DNA from: Firmicutes bacterium M10-2 | GTDB lineage: Bacteria > Bacillota_I > Bacilli_A > Erysipelotrichales > Erysipelotrichaceae | Assembly: GCA_000403415.2 (NCBI GenBank) | Contig: KE159699.1 | Location: 1-52,937, forward strand | Length of the DNA: 52,937 nt | Reading direction: 5' to 3' | Part shown: positions 1 to 52,937 of the stretch, one piece after another | Position numbering within the stretch: position 1 is the first letter of the stretch | Layout of the letters: each line of letters begins with the position of its first letter | Notes under the pieces: model-generated | Seen by the model: only the letters and a program-made list of their open reading frames with translations | What the model was told of the DNA's origin: nothing | Database searches by the model: none | Translations under genes and position numbers: made by a program

Positions 1-59
1 AAAAACAGTGAACAGTTTAGAAAGATCTTGAAGAAAGCACAAGAAACAAGAGAACCAAC

Positions 60-2980
<2,921 letters not shown>

Positions 2981-3061
2981 AGCCCGCGACTTGCCAAAGA
3001 GACGAAAGAAGTGTAAGAGAGAAGAGTGGATGTCGGTTTTGAGGGATCGAGCAAAAGAAGA

Positions 3062-3174
3062 TCCGGTGACGAAGGCGGGATGGAGACACCTGAATACATT
3101 CCGAACTCAGCAGTTAAGCACCCCAGCGGCGACGATAGTTGGCCTTGCGCCTGCGAAAATAGCACGTTGCCGGG
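3062..3174 (+). rRNA. rrf: 5S ribosomal RNA
   Basis: 5S rRNA of about 113 nt, 81 bp after the 23S gene. The core CCGAACTCAGCAGTTAAGC and the terminal helix (TCCGGTGAC at the 5' end with GTTGCCGGG at the 3' end) identify it. A T-run follows at 3175-3183, then about 85 bp with no recognisable gene or tRNA before the operon's hairpin terminator at 3270, where an IS has inserted. Confidence 0.95.
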
Positions 3175-3269
3175 TCTTTTTTTTATGGAAGAAGGAAACT
3201 AATTTGGATGGCTATCTTGAAAAATGCAGTGTTCTTCGTTTATTTGCAAAACGTGAGATAATAAGGAAA

Positions 3270-3294
3270 AAGAAAGGATTGAGGATCCTTTCTT
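3270..3294 (+). terminator. rRNA-operon terminator hairpin, left copy of the IS target duplication
   Basis: A perfect 10-bp stem (AAGAAAGGAT / ATCCTTTCTT) with a 5-nt loop TGAGG. The identical 25 bp recur at 4941-4965 on the other side of the IS1182 element, so the hairpin is the target-site duplication. This copy is followed by the IS left end and not by its original T-rich tail. Confidence 0.9.
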
Positions 3295-3295
3295 C

Positions 3296-3332
3296 AGACT
3301 GTTGACAAATAGAAGTCAGCAGTCTTTTTTTT
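3296..3332 (+). terminator. Terminator built from the IS left terminal repeat
   Basis: AGACTGTTGAC (inside the terminal repeat) pairs with GTCAGCAGTCT at 3315-3325, an 11-bp stem with one G.U pair and an 8-nt loop, directly followed by eight T's. It lies between the duplicated host hairpin and the transposase gene. It should end rRNA-operon transcripts and protect the transposase gene from read-through. Confidence 0.8.
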
Positions 3333-3391
3333 GTTTATATTAACACTATTATAATGTATAATATTTATAATAATGTTTTAGGAGGTAGATT

Positions 3392-4819
3392 ATGACTTGC
3401 CGTTCTTCCGATTCTGTATTAAGTTCTATTCAATTTTTCACTTTTGATCAAGTTATTCCACAGGATCATCTGGTCTATAAGCTGGACCGGGCAATCGATT
3501 GGTCAAAGATCGGTCAGCTTGCTCTTCCTCTTTATTCCGATAAAGGCCGTATGGCAGTCAATCCGGTTATTCTTTTTAAGATGTTGGTCATCAATATCGT
3601 TTTCGGATATAACTCGATGCGCCGTACCTGCACCGAATGCCAGCTTAATGCCGCTTATCGATGGTTCCTTGGCTTGGGGTTTGATCAGAAGATTCCCAAC
3701 TACTCTACATGGTGCCAGAACTACAGACGCCGCTATGCAGGTACGGATATTTTCGAACAGATCTTTCAGCTGATTTTGGAATCATGCTTCAAAGAAGGCT
3801 ACATCCAGCTCGAATCTGTATTTGGCGATTCTACCCATCAGAAAGCGAATGCAAACAAACATCATTATCTGATCGAGCAGATTCAGGTTGCCGAAAAAGC
3901 ATATACACAACAGCTCAACGATGAGATCAACGAGGACCGGGCGGATCACGGTAAGAAGCCTCTCAAAGAAAAAGAAAATACAGAACTTGGCTTTGAAGAA
4001 GCAACAGGAAAAGAAATAAAGGTTCAAGACAGTCATGAAGTGAAGAAAAGCACAGTGGATCCGGATGCAGGACTGTTCCATAAAGGCGAAAAAGAAAAGT
4101 GCTTTGCCTACAGCCATTCTATATTCACGGATCGGAACGGCTTCGTTCTGACGGTGGAAACAAAAGCTGGGAATGTGCATGACAGCGTGTCTTTTTTTGA
4201 CCTTTATGAAAAGCTTCTGAATGGATTCCCTTTTTCGCCGCAGCTGAGCGGACAGATCCAAAATATCGTACTGGATGCCGGATACAAGACACCAGCGATA
4301 TGCCGGGAAATCCTCAAAAGCGGAAGAAAACCGATCTTGCCGTATAAGAGATCCGCGAGAAAAGAAGGATACCTAAAAAAAAGCGAATTTGTATATGACG
4401 AAGAATATGACGAGTATTTATGTCCGGGAGGACATGAACTTTATTATTCGACAACGAACCGAAATGGATACCGAGAATATAAATCGGATCCTGAGAAATG
4501 CGCAGAATGTCCGCTGCTTGAACAATGCACACATTCGAAAAACCATCAAAAAGTAATTACCCAGCATGTATGGTGGTCATATGTGGAAAAAGCCGAAGAG
4601 ATCCGGCATACTCGAGGAACAAAAGAAATTTATTCGAAAAGAAAAGAGAGCGTAGAGAGGACATTTGCAGAAGTAAAAGAAAACAATGGAATGCGATTTA
4701 CAAGGCTGAGAGGTATGGAGAAAAACAAAGTACAGGCTCTGCTCATTTTTGCGTGCCATAATTTGAAAAAGCTGGCCCTTTGGCAATGGAAAAATAGGAA
4801 AATGGCAATCGGAGCATAG
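3392..4819 (+). CDS. IS1182-family DDE transposase
   Basis: 475-residue transposase that would cut and paste the element bounded by the CAGACTGTTGACAAA repeats. The N-terminal region (about residues 1-130) is the helical DNA-binding part typical of IS1182 and IS5-like enzymes. Candidate catalytic residues are D146 (VFGDST), D295 (IVLDAGYKT) and E422 (SVERTFAEVKENNG). A cysteine cluster near 344-379 (CPGG, CAECPLLEQC) matches the zinc-ribbon-like insert of the DDE_Tnp_1_6 domain. The gene starts at an ATG 5 bases after AGGAGG (3381-3386) and several TATAAT-like boxes lie just upstream (3350-3371). The frame is intact, so the element may be active and could also mobilise the 191-bp copies. The family assignment is confident; activity is inferred. 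Confidence 0.95.
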   Translation: MTCRSSDSVLSSIQFFTFDQVIPQDHLVYKLDRAIDWSKIGQLALPLYSDKGRMAVNPVILFKMLVINIVFGYNSMRRTCTECQLNAAYRWFLGLGFDQKIPNYSTWCQNYRRRYAGTDIFEQIFQLILESCFKEGYIQLESVFGDSTHQKANANKHHYLIEQIQVAEKAYTQQLNDEINEDRADHGKKPLKEKENTELGFEEATGKEIKVQDSHEVKKSTVDPDAGLFHKGEKEKCFAYSHSIFTDRNGFVLTVETKAGNVHDSVSFFDLYEKLLNGFPFSPQLSGQIQNIVLDAGYKTPAICREILKSGRKPILPYKRSARKEGYLKKSEFVYDEEYDEYLCPGGHELYYSTTNRNGYREYKSDPEKCAECPLLEQCTHSKNHQKVITQHVWWSYVEKAEEIRHTRGTKEIYSKRKESVERTFAEVKENNGMRFTRLRGMEKNKVQALLIFACHNLKKLALWQWKNRKMAIGA

Positions 4820-4889
4820 TCCGAATGCACCTTATTTACTATAAAAATAAGAAAAAGTATGAATTGGAGTCGTGAAAATAGAAAAATAA

Positions 4890-4928
4890 AAACGGGCAGC
4901 ATTCTTACTTCAAGAATACCGCCCGTTT
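4890..4928 (-). terminator. Inward-facing terminator at the IS right end
   Basis: AAACGGGC (4890-4897) pairs with GCCCGTTT (4921-4928), and ATTCTT with AAGAAT further in. Read on the minus strand the hairpin is followed by TTTTATTTTT. It would stop transcription entering the IS from its right side and may also serve the 3' end of the transposase gene. Confidence 0.7.
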
Positions 4929-4940
4929 GTCAACAGTCTG

Positions 4941-4972
4941 AAGAAAGGATTGAGGATCCTTTCTTTTGTTTG
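4941..4972 (+). terminator. rRNA-operon terminator, right copy with its T-rich tail
   Basis: Second, identical copy of the 25-bp hairpin found at 3270-3294, here keeping the T-rich tail (TTTTGTTTG). It abuts the right end of the IS and overlaps the -35 box of the uvrA promoter. Confidence 0.85.
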
Positions 4973-4998
4973 TATTAAAGAAGAAAAACAAGTATAAT
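4970..4998 (+). promoter_or_regulatory. uvrA promoter
   Basis: TTGTAT (4970-4975), a 17-bp spacer and a consensus TATAAT (4993-4998). The -35 box begins five bases after the terminator hairpin, so the IS insertion upstream of that hairpin did not damage the promoter. No SOS (LexA/DinR) box is evident between it and the gene. Confidence 0.75.
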
Positions 4999-5031
4999 GA
5001 TAGCACAGAAAAAATGGATTTAGGAGAATAT

Positions 5032-7851
5032 ATGGACAAATATATAACAATAAAAGGAGCAAGAGAAAACAATTTAAAAAATGTAAACTTACGTATTCCA
5101 CGGGATAAGCTTGTTATTATGACCGGAGTGTCAGGTTCAGGGAAAACATCTTTGGCTTTTGATACGATTTACGCTGAAGGGCAACGTCGGTATATGGAAT
5201 CTTTATCGGCTTATGCAAGACAGTTTTTAGGAAACAGTGAAAAACCGGATGTTGATCAAATCGACGGGCTTTCTCCCGCAATCGCAATTGATCAAAAAAC
5301 AACTTCGAACAATCCAAGGTCAACTGTTGGGACTGTTACGGAAATTTATGATTATCTGCGCCTTTTATATGCGAGAATCGGAATCCCGTATTGTCCTGAG
5401 CACAATGAGCCCATTACCGGATCCACAGTCACCGAAATGGTTGATCAGATGATGAGTCTGCCTGATCGTACAAGATGCACGATCATGGCGCCTGTCGTTC
5501 GCGGAAAAAAGGGAACCTTTAAGGATCTTTTTGAAAGAATGATGAAAGAGGGATATATCCGTGCTCGAATCGACGGTCAAATGATTATGCTGGAAGAAAT
5601 CGATGGATTGGAGAAAAACAAAAAACACGATATCGATATTGTGATTGATCGAATTGTAAAAGGTGATAATCGATCCCGATTTTACGATTCGATCGAAACC
5701 GCTGTTGAGCTTGGCGAAGGAATGGTTGATGTCTTAGCCGGAGAGGAAGAATTTTTATTATCAAGCAATTATGCCTGCAAAATTTGTGGGTTTACCGTTC
5801 CGAAACTTGAACCGAAACTTTTTTCTTTCAACGCACCTCTTGGTGCATGTCCGACTTGTAAAGGTTTAGGAATCGAACAAAAGGTGGATCTTGATCTTTT
5901 GATTCCGGACCGGAAACTATCTATTGCTCAAGGAGGCATCGCATATTATAAAAATATCGTAAATACCGAAAACCTCGAATGGCAACGAATGAAAGCTTTG
6001 ATTGATCACTATCATATTGATATGGATATGCCGATCAATAAGATCTCGAAAAAAAAGCTGAATTATGTCCTCTATGGATCCGATGAAAAAATTTCATATG
6101 TATTGAATTCCCGTTCAGGTATGACAAGCAAAAAAGAAGATTATATTGAAGGGGTTGTTCCGATGATCGAGCGCCGCTTTTTAGAAACCACTTCAGCATG
6201 GAACAGGGAATGGTATGGGTCATTTATCGGAGAAACCGTTTGCGGAACATGTCATGGAGCACGATTGAACGAAAAAGTTCTGGCGGTGCGTATCAACAAC
6301 AAAAATATTTATGAGTGGACTCAAATGAGTGTAAAAGAAGCACTCAAATTTATGAATGAACTCAAGCTTGATCCCACTGAAAAACAAATCTCTTCCTTAA
6401 TTACTAAAGAAATTGTTTCCAGATTAGAATTTTTGAATAATGTTGGTCTTTCTTATTTAACGCTTGATCGATTGTCGGGAACCTTGTCGGGAGGGGAGCT
6501 TCAAAGAATCAGATTAGCAACGCAGATCGGATCAAAACTAACAGGTGTAATGTATGTATTGGATGAACCGAGCATTGGGCTGCATCAGCGTGATAACGAT
6601 CGCTTAATTGCTACATTAAAAGAAATGAGAGATCTTGGCAATACCTTGATTGTGGTTGAACACGACGAAGATACGATGCGTGCAAGTGATTATATTGTAG
6701 ACGTCGGACCGGGAGCAGGAATTCACGGAGGAGAAATCGTAGCGAGCGGAACCCCCGAAGAAGTAATGAATGATCCGAATTCTATTACCGGACAATATTT
6801 GAGTGGAAAATTGAAGATCGAAATCCCGCAAAAAAGACGAAAAGGAAATGGAAAATTCGTTAAAGTAGTGAAAGCGACCCAAAATAATTTGAAAAATGTG
6901 ACAGTAGATTTTCCTCTAGGTAAAATGATCGCGGTCACCGGAGTATCAGGCTCTGGAAAATCTTCCTTAGTGACTGAAGTTCTGACCCATGGGATCCAAC
7001 ATTCTTTGGGACGATTACGCATCAAGCCGGGACGATGCAAAGAAATCAAAGGTATGGAAAACATTGATAAACTTGTTGAGATCGGGCAAGATCCAATCGG
7101 ACGTACACCGCGATCGAATCCGGCAACTTATACCGGAGTTTTTGATGATATTCGCGAGCTTTTTGCACAAACAAGGGAATCAAAACTTCTCGGATTTGAC
7201 AAAGGACGGTTTTCCTTTAATGTGAAAGGCGGTCGTTGTGAAGCATGTCAGGGAGATGGGATCAAAAAGATTTCCATGCACTTCCTGCCGGATGTATATG
7301 TGCCATGCGACGTGTGTCACGGCAAAAGATATAATGAGGAAACGCTACAAGTAAAATATAAAGACAAAACAATTGCTGATGTATTGGAAATGACTGTAGA
7401 GGAGGCTGTCGAGTTTTTCTCGAACGTATCGAAGATTCGTCATAAATTGCAGACTTTGAAAGATGTAGGATTATCGTATATTAAGCTTGGTCAAAGTGCG
7501 ACAACACTTTCAGGAGGAGAAGCGCAACGTGTCAAATTGGCGTCTGAACTGCAAAAAAAGGCGACAGGAAAGACAATGTTCGTTCTTGATGAGCCCACAA
7601 CTGGACTTCACACAAATGATGTGAAAAAATTGATTGAGGTTCTTCAAAGACTAGTGGATAATGGAGATACCGTTGTTGTGATCGAACACAATTTAGACGT
7701 TATTAAGTGTGCGGACCATATTATTGATATTGGACCGGAAGGTGGCGTTGATGGCGGAAACGTAGTTGCGGTAGGTACACCAGAACAAATTGTGAAAGAC
7801 CAACAAAGTTATACGGGTCAATATTTAAAAGATATCTTGGAAAGGAAGTGA
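5032..7851 (+). CDS. uvrA: Excinuclease ABC subunit A
   Basis: 939-residue damage-recognition ATPase of nucleotide excision repair; with UvrB it scans DNA and loads UvrB at lesions. It has two ABC ATPase modules. The first Walker A is GVSGSGKTS (about 32-40) and the first signature is [12 protein letters not shown]; the second module has GVSGSGKSS and [12 protein letters not shown]. Zinc-binding cysteine pairs are present ([34 protein letters not shown]). I chose the ATG at 5032 because AGGAGA lies 5 bp upstream; an in-frame TTG at 4966 would fall in the terminator and promoter. The length matches the family. uvrB is not in the window. It is followed after 4 bp by hprK. Confidence 0.97.
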
Positions 7852-7855
7852 GCCA

Positions 7856-8815
7856 ATGAGTCGCGTAACGGTAAAAGACATTGCCGAAAAATTCATGTGG
7901 GAAGTAGTATGCGGAAAAGGGGAAGCATTACAGCGACCTGTAACACTGGCAGACACGAATCGACCGGGACTTGAATTAGCCGGTTATTTTCCCGGAACGC
8001 AAGTGAAAAGGCTCGTTGTGCTTGGCGATAAAGAAATCGGATATATTCAAGCGGAAATGGATGAAATTTCACAACGTCGCGCTTTCGAATATTTGACTGG
8101 GCCCAAAACACCGGCCATTGTAGTGACCAACAGCAATCCATGCCCCGAAATTTTAAAGGAAATCGCTCAACGAAAAAACTTTCCGATCTGCACTTCGGAT
8201 CAGAAAACATCGCATGTAATCGTCAATGTAACCAATTATTTAGATGAAATGTTGGCTCAAAGCGTTATTTTGCATGGAGAACTTGTTCGTGTGTATGGTG
8301 TAGGGGTTCTTATTACCGGAAAATCAGGTACCGGAAAATCGGAAATTGTTCTTGAACTGATTCAAAGAGGTCATCAGCTGGTGGCCGATGATCGAGTGGA
8401 CTGCTATCGGATTCATAATCAATTAATTGGCAGACCGACTCCTATGATTGAAGGGTTCATGGAACTACGAGGAGTAGGGATCATCGATGTCGAGAAAATG
8501 TATGGAGTGGCATCAATAACCCATCAAACGAATATTGATCTTGAAATCGTTCTTGAACCTTTTCGTACCACCTCAGATTATGACCGTGTGGGAATCGAAG
8601 AAAAGGAATATTCGGAAATTTTGGGAATCAGGATCTTGAAAATGCGTATTCCGGTCAGTGCGGGAAGACCAATGTCCACCATTATCGAAACAGCCGTTAC
8701 CAATTATTTACTGTTGATCCAAGGAACGGATTCAGCGAAAGAATTTGAAGAACGTGTCCTAGCGGAGATCGCACATAATCGTGATGAAGATCTCAAGGAA
8801 AAATCAGAAAAATAA
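7856..8815 (+). CDS. hprK: HPr kinase/phosphorylase
   Basis: 319-residue bifunctional enzyme that phosphorylates Ser46 of HPr, and removes the phosphate, in response to glycolytic state. P-Ser-HPr is the CcpA co-regulator in Bacillota. Visible motifs are the Walker A GKSGTGKS (155-162), the conserved VADDRV loop, and the family signature ELRGVGIIDV (203-212). It lies 4 bp after uvrA and 12 bp before trxB, so the three form one operon; lgt, a frequent neighbour of hprK, is absent. The consensus cre box at 27055 and the mtl PTS operon at 33.9 kb are plausible downstream targets of the regulation it controls. Confidence 0.96.
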   Translation: MSRVTVKDIAEKFMWEVVCGKGEALQRPVTLADTNRPGLELAGYFPGTQVKRLVVLGDKEIGYIQAEMDEISQRRAFEYLTGPKTPAIVVTNSNPCPEILKEIAQRKNFPICTSDQKTSHVIVNVTNYLDEMLAQSVILHGELVRVYGVGVLITGKSGTGKSEIVLELIQRGHQLVADDRVDCYRIHNQLIGRPTPMIEGFMELRGVGIIDVEKMYGVASITHQTNIDLEIVLEPFRTTSDYDRVGIEEKEYSEILGIRILKMRIPVSAGRPMSTIIETAVTNYLLLIQGTDSAKEFEERVLAEIAHNRDEDLKEKSEK

Positions 8816-8827
8816 AGGAGAAAAAGT

Positions 8828-9739
8828 ATGAGTGAAATTTATGATCTCGCGATCATAGGAGCCGGACCGGCCGGAATGGCAGCGGCGCTTTATGCATCGC
8901 GCAGTGGTTTAAAAACTTGTATGATTGAAAGTGGAGCGCCGGGAGGGAAACTTTTAAAAACTTATCATATTGAAAATTATCCCGGTGTGAAAGGCGTTGG
9001 TGGAGCGGAACTGGCGACGAACATGTTAGATCAAGCTTTGGAATTCGGGACAGAATATATTGCCGGAGAAGTTGTAAAAGTCGATGAGGACAAGACTCTT
9101 CACTTAGCGGATGGCAGCACAATTAAGGCGCAATGTGTTCTCTTAGCGACCGGTACGAAAGAGCGGATGCTCAATATTCCGGGAGAAAAAGAAAATGTCG
9201 GAAAAGGCGTATCTTTTTGTGCCGTATGTGATGGAGCTTTCTTCCGCGGAAAAGATATTGTTGTGATTGGCGGCGGAAATTCTGCATTGGAAGAGTCAGT
9301 CTTTTTAACACAGTTTGCCCGTAAAATATATATCGTCATTCGGCGTGATGAATTTCGAGCAGAAAAGAAATTCCAACGTGAAGTTGAAGAAAACGATAAG
9401 ATCGAAGTCATCAAGGAAAGTGTCCCGGTCGAAGTGCTTTCAGATGGCAAAGTGACAGGAATTGTGATTCAAAATGTGAAGACACAAGAAAAACAGACCA
9501 TTGAATGTTCGGGAATTTTTCCTTATGTAGGTTCAGATCCAATCAGTGATTGCGTAAAAGATCTTGGTGTGTGCAATGATCATGGGTATGTAAAGGTCGA
9601 TCGCAATATGGAAACGAAAATTGATGGCTTGTTTGCGGCCGGCGATGTTGTGGATAAACAGCTTCCGCAAGTTGTTACAGCAGTTGGTGATGGTGCCCTT
9701 GTAGCCCAGCAAGCATTCAAGAAAGTAAAGGAAAAATAA
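8828..9739 (+). CDS. trxB: Thioredoxin-disulfide reductase
   Basis: 303-residue NADPH-dependent flavoprotein that reduces thioredoxin in the cytoplasm. It has an FAD-binding GAGPAG motif (11-16), the redox-active CAVC (131-134), the NADPH-binding GGGNSALEE and a C-terminal FAD contact [17 protein letters not shown] lies 7 bp before the ATG. Its likely substrate, trxA, is in the same window at 18.3 kb. Full length for the low-Mr TrxB family. Confidence 0.96.
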
Positions 9740-9803
9740 ATTGAATGCCCTTACAATTTGTGCTTAAATGATTGTAGAGATAGACAAATTGGGAGGAAAG
9801 ATT

Positions 9804-10301
9804 ATGGATTCATTAACAGCAATTCAAAATGCAATGAATTTCTATTATGAAATCACAGGATTGAGATCATATTTTGTACAAGATGTAAACGAAGTAGATA
9901 GTGCCAAAGAAAAAAATTTTTTCTGCAAAACATTGAAGATGAGTTCGAAAGCTTTAGACCACTGTGAAGCATGCACATTGGAAAACTATACAAATGCTTT
10001 AAGTAAACATGAGATCCAAATGTATTCATGTCATGCAGGTTTGGTGAAATGGTCAATTCCTGTTGAATTTCCAAACGCAAAGGGCGTGATCGTATCCGAA
10101 GGAGTCATTAGCTCGCAACAGGTGGCTGATAAAGACCAGTGGATTGATTATCTCGTGGAAAAATATAACTTATCCCGGAATATGTTAATGGTCAATTACG
10201 AACATATTGTCGAAATGACTGAAAAACAAGTCGATGATAGTGTGAAGCTGTTATGTTCATTGCTTGAATATTATCGTTCGCTTTGTACAGATAAAGCGTA
10301 A
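9804..10301 (+). CDS. Stand-alone PocR-type sensory domain protein
   Basis: 165-residue protein resembling the PocR ligand-binding domain, a PAS-like fold first seen fused to AraC-type regulators. A cysteine-rich core, HCEACTLENYTNAL followed by MYSCHAGLVKWSIPV, is the recognisable signature. There is no DNA-binding or kinase domain attached, so the output partner is unknown; it might bind a small ligand or metal and act through another protein. I start it at the ATG at 9804, after GGGAGGA, not at the in-frame ATG at 9768. It is followed by a strong bidirectional terminator shared with the convergent deacetylase gene. Confidence 0.65.
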   Translation: MDSLTAIQNAMNFYYEITGLRSYFVQDVNEVDSAKEKNFFCKTLKMSSKALDHCEACTLENYTNALSKHEIQMYSCHAGLVKWSIPVEFPNAKGVIVSEGVISSQQVADKDQWIDYLVEKYNLSRNMLMVNYEHIVEMTEKQVDDSVKLLCSLLEYYRSLCTDKA

Positions 10302-10331
10302 AAAAAGGAAGTCTGAGCAGACTTCCTTTTT
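10302..10331. terminator. Bidirectional intrinsic terminator
   Basis: Perfect 14-bp stem (AAAAAGGAAGTCTG / CAGACTTCCTTTTT) with a 2-nt spacer. Its A- and T-rich flanks let it act in both directions, between the convergent PocR-domain and NodB genes; the deacetylase stop codon overlaps its right edge. Confidence 0.9.
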
Positions 10332-11751
10332 AATTGACCGTTTCATGATGGGCAGGATAAGAAGAGGTATCTAAACCAAGGAAAATATATCCTTGATCTT
10401 TATAATATTTGATAATTTCTTCCAGTGCTTCAACCGTAGTGTCTTTGGCATCTGTATCATGCATTAAAATGTTGATATATTGTTCATCGCTTCCGGTGGC
10501 GTTTTGCACGATCTGAGATACCGGAACATTGTTTCCGCTCGCATCGGTCGAATCGACATTCCAATCAAAATATTGATACCCTTTTTGACGGACTTCTTCA
10601 GTCAATTCGCTCATGATGCCCGGAGTGTATTGAGCGGAGATCATATTGCTCGAACCACCCGGGAAACGAATGACCATTGATTTTTCACCGGTTACATCTT
10701 CCACCATATCGGAAATATTTTGAAGATCTTCAAAATATGCATCTTTGCTTGAATATACGGTAGAGTAATCATGTGTGTACGTATGCAGACCGATTGTATG
10801 CCCCTCGTTAGCAGCCTCTTTCATGTAGTTATTGTATTCCGGATGGTTGCCTGTCACGAAGAAGGTTGCTTTTGCATCGTACTTATCTAAGATATCTAAG
10901 ATTTTTTTCGTGTTTTCGCTTGGTCCGTCATCAAAAGTCAAGTAGACAACTTTTTTTCCGTAGGCCGGATCTTTTTCTATGACCAACGGAATGGTCACGG
11001 TCTGAGAGTTCCCGGATTGATCGGTCAACGTCACATCGACACTGGACTCTCCTGCTTTTTTTGAATTATAAGATGACGTGTCGATTTCTATAGTTGGAGC
11101 AGGGTCGTAGTCATCTTTTGCCTCGATCATGGAGTCAGTGACATCCTGCCCTTGTTTGATTGTGAGCGTTGCTTTCTTGTCTTTTAAAGTTGGTGCTTTT
11201 GTATCTTCTTCACGGTACATATGGATATCTTTTTTCGTTTCATTACCTTCTTCATCCACTGCCGTCACTGTGATCTGATGTTTTCCACGCTCATCAATTG
11301 TTGTTTTGTCATAGTCGTACGTATATTTGATTTTGCCGGCATCTTCTGCCTTTTCGATGACCATGGAAGGGTCAAAATCCGAAACCATATCGATTGTGAC
11401 ATCTTTTAAAGTAAGTTGTGGTGCCTTTGTGTCTTTGACATTGATCAAAGCGTCACTTTTATGATTTTTAAAAGAATAAGAAATAGGATATTCTCCTTTT
11501 TTATTCGTATCAATCTTTCCTTCAACCTTGACTTCATCTTTATTTCCGCCGAATACAAATTTGATATTTGATCTTGGGTCGTATTTTTCTTTGTATTCCA
11601 CCACGACATCTTTGGCAATTAATTGTACGGGATGAAAATTTAAATAAATCATGTAGATTCCTGCACATAAAGCCGCAGGAATCATTAAGACGATCAGCAT
11701 CCGTCCAAGGCGGAGTCGACGCCGTTTTCTTCGTTTTCGTTTTGTAGCCAT
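10330..11751 (-). CDS. Membrane-anchored polysaccharide deacetylase (NodB domain) with Ig-like repeats
   Basis: 473 residues. A very basic N-terminus (KRKRRKRRRLRLGR) precedes one transmembrane helix (about 18-38). A stalk of about three Ig-like repeats (to about 255) follows, with recurring DTKAP linkers, and then a C-terminal NodB/CE4 domain. CE4 motifs are present: TFDDGP, HTYTH, RFPGG and LMHD, i.e. the catalytic Asp, the metal-binding Asp/His set and the late His. It probably deacetylates peptidoglycan GlcNAc or another surface glycan at the outer face, which often gives lysozyme resistance; the exact substrate is not shown. The start is the ATG at 11751 after AAGGAAAA; a GTG five codons earlier overlaps that RBS. 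Confidence 0.9.
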   Translation of the reverse strand: MATKRKRRKRRRLRLGRMLIVLMIPAALCAGIYMIYLNFHPVQLIAKDVVVEYKEKYDPRSNIKFVFGGNKDEVKVEGKIDTNKKGEYPISYSFKNHKSDALINVKDTKAPQLTLKDVTIDMVSDFDPSMVIEKAEDAGKIKYTYDYDKTTIDERGKHQITVTAVDEEGNETKKDIHMYREEDTKAPTLKDKKATLTIKQGQDVTDSMIEAKDDYDPAPTIEIDTSSYNSKKAGESSVDVTLTDQSGNSQTVTIPLVIEKDPAYGKKVVYLTFDDGPSENTKKILDILDKYDAKATFFVTGNHPEYNNYMKEAANEGHTIGLHTYTHDYSTVYSSKDAYFEDLQNISDMVEDVTGEKSMVIRFPGGSSNMISAQYTPGIMSELTEEVRQKGYQYFDWNVDSTDASGNNVPVSQIVQNATGSDEQYINILMHDTDAKDTTVEALEEIIKYYKDQGYIFLGLDTSSYPAHHETVN

Positions 11752-11887
11752 ATAATTTTCCTTCACTTGTATTGTATGTAATTAATTATACATGAGTTAT
11801 TCCGAAAAGCGAGAGATGAAAATTTTTTCTGAACGAAGAAAGAAATTTGCTATACTAAAGAAAGAAGAAAGAAAAGAGGTAGGATCA

Positions 11888-12211
11888 ATGAAACTCATAT
11901 TAGCCATTCTGTCAAATGAAGACAGTTCGACCGCTAATCATTTGCTCAATAAAAACGGTTTTCAAGTCACAAAGTTGGCAACGACCGGTGGATTTTTACG
12001 AGCGGGAAATACGACCTTGATGATCGGGTGTGAAGAAGACCAAGTGGAGGACGCACTCAAATTAATCGAAGAAAGCTCGAGAAAACGTTCCGAGCTCGTT
12101 CCTACATCCGCAGGATATGATATGGGAAGATATATGAATTTGCCAATGGAAGTCCAAGTGGGAGGAGCCACTATTTTTGTGATTGACGTTGAACAGTTTA
12201 AGAAAGTGTAA
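11888..12211 (+). CDS. darA: Cyclic-di-AMP receptor DarA (PII-like)
   Basis: 107-residue PII-like protein that binds c-di-AMP in Bacillota (also called PstA). The N-terminal MKLILAILSNEDS strand, the TGGFLRAGNTTLMIGCE segment and the C-terminal GGATIFVIDVE strand match the family, and the length is typical. The ATG at 11888 follows GAGGTAGGATCA; an in-frame ATG at 11792 is too far upstream. A TATACT box at 11851 is a likely -10. It lies 15 bp before purD and is probably cotranscribed with purD and fhs, an arrangement I have no established explanation for. Confidence 0.88.
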   Translation: MKLILAILSNEDSSTANHLLNKNGFQVTKLATTGGFLRAGNTTLMIGCEEDQVEDALKLIEESSRKRSELVPTSAGYDMGRYMNLPMEVQVGGATIFVIDVEQFKKV

Positions 12212-12226
12212 AGAGAGGGAAAAACT

Positions 12227-13471
12227 ATGAAAGTACTCGTTGTCGGAAAAGGTGGGCGGGAACACGCACTCGCTCTTGCGGCAAAAAGATCACCGCAATG
12301 TACGGAATTGTTTATGGCGCCGGGAAATCCCGGAATGGCCCAAATCGGAACTTGTGTGAATATTTCCGATTCAGATATTGAAGGATTAGTCGATTTCGCA
12401 AAGCAAAATAAGATTGATCTGACAATTGTCGGTCCGGAAGCGACATTAGCGAAAGGAATTGCGGACGCTTTTGAGAAAGAAGGACTGAAGTTGTTCGGAC
12501 CAAGCCAAGCAGCCACACAAGTGGAATCAAGCAAAGATTTTGCGAAACGAATCATGAAAAAGCACAATATACCGACAGCTTCTTATGAAACTTTTGATAC
12601 GTTTGACACAGCGTGGACATACGTTCAAAAACAAGGAGCCCCGATCGTGATCAAGGAAGATGGACTCAAAGCCGGTAAGGGTGTAACAGTCGCAATGAAT
12701 CTGGATGATGCCAAGGAAGCTCTGGAAATCGCATTTTCGATTCCTGAAAATAAAGTCGTGATCGAAGAGTATTTAGAAGGATTTGAATATTCGCTCATTG
12801 CTCTTGTACATAACGATCTCGTTGTTCCTTTGGAAGTGGCTCAAGATCATAAACGGGTCAATGACGGAGATCAAGGACCGAACACAGGAGGTATGGGATC
12901 GTATTCTCCGGTTAAAAAGATCACACCGCAAATCATTGACGATACGATGGAACAAATTATGAAACCGATGGCCAAAGCCTTAGTGGAAGAAGGAGTGCCA
13001 TTCACCGGCTTTTTATATGGCGGCTTAATGCTGACAAAAAACGGAATCAAGACGATCGAATTCAATGCGCGGTTTGGAGATCCGGAAGCCGAAGTCATTT
13101 TAGCAAGACTTGAAAGTGATTTTTTGGATGCGTTGCTCAAGGTTCTTGATGGGGAAAAGCCGATACTTCAATGGAATAATCAAGTCAGTCATGGTGTCGT
13201 TCTTGCAAGTACGAATTATCCTGCTTCTTCAACAAAAGATGCATTGATCGAAATCGATGACGATATGGACGCTCTTCTTTATCATATGGGCACAAAAACA
13301 AAGGATGACCAATTGCTTACGGATGGAGGCCGCGTGCTGATGGTTGTTACACTGGCCGACACGCTGGAACAAGCATATGAAAAAACCTATGAAGAAATCA
13401 AGAAAGTAAAAAGCGATGCTTTATTTTATCGCACCGATATTGGAAGAAAGGACATGAAAAACAATGGCTAA
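12227..13471 (+). CDS. purD: Phosphoribosylamine-glycine ligase (GAR synthetase)
   Basis: 414-residue ATP-grasp enzyme for the second step of de novo IMP synthesis: phosphoribosylamine plus glycine plus ATP gives GAR. The N-terminus [14 protein letters not shown] is the family start motif, and [36 protein letters not shown] and FNARFGDPE are the ATP-grasp landmarks. The ATG follows GAGAGGG. Its end overlaps fhs by 8 bp, implying translational coupling. The rest of the pur operon, apart from purF at 16.85 kb, is not in this window. Confidence 0.96.
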
Positions 13472-15134
13472 AACAGATCTCGAAATCGCTCAGGAATGTA
13501 TATTGGAACCTATTCAAAATGTAGGAGAAAAAATCGGAATTCCGGCAGATGCACTTGAAATGTATGGAAAGTACAAAGCGAAACTCTCATTTGATTTTGT
13601 CAAAAGTCTTGAAAAAGAGGATGAAGGAAAATTGATTCTTGTTACGGCAATTAATCCAACCAAAGCAGGGGAAGGAAAATCGACCACAACAGTCGGACTT
13701 GGCGATGGTTTGAATCAGCTAAACAAGAAAACGATGATGGCTTTACGTGAACCGAGTTTAGGCCCGGTATTCGGATTGAAAGGTGGAGCAGCCGGAGGCG
13801 GATATGCACAAGTCGTGCCGATGGAAGATATCAATCTTCACTTTACAGGAGATATGCATGCGATTACCACATGCAACAACTTGGTGTCGGCAATTGTCGA
13901 TAACCATATTTATCAAGGCAATTCTCTTCATATCGATCCGGACAATGTGACATTTAAAAGATGTCTTGATATGAACGATCGGGAATTGCGCAAAGTCGAT
14001 ATCGGTTTGGGAGCAAAAGTGAATGGAGTTAAACGAGAAGATGGCTTCAACATCACGGTCGCAAGTGAAATCATGGCTGCCCTTTGTCTTGCCGAGGATC
14101 TCATGGATCTCAAGGAACGGTTCGCCAATATGCTGGTAGCGTATACGTTTGACGGCAAACCGGTGTATGTACGTGATCTCGGAATCGAAGGTGCAATGGC
14201 GATGGTCATGAAAGATGCGATCTTGCCAAATCTTGTACAGACACTCGAACACAATCCGGTACTGATCCACGGCGGACCGTTTGCGAACATCGCGCACGGA
14301 TGCAATTCGGTTATTGCCACAAAAACAGCGCTTCGTTTAGCGGATTATGTGGTAACGGAAGCCGGATTCGGAGCAGATCTCGGAGCCGAAAAATTTCTGG
14401 ATATCAAATGCCGTTTGGCAAACCTTCATCCGGATGCGGTTGTTATCGTGGCAACGATCCGGGCACTGAAACAGCATGGCGGTGTAGCGTATGAAGATTT
14501 GAAAGAAGAAAATGTGGATGCGATGCTCAAGGGATGCGATAACTTAGCAAAGCATATCGATACCATTGAGCAATTCGGCGTTCCGTATGTAGTGGCAATC
14601 AACGAGTTTGCGACCGATACGGAAGCAGAGGTAAAAGCGCTTAAGGATTGGTGTGAGAAAAACGGGCATCCAATGTCATTAAGTCAGGTTTGGGCAAAAG
14701 GCGGCGAAGGAGCGATTGATCTGGCACAAAAGGTCATCGATCTTTGCGAAAAGAAAAATACATATGCACCGTTATATCCTTTGGAGGACTCAATCGAGAA
14801 GAAAATCAAAACGATCGCACAGAAAGTATACGGAGCGAAAGATGTCGAGTTTACAGAAGAAGCGAAAGAACAAATCAAAGTGTTCAACGAGATGGGCTGG
14901 GATCGATTACCAATCTGTATGGCAAAAACTCAAATGTCTTTATCGGACGACGGAAAGATCATGGGGCGTCCGAAAGATTTTACAATCACAGTGCGAGAAT
15001 TGCGTCCTTCTCTTGGAGCCGGATTTATCGTGGCTTTGACCGGTAAGGTATTGACGATGCCGGGATTGCCGAAACATCCAAGTGCATTGGATATGGATAT
15101 TGACGAAAACGGAAAGATTACGGGACTCTTTTAA
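13464..15134 (+). CDS. fhs: Formate-tetrahydrofolate ligase
   Basis: 556 residues. Makes 10-formyl-THF from formate, THF and ATP, feeding one-carbon units to purine synthesis, which fits its overlap with purD. The P-loop [18 protein letters not shown], the [22 protein letters not shown] block (seen as consecutive pieces) and [12 protein letters not shown] near the C-terminus are diagnostic. Full length. A hairpin with T-run follows at 15142-15187. Confidence 0.96.
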
Positions 15135-15141
15135 CAATAAC

Positions 15142-15187
15142 GCAGGGAAAGACAAGCATAAGGCAATCGTTTTTCCTTGCTTTTTTA
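15142..15187 (+). terminator. Probable terminator of the darA-purD-fhs unit
   Basis: GCAGGGAAA pairs with TTTCCTTGC (one G.U pair) across a long loop, followed by TTTTTT. The loop of more than 20 nt makes it weaker than the others in this window. A TATAAT box directly after it (15188-15193) is a candidate -10 for the next gene. Confidence 0.55.
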
Positions 15188-15219
15188 TATAATGGAGCAA
15201 AAGGAGAGAGTTAACGTTT

Positions 15220-16386
15220 ATGAAATCGGAAAAAATAAATTGGAAACTGCTCATTGTGATTACAGCGCTTGTGATTCTCGTGCTCAATCTTTCCCATGTG
15301 GTAGATTTTATCCAAATGTGTTGGGGAGCCATCTCAAGTTTGGTTTTCGGGGCTATGCTTGCGTTTGTCATCAATTTAATCATGCGGCCTATTGAAGAAC
15401 AATTGTCTTATTCGAAGGTAAAGATCATTCAGAAGGGAAAACGAGGTATTGCCCTTTTGTTATCGCTTATGATTGTGATCGCCATTCTTGTCGGTCTTGT
15501 TTGGCTTGTTGTTCCATCTTTGATCGATGCAGGAGAAGTGCTTGCGAAAGTCATACCGAAATATTATGAACAATCGGTGGATTTTATCACAAGGGTATTT
15601 AAGAACAATCCGCAAATTGTTGCGACAATTGATTCGTTCCAAATCAATTGGAAGGAAATTACAGAAAAATTGACCGGCTTTTTGAGTTCTGGTGTTTCCG
15701 GAGTGGTTGGAAATGCAATGAATGTAGTGACTTCAGTCATCAACAGTGTTGTCAATACGATTATTATTATTATTTTTGCGATTTATGTTCTACTTGATAA
15801 ACAACGGTTTATCGATTTATATCATCGAGCATCCAATCTTTGGCTCAAGCCAAGCACGATCGAAAAGATCACGCAGGCCCTTCATATTATTTACGGTTCA
15901 TTTAGTTCGTTTATTTGCGGTCAATGTCTTGAAGCACTCATTTTAGGATCGACATGTGCTTTAGGGATGGCAATTCTCCATCTCCCTTATCCGCTAATGA
16001 TCGGAACTCTTGTCGGTGTGATCAATATTATTCCGATGATTGGTGCATATATTGGCGGAGCGATCGGAATGTTTATGGTGTTTACGGTCAGCCCATGGCT
16101 GTCTGTTGTGTTTCTGATTTATTTGTGTATCTTACAGCAATTCGAAAGTAATATCATTTATCCACGTGTGGTAGGACGTTCGGTAGGACTTCCTGGCATT
16201 TACGTCATGATTACAGTTGTGGTTGGTGGATCCCTTGCCGGTGTTGCAGGAATGTTCTTAGGGATCCCGATCATGGCAAGTGTATATAAGATTTCGCGCA
16301 TCTATTTTGTAGAAGCAGAAAAGAAGAAAGAACGAAGGGAGAAGAAAGATGTTTCAAAGACAGCCGACCAAGGCCCAGCAAACTAA
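15220..16386 (+). CDS. AI-2E family transporter
   Basis: 388-residue polytopic membrane protein of the AI-2E transporter family (PF01594; includes TqsA, YdiK, YhhQ-like exporters and Na+/H+ antiporters). Two N-terminal transmembrane helices, a soluble segment with an NPQIVATID-like stretch, then a cluster of helices with the conserved GVINIIPMIGAYIGG-type motif and a C-terminal IYPRVVGRSVGLPG motif. The basic, Lys/Glu-rich tail ends over the start of the next gene (38-bp overlap). The substrate cannot be inferred from the sequence. RBS AAGGAGAGAG precedes the ATG. Confidence 0.85.
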   Translation: MKSEKINWKLLIVITALVILVLNLSHVVDFIQMCWGAISSLVFGAMLAFVINLIMRPIEEQLSYSKVKIIQKGKRGIALLLSLMIVIAILVGLVWLVVPSLIDAGEVLAKVIPKYYEQSVDFITRVFKNNPQIVATIDSFQINWKEITEKLTGFLSSGVSGVVGNAMNVVTSVINSVVNTIIIIIFAIYVLLDKQRFIDLYHRASNLWLKPSTIEKITQALHIIYGSFSSFICGQCLEALILGSTCALGMAILHLPYPLMIGTLVGVINIIPMIGAYIGGAIGMFMVFTVSPWLSVVFLIYLCILQQFESNIIYPRVVGRSVGLPGIYVMITVVVGGSLAGVAGMFLGIPIMASVYKISRIYFVEAEKKKERREKKDVSKTADQGPAN

Positions 16387-16810
16387 AGATATTTTGGAGC
16401 GAGGCACAATTTTGCATATGGGATTGATGGATGAGGATGGCTTTTTCATCCAGCCGGTATCATACGGCTATTCTTTCAGTGAGGAAAGAATTGTCCTGTA
16501 CTTTTGCGGAGAAAAAAAAGGACGCAAATTCCAAGTGTATCAGCAGGAACCGAACGTTTCTGTGCTGATTGACCATTTGTCGGGATATCGTATTGATAAA
16601 GATCATTATGTACCGTGTTTCGAAAGCTTGCGTGCAAACGGAGTCGTTCGAGAAGTGAACGGAAAAGAAAAAGAGAAAGCTCTGTTTTCTTTGTTGGAAC
16701 ATTGCGGCTTTGATCAGCAGCTGATTTCTTTCGATAATATCCTGCTTGATCAAAAACTCGGTTTTTATTCAATTGATTTAAAAGACGTGATCACAAAAAA
16801 GAATATGTGA
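16349..16810 (+). CDS. Flavin-binding pyridoxamine 5'-phosphate oxidase-like protein
   Basis: 153 residues with the split-barrel FMN-binding fold of the NimA/Pyridox_ox_2 group (PF12900). The pattern GTILHMGLMDEDGFFIQPVSYGY, here seen in parts, followed by LYFCGEKKGRKFQ and NVSVLID, matches the family. Members bind FMN or F420-like cofactors and include nitroimidazole reductases; the function of this one is not established. Overlaps the transporter gene upstream and is 39 bp before purF. A second family member lies at 43079-43534. Confidence 0.8.
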   Translation: MFQRQPTKAQQTKDILERGTILHMGLMDEDGFFIQPVSYGYSFSEERIVLYFCGEKKGRKFQVYQQEPNVSVLIDHLSGYRIDKDHYVPCFESLRANGVVREVNGKEKEKALFSLLEHCGFDQQLISFDNILLDQKLGFYSIDLKDVITKKNM

Positions 16811-16849
16811 TGTATAATAAAGAAAGCGAAAATAAAGGAGAATTGAGGA

Positions 16850-18223
16850 ATGTTTGACGAGATCCATGAAGAATGCGGTGTGTTTGGAGCCTACAACATT
16901 AAAGACGCTTCATCCATTACTTACTATGGACTGCATACACTGCAACATCGAGGACAGGAAGCGAGCGGGATCGCAGTAAGTGATCATGGACATATCCATG
17001 TCAAGAAAGGCAAAGGCTTGACGATTGATGTGTTCACAAAAGAAAAGCTTGAACAAATGAAAGGAAATATGGCAATCGGGCACGTGCGATACAGCACGGC
17101 AGGCGGACAGGAAAATGCCAATATCCAGCCAATTGTTGCACGCGGAAGCAAAAGGGAGATTGCGATTGTTCACAACGGACAAATCGTCAATGAGAAAGAG
17201 CTGCGTGTCGAACTGGAAGAGGCAGGATGTATTTTTCAAGGCACGAGCGATAGCGAGATCGTGCTGCATATGATTCAAAAAGAAGAAGGATCTCTTTGTG
17301 AAAAGGTAATGTCGACCGCGAAAAAACTCGTTGGCGCTTTTTCGATTCTTGTCATGAGTGAAAACGAAATGTACGCGATACGAGATCAAAAAGGGCTGCG
17401 TCCGCTTTCTTATACAAAAATGCAGGATGGATACGTGATTGGTTCGGAAACTTGCGCATTCGAAGTGCTGGGTTTGTATTCGCATACAGATGTGCTTCCG
17501 GGACAAATTATTCAGTTTAAAGACGGAATTGTCCGGAAGATGATCTATGACGAACAAGCAAGCAACCATATGTGCGCGATGGAATATATTTATTTCGCAC
17601 GTCCGGATAGCGTAATTGAAAATATCAATGTCCATAACTTTCGCAAAGAAACGGGTCGCCTGCTTGCGCAAAACGACGATGTAAAAGCGGATATCGTGAT
17701 CGGAGTACCGGATTCTTCTTTATCGGCAGCAATCGGATATGCGGAACAGAGCGAAATTCCGTTTGAAACAGGATTGGTCAAGAATCGCTTTGTCGGAAGG
17801 ACTTTTATTCAGCCAACACAAAGTCAAAGAGATCGCGGCGTGCGGATGAAGCTTTCCGCAATTCCTCATGTGGTTTCGGGAAAATCGGTCGTTATGATCG
17901 ACGATTCAATCGTTCGCGGAACAACTTCGCGACGAATCGTTCGCTTGCTGAAGGAAGCCGGAGCAAGTGAAGTGCATGTACGGATCGCGTCACCAATCAT
18001 TACGAGTCCTTGTTTTTACGGTGTGGATACCAGCACGAAAGAAGAATTGATCGGAGCTCGTATGAGCAAAGAAGAAATTTGCCGGTATATAGAAGCGGAT
18101 TCGCTGGAATTTATGAATATTGCCCAGCTTTCAAAAGCGGCGAATGAACAAGGATTATGCACAGCTTGTTTTGACGGCAATTACTGCACTGATCTGTTTT
18201 CCTATGCGAAAGTGCTCGAGTGA
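16850..18223 (+). CDS. purF: Amidophosphoribosyltransferase
   Basis: 457-residue first committed enzyme of purine synthesis: PRPP plus glutamine gives phosphoribosylamine. An eight-residue propeptide precedes the Ntn nucleophile Cys9 (EECGVFGAYN). The PRPP loop is VVMIDDSIVRGTTS. Cysteines at CAMEYIYFARPDS, SPCFYG and LCTAC correspond to the four [4Fe-4S] ligands of the Bacillus-type enzyme, so this is the oxygen-labile Fe-S class. RBS AAGGAG. It is separated from purD by genes not involved in purine synthesis, and no PurR-box pair was convincing. Confidence 0.96.
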   Translation: MFDEIHEECGVFGAYNIKDASSITYYGLHTLQHRGQEASGIAVSDHGHIHVKKGKGLTIDVFTKEKLEQMKGNMAIGHVRYSTAGGQENANIQPIVARGSKREIAIVHNGQIVNEKELRVELEEAGCIFQGTSDSEIVLHMIQKEEGSLCEKVMSTAKKLVGAFSILVMSENEMYAIRDQKGLRPLSYTKMQDGYVIGSETCAFEVLGLYSHTDVLPGQIIQFKDGIVRKMIYDEQASNHMCAMEYIYFARPDSVIENINVHNFRKETGRLLAQNDDVKADIVIGVPDSSLSAAIGYAEQSEIPFETGLVKNRFVGRTFIQPTQSQRDRGVRMKLSAIPHVVSGKSVVMIDDSIVRGTTSRRIVRLLKEAGASEVHVRIASPIITSPCFYGVDTSTKEELIGARMSKEEICRYIEADSLEFMNIAQLSKAANEQGLCTACFDGNYCTDLFSYAKVLE

Positions 18224-18308
18224 TGGTGAGCAAATGAATGGTATCTGTATTCGTTTAAGTATAGGATGAAATTATAAACAAAAGAAATAAACATGGAGGT
18301 ACATGAGT

Positions 18309-18635
18309 ATGGTTAAATATGTAGAAAGTGTTGAAGAATTCAAAAAATACGCTTCCGAAAAAAAAGTTGTGATGGACTTTTTTGCGGAATGGTGTGGACC
18401 TTGCAAGATGCTGACTCCTGTATTGGAAGAAGTTTCGAAAAAAATGGAAGATGTATTGTTTGTTAAATGTGATATCGACCGTTTCCCGGATATTGCCTCG
18501 GCTTTCAAAGTCATGAGCGTTCCGACTTTGATTTACTTCCAAGACGGACAAGCAATCACAGGTATGTCAGGATATCTTCCTGAACCTCAACTTGTAAAAT
18601 GGGTCAATGATGCACAACAAAAAGCAGCGCAATAA
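18309..18635 (+). CDS. trxA: Thioredoxin
   Basis: 108-residue thioredoxin with the WCGPC redox centre (28-32), the cis-Pro loop VPTLIYF and a Gly-rich GMSGYLPEPQL segment. Two ATGs compete: 18303 lies only 3 bp after the GGAGG, while 18309 lies 9 bp after it and gives the usual family start, so I prefer 18309. The TAA stop sits inside the loop of the terminator hairpin. Probably reduced by the TrxB encoded at 8.8 kb. Confidence 0.93.
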   Translation: MVKYVESVEEFKKYASEKKVVMDFFAEWCGPCKMLTPVLEEVSKKMEDVLFVKCDIDRFPDIASAFKVMSVPTLIYFQDGQAITGMSGYLPEPQLVKWVNDAQQKAAQ

Positions 18636-18648
18636 TCGCTGCTTTTTT
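18619..18648 (+). terminator. trxA terminator
   Basis: AAAAAGCAGCG and CGCTGCTTTTTT form an 11-bp stem around an 8-nt loop that contains the trxA stop codon. The A-run on the left lets it also serve the convergent M32 gene. Confidence 0.9.
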
Positions 18649-18727
18649 AGTCCATCTTTCTTCAATACCAACCCGCGTTTCCCGATAGAATAAGGAAGTG
18701 GATTGATGTATTCGAGGCAATATTGGT

Positions 18728-20227
18728 CTATTTGAAATAGAGCTTTGAATATTTGTCTTTTAAATAGTTGACGTAATAATGTGGATCGAATGGTTCTCCG
18801 GTAACTTTTTCGACAATTTGAGCCATAGTCAGCGATCCGGCATAATGGTGGACATTTTCTTTGAGCCAATTGGTAATCACTTCCATATGTCCTGTTTTTA
18901 GTGCTTCTTCAACATCAATATCCTGAGCCATTTTGTGATAGAGCTGGGCGGCATAAGCGCTTCCTAGAGCGTATGTTGGAAAGTAGCCAAGATATCCGTC
19001 AGACCAGTGTACATCCTGCAAGACCCCTTCGGAATATGTCTGCGGGCGAACGCCTAAATATTGTTCGTATTTATCGGCCCAAAGGTCCGGCAGACGATCG
19101 TAGTCCATCGTTTTATCGGCCATAGCTTTTTCGAGTTCATAGCGAATAAGAATGTGCAATGGATAGGTGAGCTCATCGGCTTCGGTGCGGATCAGTGACG
19201 GTTTCGCAACATTGATCATGTCAACAAGCTGTTTGATCGATACATTTTTGAATTCCGGAAACTGTTCGATCAGTTTAGGATAATTGGCTTGCCAGAAGGC
19301 GTAAGAACGTCCGATATGGTTTTCCAAAAAGCGGGACTGTGATTCATGGGCAGCTGAACCTACGTTGTCGTTTAGTTTTGTTCCTTCGAATTGTTCATCC
19401 ATTTGCAGGCCATATAGGGCATGTCCGTATTCGTGTACAGTAGACAAAATAGCACTTAAAAAGCGGTTCGGATAGTAGTGGGTGGTGATGCGCATATCGT
19501 TATGCGAAAGGAAATTGGTGAATGGATGTTCCGTTGTTCCCAGAGATACGCGAGTCGGATCGACTTGTAGATAGTCCATGATTGTTTTCATAAACTGCTC
19601 TTGGCGTTCCACAGAAAATTCTTTATCCATCATGGAGTCATCAATCGTTCTCCCTTCCGCTTGGATTTTTGCGATAAAAGGAACGAGCTCTTCTTTGATT
19701 ATTGCGAAAAAGGCATCGTATTTTTCCTGATTCATTTCCGGTTCATAGGCATCAAGAAATACATCGTACAAATTGTTTCCGTTGTATTTCGGGGAATATT
19801 TCATGTATTCGATTGATTTATTCATAAGATCAATCAAGTGCGGCTTGAACAACTCATAGTCATTTTTTTCTTTTGCTTCATGCCAATACATCCCGGCGTC
19901 GTTGCGGGCTTTGACAAATGCCTGATAGGTAGAGGATGGCACGTTTTTCGTGTGTTCAAGATCTTCAAGACGCATTTCCACTTCCTTTTTTTCCAGAGAT
20001 CCTTCAGGAAGCGTTTTATTGTAAGCTTCGATCTTTTCAATCATTTTAGGATCGTTTTCGATTTCAAAGAGCTCCTGAGCCAAAATGGACATCATTTCAT
20101 TGGAGTATGGAAGTCCTGCGCTTGGCGCTACCGTCCATTGATCGGTATACATTGTAGCTTGGGCAAGTTGATAGGCCGCGATCTTTTTTAAATAGTTTTC
20201 ATAAAACGGTTCAAATTTTAAACTCAT
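18728..20227 (-). CDS. Carboxypeptidase Taq family metallopeptidase (M32)
   Basis: 499 residues, the usual M32 length. The zinc-binding HEYGH (265-269) sits in STVHEYGHALYG, with a downstream AHESQSRFLEN segment carrying the third ligand Glu and the YPLHILIRYELEKAM block typical of the family. It removes C-terminal residues from peptides in the cytoplasm; there is no signal peptide. RBS GGAGGT lies 9 bp before the ATG. Convergent with trxA; the next transcription unit upstream (the CHAP lysin) ends in the terminator now split by a 191-bp mobile element. Confidence 0.93.
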   Translation of the reverse strand: MSLKFEPFYENYLKKIAAYQLAQATMYTDQWTVAPSAGLPYSNEMMSILAQELFEIENDPKMIEKIEAYNKTLPEGSLEKKEVEMRLEDLEHTKNVPSSTYQAFVKARNDAGMYWHEAKEKNDYELFKPHLIDLMNKSIEYMKYSPKYNGNNLYDVFLDAYEPEMNQEKYDAFFAIIKEELVPFIAKIQAEGRTIDDSMMDKEFSVERQEQFMKTIMDYLQVDPTRVSLGTTEHPFTNFLSHNDMRITTHYYPNRFLSAILSTVHEYGHALYGLQMDEQFEGTKLNDNVGSAAHESQSRFLENHIGRSYAFWQANYPKLIEQFPEFKNVSIKQLVDMINVAKPSLIRTEADELTYPLHILIRYELEKAMADKTMDYDRLPDLWADKYEQYLGVRPQTYSEGVLQDVHWSDGYLGYFPTYALGSAYAAQLYHKMAQDIDVEEALKTGHMEVITNWLKENVHHYAGSLTMAQIVEKVTGEPFDPHYYVNYLKDKYSKLYFK

Positions 20228-20275
20228 TTCTCATAACCTCCGTGCATATATTTTAACAGACTTTTTCAAAGAAAA

Positions 20276-20303
20276 AAGCATCATCACAGATCTGATGATG
20301 CGA
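20276..20303 (-). terminator. CHAP-lysin terminator hairpin, distal copy with U-tract
   Basis: 28-bp direct repeat containing the stem GCATCATCA / TGATGATGC. On the minus strand it is followed by TTTTTT (20272-20277), so this is the copy that keeps the original U-tract. The identical 28 bp recur at 20495-20522 on the other side of the 191-bp element. Confidence 0.88.
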
Positions 20304-20494
20304 CAGAGTGTTGACAAACTACCTATTTTGAAAAAATTAAATTTCAATAAAATAAAAGTGGGTAAAAAGGTCTAAAAAAAGAGTAATATTAGGTACTTAA
20401 ATACCTCAAATTGCTCTTTTTTTATTCATTTGTGGGAGAAAAATAAAAAGCTGTGACAAAGCCGATTTGAAAAATCGACTTTGTCAACAGCCTG
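20304..20494. mobile_element. 191-bp non-autonomous IS1182-type element (MITE), copy 1
   Basis: Non-coding, A+T-rich element ending in CAGAGTGTTGACAAA and TTTGTCAACAGCCTG. These match the IS1182 terminal repeat of this window at 14 and 14 of 15 positions. Internal hairpin 20374-20423 (AAAAAAAGAG / CTCTTTTTTT with an inner AGGTA / TACCT) is a bidirectional terminator. The right-end hairpin 20450-20491 uses the terminal repeat as one arm and is followed, on the minus strand, by TTTTTATTTTT. Lysin transcripts enter from this right end. The three copies in the window are identical by base-by-base reading. Confidence 0.92.
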
Positions 20495-20522
20495 AAGCAT
20501 CATCACAGATCTGATGATGCGA
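20495..20522 (-). terminator. CHAP-lysin terminator hairpin, gene-proximal copy
   Basis: Second copy of the 28-bp hairpin repeat, 4 bp beyond the lysin stop codon. It lost its U-tract to the insertion, but the element's right-end hairpin with its own T-rich tract follows immediately in the direction of transcription. Confidence 0.85.
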
Positions 20523-20526
20523 GTGG

Positions 20527-21204
20527 TTAGATGGCATAACCCCACATTGTGCCATCTTGAGCGCGGACTGCGACTGAACGTCTTGCTCCGCTGTACGAGA
20601 TGTACGAAATCCAGAGGTATCCGTCACGTTCGTAAACTTTATCGTAATTTACGGTTTCACCGGAATTGTATTGCTGTCCTGTCAAAGATCCTGCCAATCC
20701 GACTTCGCCGTTGCGGATGTTTACATTATCGACCGTGAATTTGAATGTTCCTGAATTTGGAATCGGATAATTTCCTTCGGTAGAGGTTCCTGAGCCAAAG
20801 CTTTTCGGACGGAAGGCGGTTGCATAGGTTGCGGAGTATGGTAAGGAAACTAAGTTAAAGGCTCCGTTTGCACCACCTTGGTTCTGTCCAAGGAACATTC
20901 CGTTCGATCCGTCAATGTCATGATCGAAGATCGCAACATGGCTGGATGGCGTAACTCCGGATTCCATAAATACGGCTACGTCACCAGGCTGCATGACAGA
21001 TACTTCATTGAAGCTGTTAAGGATTCCGTTGCTGTGACGGTTTACCCATAAGTCTTTTACATAACCTGTAGTTGTACAATTAATGACAGGATATCCGAGT
21101 TTTTGACAATATACGGCAAATCCGTCCCAGCACTGCGGGCCATAGGCTCCATCCACATCATAGGCTTTTCCTAATACTTCGTTTTTAAATTGTTGATAGT
21201 TCAT
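20527..21204 (-). CDS. CHAP-domain endolysin with SH3-type wall-binding domain
   Basis: 225 residues. The N-terminal CHAP domain (about 1-130) has the catalytic Cys in GAYGPQCWDGFAVYCQK and the His in SSHVAIFDHD, as in phage amidase/endopeptidase lysins. The C-terminal part (about 155-225) is an SH3_5-like wall-binding domain with the WISYISYSGARRSVAVRAQD-type end. There is no signal peptide, as expected for a phage endolysin that needs a holin; none is encoded beside it. RBS GAGGGAGA. It lies 84 bp after a small sigma-like regulator gene on the same strand, an arrangement mirrored at 25.2-26.9 kb. Confidence 0.88.
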   Translation of the reverse strand: MNYQQFKNEVLGKAYDVDGAYGPQCWDGFAVYCQKLGYPVINCTTTGYVKDLWVNRHSNGILNSFNEVSVMQPGDVAVFMESGVTPSSHVAIFDHDIDGSNGMFLGQNQGGANGAFNLVSLPYSATYATAFRPKSFGSGTSTEGNYPIPNSGTFKFTVDNVNIRNGEVGLAGSLTGQQYNSGETVNYDKVYERDGYLWISYISYSGARRSVAVRAQDGTMWGYAI

Positions 21205-21288
21205 TTTTTTCTCCCTCTCGCTTTTTCAGCGTTACTTTTGAGTAGATCATTACCGGTTTTTTCTCTACACTTAAAGTATATGGGAGGG

Positions 21289-21618
21289 CTAGTGATAAAT
21301 TGTGCTTTTCTCGTATTTGTATATTCTCGATAATAAATTGTAATATTTATGGCAGATCGTGCTGTGACTGGCATAGTTGAGCTGAATAGCTGTAAAATCA
21401 AGCGATTTATGATCAAAACATCGATATTGAATAAGTTCGGCTTCCGGCTGATTCATGATGTCCAGCCAAGACTCTACTTTTTCGATAATATGTTGATGAT
21501 AGTAATATTCGGTTTTCAAATGCGGACAGATATTGGAATACTTAAAACGATTCATTACGATAAGAGATCGAGGATAACTTTTAAGCATTGATTCAATTTC
21601 AATAAATTCAGATTTCAT
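21289..21618 (-). CDS. Small phage-type sigma-region-4-like regulator (paralogue 1)
   Basis: 109 residues, no confident named family; it looks like the ArpU/RinA/DUF1492 class of phage late-gene regulators. A helical N-terminal part is followed by a helix-turn-helix stretch, RCFDHKSLDFTAIQLNY, that aligns with RCFHHKTFDHIAATLGY of the 26.6-kb paralogue; both then run into a basic Tyr-rich helix. The -35/-10 boxes at 21642-21670 lie just upstream. Its position before the CHAP lysin suggests it controls lysis-gene expression (inference). Confidence 0.6.
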   Translation of the reverse strand: MKSEFIEIESMLKSYPRSLIVMNRFKYSNICPHLKTEYYYHQHIIEKVESWLDIMNQPEAELIQYRCFDHKSLDFTAIQLNYASHSTICHKYYNLLSRIYKYEKSTIYH

Positions 21619-21641
21619 TTTATTTTCATCTCGCAGAAGAC

Positions 21642-21670
21642 ACTATAAAGAATCGTGTAACTGTATTCAA
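21642..21670 (-). promoter_or_regulatory. Promoter of the lysin-associated regulator
   Basis: On the minus strand TTGAAT, 17 bp, TATAGT, placed 24 bp before the regulator ATG. It falls just after the LytTR gene's stop codon, so the regulator-lysin pair can be transcribed independently of the LytTR gene. Confidence 0.6.
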
Positions 21671-21712
21671 TGGTTTTGGAACAAGTGGTACGAATACGGA
21701 ATATCTTGCGAT

Positions 21713-22414
21713 TCATGCTTGATGGGAATAGTTTTTCCAATCTTCGAGAAAGGGATGCTTGAATTTTCTGGAAAGAGGAAAACGGATATTATTGATCAAA
21801 TAGACTTCGTTATTTTCCACTTTTATAACTGCATTTAGGTTCACGTATAGCGATTTGAAACATTGGGAAAAACAAGTACTTTTTAATTTATGGATCCATA
21901 CGTGAAGTGGATAGGGAGTTTTCAGATTTTTTCCGGAACGTAAATATAAATATGTGGTCTTATATTGAAATTCGAAATATAAAATATCTTTTAAATAGAT
22001 TCTTTGTTTGGAAACGGATGGGTCGTAAAAAGAAAGCTCATCTCGAAAATAACTGAGAATGATCGGTTTTAAAAATTTTTCGAATGAATCATATGAAACA
22101 TGGTCAAGCATGTAATAAGTTGCTTGTGTAAAATATCCGTTGAATATTTGCTTGCTGCTTATGGAGTTTAACACGATCAGACAGTTACGGTTGATTCGTT
22201 TCAGTTCGCTTCCAAGAGAAAGTGCCTCTTTTTCATGATCAATATCAAGAAATAAAAGTTGAACTTGAAAACGATATTTCATAAGCTCGATCGGAGTAGA
22301 AATTTTCTGGATTGTATAAGGAATGTAAAGAGAATCAAAAAGTTGACTGACATATTGTTCGGTATGTTCGGCACGGCTTTTATCTAAGTCATAGATTAAA
22401 ATACAAGTTTTCAT
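21713..22414 (-). CDS. LytTR-family response-regulator-like protein
   Basis: 233 residues. The C-terminal half (about 130-233) is a LytTR DNA-binding domain: RIYLKDILYFEFQYKTTYLY, the SLYVNLNAVIKVENNEVYL strand pair and a terminal PLSRKF. The N-terminal half resembles a diverged receiver, with a candidate phospho-Asp in LLFLDID, but the usual C-terminal Lys is not clear. No partner histidine kinase is next to it. LytTR regulators commonly control bacteriocin, competence or autolysis genes. The start is the ATG at 22414 after AGAGGTG; a TTG seven codons upstream overlaps that RBS. Divergent from blaI. Confidence 0.75.
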   Translation of the reverse strand: MKTCILIYDLDKSRAEHTEQYVSQLFDSLYIPYTIQKISTPIELMKYRFQVQLLFLDIDHEKEALSLGSELKRINRNCLIVLNSISSKQIFNGYFTQATYYMLDHVSYDSFEKFLKPIILSYFRDELSFYDPSVSKQRIYLKDILYFEFQYKTTYLYLRSGKNLKTPYPLHVWIHKLKSTCFSQCFKSLYVNLNAVIKVENNEVYLINNIRFPLSRKFKHPFLEDWKNYSHQA

Positions 22415-22430
22415 AATAAACACCTCTTTT

Positions 22431-22456
22431 ATCAATTATAAAGTTTTATAATTGAT
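22431..22456. promoter_or_regulatory. Perfect 26-bp inverted repeat between LytTR and blaI genes
   Basis: Arms ATCAATTATAAA and TTTATAATTGAT around a 2-nt centre, in the 128-bp divergent intergenic region, 17 bp before the LytTR gene start. Its position suits an operator for the LytTR or BlaI product; it has no T-tract, so it is not an obvious terminator. Which protein binds is unknown. Confidence 0.5.
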
Positions 22457-22487
22457 ATTACGTTTTAAATTATATGTTTTTTTATAA

Positions 22488-22516
22488 TTTACATCAAATC
22501 TTTTGTTTGCTATAAT
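22488..22516 (+). promoter_or_regulatory. blaI-operon promoter
   Basis: TTTACA, a 17-bp spacer and TATAAT, 27 bp before the blaI start. TTTACAT resembles part of the TACA/TGTA core bound by BlaI/MecI repressors, so autoregulation here is plausible. Confidence 0.65.
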
Positions 22517-22542
22517 GAGCTTGCTTAAGCCGAGGTGTGAAA

Positions 22543-22923
22543 ATGAAAAAGTTTTTTACGAAAAAAGAGTATGAAATCATGAATGTTTTATGGGACCAAG
22601 AAAGACCGTTATCGTCCGCAGATATTTTGGAACGCACGGAAGGTTTACCGCAAAGTACGATACAAGTTGGATTAAGAAAACTATTGAAAGAAAAATTGAT
22701 TGAAGTAAAAAATGTCACGATTCACACAAAAGTAGCTACTCGAGAATTTTCTCCAACTCTTTCTCGGGAAGAGTATATCGGAAACTTATTAGGTAAGGGG
22801 AACAGTTTTCGATTCGCCGCGCAATTTATTCAAAAAAATGAGGATAAAGAAGAATTGGACCGCTTGGAAAAAATGATTCAGGAGAAGAAAGAGGAAAGCT
22901 TGGATGGTTGCACCGAAGTTTAA
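22543..22923 (+). CDS. BlaI/MecI/CopY-family transcriptional repressor
   Basis: 126 residues with the winged-helix domain at the N-terminus (KKEYEIMNVLWDQERPLSSADI) and the C-terminal dimerisation helices. In this family the repressor is cleaved when a membrane M56 protease senses a signal, and the protease gene follows directly with a 20-bp overlap. The LTREFSP-like segment (here ATREFSPTLSREEY) is shared with the orphan paralogue at 33099. The ATG at 22543 is preferred over a GTG two codons earlier because GAGGTG is the RBS. Beta-lactam sensing is not implied. Confidence 0.88.
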   Translation: MKKFFTKKEYEIMNVLWDQERPLSSADILERTEGLPQSTIQVGLRKLLKEKLIEVKNVTIHTKVATREFSPTLSREEYIGNLLGKGNSFRFAAQFIQKNEDKEELDRLEKMIQEKKEESLDGCTEV

Positions 22924-24040
22924 TTTCTTTTTTAGAATTTCACAATCTTCGATTTTAAATTCTATTCTTGTAGTATCGCTTTTGGCTTTATTTTTACAGA
23001 GGATACTAAGTAAAGAAAAAAACTATAAATATTTTCGGACAGATTTTATAGGCATTGTAGTTTTACTAATTGTTACTCGTTTAATTTTGCCTATCGAGTG
23101 CTTTTATACGTGCACTATTTCATCAAAATGGTATGGGGATTTTAATTTCTATGTGCTTAAAGCTCCGCTTTTCAATACCGGTCTTGAAATCAAAGACGTA
23201 TTTGTGATCATTTGGATCTTAGGAAGTATCGTTCAGTTGATTCGTTACGGGTTTGAAATTTATCGAATTCGGTACATGGAAAAATACATACTGGTTCCGG
23301 AAAGCGAACAACTGAAAAATGATTCGATCATTCAAGATTATAAGATCGTACGATCTGATCGTGTCAAGCAGCTGGAAGTAAGAAGCTTTACCAAAACGAT
23401 CTATTTACCAAAGGTAGACTTTTCAGACGAAGAATTGAAATATATTCTTCTTCATGAAAAACAGCACCTGAAAAATCATGACTTAGCTTTGCTTCAAGTG
23501 ATCAATTTGCTCCAGATCATTTATTGGTGGTTTCCGTTGATCTATGTATTCCGAAAACAATTTCAATTTCTATTAGAGATCCGAGTGGATCATCAAGTAT
23601 CCGACATTTTAGAACAGAATGAATATTTAGATTATGCGCAAGCGATGGTGAGCGTGAATAAAAAGATCCAGATGGAAAAGCCGAAGTATTCTCAAAATCT
23701 CGGATTTGCGGATTTCGGCAAATCGGAACTTTCGCACCGTGTCGCGTTTTATTTGGAAGGGGAAAACAAGAAAAGGACTTCAAAATTTCTTCTTGCACTG
23801 CTTTTGATTGTCGGGATCGGATCAAGCGCATTTATTGTAGAACCTAATACAGGAGAGCAGGTTTTTGGTGAACGATATAACGATTTTGTCACTTCGTCAA
23901 ACAGCTATTTGCTCGAGAAAAAAGATGGAACGTATGAATGGTATTCAAAAGGTGAATTATTTCAAACGCTTGATCAAGAGAGTGATATTCAAGCAGTAAA
24001 AGATGGAATGTATGACGGTTTTGAAATCAGAAAGGAATAA
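22904..24040 (+). CDS. BlaR1/MecR1-family M56 metallopeptidase
   Basis: 378-residue membrane protease. N-terminal transmembrane helices (about 15-35, 45-65, 95-115) are followed by a cytoplasmic zinc-protease domain with HEKQH in YILLHEKQHLKNHD (about residue 187) and another hydrophobic helix near 295-315. The outer C-terminal part is short (about 65 residues) and lacks the penicillin-binding sensor domain of BlaR1/MecR1, so the inducing signal is unlikely to be a beta-lactam acylating it. The ATG overlaps the end of blaI. The stop overlaps the next ATG (TAATG), so the third gene is coupled to it. Confidence 0.85.
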   Translation: MVAPKFNFFFRISQSSILNSILVVSLLALFLQRILSKEKNYKYFRTDFIGIVVLLIVTRLILPIECFYTCTISSKWYGDFNFYVLKAPLFNTGLEIKDVFVIIWILGSIVQLIRYGFEIYRIRYMEKYILVPESEQLKNDSIIQDYKIVRSDRVKQLEVRSFTKTIYLPKVDFSDEELKYILLHEKQHLKNHDLALLQVINLLQIIYWWFPLIYVFRKQFQFLLEIRVDHQVSDILEQNEYLDYAQAMVSVNKKIQMEKPKYSQNLGFADFGKSELSHRVAFYLEGENKKRTSKFLLALLLIVGIGSSAFIVEPNTGEQVFGERYNDFVTSSNSYLLEKKDGTYEWYSKGELFQTLDQESDIQAVKDGMYDGFEIRKE

Positions 24041-24249
24041 TGCTTGTGAAATTACTAATTGCTTTAATGTTAGTAAATCCGTTTGGGATGATGATTAATA
24101 ATAGCAATCCTACAAATATAGGCTCTCAAATTGCACGAGCAGATATTAAAGAATGGATTATTGAAGAAAGGCCAGATGGTCATGTCTACAAGCGTCTTTA
24201 TAATCATACAACAGGAAAATGGGAAACCGACTGGATATTTGTTCGTTAA
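24040..24249 (+). CDS. Small secreted peptide of unknown function
   Basis: 69 residues, unrecognised. A hydrophobic N-terminus (VKLLIALMLVNPFGMMI, about 3-19) looks like a signal or anchor segment, followed by a hydrophilic, aromatic-rich tail ending GKWETDWIFVR. Its ATG overlaps the stop of the M56 protease gene and AAAGGA lies upstream, so it is very likely translated as the third gene of the blaI-blaR1 operon. It might be the ligand, substrate or effector of that system (inference). Confidence 0.6.
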   Translation: MLVKLLIALMLVNPFGMMINNSNPTNIGSQIARADIKEWIIEERPDGHVYKRLYNHTTGKWETDWIFVR

Positions 24250-24270
24250 TTAAAATGGATTGATCTACTG

Positions 24271-24306
24271 GACTCGATACGTGCAGGTATCGGGTCTTTT
24301 TCTTTT
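24271..24306 (+). terminator. Terminator of the blaI-blaR1-peptide operon
   Basis: GACTCGATAC pairs with GTATCGGGTC (one G.U pair) across a 6-nt loop and is followed by TTTTTCTTTTTT. The remaining stretch to 24599 holds no gene or RNA I can recognise. Confidence 0.85.
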
Positions 24307-24599
24307 TTGCCGGTTTCCTATTGGTGTATAGAACTTAATCGAGGTTCTAATTTGTTTGCCTGATTTCACAAATTGATCGGTTTGCGAGATGAAATCCTCC
24401 TTACTATGTTGGATCTTTTGTGAAACACATGGCATGGAGCAGTATAAACAATTTTGCATGATCGTAAAAGTCAATTCGGATATCTTGCTTGTTTACAGTA
24501 TATGTCGAAAGATAATTTATGTCAATCGATACAAAAGTACCAAAATAATCTTTTATTCGATACCTAATTTTTCTTGATTTGGGGTTATTCTTCGGGCGT

Positions 24600-25241
24600 A
24601 TGGAAAATGTGATCATGCGATTGTGTGAAGAAACAAATCTGGATCAAATGGAGCTGTCGCAGTATTTACAAGTGGATTTGAACGAATTGATGAAATGGGA
24701 AAGAAATCCGAAAAGGATCCCTATTACGGTCATGCAAAAGATCGGAAATCTTTATCCGGGACCGCTGGATCGTCTTGTATTCGGAAAAGATCCGATCGAC
24801 ATTTCTTCATTGAGTCAAGAAAACCGAATTAAAATACTTTCCTTTTATTTTAAGGATGAAGAAAGTAGAAGAACTCCTCGTGTTCGAAAACCGAAGGTTC
24901 ATAGTTTTGAGCCGGATCCGGGATATTTGGAAACCTCTTATTCTTATCGTGCAAAAGATATGCGAGCCAATGAGTTGAGGATCAGTCAAAATGAATTCGC
25001 TTATTTGACAGGATATTCCAGATCCATGATCAAATTTTGGGAAGATGGAGAAAAAGGGAAAACACTTGATTCAATTTTAAGTTTTTGCAAGATCCTTCGT
25101 GGAAGTTTGGATTATTTCATCATGGACAATCGTCCGCGCTCTTTGTTTACCGGAGATCTGGATGAAGAATTTATTGCGAATATTCGATATAATGTAAAAA
25201 GATTAGAAAAGAAGCATCAGGATCTATACAAGTATTCCTGA
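24600..25241 (+). CDS. Double helix-turn-helix (XRE-like) DNA-binding protein
   Basis: 213 residues with two HTH regions: one near the N-terminus (NLDQMELSQYLQVDLNELMKWER, read in two parts) and one in the C-terminal half (LRISQNEFAYLTGYSRSMIKFWEDG). The linker is rich in Arg, Lys and Pro. It is not a standard XRE repressor with a known sensor domain, and the target is unknown; the neighbouring lysis cassette is a candidate. The start is uncertain: ATG at 24600 has no clear RBS, and the ATG at 24618 is an alternative. The stop codon lies in the terminator arm. Confidence 0.65.
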   Translation: MENVIMRLCEETNLDQMELSQYLQVDLNELMKWERNPKRIPITVMQKIGNLYPGPLDRLVFGKDPIDISSLSQENRIKILSFYFKDEESRRTPRVRKPKVHSFEPDPGYLETSYSYRAKDMRANELRISQNEFAYLTGYSRSMIKFWEDGEKGKTLDSILSFCKILRGSLDYFIMDNRPRSLFTGDLDEEFIANIRYNVKRLEKKHQDLYKYS

Positions 25242-25249
25242 TGCTTTTT
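25212..25249. terminator. Bidirectional terminator between convergent HTH and lysin genes
   Basis: AAGCATCAGGA and TCCTGATGCTT form an 11-bp stem with T-rich tails on both strands. It overlaps the end of the HTH gene and lies 3 bp beyond the lysin stop. Confidence 0.85.
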
Positions 25250-25251
25250 GG

Positions 25252-26220
25252 TTACAAGCTGAATCCGCTACCCCAAAGAATGCTGTCTTGACCGGGCTTT
25301 CCGATCGCGACATATCGGCGATTTCCGCTATATGCGATATACGAAATCCAAATGAGGTTGTCATTGATCACATAACTGTCATATTGAATATTTGTTCCGC
25401 TTTCATAATAAGCCAAAACAAGACTGTTTTTTGTCGGTTCTTCATAAACCGGGAGTTTTGTGCTCGGAACAAATGTTCCGGTTTTTGGGATTCTTTCTGC
25501 TTCTTGGGCTTCTTGAACAAGCGTTTTATCGAATCCGGAACCCCATAATGTGTTTGTGGCATCGTTAGGACCAATCGCAACGTATCGGCGATTTCCGCTA
25601 TACGCAATATAGGAAACCCAGATAAAACTGTCATTGACTACATATCCGTCATATCGAATGCTCGATCCGCTTGGATAATAATCGAGTGCCGGACTTGCCT
25701 GAGTTGGCTGGGCACAAACCGGAAGCTGGATATTTGGTAAAAAGGTTCCGGATAACGGCACAAGGGTGTAGGATTCAGGATCAATGACCGATTGATTAGA
25801 ATAACGATAAATTGTTTGTACGGGATTGCCTTTGGCTTGCCAAACCGTTTCATATATATCTTCTGAAATACCGTTGTTGGAGTAATTGCAATGAATAATA
25901 TGCGTATGGTCAGTAAAAATTCCTGTATGTCCGCTGGCACCGGACGATCCTCCTCGAACTCCCCAAATAAAGATATCTCCTCGATCGGCCTGATCGGGCA
26001 CAATCTGTGACCATCCATTTTGTTCCAAATGGTTAAATAACGTATCGGTATTTCCCATCGTTCCTGTTGGAAGGAATCCTCCTTCTTGTAACGCGAAATA
26101 TACAGCGCTGGAACAATCGTAAGAATTTGGCCCAAGCCTTTGTTCCATACTGTAAAATATCTTACCTTTCCTGGTTTCCATCCAGTTTATCATATTTTGA
26201 ATTGCGATTGTTTTTTCCAT
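25252..26220 (-). CDS. Phage-type peptidoglycan hydrolase (Amidase_5) with two SH3-type repeats
   Basis: 322 residues. The N-terminal domain (about 1-150) matches the Amidase_5/Pal group of phage lysins: GPNSYDCSSAVYFALQEGG carries the catalytic Cys and SGHTGIFTDHTHIIHCNY the His. Two SH3_5-like repeats follow, both with NRRYVAIG and LWGSGF ends and near-identical YIAYSGNRRYVA cores, which suggests a recent internal duplication. Similar wall-binding repeats end the CHAP lysin at 20.5 kb. No signal peptide. RBS GGAGAAAG. The gene overlaps the holin gene upstream by 59 bp, the classic lysis-cassette order. Confidence 0.9.
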   Translation of the reverse strand: MEKTIAIQNMINWMETRKGKIFYSMEQRLGPNSYDCSSAVYFALQEGGFLPTGTMGNTDTLFNHLEQNGWSQIVPDQADRGDIFIWGVRGGSSGASGHTGIFTDHTHIIHCNYSNNGISEDIYETVWQAKGNPVQTIYRYSNQSVIDPESYTLVPLSGTFLPNIQLPVCAQPTQASPALDYYPSGSSIRYDGYVVNDSFIWVSYIAYSGNRRYVAIGPNDATNTLWGSGFDKTLVQEAQEAERIPKTGTFVPSTKLPVYEEPTKNSLVLAYYESGTNIQYDSYVINDNLIWISYIAYSGNRRYVAIGKPGQDSILWGSGFSL

Positions 26221-26653
26221 TTTCTTTCTCCATTTCTATTAAAATCTCCGCAGTTTCCAATCCTTTTGTAAAAATTCGAGGTACATTGCATCCCGATTCG
26301 ACTAAGTTTTCGATAATGCTTCGACATTCATTGATGATCAAAGAAGCAAGAACGAACCATCCTAAAAAGTACATGGCCGAAAAATCTTCTTCGATCAAAT
26401 TACCGATTTCGGTCATAGTGTATGCGATCATGAAAGCTAGAAATATCACGATCCAATAAGAGATTTTTTTGAAAATGCCTTTTAATCCGTGAATCGAATT
26501 TTCTTTATGAGATATTTTCGCTTTGATACATCCGGTGATCAGATTAACGATATTTAACATGAATAAAATTTCAAAAAGAATCGTATGATCGGAGATCAGG
26601 GTGCTGACCAATACGATCAAACTGCCTTCGTAAGTTAAAAACTTTCTCCACAT
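26162..26653 (-). CDS. Phage holin-family protein
   Basis: 163 residues of the phage_holin_4/TIGR01593 type: a hydrophobic N-terminal pair of helices, the basic HGLKGIFKKISYWIVIFLAFM segment (in two parts) and another membrane pair before a charged, Asn/Lys-rich tail. Holins permeabilise the membrane so that a signal-less lysin can reach the wall, and the lysin gene overlaps this one. The start codon overlaps the end of the regulator gene upstream, suggesting coupling of all three. Confidence 0.85.
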   Translation of the reverse strand: MWRKFLTYEGSLIVLVSTLISDHTILFEILFMLNIVNLITGCIKAKISHKENSIHGLKGIFKKISYWIVIFLAFMIAYTMTEIGNLIEEDFSAMYFLGWFVLASLIINECRSIIENLVESGCNVPRIFTKGLETAEILIEMEKENGKNNRNSKYDKLDGNQER

Positions 26654-26937
26654 GGTGTCATGCCTGCCTTTTTCATCTTTTTTAGCGCATACGTATATTT
26701 GCGATAAGCCGAAGAATGATAAGCATATCCTAGCGTAGCTGCAATATGATCAAACGTTTTATGATGAAAACAACGTTCGGTCACAATTTCTTTTTCATCG
26801 TACTCAAGCATTGCCAGCCAACGATCCACTTGTATTACGATTCGGCTCTCTAATGTTTCACTATATGAATTCTTATAATCTTTTGCGAAAGGATACAATT
26901 CCAAAAATAGTTCTACTTCTTTGATTCCTAATTTCAT
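26635..26937 (-). CDS. Small phage-type sigma-region-4-like regulator (paralogue 2)
   Basis: 100 residues, clearly related to the protein at 21289-21618: the block around RCFHHKTFDHIAATLGY and the following Tyr/Lys-rich helix align without gaps. It heads the regulator-holin-lysin cassette and overlaps the holin gene. ArpU/RinA-like late-gene control is the nearest known theme, but the family call is tentative. ATG at 26937 chosen over a TTG two codons earlier. Confidence 0.6.
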   Translation of the reverse strand: MKLGIKEVELFLELYPFAKDYKNSYSETLESRIVIQVDRWLAMLEYDEKEIVTERCFHHKTFDHIAATLGYAYHSSAYRKYTYALKKMKKAGMTPCGESF

Positions 26938-27054
26938 GATCAAACCAACTTTCTAATAAAGTACTTTATGCCTGAATTTTAGAACCTCTTTAATGAACAA
27001 TTGTGCTAAAAATGTGCATCTTATCCAAAAAACAAGCACGATATTCCTATATTG

Positions 27055-27083
27055 TTGAAAACGCTTTCTTTTTTGCATACAAT
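27055..27083 (+). promoter_or_regulatory. Lipoprotein promoter overlapped by a consensus cre box
   Basis: TTGAAA, a 17-bp spacer and TACAAT give a near-consensus promoter. The 15 bases at 27055-27069 (TTGAAAACGCTTTCT) fit the CcpA target consensus WTGNAANCGNWNNCW at every fixed position. The box covers the -35 and the spacer, so binding of CcpA with P-Ser-HPr would repress the lipoprotein genes when glucose is abundant. Confidence 0.75.
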
Positions 27084-27108
27084 AAAACCGTATGCAGGGG
27101 GTAAAAAC

Positions 27109-27915
27109 ATGATTGCACTCAAAAAAGGTATTGCCTTGGCGCTTGGACTTGTCTTGCTGGCAGGATGCGGTTCAAGCCAAAAACAAGAAACCGAAACACC
27201 AAAGGAGGAAAAGCTGGAAAAGATCGAATTAAGCGTTGCCAAAACAGAGATCAACGTAGATGAAGAACTTGAAATCACGGTTGTCACAACACCAAAAGAT
27301 ATCGAGATCAAAACAAGTTCGTTTCAGGAAATGAAAGATGCGAAGATCGAGAAAAAAGACGATAAATATATGTTCAAAGCAACAAAAGCAGGAACGTATA
27401 CTATTTTGGCAAAACAGGATTCGATCGACAGCAATACCTTGAAAGTAAAGGTGAATGGAGAAGAAACCGATGAAGAAGAAAATCAAACAAACAATGAAAC
27501 TGCTTCTTCTCAGACAACTTCAAACCAACAGGCCGACACAGATGAAGAAACCACTTCGAATGAGCAAGTGATTGTCGGAGCGGATGGAACACCGCACAAC
27601 GATCCGAACTGGAATGCTACGGACGAACAAGTCGTTGTTGGAGCGGATGGTAGGCCACATAATGGTCCGTCAAGCGTTGACTGGGTTTTAAGTCATGTAG
27701 ATCAATATCTTGCTCCAGATCAAAAGACTTGGGTAACAGGAACAGTACCGCAAGCTTTGAAAGAAGATGCCAATGGCAATATGTCCATGGTTTTATGGAA
27801 TGATGATCAGACGCAATACTTAGTGCTTGAAGGATATACAGGAGCCGGAAATCAGGAAGTCACGTTAACAGGAACTTTGAGTAAAGACGGAAATGTGTAT
27901 GTTTTAACTGTATAA
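27109..27915 (+). CDS. Lipoprotein with Ig-like and C-terminal barrel-like domains
   Basis: 268 residues. The signal peptide ends in the lipobox LLAGC (Cys about 20). Next come an Ig-like domain (about 35-115), a Thr/Asn/Glu-rich linker with two copies of VGADG-PHN, and a C-terminal domain of about 75 residues (WVTGTVPQAL ... VTLTGTLSKDG). The same architecture is found in the lipoprotein at 30138 and, shortened, in the frameshifted neighbour. Surface-exposed after lipidation; function unknown. The ATG follows GGGGGT. Confidence 0.82.
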   Translation: MIALKKGIALALGLVLLAGCGSSQKQETETPKEEKLEKIELSVAKTEINVDEELEITVVTTPKDIEIKTSSFQEMKDAKIEKKDDKYMFKATKAGTYTILAKQDSIDSNTLKVKVNGEETDEEENQTNNETASSQTTSNQQADTDEETTSNEQVIVGADGTPHNDPNWNATDEQVVVGADGRPHNGPSSVDWVLSHVDQYLAPDQKTWVTGTVPQALKEDANGNMSMVLWNDDQTQYLVLEGYTGAGNQEVTLTGTLSKDGNVYVLTV

Positions 27916-27930
27916 GTTTATATAAGGAAA

Positions 27931-28501
27931 ATGGTCAAACTTGCTTTGGTATTTGGACTTGTCTTGCTGGCAGGATGCGGTTCAAATCAAAAACAGGAAA
28001 ACGAAATACCAAAAGAAGAAACTCAAACAAAAAATGAAACTGCTTCTTCTCAGACAACTTCAAACCAACAGGCCGACACAGATGAAGAAAGCACTTCAAA
28101 TGAGCAAGTCATTGTCGGAGCGGATGGAACACCACATAACAATCCGAACTGGAATGCTTCGGATGCTGTCGAAGTATCGGCTGTAATGAATGATTCCGAT
28201 CATCGGTCATCTTCCACAGCAGGCGGCGATCGATTCGCAAGGAAACTATTATCCGGTCATTTATCCGAATACGGACACAACAGACGGTTTGCGCTTAGAT
28301 GGTGCTTCAGCGGATATCGGCGGATGTGTTGCAGAACTGACAGGAACTCTTCAGAAACAAAATGTCGGAGATGATTCTTATGTTTTCAATGTAGAAAGCT
28401 ATCGAATGATCACGGACGGCAGTGCCGGTCAATCAAGACGGAAGGACAACTTGATTTTGGTTGTCTTTTTCTTTTTGAGCATTCATAAGAAAACATTTTG
28501 A
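27931..28501 (+). pseudogene. Frameshifted tandem paralogue of the lipoprotein
   Basis: Starts ATG GTC after AAGGAAA and reads MVKLALVFGLVLLAGCGSN, a lipobox signal, then the same linker as the gene before it, including nearly identical DNA (around 27497-27560 and 28037-28100). It lacks the Ig-like domain. After about 28186 the homologous frame continues in +1: AIDSQGNYYPVIYPNTD and LTGTLQKQNVGDDSYVFN match the C-terminal domain of the lipoprotein at 30138. One indel near 28187-28220 therefore breaks it. Tandem duplication followed by decay is the simplest explanation. Confidence 0.75.
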
Positions 28502-28622
28502 AAGAAGGATTATGATAAGGATAATTATCAAAGAAAGAAAAAGATACGAAATGATTTCGGGATGTTTTATTCTCGTGTACGATCCTCTTTGTTCAAGAAA
28601 GATGCATATTGGAGGTATAGAA

Positions 28623-29987
28623 ATGGATACAAGTCAGATTGAACAACTTGTCAATGAGCAGAAAGTGTTCTTTGAAACTCATTCGACCTATTCGCTGATA
28701 TTTCGCAAACAAATGCTTTTAAAGCTGAAAACAGCAATCCAAAAATACGAACAGCAGTTTTATGAGGCAGTAAAAAAAGATCTTGGCAAATCGCCAACCG
28801 AAACGTATATGTGTGAACTGGGACTTATATATAAAGAATTTGATTACTTAGAAAAAAACTTAGACCGATTGGCGGCGCCTCAAAAGACAAAAACGCCGTT
28901 GTTTCTTTTTTTTGCTCACAGCGAAATTCGACATGATCCTTATGGAAGCGTACTAATTGTGTCCCCATGGAACTACCCACTCCTGCTGACATTTCAACCT
29001 TTGATTGAAGCATTAGCAGGAGGAAACACAGCAGTCATCAAACCAAGTGATTATTCCGTGAATACAAGTCAAGTAATCCAAAAAATGATTACAGACATTT
29101 TCCCAAGCTCTTATGTGGCTGTTGTCCTTGGAGGACGAGTTCAGAACGAAGCGCTTTTCCATCAACCATTTGATTATATTTTTTACACAGGATCGCCCGC
29201 TGTTGGAAAACTTTGCATGTAGGCAGCAAGCGAAAATCTTGTTCCCTGCACACTTGAACTCGGCGGAAAATCTCCCGTAATCGTGGATGAAAGTGCAAAT
29301 ATAGCGCTTGCAGCAAGACGGATAGTATTCGGAAAGTTTATGAATGCCGGGCAAACGTGTGTAGCGTGTGATCATGTATTTGTACATGAATCAAAAATTC
29401 AGGCTTTGGTTCAGCAAATCATTCATCAGCTTCATATACAGGATTTATCTTTGCAGACGATCGGAAAGATGATTAATCAAAAACACTATGATCGAGTATG
29501 TATGTATTTACAGGATGGAAAGATTCTTTGGGGTGGAAAATGCGATCCGAACAAATTAAAAATCGAACCGACTTTGATCATGCCGGAAGAAGGCACGCCG
29601 ATCATGGAAGAAGAGATTTTCGGTCCCATCCTCCCGATTATTTCTTATGAAAATTTCGAAGATCTTTGTAAAAAGATCGCGAAAGAGCCTCATCCTTTAG
29701 CTTTCTACTTGTTTTCGAGAAACGAAGAGCATATTAACTATGTAAAACAATATATGCCTTTTGGAGGTGGTTGTATCAATAACTGCCTGCTTCATTTATC
29801 AAATGATGCTTTACCGTTTGGCGGACTGCAAAACTCGGGCTTTGGCCATTATCATGGAAAGTACGGTTTTGAAACATTTACTCATGATAAATCCATTTTA
29901 TGCTCAAGTGATCGGATTGATCTGCCAATGATGTATCGTCCGTATAAAATGTGGAAGCAAAAGGTCATCCATATGTTTTTGAAATAA
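28623..29987 (+). pseudogene. Aldehyde dehydrogenase interrupted by one in-frame amber codon
   Basis: A full-length class-3-like ALDH frame of 455 codons with a TAG at 29220-29222, in place of the Glu usual in the AVGKxVMEAA motif (here AVGKLCM-stop-AAS). Both halves are otherwise well conserved: SPWNYPLLLTFQPLIEALAGG (in parts), TLELGGKSP with the general-base Glu, NAGQTCVACDH with the catalytic Cys, and EEEIFGPILPI. The ATG at 28623 follows GGAGG. One substitution would restore the gene, so it is either a young pseudogene or a sequencing error; read-through is less likely. The downstream half has no obvious own RBS. Confidence 0.85.
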
Positions 29988-30056
29988 GACGCAGCAGATT
30001 TTGCTGTTTGGCGTGCCCGCAAAAGAACAAAGCAAGATTTGCCAAGAAATTATGAC

Positions 30057-30091
30057 AAAAAAGCAATAAGCGAAAAACTTATTGCTTTTTT
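30057..30091. terminator. Terminator between ALDH and lipoprotein genes
   Basis: AAAAAAGCAATAAG and CTTATTGCTTTTTT form a perfect 14-bp stem with a 7-nt loop; usable from both sides. Confidence 0.9.
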
Positions 30092-30137
30092 AGAAATATT
30101 AAATTAGTTATACATAAGACACTTCTTAGTCGAAAAT

Positions 30138-30950
30138 TTATTGAATTTGTGCGTAACTTGTTACATCAAGAGCATACGTCCCGTCTTTTTGCTTTTCTAA
30201 GGTACCGGTCAACTGGGCACGAACAGATTGAATACCGACCGGATAACCGATGAGTTTCATACCGTCTAATGCCGTTCCTTTATCGTTTAATGTACCGGTA
30301 ACTGTAATAAATTTTCCGTCATAATCCGCTGGATCTTTTAGTACAGCTGCTGCATTTAGTGCATCCTGATCAGCTTTTGGCGGAATGTAAGGTTGTGTGT
30401 CTTCCTCTTTATCCGTATTTGTTGTCGAACCGGAAGTCGATGAACTTTGAGAAGATGAATTACTCGAAGTTGATGTGTTTGAATCCGCCTCATTGGAGCT
30501 GGAAATCGTGGTTTCGTTTTGCGTTGTGTTTACATCATTACTGATATTCACGTTGATATCTGTTTTTGAATCGGTTGAATTATTTGACTCAGACGGAAGA
30601 TCGGGAACCTTGATTTTGGCAAGATCGCTTTCTTCTTGTACTACAGTAATCTTGATTGTATTGCTTGTGATTCCATCCTTTTTAGCAGTAACCGTATAGG
30701 TCCCCGGCTTGATGGCGGAAAACTCAGCATGATCTTTATTGACTTTAATCTCAGCACCTAAAGTAGTAAAGTCCGAATCAGTCAGCTGAACATTTTTTGG
30801 ATCGGTAACAATCGCAATGTCTGTGTTGGAATTCACAAGTACTTTATTCGCTTCTGGATCAAGTTGGATGCTTTTGAGCTCTTTCTTTTCGGCACATCCA
30901 GTGCATAAGATCATGGCACACGCTAGAAAAAGTCCAAGAAATTTTTTCAT
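30138..30950 (-). CDS. Lipoprotein with Ig-like and C-terminal barrel-like domains (third family member)
   Basis: 270 residues. Signal peptide with lipobox LCTGC (Cys about 19), an Ig-like domain (about 25-105, ending GTYTVTAKKDGITSNTIKIT), a long Ser/Thr/Asn-rich linker and a C-terminal domain with KFITVTGTLNDKG and LTGTLEKQKDGTYALDVTSY. Domain order matches the lipoprotein at 27109; the linker differs completely, as expected of a wall-spanning spacer. RBS GGAGGG. Role unknown; surface adhesion or binding is only a guess. Confidence 0.82.
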   Translation of the reverse strand: MKKFLGLFLACAMILCTGCAEKKELKSIQLDPEANKVLVNSNTDIAIVTDPKNVQLTDSDFTTLGAEIKVNKDHAEFSAIKPGTYTVTAKKDGITSNTIKITVVQEESDLAKIKVPDLPSESNNSTDSKTDINVNISNDVNTTQNETTISSSNEADSNTSTSSNSSSQSSSTSGSTTNTDKEEDTQPYIPPKADQDALNAAAVLKDPADYDGKFITVTGTLNDKGTALDGMKLIGYPVGIQSVRAQLTGTLEKQKDGTYALDVTSYAQIQ

Positions 30951-31161
30951 ATGCCCTCCAATTTTCTGTTTCCATCATAAACTGTTTTGCTGAAAATTCA
31001 TACAATAGCGCTCAATACATGAAAAAATCAAGCATATTTGATCGATTTCTGAACAATCATATGAATAAAAAGAGCGAATTCATATTTATTTATTTTTTTT
31101 CAAGAACAACTGTACCTTTCTTTTTTGATAAAAACGCACGAAAAAAGAAGTACTTTTTTAG

Positions 31162-31190
31162 TTGACAAAGGTCCGCTTTCGGACTAAAAT
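31162..31190 (+). promoter_or_regulatory. marR-MATE promoter with a palindrome in the spacer
   Basis: A consensus TTGACA (31162-31167), exactly 17 bp, and TAAAAT (31185-31190). The spacer contains GTCCG-CTTT-CGGAC, an inverted repeat well placed to be the operator of the MarR protein encoded directly downstream. Confidence 0.75.
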
Positions 31191-31218
31191 CACAAGGCAT
31201 GTTGAAAGGAAAAGATTT

Positions 31219-31659
31219 ATGAAGACATCACAAAATAAACATTTACGGGCATTTAACGCACTTTACAAAGAATGGATACATTATTGTCATGAACAATGTT
31301 CTATGGCAGGATTATCCGACAGTGCCTTTGATATTTTATATGTCATGAGCGAATTCGAAGATGGATGCAGCCAAAAAACTATAGTCGAACATTCTTGGCT
31401 TAGCAAACAAACTGTAAACTCTTCCATTAAATCTTTGGAAAAAAAGGGATGGCTTAAGATTGAGAAAACCGGAGGAAGGAAAACCCAAATTTATTTGTTG
31501 GAGGAAGGGAAAAAGATTGTCGATCAATACATTCTTCCAAGTATTGAACATGAAAATCATATTTTTGAATTGATGGGTGAAGAAGATGCAAATCAACTTT
31601 TAGATCTTACTCAAAAATATGTTCAATTATTAAAAAAGGGAGGAGGAAATTGTGTATGA
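31219..31659 (+). CDS. MarR-family transcriptional regulator
   Basis: 146 residues with the MarR winged helix: SDSAFDILYVMSEFEDGCSQ, then KQTVNSSIKSLEKKGWLKIE (recognition helix and wing). The ATG at 31219 follows AAAGGAAAA. It overlaps the MATE gene by ATGA, so regulator and pump are cotranscribed and probably autoregulated through the palindrome at 31171-31184. The inducer is unknown. Confidence 0.88.
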   Translation: MKTSQNKHLRAFNALYKEWIHYCHEQCSMAGLSDSAFDILYVMSEFEDGCSQKTIVEHSWLSKQTVNSSIKSLEKKGWLKIEKTGGRKTQIYLLEEGKKIVDQYILPSIEHENHIFELMGEEDANQLLDLTQKYVQLLKKGGGNCV

Positions 31660-32984
31660 AAATTAAACTAAGCGATCATTTCACTTATCGAAATTTACTT
31701 CGTTTTACATTGCCATCTGTTGTCATGGTTGTTTTTACATCACTCTATACGATTGTAGACGGAATTTTTGTATCCAATGTGGCAGGTAGTCGCGCCTTCG
31801 CCGCGTTGAATTTGATTTGGCCGGTAATTGCTATTATGGGAACGATAGGATTCATGATCGGAACCGGAGGAAGTGCTCTTGTCGCGAAATTGCTTGGAGA
31901 ACATAAAGAAAAGGAAGCGAACGCATGCTTCTCATTGCTGATCTATTTTCTGATTGCTGTTTCTGTAGTCCTATCGCTGATTAGTTCGACTTTTATCGGA
32001 CAGTTTGCTGAATTATTGGGAGCCACACCCGAAATGATTCCTGATTGTGTCGCGTACGGAAGAACGCTCGCCTTTATGCTATGCGGATATTTTTTGCAAG
32101 CGGCTTTTCAATCGTTTTTGGTTACAGCCGAAAGACCAAGCTTGGGACTGCTTTTAAGTCTTTTTGCCGGGTTCACCAATATGACACTTGATTATTTGTT
32201 TATTTGTGTATTCCGAATGGGAATTTTCGGAGCTGCACTAGCCACAGGATTAAGCTGGATTGTCGGAGGTTTCGGACCCCTCATCTTCTTTTTGTCAAAA
32301 AACAGCACACCGCTTCGTTTAGGAAAACCGGAATGGAACTGGCGTCATATCGGACAGAGCTGTTTTAACGGATCAAGTGAAATGGTAACAAACTTAAGTA
32401 TGAGTGTCATAACAGTACTCTATAATTATGAATTGATGAAACTGATCGGAGAGGGCGGCGTTGTCGCCTATGGCATTTTACAATATATATCTTTTGTGTT
32501 TGCCGGCGCATTTTTGGGGTATTCCATGGGGATCGCACCGGTGATCAGTTATCATTACGGTGCGGAAAATCATTCGGAACTTAAGAATCTTTTAAAAAAA
32601 TCATTGACATTGATCACACTTACCGCAATCGTGATGGTTATTCTTGCCGAGTTGAGTGCTGGTCAATTGGCTTCGATTTTTGTAAGCGGTGATCCGACAC
32701 TGATGGAAATTACAATTCATGCGATCCGTATTTACAGTGTGTCGTTTTTGCTTTGCGGATTTAATATTTTTGGCAGTTCATTTTTTACCGCACTCAATAA
32801 CGGGTTCGTTTCGGCAGCAATTTCTTTTCTCAGAACATTCGTTTTTCAGATTGCATCGATTATTGTCCTCCCGATCTTTTTCGGATTAACCGGAATTTGG
32901 AGTGCTGTAATTGTTGCGGAAACGCTTTCATGTGTTGTGGTTGCGTTGTTTTTTAATAAAGAAAGGAAAAAATATGGGTACTGA
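31656..32984 (+). CDS. MATE-family efflux transporter
   Basis: 442 residues, about 12 transmembrane helices in two related halves, with the family pattern SLYTIVDGIFVSNVAG and GTGGSALVAKLLGEHKEKEAN near the N-terminus. Exports drugs or metabolites in exchange for Na+ or H+; the substrate is unknown. I start at the ATG at 31656, 9 bp after AGGAGG, instead of the TTG at 31650. Cotranscribed with the MarR gene. Confidence 0.9.
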   Translation: MKIKLSDHFTYRNLLRFTLPSVVMVVFTSLYTIVDGIFVSNVAGSRAFAALNLIWPVIAIMGTIGFMIGTGGSALVAKLLGEHKEKEANACFSLLIYFLIAVSVVLSLISSTFIGQFAELLGATPEMIPDCVAYGRTLAFMLCGYFLQAAFQSFLVTAERPSLGLLLSLFAGFTNMTLDYLFICVFRMGIFGAALATGLSWIVGGFGPLIFFLSKNSTPLRLGKPEWNWRHIGQSCFNGSSEMVTNLSMSVITVLYNYELMKLIGEGGVVAYGILQYISFVFAGAFLGYSMGIAPVISYHYGAENHSELKNLLKKSLTLITLTAIVMVILAELSAGQLASIFVSGDPTLMEITIHAIRIYSVSFLLCGFNIFGSSFFTALNNGFVSAAISFLRTFVFQIASIIVLPIFFGLTGIWSAVIVAETLSCVVVALFFNKERKKYGY

Positions 32985-33017
32985 GATAAAAATTTTGAAA
33001 TTTTAAGCAAAAAAATG

Positions 33018-33041
33018 CAAGAAATGATATATCGTTTCTTG
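33018..33041 (+). terminator. Near-perfect 24-bp palindrome after the MATE gene
   Basis: Arms CAAGAAATGATA and TATCGTTTCTTG (one mismatch), followed by TATTTTTC. It can be the MATE terminator, but it also touches the -35 box (33039-33044) of the next gene and could be a repressor operator; the two roles are not exclusive. Confidence 0.55.
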
Positions 33042-33067
33042 TATTTTTCTTCCAGAAAAATTATAAT
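33039..33067 (+). promoter_or_regulatory. Promoter of the orphan blaI-like gene
   Basis: TTGTAT, 17 bp, TATAAT, the same hexamers and spacing as the uvrA promoter. The -35 shares bases with the palindrome at 33018-33041. Confidence 0.7.
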
Positions 33068-33098
33068 AGAATTGTAAAAATAAAGAGAGGTCATTGTA

Positions 33099-33470
33099 AT
33101 GAAAGTTTCCCACTTAACCAAGCGTGAAAATGAGATCATGGAGATCTTCTGGCGATCAGAAAAGCCGTTGTCTTCAAATGATATCTGCTTGGAAGCCCCA
33201 CACATAAGTAAGAACACAGTACAGGCCGTGATCAGAAAGCTGCTCTCGATGAACTTCATCGAGATCGCAGGGCTAGGCTACAACAAAAACGCCTTGACCC
33301 GCGAGTTCAGCCCATGCATCTCTCAGGCAGAGTACTTTGACAACTTTCTTGTGCGGGATACTTCCTATGAATTGGCTGCGAATTTTATTCGCCAAGCTGA
33401 AGATATCGCAACACTCGAACAAATCGAGGCTTTGATTGCTGAACGAAAAGAAGCGCTACAAGCTGCTTAG
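33099..33470 (+). CDS. Orphan BlaI/MecI/CopY-family repressor
   Basis: 123 residues, paralogous to the protein at 22543: the N-terminal winged helix (TKRENEIMEIFWRSEKPLSSNDI) and the ALTREFSPCISQAEYF block align closely. There is no M56 protease gene beside it, so it may answer to the protease at 22.9 kb or regulate on its own. RBS AGAGAGGT. Its terminator was the target of a 191-bp element. Confidence 0.85.
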   Translation: MKVSHLTKRENEIMEIFWRSEKPLSSNDICLEAPHISKNTVQAVIRKLLSMNFIEIAGLGYNKNALTREFSPCISQAEYFDNFLVRDTSYELAANFIRQAEDIATLEQIEALIAERKEALQAA

Positions 33471-33485
33471 TGAAGCAGAACATGA

Positions 33486-33509
33486 AAAACTCCGTAAAAG
33501 CGGAGTTTT
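33486..33509 (+). terminator. Terminator hairpin of the orphan blaI gene, left copy
   Basis: Exact 24-bp hairpin: 9-bp stem AAAACTCCG / CGGAGTTTT with loop TAAAAG. Repeated identically at 33701-33724, so it is the target duplication; the U-tract is now on the other copy. Confidence 0.88.
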
Positions 33510-33700
33510 CAGAGTGTTGACAAACTACCTATTTTGAAAAAATTAAATTTCAATAAAATAAAAGTGGGTAAAAAGGTCTAAAAAAAGAGTAATATTAGGT
33601 ACTTAAATACCTCAAATTGCTCTTTTTTTATTCATTTGTGGGAGAAAAATAAAAAGCTGTGACAAAGCCGATTTGAAAAATCGACTTTGTCAACAGCCTG
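33510..33700. mobile_element. 191-bp non-autonomous IS1182-type element, copy 2
   Basis: Identical in sequence to the copy at 20304-20494 and in the same orientation on the plus strand. Here blaI transcription enters from the left end and would first meet the duplicated host hairpin and then the internal bidirectional hairpin (about 33580-33629). Target duplication 24 bp. Confidence 0.92.
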
Positions 33701-33728
33701 AAAACTCCGTAAAAGCGGAGTTTTTTTT
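33701..33728 (+). terminator. Terminator hairpin of the orphan blaI gene, right copy with U-tract
   Basis: Same 24-bp hairpin, followed by four more T's and so retaining a complete U-tract (eight T's in a row). Confidence 0.88.
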
Positions 33729-33782
33729 GCGTTGTTTCTTTTAGTGAATGTCATAATCTTCTTGCGACAGGTTTTGAAAAAT

Positions 33783-33804
33783 TTGTCATTTTATCCTGTG
33801 CCAA
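33783..33804 (+). promoter_or_regulatory. Possible MtlR binding site upstream of the mtl operon
   Basis: TTGTCATTT and TGTGCCAA separated by 5 bp resemble the known MtlR box TTGNCACAA-N4-TGTGNCAA; the right half fits fully, the left half only in TTGTCA, and the spacing is one longer. It lies about 85 bp before mtlA, where an activator site is expected. A -10 such as TATCAT at 33846 could follow. Confidence 0.4.
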
Positions 33805-33887
33805 ACAAAAATAAGAAAAGATAGAAATATTATAAAACCTTACGTATCATAAAGGTGTCAAAAAACTTATGAAGAAAGGAAAAATTT

Positions 33888-35246
33888 ATGAAAGAAAAGG
33901 TTCAAAAACTCGGGCGTGCCCTTTCTGCAATGGTCATGCCAAATATTTCAATCTTTATCGCATGGGGACTGATTACTGCCTTGTTTATTCCGGACGGATG
34001 GTTTCCGAACCCAACAGTGAATGAAATTGTAGCCCCGATGCAGCGTTTCCTGCTGCCGCTATTGATTGCTTATTCGGGCGGAAAGATGATCTACGATCAC
34101 CGAGGAGGAATTATAGGAGCTTGCTTTGCGATCGGAATCATTGCCGGAACCGAAACACCAATGTTTATCGGTGCCATGATTGCCGGGCCGCTTGGTGGCT
34201 ATCTCATGAAAAAAGTCGATCAGATCTTAGACGGACATGTGCCAAACGGTTTTGAAATGCTTGTCAATAATTTCTCAGCCGGAATTCTCGGCGCATTGCT
34301 TGCGATCATGGGCTGTCTGCTGATCGAACCCGCATGTGTTGCTTTGACTTCTGCTCTTTCAAGCGGTGTTGAGTTTCTGGTAAACCACGGATTGCTTCCG
34401 CTTACATCAATCTTGGTAGAACCGGCAAAAATTCTTTTCCTTAACAATGCACTCAATCACGGAATTTTCACGCCGCTCGGTATGGAACAAGTGCAGGAAG
34501 TCGGAAAATCGATTTTCTTTATGATTGAAGCCAATCCCGGACCCGGGCTTGGATTGCTCATTGCTTATTTCTTTTGCACAAAAGGAGATGTGAAAGAATC
34601 TTCTTTGTCGGCAATGATCATTGAGTTTCTCGGAGGAATTCATGAAATTTACTTCCCATTCGTATTGATGAACCCGATTACGTTGGTTGGCGTTATTGCC
34701 GGAGGAATGACCGGAGTGTTGGTCAATACGATTTTCGGATCCGGACTAGTATCGGCTGCCTCTCCCGGATCGATCATTGCCATACTTGGAATGTGTGCGA
34801 AAGACAGTTATATCGGTATTCTGTTATCGATTGCTGCCGCCACTGCCGTATCTGCGATCGTGAACATCGTCTTGTTGAAAGCATTCTCGAAAGAAGGAAA
34901 TCTGGAAGAAGCAAAAAAACAAGTGACAGCCGCGAAAACAGTCCATGCTGCTGCACCGGTTGCCATGACTAATTTGAAAATTGTATTTGCCTGCGATGCC
35001 GGAATGGGAAGCAGTGCGATGGGCGCAGCCAACTTAACGAAAAAATTAAAAAATGCCGGGATCGATCTGCATGTTCCGCATTACGCGCTGAACGAAGTGC
35101 CAAAAGATACGCAAGTGATCGTGACGCAGACATCTCTTGTCGAAAGAGCGAAAAACCGTTGTCCGAACGCGAAAATCTATCCGATCAACAACTTCATGAG
35201 CACAAGCGAATATGACAAAATTGTCAGTGAATTGGTAGGAGCCTAA
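33888..35246 (+). CDS. mtlA: PTS mannitol-type transporter subunit IICB
   Basis: 452 residues. The IIC membrane domain (about 1-335) contains GGIHEIYFP (249-257), the substrate-loop motif of mannitol permeases, and NHGIFTPLG. The IIB domain (about 360-452) has the phospho-Cys369 in ACDAGMGSSAMG. It takes up and phosphorylates a hexitol-like sugar with phosphate from the EIIA encoded two genes on. The substrate is open, since mtlD is missing and a SorE-like dehydrogenase and a PfkB kinase occupy its place. The stop overlaps the mtlR ATG (TAATG). Confidence 0.92.
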   Translation: MKEKVQKLGRALSAMVMPNISIFIAWGLITALFIPDGWFPNPTVNEIVAPMQRFLLPLLIAYSGGKMIYDHRGGIIGACFAIGIIAGTETPMFIGAMIAGPLGGYLMKKVDQILDGHVPNGFEMLVNNFSAGILGALLAIMGCLLIEPACVALTSALSSGVEFLVNHGLLPLTSILVEPAKILFLNNALNHGIFTPLGMEQVQEVGKSIFFMIEANPGPGLGLLIAYFFCTKGDVKESSLSAMIIEFLGGIHEIYFPFVLMNPITLVGVIAGGMTGVLVNTIFGSGLVSAASPGSIIAILGMCAKDSYIGILLSIAAATAVSAIVNIVLLKAFSKEGNLEEAKKQVTAAKTVHAAAPVAMTNLKIVFACDAGMGSSAMGAANLTKKLKNAGIDLHVPHYALNEVPKDTQVIVTQTSLVERAKNRCPNAKIYPINNFMSTSEYDKIVSELVGA

Positions 35247-37282
35247 TGATCTATACCAATCGATTTCAACAAATCTTGAAGATTGCTCTTGAACAAGATG
35301 AAGAATATATTTCAATTGATGCGTTATCTAAACGATTGAAAACTTCCCGGAGGACAATCTTTCGAGAACTGCAAAATGCGAATTTAAGACCTTACGATTT
35401 ACAATTGGTCAGCAAACAAGGAAAAGGAATTCGACTGGAAGGCGAAAAAAACAACAAACAGCGCTTGTTGGCTGCCTTGGAAACAGAGAGCATTCCTTAT
35501 CTGAATAAGGAAGAACGAAGAAAGCTTCTCGCGTTCGAGCTTCTTCGCTTTCCGGAAGTCAAAAAACTCGTCTATTACGGGAATATGTTTTCGGTTTCGG
35601 AAACAACCATTTCTAACGATCTGGATGCGCTCGAGCCTTGGCTTTCATCGTATGCGATCTGCTTGGATCGCAAAAACAAAAATAAGATCCGGATTTTCGG
35701 GAAAGAAGAAGATCGCCGTAAAGCAATGAGCGAAATTATTCATGATACGATCGGAGCAAAAGAAGCGGCTATTGATTATCTCGATCCGAAAGCGTTGCAA
35801 AAGGAAATTTTCGAATCAAGTCAGGAAGGGATCCTCCAATTGCTCAATCAGGAACTGCTCGGCTCGATTTTAGATTTATTCACCTTGGAAAGAAAAGAAT
35901 TGGGCTTGGATCAATACGTGCAAAGCTCTTATATCGGACTGATCATTCACTTAGTTGTTGCGATTGAGCGAATTAAAAAGGGCCAGCCTATTGAAAGCGA
36001 TCCAAGCTTGTATGAAGAAATGGCCCATACATCCAACATGGTCCAAGCGCAAAAAATTGCCAAACGAATCGAGCAGATATTTGATATACAAATGCCGCAA
36101 GCTGAAATCGTTTTTATCGCAATGCATTTGCGCGGAGCCAAAAGTATCAATCCTACAGAGGGTGGCGAAGATAAAAAGATCATGGAAGTCGTGTATTGCT
36201 TCATTGAGGATTTTCCAAACGCAATTGCTTCGTGTTTGTCGACCGATCCTCAGTTTATCGAAGGGTTTGTCACTCATTTAAGACCGACCTTGATTCGTCT
36301 TAATCGGTCGTTACCTATTTATAATCCGTTGCTTGATACAATCAAGACACAGTACAAAGAACTTTATGAATTAACACTTCATGCCGCAAAACATATCGAG
36401 AAAATTGCGAAGGTTTCGATTTCGGAAGCCGAAATCGCTTTTATGACTATGCATGTGGGGGCATCGTTGGAAAGAAGGCGTTCGGAAGCCAGACAAACAA
36501 AGCTGCATACCGGTGTGGTTTGTGCTTCCGGAATCGGTGTATCGGCTTTGCTAAGTGCAAGACTGCAATATGTGTTCGGAAACCGGCTTATTTTAGAAAC
36601 ACTTTCTTTAGAACAATATAAGGACCGATTCGAACAATTTGATTTGATTATTTCAACGTTCGATATGGCGGAGAAAGAAACAAAAATCATAAAGGTCAAT
36701 CCGCTGCTTTCACAACAAGATATCGATCGAATCCGTGAAGTGATTGAAGAAATTCATCAATCGGCCCATTTCGATCAAGAAGACGGTGCAATGGAAAAGC
36801 TTAAAAGAATCGAAAAAATGAGTGAAAGCGCAAGACATATCATTGACGATCTTGTATTCGTCACAGTACCATCTCAAATGGATCTTTCACAGCTCATCGA
36901 AGAAGCAAGCGTTCTTGCGAAAGGGTCGCCAAGTCAGATCGTAAAAGATCTGCATCGAAGAGAAGAGCTTGGCTCAATTTTGATTCCCGAACTGGGTTTT
37001 GGTTTGCTACATACGAAAACGACAGGGATAGAAAAACCGCAAGTTCAATTTCTATGGCCGGACCAACAATATTTTACTCAATATGAAAACATTGAAGTGG
37101 TATTTGTTCTGTTGCTGCCTTATGAGGCAAATTCTTATGACCAGAAACTGTTATCACTGATCAGCACGCATATGATGGAAGATGATCGTTTGCGGGAAGC
37201 TGTATTTGCTCATGAAGAGCGACACATCCAGCAAGTGCTCTCTTCAATATATTTACAATCAATTCATGCCGAAATGGCGTAG
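35246..37282 (+). CDS. mtlR: MtlR-type PTS-regulated transcriptional activator
   Basis: 678 residues in the standard MtlR order: N-terminal HTH domains (ISIDALSKRLKTSRRTIFREL, and a second one near 115), two PRDs with their regulatory histidines (IVFIAMHLRGAK about 290-300, IAFMTMHVGASLERR about 390-405), an EIIB-like domain with Cys in VVCASGIGVSALL, and a C-terminal EIIA-like domain with His in GFGLLHTKT. PTS-dependent phosphorylation of these sites switches activity in Bacillota. It lies inside the operon it presumably activates. Confidence 0.9.
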   Translation: MIYTNRFQQILKIALEQDEEYISIDALSKRLKTSRRTIFRELQNANLRPYDLQLVSKQGKGIRLEGEKNNKQRLLAALETESIPYLNKEERRKLLAFELLRFPEVKKLVYYGNMFSVSETTISNDLDALEPWLSSYAICLDRKNKNKIRIFGKEEDRRKAMSEIIHDTIGAKEAAIDYLDPKALQKEIFESSQEGILQLLNQELLGSILDLFTLERKELGLDQYVQSSYIGLIIHLVVAIERIKKGQPIESDPSLYEEMAHTSNMVQAQKIAKRIEQIFDIQMPQAEIVFIAMHLRGAKSINPTEGGEDKKIMEVVYCFIEDFPNAIASCLSTDPQFIEGFVTHLRPTLIRLNRSLPIYNPLLDTIKTQYKELYELTLHAAKHIEKIAKVSISEAEIAFMTMHVGASLERRRSEARQTKLHTGVVCASGIGVSALLSARLQYVFGNRLILETLSLEQYKDRFEQFDLIISTFDMAEKETKIIKVNPLLSQQDIDRIREVIEEIHQSAHFDQEDGAMEKLKRIEKMSESARHIIDDLVFVTVPSQMDLSQLIEEASVLAKGSPSQIVKDLHRREELGSILIPELGFGLLHTKTTGIEKPQVQFLWPDQQYFTQYENIEVVFVLLLPYEANSYDQKLLSLISTHMMEDDRLREAVFAHEERHIQQVLSSIYLQSIHAEMA

Positions 37283-37294
37283 AAAGGAAAAAAC

Positions 37295-37765
37295 ATGGCA
37301 TTCTTTAAGAAGAAGAAAAAAGAAAAAGCGAAAAAACCGCAAATTTTAAAAGTAGAAAACATCCGCATCAATCAGCAGGCTGCCTCCAGCGATGAGGCTA
37401 TCGTTCGAGTAGGAAACGCATTGAAAGATGCAGGATATATCGAAGAAGGATATATTCAGGGGATGTTGAATCGCGATCACAATTTGACAACGTATATTGG
37501 CAATGATATCGCCATTCCGCACGGAGAATACGAAGTCAAAGATTGTGTGAAACAAACAGGTCTTGCAGTGGATATTTATCCGGATGGTATTGCCTGGGGA
37601 GGCGGAATTGTTCGCATTGTGATCGGAATTGCCGCGACCACGGATGAGCACATTACAATACTCCAGAATATTGCCGAACAACTAGGGGATATGGATGTAG
37701 TGGAACAAGTTGTCAAAGGCTCACCGGAATTTATTCATTCGGTACTGACCGGAGGTGCGGCATGA
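37295..37765 (+). CDS. mtlF: PTS mannitol-type EIIA component
   Basis: 156 residues. A lysine-rich start (KKKKKEKAKK) precedes a standard EIIA-Mtl/Fru fold with the phospho-His76 in GNDIAIPHGE and the ITILQNIAEQLGD segment. It passes phosphate from HPr to the IIB domain of the mtlA product. RBS AAAGGAAA. Overlaps the pfkB-type gene by 4 bp. Confidence 0.92.
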   Translation: MAFFKKKKKEKAKKPQILKVENIRINQQAASSDEAIVRVGNALKDAGYIEEGYIQGMLNRDHNLTTYIGNDIAIPHGEYEVKDCVKQTGLAVDIYPDGIAWGGGIVRIVIGIAATTDEHITILQNIAEQLGDMDVVEQVVKGSPEFIHSVLTGGAA

Positions 37766-38697
37766 TCTTGACGGTTACGTTCAATCCGGCAATCGATAAG
37801 ACCGCTCAAGTGGATGAGCTGATTGTAGGAGGACTGAATCGTTTGAGAAATGTTCGCCAAGATGCCGGAGGAAAAGGTGTCAATGTGTCCAAAACGATTA
37901 GGACGCTTGGCTATGAAAGTTTTGCGACCGGATTTTTAGGGGGAGCAAGTGGTCGGATGATTTCCGATACTCTTGATCAAATGAATATTAAAAATGAGTT
38001 TATTTGGGTAGATGGAAATACGCGGACCAATTTAAAAGTGCTCAACAAAGAAATGGTTTTAACTGAGCTCAACGAGGCAGGACCGACCATTCATGAAGAA
38101 GATATTGAGCGTTTGATTGCATTGATCAGAAATTATGCACAAGGAAACTGTTATGTAGTACTTTCGGGAAATGTTTCGCCAGGCGTTTCAAACGATATTT
38201 ACAAGCGAATGATTGAACGTTTCAAAAAAGATGGGATCCACGTGCTTTTAGATGCAGATGGGGAACTTTTCAAAGAAGGAATCAAAGCCAGACCGGAAGC
38301 AATCAAGCCAAACCGATTTGAATTGGCACAATATTACGGAGTCGAAGAGCCGAAAACAATGGAAGAAACGGCAAAACTGGGAGAAAAACTGCTTAATGAG
38401 GAAACAAAACTTGTAGCAATTTCAATGGGTGGCGAAGGAGCTCTTTTCTTAACAAAAGAAAAGATGTTGTATTGTCCGGTATTGAAGATCGATTTGAATT
38501 CAAGTGTGGGAGCTGGCGATGCGATGGTTGCGGCAATGGCTGTTGCTTTAGAACAAGAAGCGGAGCTTGAACAACTTGCGATATTGGCAATGGCCACAAG
38601 TGCGGGTGCGTGCACAACGCAAGGAACTCAGCCAGCTCGTTATGAAGTGATTGAACAATTAAAAGAAATCGTAAAGATAGAGTATTTGAAAGGATAA
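37762..38697 (+). CDS. PfkB-family sugar-phosphate kinase (1-phosphofructokinase/tagatose-6-phosphate kinase type)
   Basis: 311 residues. N-terminal TFNPAIDKT and GGKGVNVSKTI and the C-terminal anion-hole motif SSVGAGDAMVAAM with the catalytic Asp are diagnostic for the FruK/LacC branch. It would phosphorylate a ketohexose phosphate to the bisphosphate. A plain mannitol operon has no need for it because mannitol-1-P becomes fructose-6-P, so its presence hints at another polyol or ketose as substrate (inference). Confidence 0.85.
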   Translation: MILTVTFNPAIDKTAQVDELIVGGLNRLRNVRQDAGGKGVNVSKTIRTLGYESFATGFLGGASGRMISDTLDQMNIKNEFIWVDGNTRTNLKVLNKEMVLTELNEAGPTIHEEDIERLIALIRNYAQGNCYVVLSGNVSPGVSNDIYKRMIERFKKDGIHVLLDADGELFKEGIKARPEAIKPNRFELAQYYGVEEPKTMEETAKLGEKLLNEETKLVAISMGGEGALFLTKEKMLYCPVLKIDLNSSVGAGDAMVAAMAVALEQEAELEQLAILAMATSAGACTTQGTQPARYEVIEQLKEIVKIEYLKG

Positions 38698-38701
38698 AGA
38701 T

Positions 38702-39952
38702 ATGAAAACAAAAGCAGTACGCCTGTATGGAGTAAATGATATTCGTTTGGAAGAATTCGAGCTTCCGGAAATCAAAGAGGATGAAATTTTAGTGAAGGTT
38801 GTTTCGGATTCGATTTGTATGTCGACTTATAAAACGGTAAAGCAAGGAGCGAAACATAAACGGGTACCCAATGATGTATACGATCATCCGATTATTATCG
38901 GGCATGAATTTGCCGGCGATATTGTCAAAGTAGGGAAAAAGTGGCAGGATCAGTTCAAACCGGGACAAAAATTTGCCCAGCAGCCGGCTATTCCGGGACA
39001 AATGGAATCTCCGGGATATTCATATGAATGGTGTGGGGGAGATACGCAATATTGTATTTTCCCGAACGATATCATTGAAGCGGGATGCTTGTGGACATTT
39101 GATGGGGATGCTTATTTTGCAAGTTCGGTAGCAGAACCGGTTTCCTGCTGCATCGGAGGCTATCATACAAATTATCATACAGTTCCGGGAGAATATACGC
39201 ATATAATGGGAACGAAAGAAGGCGGAGATATCATTATTCTTGGCGGATGCGGTCCGATGGGGCTTGGTGCGATTTCTTACGGGCTGACATTTGAAAACAA
39301 ACCGAAACGGATCGTAGTCACAGAAGTGAATGATGATCGTATCGCAAGAGCTCGTGAAGTAATCAGTGAAGAAGAAGCCGCCGAACATGGTGTGGAACTG
39401 ATTTATGTCAATACAGCGAAGATGAAAGATCAAGTGCAAGAATTGATGGACATTACAGATGGCAAAGGATATGATGACGTTTTTATCTATGTTCCGAATC
39501 AGGCAGTTTGTGAAATCGGAAATCAGATTATGGCATACGATGGCTGCATGAACTTGTTTGCCGGACCGACTGATCCGAAATTCTCGGCCAATATGAACTT
39601 GTATGATTGCCATTATTCCAGAAGCAAGATCATTGGATCGACGGGTGGCACGATTGATGATATGAAAGAGGCAATCAATAAAAACAATGCAGGATTGATC
39701 AATTCGGCAGTTATGATCACCCATGTAGGGGGATTGGATTCAGTCGTGGAAACAACGAAAAATCTTCCGAATGTACCGGGAGGGAAGAAGCTGGTATATA
39801 CGCATATCAACATGCCGATGACTGCGATCGAAGATTTCGAAAAACTCGGAGAAACAGATCCTTTCTTTAAGGAATTGGATAAAGTATGCAAGGCGAATAA
39901 AGGCTTGTGGTCTGCGCAGGCAGAAAAGATGTTATTGGAGCATTTTGCATAA
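38702..39952 (+). CDS. Zinc-binding dehydrogenase, L-sorbose-1-phosphate-reductase-like (MDR family)
   Basis: 416 residues of the medium-chain dehydrogenase/reductase superfamily. Catalytic-zinc region DSICMSTYK and IIGHEFAGDI with a Cys and His-Glu pair, and a Rossmann motif IILGGCGPMGLGA. From memory it is closest in style to SorE-type sugar-phosphate reductases, with unusually long insertions (GQMESPGYSYEWCGGDTQYC). It probably oxidises or reduces the phosphorylated sugar imported by the PTS, in place of the MtlD enzyme. RBS AAAGGATAAAG. Followed by a strong terminator ending the operon. Confidence 0.75.
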   Translation: MKTKAVRLYGVNDIRLEEFELPEIKEDEILVKVVSDSICMSTYKTVKQGAKHKRVPNDVYDHPIIIGHEFAGDIVKVGKKWQDQFKPGQKFAQQPAIPGQMESPGYSYEWCGGDTQYCIFPNDIIEAGCLWTFDGDAYFASSVAEPVSCCIGGYHTNYHTVPGEYTHIMGTKEGGDIIILGGCGPMGLGAISYGLTFENKPKRIVVTEVNDDRIARAREVISEEEAAEHGVELIYVNTAKMKDQVQELMDITDGKGYDDVFIYVPNQAVCEIGNQIMAYDGCMNLFAGPTDPKFSANMNLYDCHYSRSKIIGSTGGTIDDMKEAINKNNAGLINSAVMITHVGGLDSVVETTKNLPNVPGGKKLVYTHINMPMTAIEDFEKLGETDPFFKELDKVCKANKGLWSAQAEKMLLEHFA

Positions 39953-39968
39953 AACAACAGATAAAAGA

Positions 39969-40018
39969 CTTTCGGTTTATTCGCTATAGCCATGCGATAA
40001 ACCGAAAGCCTTTTTTTA
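39969..40018 (+). terminator. mtl-operon terminator
   Basis: Long stem with CTTTCGGTTTAT paired to ATAAACCGAAAG and a T-run (TTTTTTT) after it. The stretch 40019-40120 contains nothing else I recognise. Confidence 0.9.
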
Positions 40019-40120
40019 ATGAGATCTTTCGAGTGGTCGACTGATTTTATTCAGTGATATGCTCTCTTAATAAATGCGGAAATCTTGTTAGGAGAGCAGC
40101 CTATCCTTACGTTTAATTTT

Positions 40121-41116
40121 TCAGCTTTTTCTTGTGGAATCTCTTACGATTAATTTTCCGTTGTATAAAGTTTTAAACGGATGGTCCTCATTTTTCAAAG
40201 CTTGCATGATGGCCAGCATTCCGGACCAGCACATATATTCGACTCGATTATCGAAACTTGTCAGTTCCGGTGTGCACACTTGAGAAAGAACCGAATTGTT
40301 AAACCCGGTTACCTGGATATTTTCCGGGACTTGAATTTTGTGTTTCGCACACGATTTTAAAGCGGCAACCGCGATTTCATCATCACATGCGATAAACGCA
40401 TCGCATTTTTTTTCGGATGCCAGCAGATCCTCGATTACATTGCATGTTTCTTCAAAAGATTCCGATACTTTTTGTTCGCGAAAAACGATGTTGTGCTCTT
40501 TGCACGCATCCATGCATCCTTTCTTTTTTTTTCTGGTGGAAGGAGAATCGTTGCGATATAGAAAAATCGGGCTTTCGGCACCGCCTTCCAGAACCAGCTC
40601 AGTTAGTTTGTATTCAGCTTCTTGATCATCGTGAAGGATGCAAAAGACATTTTCTGCATCCAAATAGCCGTTGAGCAGACAAACGGGTATTCTTTTGGCG
40701 GCTTGAACAATGTATTCGTTCTTTTTTGGGTCTTGGCTGATAAAATGGGAACCAATCAAAATGATTGCATCTACGTTGCGATCCAACAACATTTGAAGAT
40801 CTTTTTCCTGATGGGTTTCATCATATCCTGTACAGCTCAAAATAGCGGCAAACTGTTCTTTTTTCACTAATGGTTCAAGAAAGTGGATGCATTGCGCTTG
40901 ATATAGATCGCCCGCATCCGAACAAAGAATGCCAACGGTTGACATAGTCGAATTGGCCATTCCTCTTGCGAAGGCGTTAGGAGAATAGTTGTTTTCTTCG
41001 ATCACTTTCATGACCTTCGCCCGTGTTTTTTCGGATACATATCCAGAATTGTTGATTACACGGGAAACTGTGGCGATACTTACGCCGGATTGGTGGGAAA
41101 TATCATAAATATTCAT
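40121..41116 (-). CDS. LacI-family transcriptional regulator
   Basis: 331 residues. An N-terminal LacI HTH (MNIYDISHQSGVSIATVSRV, hinge SPNAFARGMA) is followed by a periplasmic-binding-protein-like sensor domain (TVGILCSDAGDLY, IIL.GSHF, FIACDDEIAVAAL). It is cysteine-rich for the family. The ATG at 41116 follows AGGAG with 9-bp spacing. Convergent with the mtl operon, and no sugar gene lies on its upstream side, so the regulon is unknown; the mtl operon is one possibility. Confidence 0.88.
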   Translation of the reverse strand: MNIYDISHQSGVSIATVSRVINNSGYVSEKTRAKVMKVIEENNYSPNAFARGMANSTMSTVGILCSDAGDLYQAQCIHFLEPLVKKEQFAAILSCTGYDETHQEKDLQMLLDRNVDAIILIGSHFISQDPKKNEYIVQAAKRIPVCLLNGYLDAENVFCILHDDQEAEYKLTELVLEGGAESPIFLYRNDSPSTRKKKKGCMDACKEHNIVFREQKVSESFEETCNVIEDLLASEKKCDAFIACDDEIAVAALKSCAKHKIQVPENIQVTGFNNSVLSQVCTPELTSFDNRVEYMCWSGMLAIMQALKNEDHPFKTLYNGKLIVRDSTRKS

Positions 41117-41137
41117 AGTGGAACGCTCCTTATTCTT

Positions 41138-41157
41138 ATGATACCTCACCAATGGTG
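41138..41157 (-). promoter_or_regulatory. Probable LacI-gene -10 box with adjacent palindromic operator
   Basis: On the minus strand TATCAT is a -10 candidate. Next to it CACCA-A-TGGTG (41147-41157) is an 11-bp palindrome with a one-base centre, in the -35/-10 interval. This is consistent with autoregulation by the LacI protein; the -35 is weak. Confidence 0.4.
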
Positions 41158-41249
41158 GATTGCCACGCATTTATGTAATTTTTTCGTGCCGGGGATTATC
41201 GGGGTATCATGTTTTTTCCGCTATAGGAAATAAATCAATTGCGAAATAA

Positions 41250-41633
41250 GAAAAAGGAAAGGACGATTGGACCATATTAATCCTTCCGGGAGGATATGGT
41301 GCTGTAGAAGAAATGAAAAAAAGCAAAATACTTTGTGAGCGATTACGTGAACGAAACAGCCAAGGAAAACGGATTGGAGTGATATGTTCGGGGACGCAAA
41401 TGCTTGAAGAATCGAATGTAATTAAGGGACGACGAGTTACAGGATATGAAAAATATTTAAAAAGCGGAATTTTTACAAGAGAAGTTGTTGAAATAGACGG
41501 AAATCTTATTACGAGTCAAGGACCGGCTACAGCGTATCCGTTCGCGTTTGCTTTGATTGAAGCAGCCAATATTGATACAAGCGAATTGCGTCAACGTCTA
41601 ATGTATACATTCGCGAATGCATGGCGACCATGA
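41250..41633 (+). pseudogene. 5'-truncated DJ-1/PfpI-family gene
   Basis: The frame opens after a TAA at 41247 and reads DDWTILILPGGYGAVEEM, then GVICSGTQMLEESNVIKGRR and LITSQGPATAYPFAFALIE. This is the nucleophile-elbow (ICSGT, Cys) and C-terminal half of a class-I glutamine-amidotransferase-like DJ-1/PfpI protein. About the first 60 residues are missing and no start with RBS is visible before the GGXG strand (the ATG at 41313 would delete more). Most likely a remnant left by deletion. Confidence 0.75.
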
Positions 41634-41687
41634 TTTATGCGAGATTGGAATGTTTGGTGCGGTTGTCCAATCGAGTGCCGTAAATTC

Positions 41688-41722
41688 ATCCCCCACTTCT
41701 AATAAAATGGGGGATTTTTTTG
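41688..41722 (+). terminator. Terminator after the DJ-1/PfpI remnant
   Basis: ATCCCCCA pairs with TGGGGGAT over a 12-nt loop and runs into TTTTTTT. Its survival supports the view that the remnant was once a full gene. Confidence 0.85.
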
Positions 41723-41744
41723 CGGGATAAAGTTAAAACGGATA

Positions 41745-42194
41745 CTAATATTTTTTCCATATTATACGATCCAACCATGTTTGACATCCTTTTAAAATAT
41801 CTTGATAGGCTGTTTCGAAATCGTCGGTATACCATGGATCTGCAATGTTCTTTCCGTCAAGAAGTAAGTGAATCTTATGGTCGGGGTTGTGGGGGATGAT
41901 CCGTTTGATATTGCGCTGATTGTTGGAATCCATCACTAAAATATAGTCGAAGAGCTTATAATCTTTTTTTGTTACTTGGCGGGCGTAATGGCGTGAAAAC
42001 GGAATACCTTTTTCACGTAGTTTTTGTTTAGCCGGCGCATACATATCATTTCCAAGTTCTTCGGTGCTTGTTGCTGCCGATTCAATATAAAACTGATCAC
42101 TCATTTCTTCTTTTTTGACGAGATCTTTCATGATGAATTCGGCCATGGCAGAACGGCAGATATTGCCATGACATACGAATAGGATTTTTTTCAT
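41745..42194 (-). CDS. Low-molecular-weight protein tyrosine phosphatase
   Basis: 149 residues. The P-loop CHGNICRS (Cys8 to Arg14) opens the protein and the general-acid loop is DPWYTDDF near the C-terminus; both are complete, so it should be active. Cytoplasmic; family members act on phosphotyrosine or phosphoarginine. RBS AGGAGGA. Upstream, 42195-42488 holds only A+T-rich DNA and the next gene's promoter. Confidence 0.92.
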   Translation of the reverse strand: MKKILFVCHGNICRSAMAEFIMKDLVKKEEMSDQFYIESAATSTEELGNDMYAPAKQKLREKGIPFSRHYARQVTKKDYKLFDYILVMDSNNQRNIKRIIPHNPDHKIHLLLDGKNIADPWYTDDFETAYQDILKGCQTWLDRIIWKKY

Positions 42195-42488
42195 CTTCTA
42201 TCCTCCTGAATGTATAAATTCAGTATATCGCAATTTGCGTTCTTCTTCCTCGTTTTTTATTGGGGTGTCCGAGTTTATTTTACTACTTAAGCATAGGATT
42301 TTATTTATACTTATGATGATGTTTTTCTTTCTATACTTAAAGATAAAGCTTCTGAAATAAAAAAATATAACGTTTTGTTTGGCGGCGCCGATTAAAAAAT
42401 ATTCTCAAAAAATAAATCAAAGTTTTCGCTTTTCATGTTTGTTCTCTTTGCTTTTGGTATAATAATTTCCGAGAAAGAAGGGAAAAGT

Positions 42489-43076
42489 ATGAAGAAAAAA
42501 TTGTATATGATGAGACACGGACAAACCTTATTCAACAAGCTTTGTCTGATCCAAGGATGGTGTGATTCTCCATTGACTGTTCGAGGGCAAAAACAAGCTC
42601 GGATCGCTAAGAAGTATTTTCAAGATCATCAAATTTCTTTTGATCGAGTCATCTGTTCTACAAGCGAACGATGCAGCGACACCTTGGAAATCGTGACCAA
42701 CCAGCCTTATGAACGCTACAAGGAATTGAAAGAAATGAATTTCGGAACGTTCGAAGGAGCTCCCGAACGCTTACTTCCTCCATTAGATCTGTTTTTTACG
42801 TATTTTAAAAATTTTGGCGGAGAAACAATTCACGAAGTAAGCAATCGAATTTATGGAAAAATATCTTCGATCATGGAAGAAGAAGGAAACTCGATTTTAT
42901 GCGTCACACATGGCGGTGCATTACGAGCTTTTCAGCTGCGTTTCTTTAATGATTCAGAATTGCGTACTATGAATTGCGACAATTGCGCCGTATTCGAATA
43001 TGATTACGACACTGACACAAAACAATTCGAATTCGTGCAAGCGATCAATCATGATTTTTCCCAACTGGAGGATTGA
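42489..43076 (+). CDS. Histidine phosphatase (phosphoglycerate-mutase-like) family protein
   Basis: 195 residues. The catalytic RHGQT (residues about 9-13) with LFNKLCLIQGWCDSPLT and the second His in LCVTHGGALRAF define the family. It is shorter than true cofactor-dependent PGM, so a broad-specificity phosphatase is more likely. An extended -10, TTGGTATAAT (42454-42463), lies 25 bp upstream and the ATG follows AAGGGAAAA. Ends 2 bp before the next gene's ATG, in the same operon. Confidence 0.87.
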   Translation: MKKKLYMMRHGQTLFNKLCLIQGWCDSPLTVRGQKQARIAKKYFQDHQISFDRVICSTSERCSDTLEIVTNQPYERYKELKEMNFGTFEGAPERLLPPLDLFFTYFKNFGGETIHEVSNRIYGKISSIMEEEGNSILCVTHGGALRAFQLRFFNDSELRTMNCDNCAVFEYDYDTDTKQFEFVQAINHDFSQLED

Positions 43077-43078
43077 AT

Positions 43079-43534
43079 ATGAGAAAAGAAAAATGCGCTC
43101 TTCAAGAGGATCGAATCGAAGAAATCTTGGAGCAAGGTGAATATGGCATTCTCGCTCTGTGCGCAGGAAAAAAACCGTACGCCGTTCCGATGAACTACGT
43201 TTATAAAAATAAATCTCTTTACTTTCACGGTGCCAAAGTCGGACTTCGGTATGACTATATTCAATTCAATGATCAAGCAAGTTTTTGTGTTATCGACCAC
43301 GCCATTGATCGCCCCGATCTTTTTAGTACCGATTACGCAAGCGTCATTGTAAACGGAACTGTCGAACTTGTTAAAGAGGAGGAAGAAATCAAAGAAGGTT
43401 TGTTCGCCCTGATCGAACATTTAGCTCCTCAGCGCATCGAAGACGGAAAAGCGTACATTGATCGGGCGTGGGAAAATACAGCTGTATTCAAACTGAACAT
43501 TCAGGAGTGGAGCGGAAAAGAAAGAAAAAGGTGA
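43079..43534 (+). CDS. Flavin-binding pyridoxamine 5'-phosphate oxidase-like protein (NimA-like)
   Basis: 151 residues. The opening EEILEQGEYGILALC, then AVPMNYVYKNKSLYFHGAKVG (read in parts) and a terminal NTAVFKLNIQEWSGK are characteristic of NimA-like flavin-binding proteins. Some relatives reduce nitroimidazoles, but that cannot be claimed from sequence alone. The ATG at 43079 lies after GGAGGATTGAAT; a TTG two codons upstream is less likely. It overlaps nothing but is tightly linked to the phosphatase gene. Confidence 0.82.
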   Translation: MRKEKCALQEDRIEEILEQGEYGILALCAGKKPYAVPMNYVYKNKSLYFHGAKVGLRYDYIQFNDQASFCVIDHAIDRPDLFSTDYASVIVNGTVELVKEEEEIKEGLFALIEHLAPQRIEDGKAYIDRAWENTAVFKLNIQEWSGKERKR

Positions 43535-43628
43535 AGATAGATTCTTCATCTTTTTAAAATTATACAATCAAATGAAAGCAACAAAAAAGAAAAGTTGGAC
43601 TATAATGAATCCAAGGAGGAACATACAA

Positions 43629-44714
43629 ATGCTCAAAATAGGAATGCTAACAAGCGGGGGCGATTGTCAGGCACTGAACGCCACAATGCGCGCCATTTAT
43701 AAGTCCGTTCGTCATGCAGCCAATGAATCTGTTGAATTTTACGGATTCGAGGACGGATACAAAGGATTGATGTACGGAAAGTATCGTGTTCTGAAACAAG
43801 AAGACTTTAACGGAATCTTGACGATTGGAGGAACAATTTTAGGAACGAGTCGTGTTCCGTTCAAAAAAATTCGTAAGCCCGATGAAAACGGAATGGATAA
43901 AGTTAAAGCGATGAAAAGTACCTATCATAAATTAGGCCTGGATTGCCTCGTCGTTTTAGGAGGTAACGGATCGATCAAAACGGCCAATCTTCTTTCCGAA
44001 GAAGGATTGAATGTCGTTGCGATGCCAAAAACGATCGACAATGATTTATGGGGAACGGACATGACGTTTGGCTTCCAATCTGCAGTCGATATCGCAACAA
44101 GAGCCATTGACGAAATTCATACAACCGCAAGCAGCCACAAACGTGTGTTTATTGTCGAAATTATGGGTCATAAAACAGGATGGCTTCCGCTCAATGCCGG
44201 AATCGCCGGAGGAGCCGATATTATTTTGCTTCCGGAAATACCTTACGATCTTGATAAAATCATTGATGTGATCGAAAATAAAAAGACCACCAACATTAAT
44301 GGCGGACGTTTCATGATCCTAGCTGTTGCCGAAGGAGCCATTTCGAAGGAAGATGCTAAACTGTCGAAAAAAGAATATAAAGAGAAATTGAAAAATTCTC
44401 CGTATCCTTCGGTTTCTTATGAACTTGCAGCTCAAATTCAGGAAAGAACCGGAAGGGAAGTCCGCGTCACTGTTCCCGGACATACACAGCGCGGAGGAGC
44501 CCCGGACGCATATGATCGGGTCTTTGCCAGCCGTGTAGGCGCAGCCGGAGGAAAAATGATCGTTGAAGGCCAATATGGATATATGGTCGCCTATCGCAAT
44601 CGCGAAATGATTAAAGTTCCGCTCAAGGAAGCGGCCGGAAAACTGAAACTCGTAGATCCGAACGCAAACATTATCAAAGAAGCAAAATTGATCGGAATCA
44701 GCTTTGGTGACTAA
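43629..44714 (+). CDS. 6-phosphofructokinase family (PfkA superfamily) with unusual nucleotide-site residues
   Basis: 361 residues. LTSGGDCQALNATMRAIY at the start, GTSRVPF and the catalytic PKTIDND are diagnostic of PfkA-type enzymes. The loop normally GGDGS is GGNGS, and the position that is Gly in ATP-dependent E. coli PfkA (GTIDND) is Lys, as in PPi-type enzymes. By the usual residue rule, Gly at 104 favours ATP while Lys at 124 belongs to the PPi or mixed clade, so phosphoryl donor is uncertain. ATG chosen 9 bp after AGGAGG; in-frame ATGs upstream would include that RBS. Overlaps the next gene by 11 bp. Confidence 0.88.
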   Translation: MLKIGMLTSGGDCQALNATMRAIYKSVRHAANESVEFYGFEDGYKGLMYGKYRVLKQEDFNGILTIGGTILGTSRVPFKKIRKPDENGMDKVKAMKSTYHKLGLDCLVVLGGNGSIKTANLLSEEGLNVVAMPKTIDNDLWGTDMTFGFQSAVDIATRAIDEIHTTASSHKRVFIVEIMGHKTGWLPLNAGIAGGADIILLPEIPYDLDKIIDVIENKKTTNINGGRFMILAVAEGAISKEDAKLSKKEYKEKLKNSPYPSVSYELAAQIQERTGREVRVTVPGHTQRGGAPDAYDRVFASRVGAAGGKMIVEGQYGYMVAYRNREMIKVPLKEAAGKLKLVDPNANIIKEAKLIGISFGD

Positions 44715-45747
44715 TTTAAGAAAAAGTCTGATTTCCTTGCTTGCTGCATTGGTGAGTTTATCATTTTTATGGCCTCAGCCGGTCAAGGCATATGAACATC
44801 GCAGCGTACTGCTCGATTGTGCAAGGAAATATTACAGTGTCGACTGGATCAAACAGCTAATCGATCTCATGGAAGAAAACAAAGCCAATGAGCTCCTCCT
44901 TCATTTTTCCGAAAATGAAGGAATGCGGATTGAATCAAAACAATATCCTTGGCTGACACAAGGCGAAAAAGGCGTATATACGCAAGAAGACATTATCGAA
45001 CTGGGCACATATGCCAAAGAAAAAGGAATCGAACTCATTCCTTCATTTGATTCTCCCGGACATTTGCGCTATGTGCTTGATCGCTATGAACAACATTATG
45101 GCTATTCGATCGCTACCGAGCTTTCCGACCAATGTATAGATCTTGCCAATCCAAAAGCCATCGCCTTTATTCGATCTTTGCAAAAAGAATACGGGGAATT
45201 GTTTTTGCAAACCGGAAGCAGTCAGTTTGATATGGGCGGAGATGAGGTATTTTCAAATTGGCTGTGGAGCAAAGCCACAAGCTGGAAAACGTACATTTCC
45301 AAACGATACGGACGCTCTTTAAAAGCCTATGATGCATTTACTGATTATATGAATGAAAGCAATGCTTTTTTAAAAGAACTCGGATTTCGCAGCTGTCGTA
45401 TGTACAACGATCAGCTGAAAAAGGGAAACCTTTCTCTTGATCCAGATATTGTAATTGAATATTGGACGATTAAAGGAGAAGTTCCCAAAGAAAACAAGGT
45501 ACTCAATTATTTGAATTTTTATTTGTATTATATTTTGGATCCGAACCTGTCTTATCTTGGAGGAAATGCAGATGCCATAGAAAGAGAGTGGACTCCGCAG
45601 TTTTTCTTGAATAAAAAAATGGAAAATCCGATTATCGGATCTTCCTATTGTATTTGGGCAGATATCCCGGATTCTCAAACCGAACAGCAAGTATTTGAAG
45701 GGGTCGCCCCTTTGATCAGAGCTTGGGGACACAAGTGTACTACTTGA
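44704..45747 (+). CDS. Secreted glycoside hydrolase family 20-like protein
   Basis: 347 residues. N-terminal signal peptide (KSLISLLAALVSLSFLWPQPVKA) and then a single TIM-barrel domain. IELIPSFDSPGHLRYVL and the Asp-Glu pair in FDMGGDEVFSNW match the catalytic features of beta-N-acetylhexosaminidases and lacto-N-biosidases. The usual N-terminal GH20b domain is absent. No ATG start: TTG at 44704 or GTG at 44707, both inside the PFK gene's end, so translation is probably coupled. Likely trims host or cell-wall GlcNAc/GalNAc-containing glycans outside the cell. Confidence 0.8.
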   Translation: MVTNLRKSLISLLAALVSLSFLWPQPVKAYEHRSVLLDCARKYYSVDWIKQLIDLMEENKANELLLHFSENEGMRIESKQYPWLTQGEKGVYTQEDIIELGTYAKEKGIELIPSFDSPGHLRYVLDRYEQHYGYSIATELSDQCIDLANPKAIAFIRSLQKEYGELFLQTGSSQFDMGGDEVFSNWLWSKATSWKTYISKRYGRSLKAYDAFTDYMNESNAFLKELGFRSCRMYNDQLKKGNLSLDPDIVIEYWTIKGEVPKENKVLNYLNFYLYYILDPNLSYLGGNADAIEREWTPQFFLNKKMENPIIGSSYCIWADIPDSQTEQQVFEGVAPLIRAWGHKCTT

Positions 45748-45759
45748 TCTCCAGGCTTT

Positions 45760-46188
45760 TTATTGTTCGTTTTTAGTGTTTTCGTCAATTTGCCTGACCA
45801 CCTTCATGAAAACATTGATTTCTTCTCTAGAAACCCCTTTGAATATTTTTTTGAAAAATTCGGTTTGAAGCTGTTTCCCTTCTGAAAAAATAATCATTGC
45901 CTGATCGGTTAATTCGATCGTTTTTTCGCGGCGATCTTTCGGATTGACCTGTAAAGTGACATAGCCTTCCTTTTCCATCTTTTCCAAGCTCATGGATACG
46001 AGATTCGCCTTAATTCCGCGCAACTCCACGATATCTTTGGCATGCTTACATTGGGGATTATTTCCCAGAAACATCAAGATAGCAATCATAGAAGGGGAAA
46101 TTTTATATTTCACAGCAAGAGGTTTCATGGCGCGTTTGTAGCTCTGGATAATTTTTTGGATGAAACCAACACTCCGTATGGCATTCAT
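45760..46188 (-). CDS. MarR-family transcriptional regulator
   Basis: 142 residues with a MarR winged helix: MIAILMFLGNNPQCKHAKDI, then KANLVSMSLEKMEKEGYVTL and the wing NPKDRREKTIELT. RBS AAGGAGG. Transcribed alone, convergent with the GH20 gene, without a terminator I can see between them. Target genes unknown. Confidence 0.85.
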   Translation of the reverse strand: MNAIRSVGFIQKIIQSYKRAMKPLAVKYKISPSMIAILMFLGNNPQCKHAKDIVELRGIKANLVSMSLEKMEKEGYVTLQVNPKDRREKTIELTDQAMIIFSEGKQLQTEFFKKIFKGVSREEINVFMKVVRQIDENTKNEQ

Positions 46189-46242
46189 AAAAAGACCTCC
46201 TTTGTAATCATACTATCCCATGGTTCTTAGGATCATGCAATG

Positions 46243-46270
46243 AAAAAAAGACCTCTTTCGAGGCCTTTTG
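46243..46270 (-). terminator. ftsH terminator
   Basis: On the minus strand AAAGGCCTC-GAAA-GAGGTCTTT (one G.U pair) followed by TTTT, directly after the ftsH stop codon. Confidence 0.85.
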
Positions 46271-48151
46271 TTACGCATTCGTTGAAGTGTTCGGCAATTC
46301 GACCGGCTTATTTAATATGTACATGAATTGCTCCCCTGTAATGGTTTCCTGTTCATACAAGTATTTTGCCAGTTCATGAAGTTTCATCTTGTTTTCGTCA
46401 AGAATCTGATACGCTTCATCGTATGCTTTTTTGATTAAAGCAATTACTTCTTCATCGATTTTTGCTGCTGTTTCATTTGAGCATGCCAGCGTTGTATCAC
46501 CGCCAAGATACGCATTGTTAACTGTTTCCAATGCTGTCATGCCAAAGTGGTCGGACATACCAAGACGGGTAATCATGGCACGAGCCAATTTGGTAGCTTG
46601 TTCGATATCGTTGCTTGCTCCGCTCGTGATCGAATTAAAGATCAGATCTTCGGCTGCACGCCCACCGCAATAGGTCATAATCCTTTGGTATGCTTCTTCT
46701 TTAGAAAGAAGATTCGTTTCTTCTTCCTCCACTTGCATCGTGTATCCCAGAGCGCCTTTGGTTCTTGGAATAATGGTGATCTTGTGCACAGGAGCTGAAT
46801 TTTTTGTTTTAGCAGCAACCAAAGCATGACCAATCTCATGATAGGAAACGATCATCCGTTCACGAGGGGAAATCACAGCACCTTTTTTCTGTTCACCCGC
46901 AATGACTGTTTCGATGGCTTCTTCAAGATCGCGCTGAGTCACTTGTTTGCGCCCATCACGTACCGCAAGAAGAGCACCCTCATTGATAATGTTGGCAAGA
47001 TCGGCACCACTTGATCCGGCTGCCGCACGAGCCACCGCATTGTAGTCAATTTCAGGAGAAGCTTTGATATGAGCTGCATGAAGTTTCAAGATCGCTTCAC
47101 GCCCTTGAAGATCCGGAAGCTCCACAGGAATGCGACGGTCAAATCGTCCCGGACGAGTCAAAGCAGCATCCAATGTATCAGGACGGTTTGTCGCTGCCAA
47201 GAGAACGACCCCTTTGGATCCGTCGAATCCATCCATTTCAGCAAGAAGCTGGTTCAAAGTTTGCTCCCGTTCGTCATTTCCGGAAATTCCTCCCGAATCA
47301 CGTTTTTTACCAACGGTATCAATCTCGTCGATAAATACGATACATGGTGCTTTTTCACGCGCCTGTTTAAAGAGATCGCGTACTTTCGCAGCACCGCGGC
47401 CAACGAACATTTCGACAAATTCCGATCCGGAAATCGAGAAGAACGGAACATCCGCTTCTCCGGCAACCGCTTTGGCAAGCAATGTCTTACCGGTTCCGGG
47501 AGGACCTACAAGCAAAGCGCCCTTTGGCATTTTCGCACCGATTTCCTGATATTTTTTCGGATTGTTCAAGAAATCGACAATTTCTTTTAAATTGTTTTTG
47601 GCTTCTTCTTGTCCGGCAACGTCTTTAAATGTTGTTTTTGTTTTTTCGCCAACATAAACTTTCGCATTGCTTTTTCCTAGATTTCCCATTCCGAAGCCAC
47701 CTCCGGAAGTAAAAGACATTTGGTCAGGAAGATCTCCCATCTTTTTTTGCATACGGCGGAAGAACCATGTTCCCAATCCCCATAAAATAAGCAATGGGAG
47801 GAAAAAGGAAATCAGTGAAGTAAGAATCGGGTTCATTTGGCTGGTAGGGACTTGTGTAAATGTAGCGCCTGCATCTTTTAGCCGATTCACTAAATCCAGA
47901 TCGTTCATGACTTGTGTTTCATAACGTTTTCCGTCATCGCCTTTCAAGGTGTAAGTGATCGTATTGTCCTGAACTTGGACCTTATCGACTTTTTTCTCCT
48001 CAATTTGATCAAGGAACGTGGAATACGTTTCGTCCTGAATACTTTGTGAAGAAAGGAAAGGCATTAATACCCAATTCAGAATCAAGATTACGATTAAAAT
48101 AATCAAATAGTAGTTATAAAGCGATTTTTTCGATTTTGGTTTCTTGTTCAT
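46271..48151 (-). CDS. ftsH: ATP-dependent zinc metalloprotease FtsH
   Basis: 626 residues. Two transmembrane helices (about 12-32 and 109-131) bracket an extracytoplasmic domain. The AAA+ module follows, with Walker A GPPGTGKT (216-223), Walker B IVFIDEID and [21 protein letters not shown] (in parts). The M41 protease has HEIGH (438-442; HEAGH in most species, zinc ligands intact) and a downstream Asp. Degrades misfolded membrane proteins and regulators. Start ATG at 48151 after AAGGAG. Its promoter carries a CIRCE-like inverted repeat. Confidence 0.96.
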
Positions 48152-48178
48152 CGATGTCTCCTTCTTAAAGTTAAACTC

Positions 48179-48218
48179 ATTATACATGCTTTTAGCAAAG
48201 TTTCAACAAGAGTGCTAA
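48179..48218 (-). promoter_or_regulatory. ftsH promoter with a CIRCE-like HrcA operator
   Basis: Minus strand: TTGAAA (48201-48206), 16 bp, TATAAT (48179-48184). Plus strand 48192-48218: TTAGCAAAG, 9 bp, GAGTGCTAA. The CIRCE consensus is TTAGCACTC-N9-GAGTGCTAA, so the right half is perfect, the left half fits six of nine, and the spacing is exact. HrcA repression, relieved by heat shock, is the natural reading. Confidence 0.7.
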
Positions 48219-48346
48219 ACGATGTATGATTTCACACAATAAAGAAAAATTTTGTGGGAGATCAAATAAAACATGAATAAGAGTTGAATGCTATCATAGC
48301 ACACTATGTATTGGTTGCATAGAAAAATGTTCTATACTTTCCGGCG

Positions 48347-48375
48347 TTTTCAATTTGAATAATTGTGATTATAAT
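48347..48375 (+). promoter_or_regulatory. Esterase-gene promoter
   Basis: TTTTCA, 17 bp, TATAAT, 43 bp before the ATG. The rest of the 268-bp gap to ftsH is taken up by the CIRCE/promoter region and A+T-rich DNA. Confidence 0.6.
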
Positions 48376-48418
48376 AGAGGCGAAAGTTTCATGGAAAAGA
48401 GTATAGGAGGAGATTGTT

Positions 48419-49162
48419 ATGATTGTTAAGATTCCTTTTCGCATTGATCCCCTCGAGCGGGAAACAATGCTGCACGTGTACTTGCCCGATGATTATGAAG
48501 AAAAAGATGAACGTTATCCGGTCATGTATATGTATGATGGGCACAATTTGTTCGATGACAAGGACGCGACGTATGGAAAATCATGGGGTCTGGCAAAATT
48601 TTTGAATGCGTATAATAAGCCGTTTATTATCGTGGGGATCGAATGTGATCATATCGGAAGAAATCGGTTAGATGAGTATTGTCCGTATCCGGTTTGTTCT
48701 GCATTTTTAGGCAATATTCGCGGCAAAGGCGGGATATTCATGGATTGGGTAGTTAACGTGCTCAAACCGTTTATCGATAAAAATTTCCGAACTTTTCCAC
48801 AACGAGGAGCGACAGGAATCGGAGGAAGCTCAATGGGTGGTTTAATGGCGTATTATTCGGTTGTTCGCTACAACAAAGTGTTTTCCAAAGCAGCGTGTCT
48901 GTCCCCTTCGTTAATGGTTTGCGAAAACCAATTGATGAATGAAACAAAAGAAGATTGGATTCATCCGGATACCCGTGTATATATGAGCATGGGAACGAAA
49001 GAGTTCGGATCGGGAAATCTTCAATTGTTTCCTTATTTGGATCAGTTTGCTCAGGCCATCAAGCCGGCACTATCGAAAATCGAAATCATCGAAGGCGGAG
49101 AACACAACGAAGCTTGTTGGGAAACGCTAAATAAAGAATATTTTGACTATTTATGGATGTGA
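48419..49162 (+). CDS. Putative esterase (alpha/beta hydrolase, esterase D/Fes-like family)
   Basis: 247 residues. YPVMYMYDGHNLFDD and the nucleophile elbow GIGGSSMGGLMAYY (Ser in GSSMG) with a late His in GGEHNEACW fit the PF00756 esterase family. No signal peptide, so it is cytoplasmic. The natural ester is unknown. RBS GGAGGAGA. Its terminator carries the third 191-bp element. Confidence 0.85.
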   Translation: MIVKIPFRIDPLERETMLHVYLPDDYEEKDERYPVMYMYDGHNLFDDKDATYGKSWGLAKFLNAYNKPFIIVGIECDHIGRNRLDEYCPYPVCSAFLGNIRGKGGIFMDWVVNVLKPFIDKNFRTFPQRGATGIGGSSMGGLMAYYSVVRYNKVFSKAACLSPSLMVCENQLMNETKEDWIHPDTRVYMSMGTKEFGSGNLQLFPYLDQFAQAIKPALSKIEIIEGGEHNEACWETLNKEYFDYLWM

Positions 49163-49163
49163 T

Positions 49164-49187
49164 TGACGATAGAAAGTTCTATCGTCT
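49164..49187 (+). terminator. Esterase terminator hairpin, left copy
   Basis: GACGATAGAA and TTCTATCGTC form a 10-bp stem with a very short loop; with one flanking T on each side this 24-bp unit is repeated at 49379-49402 as the target duplication. Confidence 0.87.
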
Positions 49188-49378
49188 CAGAGTGTTGACA
49201 AACTACCTATTTTGAAAAAATTAAATTTCAATAAAATAAAAGTGGGTAAAAAGGTCTAAAAAAAGAGTAATATTAGGTACTTAAATACCTCAAATTGCTC
49301 TTTTTTTATTCATTTGTGGGAGAAAAATAAAAAGCTGTGACAAAGCCGATTTGAAAAATCGACTTTGTCAACAGCCTG
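49188..49378. mobile_element. 191-bp non-autonomous IS1182-type element, copy 3
   Basis: Identical to copies 1 and 2 and in the same plus-strand orientation. Target duplication 24 bp (stem plus one T on each side). Esterase transcripts enter from the left end. Confidence 0.92.
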
Positions 49379-49409
49379 TGACGATAGAAAGTTCTATCGT
49401 CTTTTTTTG
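49379..49409 (+). terminator. Esterase terminator hairpin, right copy with U-tract
   Basis: Second copy of the 24-bp hairpin unit, followed by TTTTTTT. Confidence 0.87.
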
Positions 49410-49506
49410 TGTGGAAGATTGCGAATGTTGTTGAAAAATGCTCGAAAATAGCGTTCAAGAAGTGTTCGCGAATAAATTTCGCTAAGATAAAGAAAGAGGT
49501 GACAGT

Positions 49507-51210
49507 ATGAAAACACAACACGATTTAATAAAAGTTTGTGAAAGAATACAAGGAAGGGGCTATCCGGCCTATAAAGATTGTCGGGGAGAATACATATGCG
49601 AAGGAGGATATGTATTGTCAATCGATCATGTTCAGGGAGATCCGTTTGCCGCACCAAGCGATGTATCGATTCGCGTCAAAAATACATTTGAAAAAAGCAG
49701 TTACGAAACCGATTATCGAAGAATCGCATTAGAAGATACGTTGCTGCGTATCTTTTACGAAACGATCAAGAACGATCCCTATAAAGGAAAGGGAAGCGGA
49801 AAAAGCGGCACAATTTATTTGAGTCGCCCGCAACAAGAAATATTGGAACGAAGCGCATGCCATATCGATGAAAAAGAAATTACGATTCGCATGCATATCG
49901 GATTTCCGGCCAATGGCAGACGTGTGCTTTCCAATGAACTTGTCAAAATTTTGTTTGATTATCTTCCGGAAAAGATCTTGAATAGTTTGATTGCAGACAA
50001 TTTGAGCACGAAAAATTTAGAACGGGTCCACCGCGCTTTATCTTTAGCAGATGATCAGCATGCTGTACGTGAAGAAATGAAAAAAAGAGGCTTGGTGGCC
50101 TTTATCGCAAATGATTCCATATTGCCGAGAAAGTCAGGAGTTTCGCAATTGCCGATGCTCAACGCGATTCCGTTTCTTTCTCCGGAATCTCTTTCTGTTG
50201 AAATTCCGGTCCCTCACCGTAAAAAAATTGCGGGAATGGGAATCAAAAAAGGAATTACGCTTATTATCGGCGGAGGCTATCACGGAAAGTCCACCCTGCT
50301 TGAGGGGTTGGAACGTGGTGTGTACAATCACATTTCAGGAGATGGTCGTGAATTTGTTTTATGCGATTCAAGCGCTGTGAAATCAAGAGCCGAAGACGGA
50401 CGCAGCATAGAAAACGATAATATTGAAGCGTTTATCAATCATTTGCCAAATCATAAAAAAACAAATGCGTTCTCAAGTGAGGATGCGTCCGGATCGACAT
50501 CTCAGGCTGCCGGAGTGTGCGAGGCATTGGAAGCCGACAGCAAGGTGCTGCTTTTTGATGAAGATACAAGTGCAGCCAATTTTATGGTACGGGATCCATT
50601 GATGCAAATGGTCGTTCATCCCAATCAAGAACCGATCACTCCTCTGGTATATCGTATACGTCAGCTGTATGAACAGGAAGATGTGAGCACGATTCTGGTT
50701 GCCGGCAGTTCAGGTGCTTTCTTCGAACAAGCCGATTTGATTATCCAAATGGCTCGTTATATTCCTATGGATGTCACATCACGAGCCAAAGAGATGGCAC
50801 TCGCCTATCCGGATCTTTGCTCTCCTGAACGGAAGTTGGATCATAAGCCGTTTTATACGGACCGCATTCCGCTGCCGAATAAATTTTTGATGGGAGAACG
50901 AATCAAGATCAAGACACAAGGGCTGGATGCGATCCTATTGGATCGAGAACCTTTGGATGTACGTCTTGTGGAACAGTTGATCGACCCCGAACAGTTGACA
51001 ACACTTGGAGCGATGGTGCTTTACGCTCACAAATATTTGATGGATGGGAAAAAGGACTTATCTCAAATTGCCGATGAGCTGGAATTGTTGATCAACAAAA
51101 AGGGATTGAGGATTTTGGGAAATCGCGATTTCTGCCGTGTACGTAAACAAGAATTTATGGCAGTTATCAACCGATATCGTTCTCAAAAGATGAAACAGAA
51201 AATTATTTAA
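49507..51210 (+). CDS. Predicted ABC-class ATPase (PF09818/COG3044 type)
   Basis: 567 residues. A central Walker A, IIGGGYHGKSTLLEGL (about residues 252-267), and Walker B-like KVLLFDEDTSAANFM identify a P-loop ATPase of the uncharacterised ABC_ATPase family; there is a QTSQAAG-like stretch (SGSTSQAAGVCEALE) and a conserved AGSSGAFFEQAD segment. The N-terminal 200 residues and the C-terminal 100 are family-specific. No membrane segments. A structurally studied relative binds RNA, but no function is established here. RBS AGAGGTG. Confidence 0.8.
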   Translation: MKTQHDLIKVCERIQGRGYPAYKDCRGEYICEGGYVLSIDHVQGDPFAAPSDVSIRVKNTFEKSSYETDYRRIALEDTLLRIFYETIKNDPYKGKGSGKSGTIYLSRPQQEILERSACHIDEKEITIRMHIGFPANGRRVLSNELVKILFDYLPEKILNSLIADNLSTKNLERVHRALSLADDQHAVREEMKKRGLVAFIANDSILPRKSGVSQLPMLNAIPFLSPESLSVEIPVPHRKKIAGMGIKKGITLIIGGGYHGKSTLLEGLERGVYNHISGDGREFVLCDSSAVKSRAEDGRSIENDNIEAFINHLPNHKKTNAFSSEDASGSTSQAAGVCEALEADSKVLLFDEDTSAANFMVRDPLMQMVVHPNQEPITPLVYRIRQLYEQEDVSTILVAGSSGAFFEQADLIIQMARYIPMDVTSRAKEMALAYPDLCSPERKLDHKPFYTDRIPLPNKFLMGERIKIKTQGLDAILLDREPLDVRLVEQLIDPEQLTTLGAMVLYAHKYLMDGKKDLSQIADELELLINKKGLRILGNRDFCRVRKQEFMAVINRYRSQKMKQKII

Positions 51211-51229
51211 TAAATCCTTAAATATTATC

Positions 51230-51258
51230 TTGCGTTATGCGAAGTAATAACCTATAAT
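51230..51258 (+). promoter_or_regulatory. Promoter placing the transcription start at the ATG of the HD gene
   Basis: TTGCGT, 17 bp, TATAAT (51253-51258). Only six bases (GGCGCC) separate the -10 from the ATG, so the predicted +1 is the A of the start codon. No Shine-Dalgarno sequence is possible in such a transcript. Confidence 0.7.
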
Positions 51259-51264
51259 GGCGCC

Positions 51265-51747
51265 ATGAACAATAAAATAAGAGAAGAATTTCGTAAAAAG
51301 ATCCAAAAACACGTGACGTATTTCGAAGAACACGGAAGCTTCCTTGAAACGCATAAATATTCCCACCATAAACATGTGAGTGTTCATGAACATGTTCGTC
51401 ATGTCGCTTATACTGCCCTTAAACTTGCCTATCGATTTAAAATCAAAGTGGATGAGGATCGACTGATCCGTGCCGCTTTGCTGCATGACTATTATTTATA
51501 CGATTGGCATGCGGATGAAGACTGGCATAAATTTCACGGATTCAAACATCCGAAGTTTGCTTGTGAAAACGCACACCGTGACTTCGGTTTGTGTGAACGG
51601 GAAAAAGACGCAATCTTGACTCATATGTTTCCGCTCACCATAAAACCTCCTAAACACAGAGAGGGATGGTTGATCACTTTGGCTGATAAAATTTGTGCTT
51701 TCAAGGAATGCAACATAAAAAACTGGAGTTACGAAACTACCCAATAA
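51265..51747 (+). CDS. HD-domain phosphohydrolase-like protein
   Basis: 160 residues. The metal-binding pattern of the HD superfamily is present: EHVRHVAYTAL (first His), ALLHDYYLYDW (the HD pair) and ADKICAF (final Asp), with several extra histidines (HKYSHHKHVSVHEH). Substrate unknown. The ATG follows the -10 box so closely that the mRNA is probably leaderless. Followed by a strong terminator. Confidence 0.8.
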   Translation: MNNKIREEFRKKIQKHVTYFEEHGSFLETHKYSHHKHVSVHEHVRHVAYTALKLAYRFKIKVDEDRLIRAALLHDYYLYDWHADEDWHKFHGFKHPKFACENAHRDFGLCEREKDAILTHMFPLTIKPPKHREGWLITLADKICAFKECNIKNWSYETTQ

Positions 51748-51752
51748 CAAAC

Positions 51753-51786
51753 AAAAAAGCGATTCGAGAGAGTCGCTTTTTTGTTT
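51753..51786. terminator. Bidirectional terminator after the HD gene
   Basis: AAAAAAGCGA-TTC and GAGTCGCTTTTTT form a stem around a short loop, with A- and T-rich flanks on both sides. Confidence 0.88.
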
Positions 51787-51798
51787 GAGGCACAATTG

Positions 51799-51945
51799 CT
51801 AAGTAGAACAATTCCGGCAAGTTTTTTGCACAACCTCGTAATGCTTTCTTAAATCATTCATATGTTTTTTCATAAAAACGTTCTTTGCTGCATTTTTGTT
51901 AGCGATAACCTTGCCTTCGTATTGCCCTTCGAGTATTTTCGCAAA
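51799..51945 (-). pseudogene. 3' remnant of an unrecognised gene
   Basis: On the minus strand 48 codons read FAKILEGQYEGKVIANKN and end KHYEVVQKTCRNCST before a TAG. The composition looks coding, but the frame is closed by TAA just upstream (51946-51948) and there is no start codon before an internal Met. I do not recognise the protein. It converges on the terminator at 51753-51786, which could once have been shared. Probably the surviving 3' end of a deleted gene, next to the IS607-type element. Confidence 0.45.
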
Positions 51946-52179
51946 TTATAGATCTATTCTTGTTTGTCTATTATAATATCGCAAAACAGAACTTTTCTGA
52001 TGAAAAAATATTAGATCATGGCACCATGATTAATTGATAAAGGAAAATAAAAAATTAATGTAACGAATCAATGTGTTGAAGATACGAATAGACAAAGGAG
52101 GATATGTTAAGTTATAAGAAATATAGAAAAAAAGTGTATAAATACGGCATAATGTGTTCATAAAGAAAGGGTTGTATTT

Positions 52180-52692
52180 ATGAACACAAAGAATATCACA
52201 AACTATAAACCTAAAGATTTTGCCGAGTTATTAGGTGTATCAGTCAAGACATTGCAGAGATGGGACAGAGAAGAAATATTGAAAGCTCATCGAACTCCTA
52301 CTGATAGAAGATATTATACTTACGACCAGTATCTACAATTCAAAGGAATATAAACAGAAAATGATGTTAGAGATGTTGTCATTTACGCAAGGGTTTCTAC
52401 AAGAAATCAAAAAGATGATTTACATAATCAAGTAGAATTTTTAAAACAATTCTGTAATGCTAAAGGTGTTATTGTAAATCAATGTATTGAAGAGTTTGGA
52501 AGCTTTTGCGAAAAATTCAATACGGAGATCATCGTGGTAAAGAACGAAACTCTTTCGCCAAATGAAGAACTGGTGCAGGACATTCTTTCTATTCTACACG
52601 TATTCAGTTATAGATTATATGGTTTACGAAAGTATAAGAAACAAATCAGGGAGGATGAGGAGATTGCTAAAGAGCTTCAAAACGGAAATTGA
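52180..52692 (+). pseudogene. tnpA: IS607-type serine recombinase gene tnpA, disrupted
   Basis: Begins with a MerR-like HTH (DFAELLGVSVKTLQRWDREE) and, after an in-frame TAA at 52351-52353, continues into the serine recombinase domain with the catalytic Ser in VVIYARVSTRNQKDDL. The frame resumes unbroken to TGA at 52690. It lacks a central block: IEEFGS runs directly into FCEKFNTEIIVV, where full-length relatives have roughly 30-35 more residues. Two lesions, a nonsense codon and an in-frame deletion, make it non-functional. RBS AAAGGG upstream of the ATG. Confidence 0.85.
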
Positions 52693-52937
52693 TCCGACTT
52701 TGGAACAGAAACAAAAGATCCATCAAACGATCGGAACATGCCGATTCGTTTATAACTTTTACCTTTCGCATAACAAAGAAGTCTATGAAGCAGAAAAGAA
52801 ATTTGTCTCCGGCATGGATTTTCAAAAATGGCTCAATAATGTTTATTTGAAAGAGCATCCTGAATTTTCATGGATCAAGGATGTTAGTTCCAAATCCGTC
52901 AAACAGAGTATCATGAATGCCGATAAAGCGTTCCGAA
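52664..52937 (+). CDS. tnpB: TnpB (RNA-guided nuclease of IS607), partial
   Basis: First 91 residues of a TnpB: LLKSFKTEIDPTLEQKQKIHQ, here seen in two parts, then GTCRFVYNFYLS and EFSWIKDVSSKSVKQSIMN, the standard N-terminal OrfB/HTH region. TTG start at 52664 with GAGGAGA before it, overlapping the end of tnpA as usual for the family. The RuvC nuclease domain and zinc finger would lie outside the window, so integrity is unknown. TnpB proteins are omega-RNA-guided DNA nucleases, the ancestors of Cas12. Confidence 0.85.
   Translation, partial: MLKSFKTEIDPTLEQKQKIHQTIGTCRFVYNFYLSHNKEVYEAEKKFVSGMDFQKWLNNVYLKEHPEFSWIKDVSSKSVKQSIMNADKAFR

What the first reader, a model, noticed from the sequence alone, without database searches (positions are those of the whole stretch)
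20276..49402. Three identical 191-bp elements, all in intrinsic terminators, share the ends of the IS1182 element
Elements at 20304-20494, 33510-33700 and 49188-49378 read identically and end in CAGAGTGTTGACAAA and TTTGTCAACAGCCTG, near matches to the IS1182 terminal repeat. Each is flanked by a 28-, 24- or 24-bp duplication of the local terminator hairpin. They look like non-autonomous derivatives mobilised in trans by the transposase at 3392, with recent movement since no base differs. Terminators offer a plentiful, gene-safe niche.
Basis: partly seen in the sequence, partly recalled or inferred. Interest (0 to 1): 0.92.

Follow-up and report, generated by a model that had tools for sequence, protein, structure and literature searches.

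The report
Tiny jumping elements inside transcription terminators
A 191-letter piece of mobile DNA sits in about sixty places in one bacterial genome, nearly always inside a DNA hairpin, usually one that ends a gene's transcript, and flanked by two exact copies of that hairpin, which suggests a transposase that aims at DNA shape rather than sequence.

Summary
Confirmed and extended genome-wide. The genome has 62 left ends of the element; 59 also have a right end, 56 of them identical over 191 bp. Of the 59, 54 are flanked by exact 15-32 bp repeats; 53 of these fold as one full-length hairpin. Pairing is centred exactly on the repeat: 44 of 54 sites pass at zero shift, at most 2 at any other shift up to 8 bp. 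Fifty of 54 have a T/A tract; 44 of 59 lie within 36 bp of a predicted gene 3' end. It is a MITE with IS1182-type ends; the window's IS1182 element duplicates hairpins the same way. Hairpin or terminator targeting by IS1182 relatives is published (IS1272, TnSha1, ISCbo5), but IS1272 removes the hairpin; whole-hairpin duplication appears only as a hypothetical pathway in what I read. Here it is the rule, also in a single-contig relative and in named plasmids. A sister clade with other ends duplicates the hairpin loop (8-9 bp), that model's third pathway, in all 8 plasmid records fetched but only 5 of 11 loci here. New variant of a known kind. Cruciform recognition and action in trans are inferred, not shown.

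The parts
20304..20494 (+). 191-bp non-autonomous element, copy 1
   Evidence: one of 56 identical copies in the genome
20276..20303 (.). left copy of the 28-bp target duplication (hairpin beside the 3' end of the minus-strand gene 20527-21204)
20495..20522 (.). right copy of the same 28-bp duplication
20373..20424 (+). central hairpin of the element with an A tract before and a T tract after (terminator-like on both strands)
   Evidence: folds; present in the 8 aligned sequences, weak in G173
20450..20491 (-). right-end hairpin within the terminal region, followed by a T run when read inward (minus strand)
   Evidence: -22 to -30 kcal/mol in the 7 of 8 aligned sequences with a complete right end (two of the 7 are from this genome)
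33510..33700 (+). 191-bp element, copy 2
33486..33509 (.). left copy of the 24-bp hairpin duplication, 3' of the ORF 33099-33470
33701..33724 (.). right copy, retaining the T tract
   Evidence: a single hairpin with T tract and no element at the matching gene end in G141
49188..49378 (+). 191-bp element, copy 3
49164..49187 (.). left copy of the 24-bp hairpin duplication, 3' of the ORF 48419-49162
49379..49402 (.). right copy, retaining the T tract
   Evidence: a single hairpin and no element at the matching gene end in G141
3295..4940 (+). IS1182-family insertion sequence (1646 bp), ends CAGACTGTTGACAAA; presumed source of transposase
3392..4819 (+). IS1182 transposase gene, 475 aa
   Evidence: NCBIfam NF033551 399 bits against cut-off 270; Pfam DDE_Tnp_1_6, DDE_Tnp_1, DUF772
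3270..3294 (.). left copy of the 25-bp hairpin duplication of the IS
4941..4965 (.). right copy of the 25-bp hairpin duplication of the IS

Best explanation
The 191-bp element is a high-copy MITE mobilised in trans by the class-A IS1182 transposase (ends CAG..TGTTGACAAA) that is present in the genome. The transposase picks a target by structure: a hairpin, in practice mostly an intrinsic terminator. It joins the element's two 3' ends to the two strands at the 5' feet of the hairpin, about one nucleotide outside the stem, so gap repair copies the whole hairpin to both sides. The repeat length is therefore set by each hairpin and not by a fixed ruler. Shown by sequence: ends, copy number, hairpin-long repeats centred on the dyad, the same behaviour of the IS. 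Inferred: trans action, the strand-joining steps, and that the recognised form is an extruded cruciform (a four-way junction). The element carries its own terminator-like hairpins, which should keep the site insulated (inferred).
For: 54 of 59 copies with both ends have an exact 15-32 bp repeat; 53 of 54 fold as one hairpin spanning the repeat, against 615 of 5000 random positions under the same lenient test. Pairing about the repeat centre reaches 0.75 at 44 of 54 sites at zero shift, at 0-2 of 54 at shifts of 1-8 bp, and at 0.28% of random positions; the paired fraction is 0.89 at position 2 of the repeat, 0.52 at position 1 and 0.33-0.5 over the four positions just outside. Class-A IS copies: three in this genome and six in G007 have hairpin repeats of 19-35 bp. 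A 70% identical MITE in the single-contig genome G007 has 13 copies: 12 with exact 19-29 bp repeats, the 13th with a 22-bp repeat that has one mismatch, read by eye. Two of three window sites have a matching gene end with a single hairpin and no element in G141. In named plasmids 8 of 14 class-A regions fetched have an exact repeat of 16-30 bp and all 8 are hairpins (Enterococcus, Sutcliffiella, Klebsiella, Aminobacter, Brevibacillus, Providencia).
Against: Three copies (L012, L015, L032) have 9-10 bp repeats, two of them covering one arm of a hairpin (by eye); L033 has a 15-bp repeat covering part of its hairpin; L009 and L082 have no repeat, apparently after rearrangement. Seven of the nine MITE-carrying genomes searched showed no intact class-A IS, though most are drafts that may lose repeats. 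Of 31 class-A IS loci examined in the bacterial family, 17 lack an exact long repeat: 10 have different hairpins at the two ends, one has diverged copies, 6 are cut by contig ends or Ns. Nothing here shows transposition or a cruciform.
Confidence: 0.85

Rival explanations
1. Same element and transposase, but the recognised structure is a hairpin on single-stranded DNA (lagging-strand template or behind RNA polymerase), not a double-stranded cruciform.
For: Sequence data cannot separate the two; elements occur in both orientations relative to the tract (14 T only, 16 A only, 20 both, 4 neither), which neither predicts nor excludes it.
Against: A repeat spanning the hairpin needs joining on both strands at opposite feet; an enzyme acting on one folded strand would need the second strand later (argument, not tested).
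Confidence: 0.25
2. Insertion is random and selection leaves only copies in terminators, where they harm no gene.
For: 54 of 59 sites fall outside predicted ORFs and 44 of 59 are within 36 bp of a predicted gene 3' end.
Against: Selection cannot make the repeat length and centre match each hairpin to the base. Hairpins without a T/A tract and inside predicted ORFs are used too (L008, L022, L090).
Confidence: 0.03
3. The flanking hairpins are part of the mobile unit and travel with it.
For: Ten class-A IS loci have two different complete hairpins at their two ends (partly by eye), also seen in three plasmids (by eye).
Against: Hairpins differ from site to site, and matching gene ends in G141 have their own single hairpin without the element. 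Different hairpins at the two ends are expected from recombination between copies, or from assembly.
Confidence: 0.03
4. The MITE is moved by another transposase, e.g. the class-B IS1182 elements (ends GGGGCTGTAACG) also in this genome.
For: Two class-B copies with open transposase genes are present; the MITE shares no body sequence with the class-A IS.
Against: Class-B ends do not match, and none of the 25 class-B loci with both flanks shows a repeat of 4 bp or more; class-A ends match 14 of 15 on each side and give the same hairpin repeat.
Confidence: 0.06
5. Identity and number of copies are inflated by assembly of a repeat from short reads.
For: Four of 62 left ends run into N stretches, i.e. 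scaffold gaps.
Against: Each of the 62 copies has its own flank; a distinct 189-bp variant was kept apart at two places; a single-contig relative shows the same pattern with 10 of 13 copies identical.
Confidence: 0.03

Closest known systems
IS1272 / TnSha1 of staphylococci (IS1182 family), PMC5678879 and PMC4923244
   Same: IS1182-family transposase; target chosen as an inverted repeat, confirmed terminators among them; no primary sequence consensus.
   Different: IS1272 and TnSha1 delete the stem-loop wholly or in part and leave no target duplication; here the whole stem-loop is duplicated. Wan et al. draw whole-hairpin duplication (pathway b) and loop duplication (pathway c) as possibilities. 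The terms MITE and terminator do not occur in PMC5678879.
ISCbo5 of Clostridium botulinum group III / C. novyi (IS1182 family), PMC3098183
   Same: All insertion sites except one reported as inverted repeats forming a hairpin at the end of genes, likely transcription stops (passages).
   Different: The passages do not say whether the hairpin is duplicated or how repeat length relates to it; autonomous IS only, 12 to 27 copies per genome.
ISEfa7 group of Enterococcus (IS1182 family)
   Same: Closest named IS to the window transposase among the 30 plasmid records listed (44.7% identity). An unannotated E. raffinosus relative (45.6%) with the same end CAGACTGTAGACAAA has a 21-bp hairpin repeat.
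   Different: Autonomous IS; the MITE as query found nothing in the plasmid collection.
Other small structured repeats of bacteria (BOX, RUP, REP)
   Same: Short, intergenic, high-copy, structured (recalled).
   Different: Not compared here; named from recall and search listings only.

Membership tests
IS1182 family (the 1646-bp element) | transposase over the curated IS1182 cut-off | tested here: met
   NF033551 399 bits, cut-off 270
IS1182 family (the 1646-bp element) | terminal inverted repeats and a DDE transposase gene | tested here: met
   15 of 15 bp repeats; DDE_Tnp_1_6 and DDE_Tnp_1
MITE of the IS1182 family (the 191-bp element) | short, too small for a transposase, terminal inverted repeats like an autonomous element in the same genome | tested here: met
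   191 bp; each end 14 of 15 to the IS end
MITE of the IS1182 family (the 191-bp element) | same kind of target duplication as the autonomous element | tested here: met
   54 of 59 with 15-32 bp repeats, 53 of them hairpins; three IS copies in the same genome with 21-25 bp hairpin repeats
MITE of the IS1182 family (the 191-bp element) | derived from the autonomous element by internal deletion | tested here: not met
   direct comparison: only the ends and short chance-like matches. Not every MITE is such a derivative (recalled)
MITE of the IS1182 family (the 191-bp element) | mobilised in trans by the IS1182 transposase | not testable with these tools
   needs a transposition assay
IS1272-type stem-loop replacement | target hairpin deleted, no target duplication | tested here: not met
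   54 of 59 copies keep two repeat copies, 53 of them hairpins
Whole stem-loop duplication (pathway b of the Wan et al. model) | direct repeat equal to the hairpin, centred on its dyad, length varying from site to site | tested here: met
   shift test
Whole stem-loop duplication (pathway b of the Wan et al. model) | cruciform at the target during strand transfer | not testable with these tools
   biochemistry needed

The most novel reading that the evidence does not exclude
The IS1182 family is a set of structure-guided transposons that share one target, the terminator hairpin, but differ by clade in where on it they join: class A at the 5' feet (whole hairpin duplicated), class C (ends GAG..TGCTGAAAAA) at the loop (8-9 bp loop duplicated), and IS1272 with the hairpin removed. 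Class A has bred high-copy terminator-riding MITEs that bring their own terminators. All three outcomes of a published hypothetical model would then exist in nature, and the joining register would be a heritable property of the transposase.
Probability: 0.55. Interest if true: 0.84.

Novelty: new variant of a known kind. Interest (0 to 1): 0.72.

Why it matters
Most transposases cut the two target strands a fixed distance apart (general knowledge). Here the spacing follows the hairpin at each site, so one genome gives dozens of natural readouts of where the enzyme joins relative to a stem. That makes an old question, whether transposases can read DNA secondary structure in a cell, directly testable. 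The sister class that duplicates the loop offers a comparison of enzymes with the same target and a different register. Terminators are common (38 terminator-like hairpins in 50.6 kb of element-free window, 8 in one shuffle) and lie between genes, so this is a way to reach high copy number with little damage, and it could be of use for inserting DNA safely between genes.

Tried and rejected
A consensus fold of the MITE on 8 rows gave little (1 of 10 pairs with a change on both sides kept); separate folds show the hairpins kept, but I claim no statistical covariation. An outward promoter at the element ends: not seen by eye, not tested. Class-B elements as hairpin replacers: flanks often look like an A tract and a T tract with no hairpin, but this could be part of the terminal repeat; mean z -0.22 over 25 sites, so undecided. 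I did not align class B with IS1272; a plasmid search with a class-B protein gave hits of 31-33% identity among the 12 records listed, none labelled IS1272. An automatic search for IS ends slid into the hairpins and was replaced by motif-anchored ends. Class C in this bacterial family is mixed: 5 of 11 sites have z below -2.8; the four G141 copies with a repeat, and L238 and L240, do not. Orthologous empty site for window site 1: not alignable in G141. Literature: the searches listed no paper on an IS1182 MITE or on measured whole-hairpin duplication that I could recognise from titles, abstract starts and the passages read; most listed papers were not opened. The 2015 review cited in PMC5678879 and PMC4923244 was not sought, and ISfinder was not available; I recall that ISfinder lists long variable repeats for the family.

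The random-position fold test is lenient (615 of 5000 pass), so the shift test carries the argument. The random-position controls used the window with its elements in place.
Full report
WHAT WAS CHECKED. The three 191-bp copies are where the finding says, are identical and have 28-, 24- and 24-bp exact flanking repeats. The window lies in a 2.41-Mb, 22-contig genome, G000. A search allowing three mismatches for the first 35 bases found 62 matches, all with zero mismatches and none in the reversed control. Fifty-nine also have a right end within 420 bp: 56 are the identical 191 bp, two are one 189-bp variant and one contains a 160-N gap. The other three run into gaps or rearrangements: two left ends face each other across Ns inside one hairpin repeat (C1:356089 and C1:358300), and one pairs with another copy around about 2 kb of other DNA (C16:231788-233916).

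THE TARGET. Fifty-four of the 59 copies have an exact direct repeat of 15-32 bp, median 24. Fifty-three of the 54 repeats fold as a single hairpin whose outermost pair lies within 3 nt of both repeat ends; 615 of 5000 random positions pass that lenient test. The strict test is the shift test: with the empty site rebuilt, I asked how well the repeat pairs with itself about its own centre. At zero shift 44 of 54 sites are at least 75% paired; at shifts of 1 to 8 bp either way the number is 0 to 2; at random window positions it is 0.28% of 20,000. Of the 10 sites below the mark, eight score under 0.7 and seven of these eight still fold as hairpins, with a bulge or an off-centre base. Pairing is 0.89 at the second base of the repeat, 0.52 at the first, and 0.33-0.5 over the four positions just outside. 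So the two joining points sit at the two feet of the hairpin, about one base outside the stem. Fifty of 54 have a T or A tract by my criterion, against about 12% of random positions. With a simple ORF finder, 26 sites are between tandem genes, 25 between convergent, 3 between divergent, and 5 inside an ORF; 44 of 59 hairpin centres lie within 36 bp of a predicted gene's 3' end, 11 are farther and 4 have none in the stretch. The four sites without a tract still have hairpins, and three of them are in predicted ORFs, so the hairpin and not the terminator is the target. A scan of 50.6 kb of element-free window finds 179 hairpin centres, 38 with a tract (107 and 8 in one shuffle), which extrapolates to about 1,800 with a tract in the genome; about 3% would be occupied genome-wide, more in this window (4 elements).

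EXCEPTIONS. L012, L015 and L032 have 9-10 bp repeats; in L015 and L032 they cover one arm of a hairpin (by eye). L033 has a 15-bp repeat that starts inside its hairpin. L009 and L082 have no repeat: L009 is one end of the 2-kb composite, L082 abuts a class-B IS1182.

EMPTY SITES. In G141 (same genus; no MITE match, where 3 of its 31 candidates were scored) the gene ends matching window sites 2 and 3 are followed by one hairpin and no element, and no end motif occurs in those fetched stretches; at site 1 the downstream region is not alignable. G140, the other genome of the genus, gave no DNA match.

THE TRANSPOSASE. The 475-aa product of 3392-4819 scores 399 bits on NCBIfam's IS1182 model (cut-off 270) and carries DDE_Tnp_1 domains. 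The genome has five full-length copies of this IS. Three have clean flanks and each has a 21-25 bp hairpin repeat; one runs into Ns and one is in a composite. MITE and IS share their 15-bp ends (14 of 15) and otherwise only short matches of 8-19 bp such as chance gives. The IS left end and the MITE right end both form a hairpin followed by a T run when read inward.

RELATIVES. In 272 genomes of the bacterial family, 14 have some match to the MITE at E 0.001 or better, about nine of them short partial ones (at most 3 candidates per genome were scored, so this counts genomes and not copies). G007, one contig of 2.49 Mb, has 13 copies of a 70% identical 190-191 bp relative, 10 of them identical to each other; 12 have exact 19-29 bp repeats, and the thirteenth has two hairpins differing at one base by eye. 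Pairing of the 12 repeats is 0.88 or more in 11 and 0.56 in one. Copies in two MAGs, 88-89% identical to ours, read the same way by eye (L096, L099, L101-L103). The central hairpin with its T tract is present in the 8 aligned sequences, weakly in G173, and the right-end hairpin in the 7 that are complete there. I took nine genomes as carriers and searched them with the IS1182 model: G000 and G007 have intact class-A elements; G200 and G246 have other or partial ones; G173 and G272-G275 have none. G173 and G273 share an insertion hairpin (by eye) and may be one species. Most are drafts, which may lose repeats, but the result counts against a simple story.

END CLASSES. From the IS1182 model search of 266 genomes (106 with a match) and I examined 92 loci with an ORF of at least 380 codons, a chosen part of all matches. 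Ends anchored by motif: class A (CAG..TGTTGACAAA), 31 loci: 14 have repeats of 17-35 bp, all hairpins (pairing 0.83-1.0); of the other 17, ten have a different complete hairpin at each end, one has two hairpins differing at one base, four stop at a contig end on one side with a hairpin on the other, and two meet Ns (partly by eye). Class C (GAG..TGCTGAAAAA), 15 loci: 11 have 8-9 bp repeats, and in 5 of these 11 the site folds with z below -2.8, the repeat forming the loop. Class B (GGGGCTGTAACG), 27 loci: no repeat in the 25 with both flanks. Class D, one genome, 4 copies: 7-bp repeats, no hairpin. Fifteen loci could not be assigned. In a tree of 72 different transposases the 25 class-A rows fall in one group with four unassigned rows (support 90/94, below the tool's star); the 22 class-B rows and 9 of 10 class-C rows fall in two others, and L218, a class-C label with poor ends, joins class B. 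Labels taken one by one are not single clades in the tool's count.

NAMED REPLICONS. Class A: of 318 plasmid records at E 1e-75 or better I fetched 14 regions, chosen for variety. Eight have an exact repeat of 16-30 bp and all 8 are hairpins, in Firmicutes and Proteobacteria; in L276 the pairing is off by one base (score 0.38, but a 9-bp stem in the fold), and in L287 the repeat is fully self-paired although the wider fold is weak (z -1.06). Three more have two different hairpins by eye, two (one shared site) have a hairpin on one side, one could not be delimited. Class C: of 9 records at E 1e-75 or better (505 at E 1e-5) 8 were fetched; in all 8, at 6 different sites, the 8-9 bp repeat is the loop of a terminator-like hairpin, with at most a few closing pairs, z about -4 to -10. 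They come from Priestia, Peptoclostridium, Metabacillus, Enterococcus and Bacteroides.

PRIOR WORK. PMC5678879 (abstract, sections 22 and 24, first part of the discussion, and passages read): IS1272 replaces inverted repeats with no duplication; its discussion and Figure 13 legend propose whole-hairpin duplication if joining is at the 5' foot and loop duplication if at the loop, without examples in what I read. PMC4923244 (passages): TnSha1 and IS1272 target hairpins, terminators among them, deleting them at least in part. PMC3098183 (passages): ISCbo5 sites are hairpins at gene ends, all but one. PMC12056078 and PMC2828477 (passages): nothing closer. Hairpin targeting by the family is therefore known. 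What I did not find in the searches is a MITE of this kind, the base-level centring of the repeat, or the split of the family into foot-joining and loop-joining groups.

JUDGEMENT. The finding is real and well beyond chance. It is a new variant of a known kind. Shown: structure, number, centring, shared behaviour with class-A IS. Inferred: trans mobilisation, cruciform recognition, insulation by the element's own hairpins.

Noticed in passing
L278-L282, L292-L294 (named plasmids) and L236, L239, L241, L252, L253: A sister IS1182 group (ends like GAGGCTGCTGAAAAA) inserts in the loop of terminator-like hairpins and duplicates the 8-9 bp loop: 8 of 8 plasmid records fetched (6 sites), 5 of 11 loci in this bacterial family.
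   Followed up: yes
L148, L207, L209, L212, L216, L220, L221, L223, L224, L226 and plasmid loci L284, L291, L296: Class-A IS1182 elements with two different complete hairpins at their two ends, as if two insertions had recombined or an adjacent deletion had occurred; seen in plasmid records too, so perhaps not only an assembly effect.
   Followed up: partly
G000:C16:231788-233916 (L106): Two MITE copies bound a roughly 2-kb segment; the outer flanks are copies of one hairpin, as in a composite transposon made of MITEs. A stretch inside looks like a TnpB end (motif recalled, not searched).
   Followed up: partly
L165, L168, L188-L192, L232-L235, L247: Class-B IS1182 elements (ends GGGGCTGTAACG, about 1.8-1.9 kb in these loci) have no target repeat and often lie between an A tract and a T tract; possible hairpin replacement as in IS1272, undecided.
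   Followed up: partly
window 61-2980 and 3062-3175: 23S and 5S rRNA genes (Rfam); the IS1182 element sits in a hairpin a short way downstream of them.
   Followed up: no
L012, L015, L032: Three MITE copies with 9-10 bp repeats, close to the 8-9 bp of class C; may show the enzyme's default spacing when the hairpin is not used.
   Followed up: no

Follow-up and report, generated by a model that had tools for sequence, protein, structure and literature searches.

A mannitol-type PTS operon with a YggP/SorE-related dehydrogenase and a 1-phosphofructokinase-type kinase in place of mtlD: a proposed route through fructose-1-phosphate

Introduction

In the classical mtlA-mtlR-mtlF-mtlD operons of Firmicutes, the EIICB, the MtlR-type activator and the EIIA are accompanied by MtlD, which is also present in E. 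coli mtlADR. MtlD, a mannitol-1-phosphate 5-dehydrogenase, yields fructose-6-phosphate, which is handled by the housekeeping 6-phosphofructokinase (6-PFK). E. coli K-12 has in addition the cryptic mannitol cluster cmtB-cmtA-yggP-yggF-fumE-yggC (L111, 3070000-3082500), in which the genes for a mannitol-type EIICB and EIIA directly precede yggP. We found no established function of YggP or cmtAB in the open-access papers that we searched.

SorE proteins, which resemble the dehydrogenase described below, reduce L-sorbose-1-phosphate to D-sorbitol-6-phosphate by acting on the keto group beside the phosphorylated carbon (PMC12817954). Their genes are found in sorbose operons together with a mannose-type PTS and an SDR dehydrogenase. 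In the fructose operon fruBKA, 1-phosphofructokinase (1-PFK) converts fructose-1-phosphate, supplied by the fructose PTS, into fructose-1,6-bisphosphate. The nearest published idea to the one proposed here is the mannitol/sorbitol pathway of Haloarcula hispanica, where mannitol reaches glycolysis through fructose, fructose-1-phosphate and 1-PFK (PMC11519228). There, however, uptake is by an ABC transporter, and free mannitol is oxidised to fructose, which ketohexokinase then phosphorylates, so that neither a PTS nor a polyol phosphate is involved (PMC11519228).

We analysed a stretch of 52,937 nucleotides from Firmicutes bacterium M10-2 (the window), which carries an operon with the EIICB, MtlR-type activator and EIIA of the classical Firmicutes arrangement, in the same order. 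In the place of MtlD it encodes a zinc dehydrogenase together with a kinase of the 1-PFK type.

Results

A five-gene operon with a kinase and a dehydrogenase in place of mtlD

Five consecutive open reading frames (ORFs) occupy positions 33888-39952 of the forward strand, with overlaps or gaps of at most 13 bases. An earlier note on this DNA had given the same span and gene content, and the ORF check and profile scans showed both to be correct to the base. The features are as follows:

33740..33887, + strand: putative promoter/control region of the operon (sequence, consensus scan)
33888..35246, + strand: mtlA, mannitol-type PTS EIICB, 452 aa (TIGR00851, PRK15083)
35246..37282, + strand: mtlR-like transcription activator of the PRD type, 678 aa, EIIA-2 domain at the C-terminus (Pfam)
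37295..37765, + strand: mtlF-like EIIA, 156 aa (PTS_EIIA_2, PRK15083)
37762..38697, + strand: 1-phosphofructokinase-family (PfkB) kinase, 311 aa (TIGR03828, nearest structures)
38702..39952, + strand: zinc MDR dehydrogenase related to YggP and SorE, 416 aa (ADH_N and ADH_zinc_N)
about 39967..40016, + strand: intrinsic-terminator-like stem-loop and T run, 3' of the dehydrogenase gene (sequence reading)

The control region is bounded by a terminator-like hairpin (33700-33725) and the mtlA start. In a promoter scan of this region, sites were no more numerous than in shuffled sequences, and a scan for the CcpA cre consensus gave one match, at 34393 inside a gene, which is no more than chance. The operon closes at about 40016 with this hairpin and the seven T that follow it, and beyond lies a LacI-type regulator gene on the opposite strand. 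The nearest named homologues are from Erysipelotrichaceae. The arrangement is not due to chance, as it recurs in dozens of genomes.

Two further elements were seen in the flanks. The hairpin gaaaaactccgtaaaagcggagtttt is present in two nearly identical copies (33485-33510 and 33700-33727), both between mtlA and a small regulator gene whose end is at 33470, and forms a repeated terminator-like element. Downstream, an ORF of 106 aa (41313-41633, + strand) matches the DJ-1/PfpI family only over the C-terminal half (profile positions 79-167 of 180) and is probably a truncated gene of that family.

The uptake genes are those of a mannitol-type PTS

The EIICB scored above both mtlA cut-offs (TIGR00851, 473.6 bits with a cut-off of 468.4; PRK15083, 597 with a cut-off of 589). 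Over the EIIC part it shares 57.7% identity with E. coli MtlA and 48.3% with CmtA, and the whole-genome search found a single copy of an MtlA-type EIIC. A sequence search for a solved structure of a mannitol EIIC domain found none. The free EIIA matches PTS_EIIA_2 with 100.6 bits and aligns with the PRK15083 IICBA profile over profile residues 487-624. The mtlR-like protein contains HTH_11, Mga, PRD and PTS_EIIA_2 domains (Pfam), and a gene of this kind also follows mtlA in the mtlD-type operons of Erysipelotrichaceae. Judged by these sequence comparisons, the uptake half of the operon is an ordinary mannitol PTS.

The kinase belongs with 1-phosphofructokinases

The kinase passed the TIGR03828 1-phosphofructokinase equivalog model narrowly (301.1 bits, cut-off 292) and reached 120 bits with the 6-phosphofructokinase II model. 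Its nearest solved structures are the fructose-1-phosphate kinases 2abq and 2jg5, and its identity to E. coli FruK is only 28%. We rejected tagatose-6-phosphate kinase LacC as an assignment (165 bits against the lacC cut-off of 409). Kinases of other such operons scored up to 344 bits with TIGR03828, while the one at L054, an operon of the same type as in the window, was under the cut-off with 256 bits. Two compared kinases from rearranged operons are about 33% identical to the one in the window and both exceed the 1-PFK cut-off.

The dehydrogenase is a zinc MDR enzyme related to YggP and SorE

The dehydrogenase has ADH_N and ADH_zinc_N domains and, among named proteins, is closest to E. coli YggP (48.7% identity), with annotated SorE further away at 43-44%. 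In the alignment, C39, H68, E69 and E145 fall on the positions of the residues that bind the catalytic zinc in MDR enzymes, and YggP and SorE share them. The predicted structure is a confident MDR fold (pLDDT 94.3), and the fold search with this model matched solved MDR enzymes with Z scores of 33-36 across about 310-330 residues; these matches are to generic MDR proteins and leave the substrate undecided. Galactitol-1-phosphate 5-dehydrogenase GatD was rejected as an assignment (31.7 bits against the NCBIfam cut-off of 550). In the dehydrogenase tree, three SorE proteins from sorbose-PTS operons lie across a branch with support 100 from the protein in the window. We propose that it is a mannitol-1-phosphate 2-dehydrogenase which forms fructose-1-phosphate. 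Dehydrogenases of this kind were also searched for in viral contigs, where none was found.

The genome lacks MtlD and has a single 1-phosphofructokinase

The genome (2.4 Mb, 99.8% complete) was searched for MtlD with PF08125 and NF002652, and only uronate-type reductases matched. One of them (L001) is a tagaturonate reductase above its own cut-off. The other (L002) is fructuronate-reductase-like and lies among uronate genes next to a KDPG-aldolase-like gene. The earlier note had named an mtlD gene elsewhere, coregulated with the operon, as one finding that would count against its reading; these two Mannitol_dh_C proteins, neither of them MtlD, are all that the genome-wide search returned. The claim of the earlier note that a SorE-like dehydrogenase and a PfkB kinase stand in place of mtlD is supported. 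With MtlD, the catabolic half of the operon lacks what defines the classical mtl operon.

The operon kinase is the only 1-PFK above the TIGR03828 cut-off in the genome, and the dehydrogenase is the only one of the YggP/SorE kind. Two fructose-family EIICs are encoded, neither of them in a fruAK operon or next to a 1-PFK; one lies beside a large glycosidase-like gene (L108) and the other beside a KDPG-aldolase-like gene (L109), names that were read off the sequences rather than taken from an HMM scan. The genome also encodes a class II fructose-1,6-bisphosphate aldolase, and a separate 6-PFK gene is found in the window at 43572-44714, 3.6 kb from the operon.

The dehydrogenase and MtlD exchange behind the same transporter

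We compared 195 related genomes (Erysipelotrichaceae), of which 33 have an orthologue of the dehydrogenase (at least 50% identity). An MtlA-type EIIC (counted at 230 bits or more) is present in 52 of the 195. The dehydrogenase occurs without MtlD in 27 of these genomes, MtlD (counted at 280 bits or more) without the dehydrogenase in 23, and both together in two; no genome lacks both. The Fisher p value of this partition (8.5e-13) is descriptive, given the relatedness of the genomes and score thresholds that were chosen after looking at the data. Counting MtlD-like tandem pairs with weaker scores (226-271 bits) would add G101 and G127 to the genomes with both. Most mtlD operons of the family are arranged as mtlA-mtlR-EIIA-mtlD, and operons of the type in the window have pfkB and the dehydrogenase gene in the place of mtlD.

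In the EIIC tree the two partner types interleave, with at least seven changes between them. The EIICs of L055 and L056, partnered with the dehydrogenase, are nested in a mainly MtlD-partnered clade, and that of L103, partnered with MtlD, is nested in a dehydrogenase-partnered clade. Across these swaps the EIICs are 72-83% identical (L056/L089 75%, L055/L081 79%, L103/L058 83%), and transporters this close most likely share mannitol as their substrate. The pattern shows that mtlD and the pair of dehydrogenase and 1-PFK can take each other's place behind the same transporter.

The kinase gene lies in or next to 25 of the 27 dehydrogenase operons of the family with a recognisable MtlA and none of the 17 MtlD operons (p 2.5e-10, among related genomes and with score thresholds chosen after looking at the data). 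With named genomes included, the count is 65 of 80 dehydrogenase operons, again against 0 of 17. Ten genomes have no kinase at the dehydrogenase locus, and nine of them encode a 1-PFK elsewhere; in Roseburia porci no 1-PFK above the cut-off was found anywhere in the genome. Both counts suggest that the need for 1-PFK goes with the dehydrogenase and not with the transporter.

The genomic company of the dehydrogenase is nearly constant (MtlA-type EIIC, EIIA and 1-PFK), while the gene order varies. We observed three orders: mtlA-mtlR-EIIA-pfkB-dehydrogenase, pfkB divergent from dehydrogenase-DeoR-EIICBA, and DeoR divergent from pfkB-EIICBA-dehydrogenase. Since the module is kept through rearrangement, we argue that the four functions belong together. 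Among named Bacillota it occurs in Lachnospiraceae, [Clostridium] symbiosum, Anaerocolumna, Eubacterium barkeri, Caproiciproducens and Acetoanaerobium. It is also found in Treponema (Spirochaetota), Planctomycetes (Planctomycetota) and a Propionibacteriaceae bacterium.

Some loci depart from this picture. G011 (L050, C2:348000-362000) has a pfkB-EIICBA-dehydrogenase operon only a few kilobases from a canonical EIICBA-mtlD operon, and the EIICs of the two are only 44% identical to each other. For three mannitol-type EIICs on long branches (L104, L105 and L106), the neighbour is an oxidoreductase of the GFO/IDH/MocA type or an SDR and not MtlD, suggesting further polyol substrates. Dehydrogenases of the group that are encoded outside mtl operons have a branch of their own in the tree. 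Some lie beside genes of the 2-oxoacid-dehydrogenase E1/E2 type (L168 and, by sequence, L181) or beside a class II aldolase/SDR fusion gene (L188), and probably act on a different substrate. The EIIC family is thus not tied to one substrate everywhere, and the same is true of the dehydrogenase group.

Discussion

A proposed route from mannitol to fructose-1,6-bisphosphate

We consider it probable, from the comparisons above, that the operon serves mannitol catabolism via fructose-1-phosphate, with the MtlD step replaced by a two-enzyme route. Homology and the swap partners suggest that MtlA and EIIA would import D-mannitol as mannitol-1-phosphate. If the dehydrogenase keeps the regio- and stereochemistry of SorE, it would oxidise mannitol-1-phosphate at C2, beside the phosphate-bearing carbon, to D-fructose-1-phosphate. 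The operon kinase, going by its family, would convert this into fructose-1,6-bisphosphate, as in fruBKA, thereby bypassing fructose-6-phosphate and 6-PFK. The fructose-1-phosphate would come here from the oxidation of a polyol phosphate and not from a fructose PTS. The bisphosphate would be cleaved by the aldolase of the genome, and MtlR may switch the operon on with mannitol. The order of ketose phosphate, bisphosphate and aldolase suggested in the earlier note fits this scheme.

Seen from the phosphate end, D-glucitol-6-phosphate and D-mannitol-1-phosphate agree in configuration at C2, C3 and C4, and only C5 sets them apart. Since the part from the phosphorylated C1 to C4 is shared, SorE-type oxidation of mannitol-1-phosphate at C2 would yield D-fructose-1-phosphate, which is the substrate of 1-PFK. 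The presence of the kinase is then explained, because oxidation of the carbon beside the phosphate would give fructose-1-phosphate rather than fructose-6-phosphate. For a fructose-6-phosphate product no extra kinase would be needed, as a 6-PFK gene is already present nearby. Oxidation at C2 accounts for both enzymes and for their coupling, and no new sugar is required. Several observations count against the proposed route, namely the narrow pass of the kinase in the 1-PFK model, its low identity to FruK, the mtl-dehydrogenase operons without a kinase and the lack of any 1-PFK above the cut-off in Roseburia porci. Moreover, the two operons of G011 would be redundant if both were used for mannitol, and the distant mannitol-type EIICs beside other oxidoreductases mean that specificity for mannitol is not strict within the EIIC family.

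These last two observations would fit a transporter that imports another polyol (another hexitol, a pentitol, galactitol or D-glucitol), with the dehydrogenase and kinase leading to a different ketose bisphosphate. The name of one carrier of the module, Caproiciproducens galactitolivorans, points the same way, and a substrate other than mannitol was what the earlier note had suggested, on the grounds that a mannitol pathway needs only MtlD; our comparisons do not support that suggestion. We regard this as unlikely, and keep it mainly because the EIIC family and the dehydrogenase group are not bound to a single substrate. The EIIC in the window is close to E. coli MtlA, EIICs as similar as those of the swap pairs are partnered with either enzyme, and every sampled genome with MtlA has MtlD or this dehydrogenase, so that the two partition the MtlA genomes. 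In addition, the kinase fits 1-PFK and not tagatose-6-phosphate kinase, and the dehydrogenase is far under the GatD cut-off. D-glucitol-6-phosphate would give L-sorbose-1-phosphate, for which we know of no productive aldolase route.

The one-for-one replacement of MtlD would also agree with a dehydrogenase that acts on mannitol-1-phosphate but yields fructose-6-phosphate as MtlD does, and PfkB-family kinases include 6-phosphofructokinases, so the operon kinase could be an extra one. Such a function would leave unexplained why the kinase accompanies the dehydrogenase and never MtlD, and it disagrees with the kinase scores (301 bits for 1-PFK against 120 for 6-phosphofructokinase II), with the housekeeping 6-PFK already present and with SorE relatives acting beside the phosphate-bearing carbon; we find it improbable. 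Least probable is that the dehydrogenase runs reductively, as a ketose-1-phosphate reductase which disposes of fructose-1-phosphate or makes mannitol-1-phosphate. Its nearest relatives with a known role are indeed reductases (PMC12817954), but the gene belongs to an operon for uptake, alongside genes for EIICB, EIIA and an activator that responds to the PTS, and the dehydrogenase largely excludes the catabolic MtlD.

Relation to the described systems and meaning

The dehydrogenase shares about 44% identity and the catalytic-zinc residues with SorE, but unlike the sorbose operons, the operon in the window has a mannitol-type EIICB and no SDR. The pairing of mannitol-type EIICB and EIIA with a dehydrogenase of this kind is common to the E. 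coli cmt cluster, which has neither a PfkB-type kinase nor MtlR and carries a fructose-1,6-bisphosphatase gene instead of the kinase. Unlike the genome of the window, E. coli also has mtlAD and fruK. By sequence, cmtBA-yggP is a cryptic relative of the module.

We found no description of a route from mannitol-1-phosphate to fructose-1-phosphate in the open-access papers that we searched. On balance, though with less assurance than for this operon itself, we favour the broader view that this is an undescribed, widespread route in which mannitol-1-phosphate 2-dehydrogenase and 1-phosphofructokinase have repeatedly replaced mtlD, which also predicts an activity for the orphan E. coli YggP. Mannitol is a common dietary polyol, and a gut bacterium would here consume it by an unusual route without MtlD. 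If this holds, annotation based on mtlD would score about half of the sampled family's mannitol-PTS genomes as mannitol-negative and likewise miss many Lachnospiraceae, Clostridium, Treponema and Planctomycetes. The carbon would skip the steps of fructose-6-phosphate and 6-PFK, and intracellular fructose-1-phosphate would arise without fructose. Two poorly annotated protein groups, including YggP of the cmt cluster, would gain testable activities.

In Anaerostipes (L121 and L122), we observed three paralogous copies of the dehydrogenase gene close together beside a mannitol-type EIIC.
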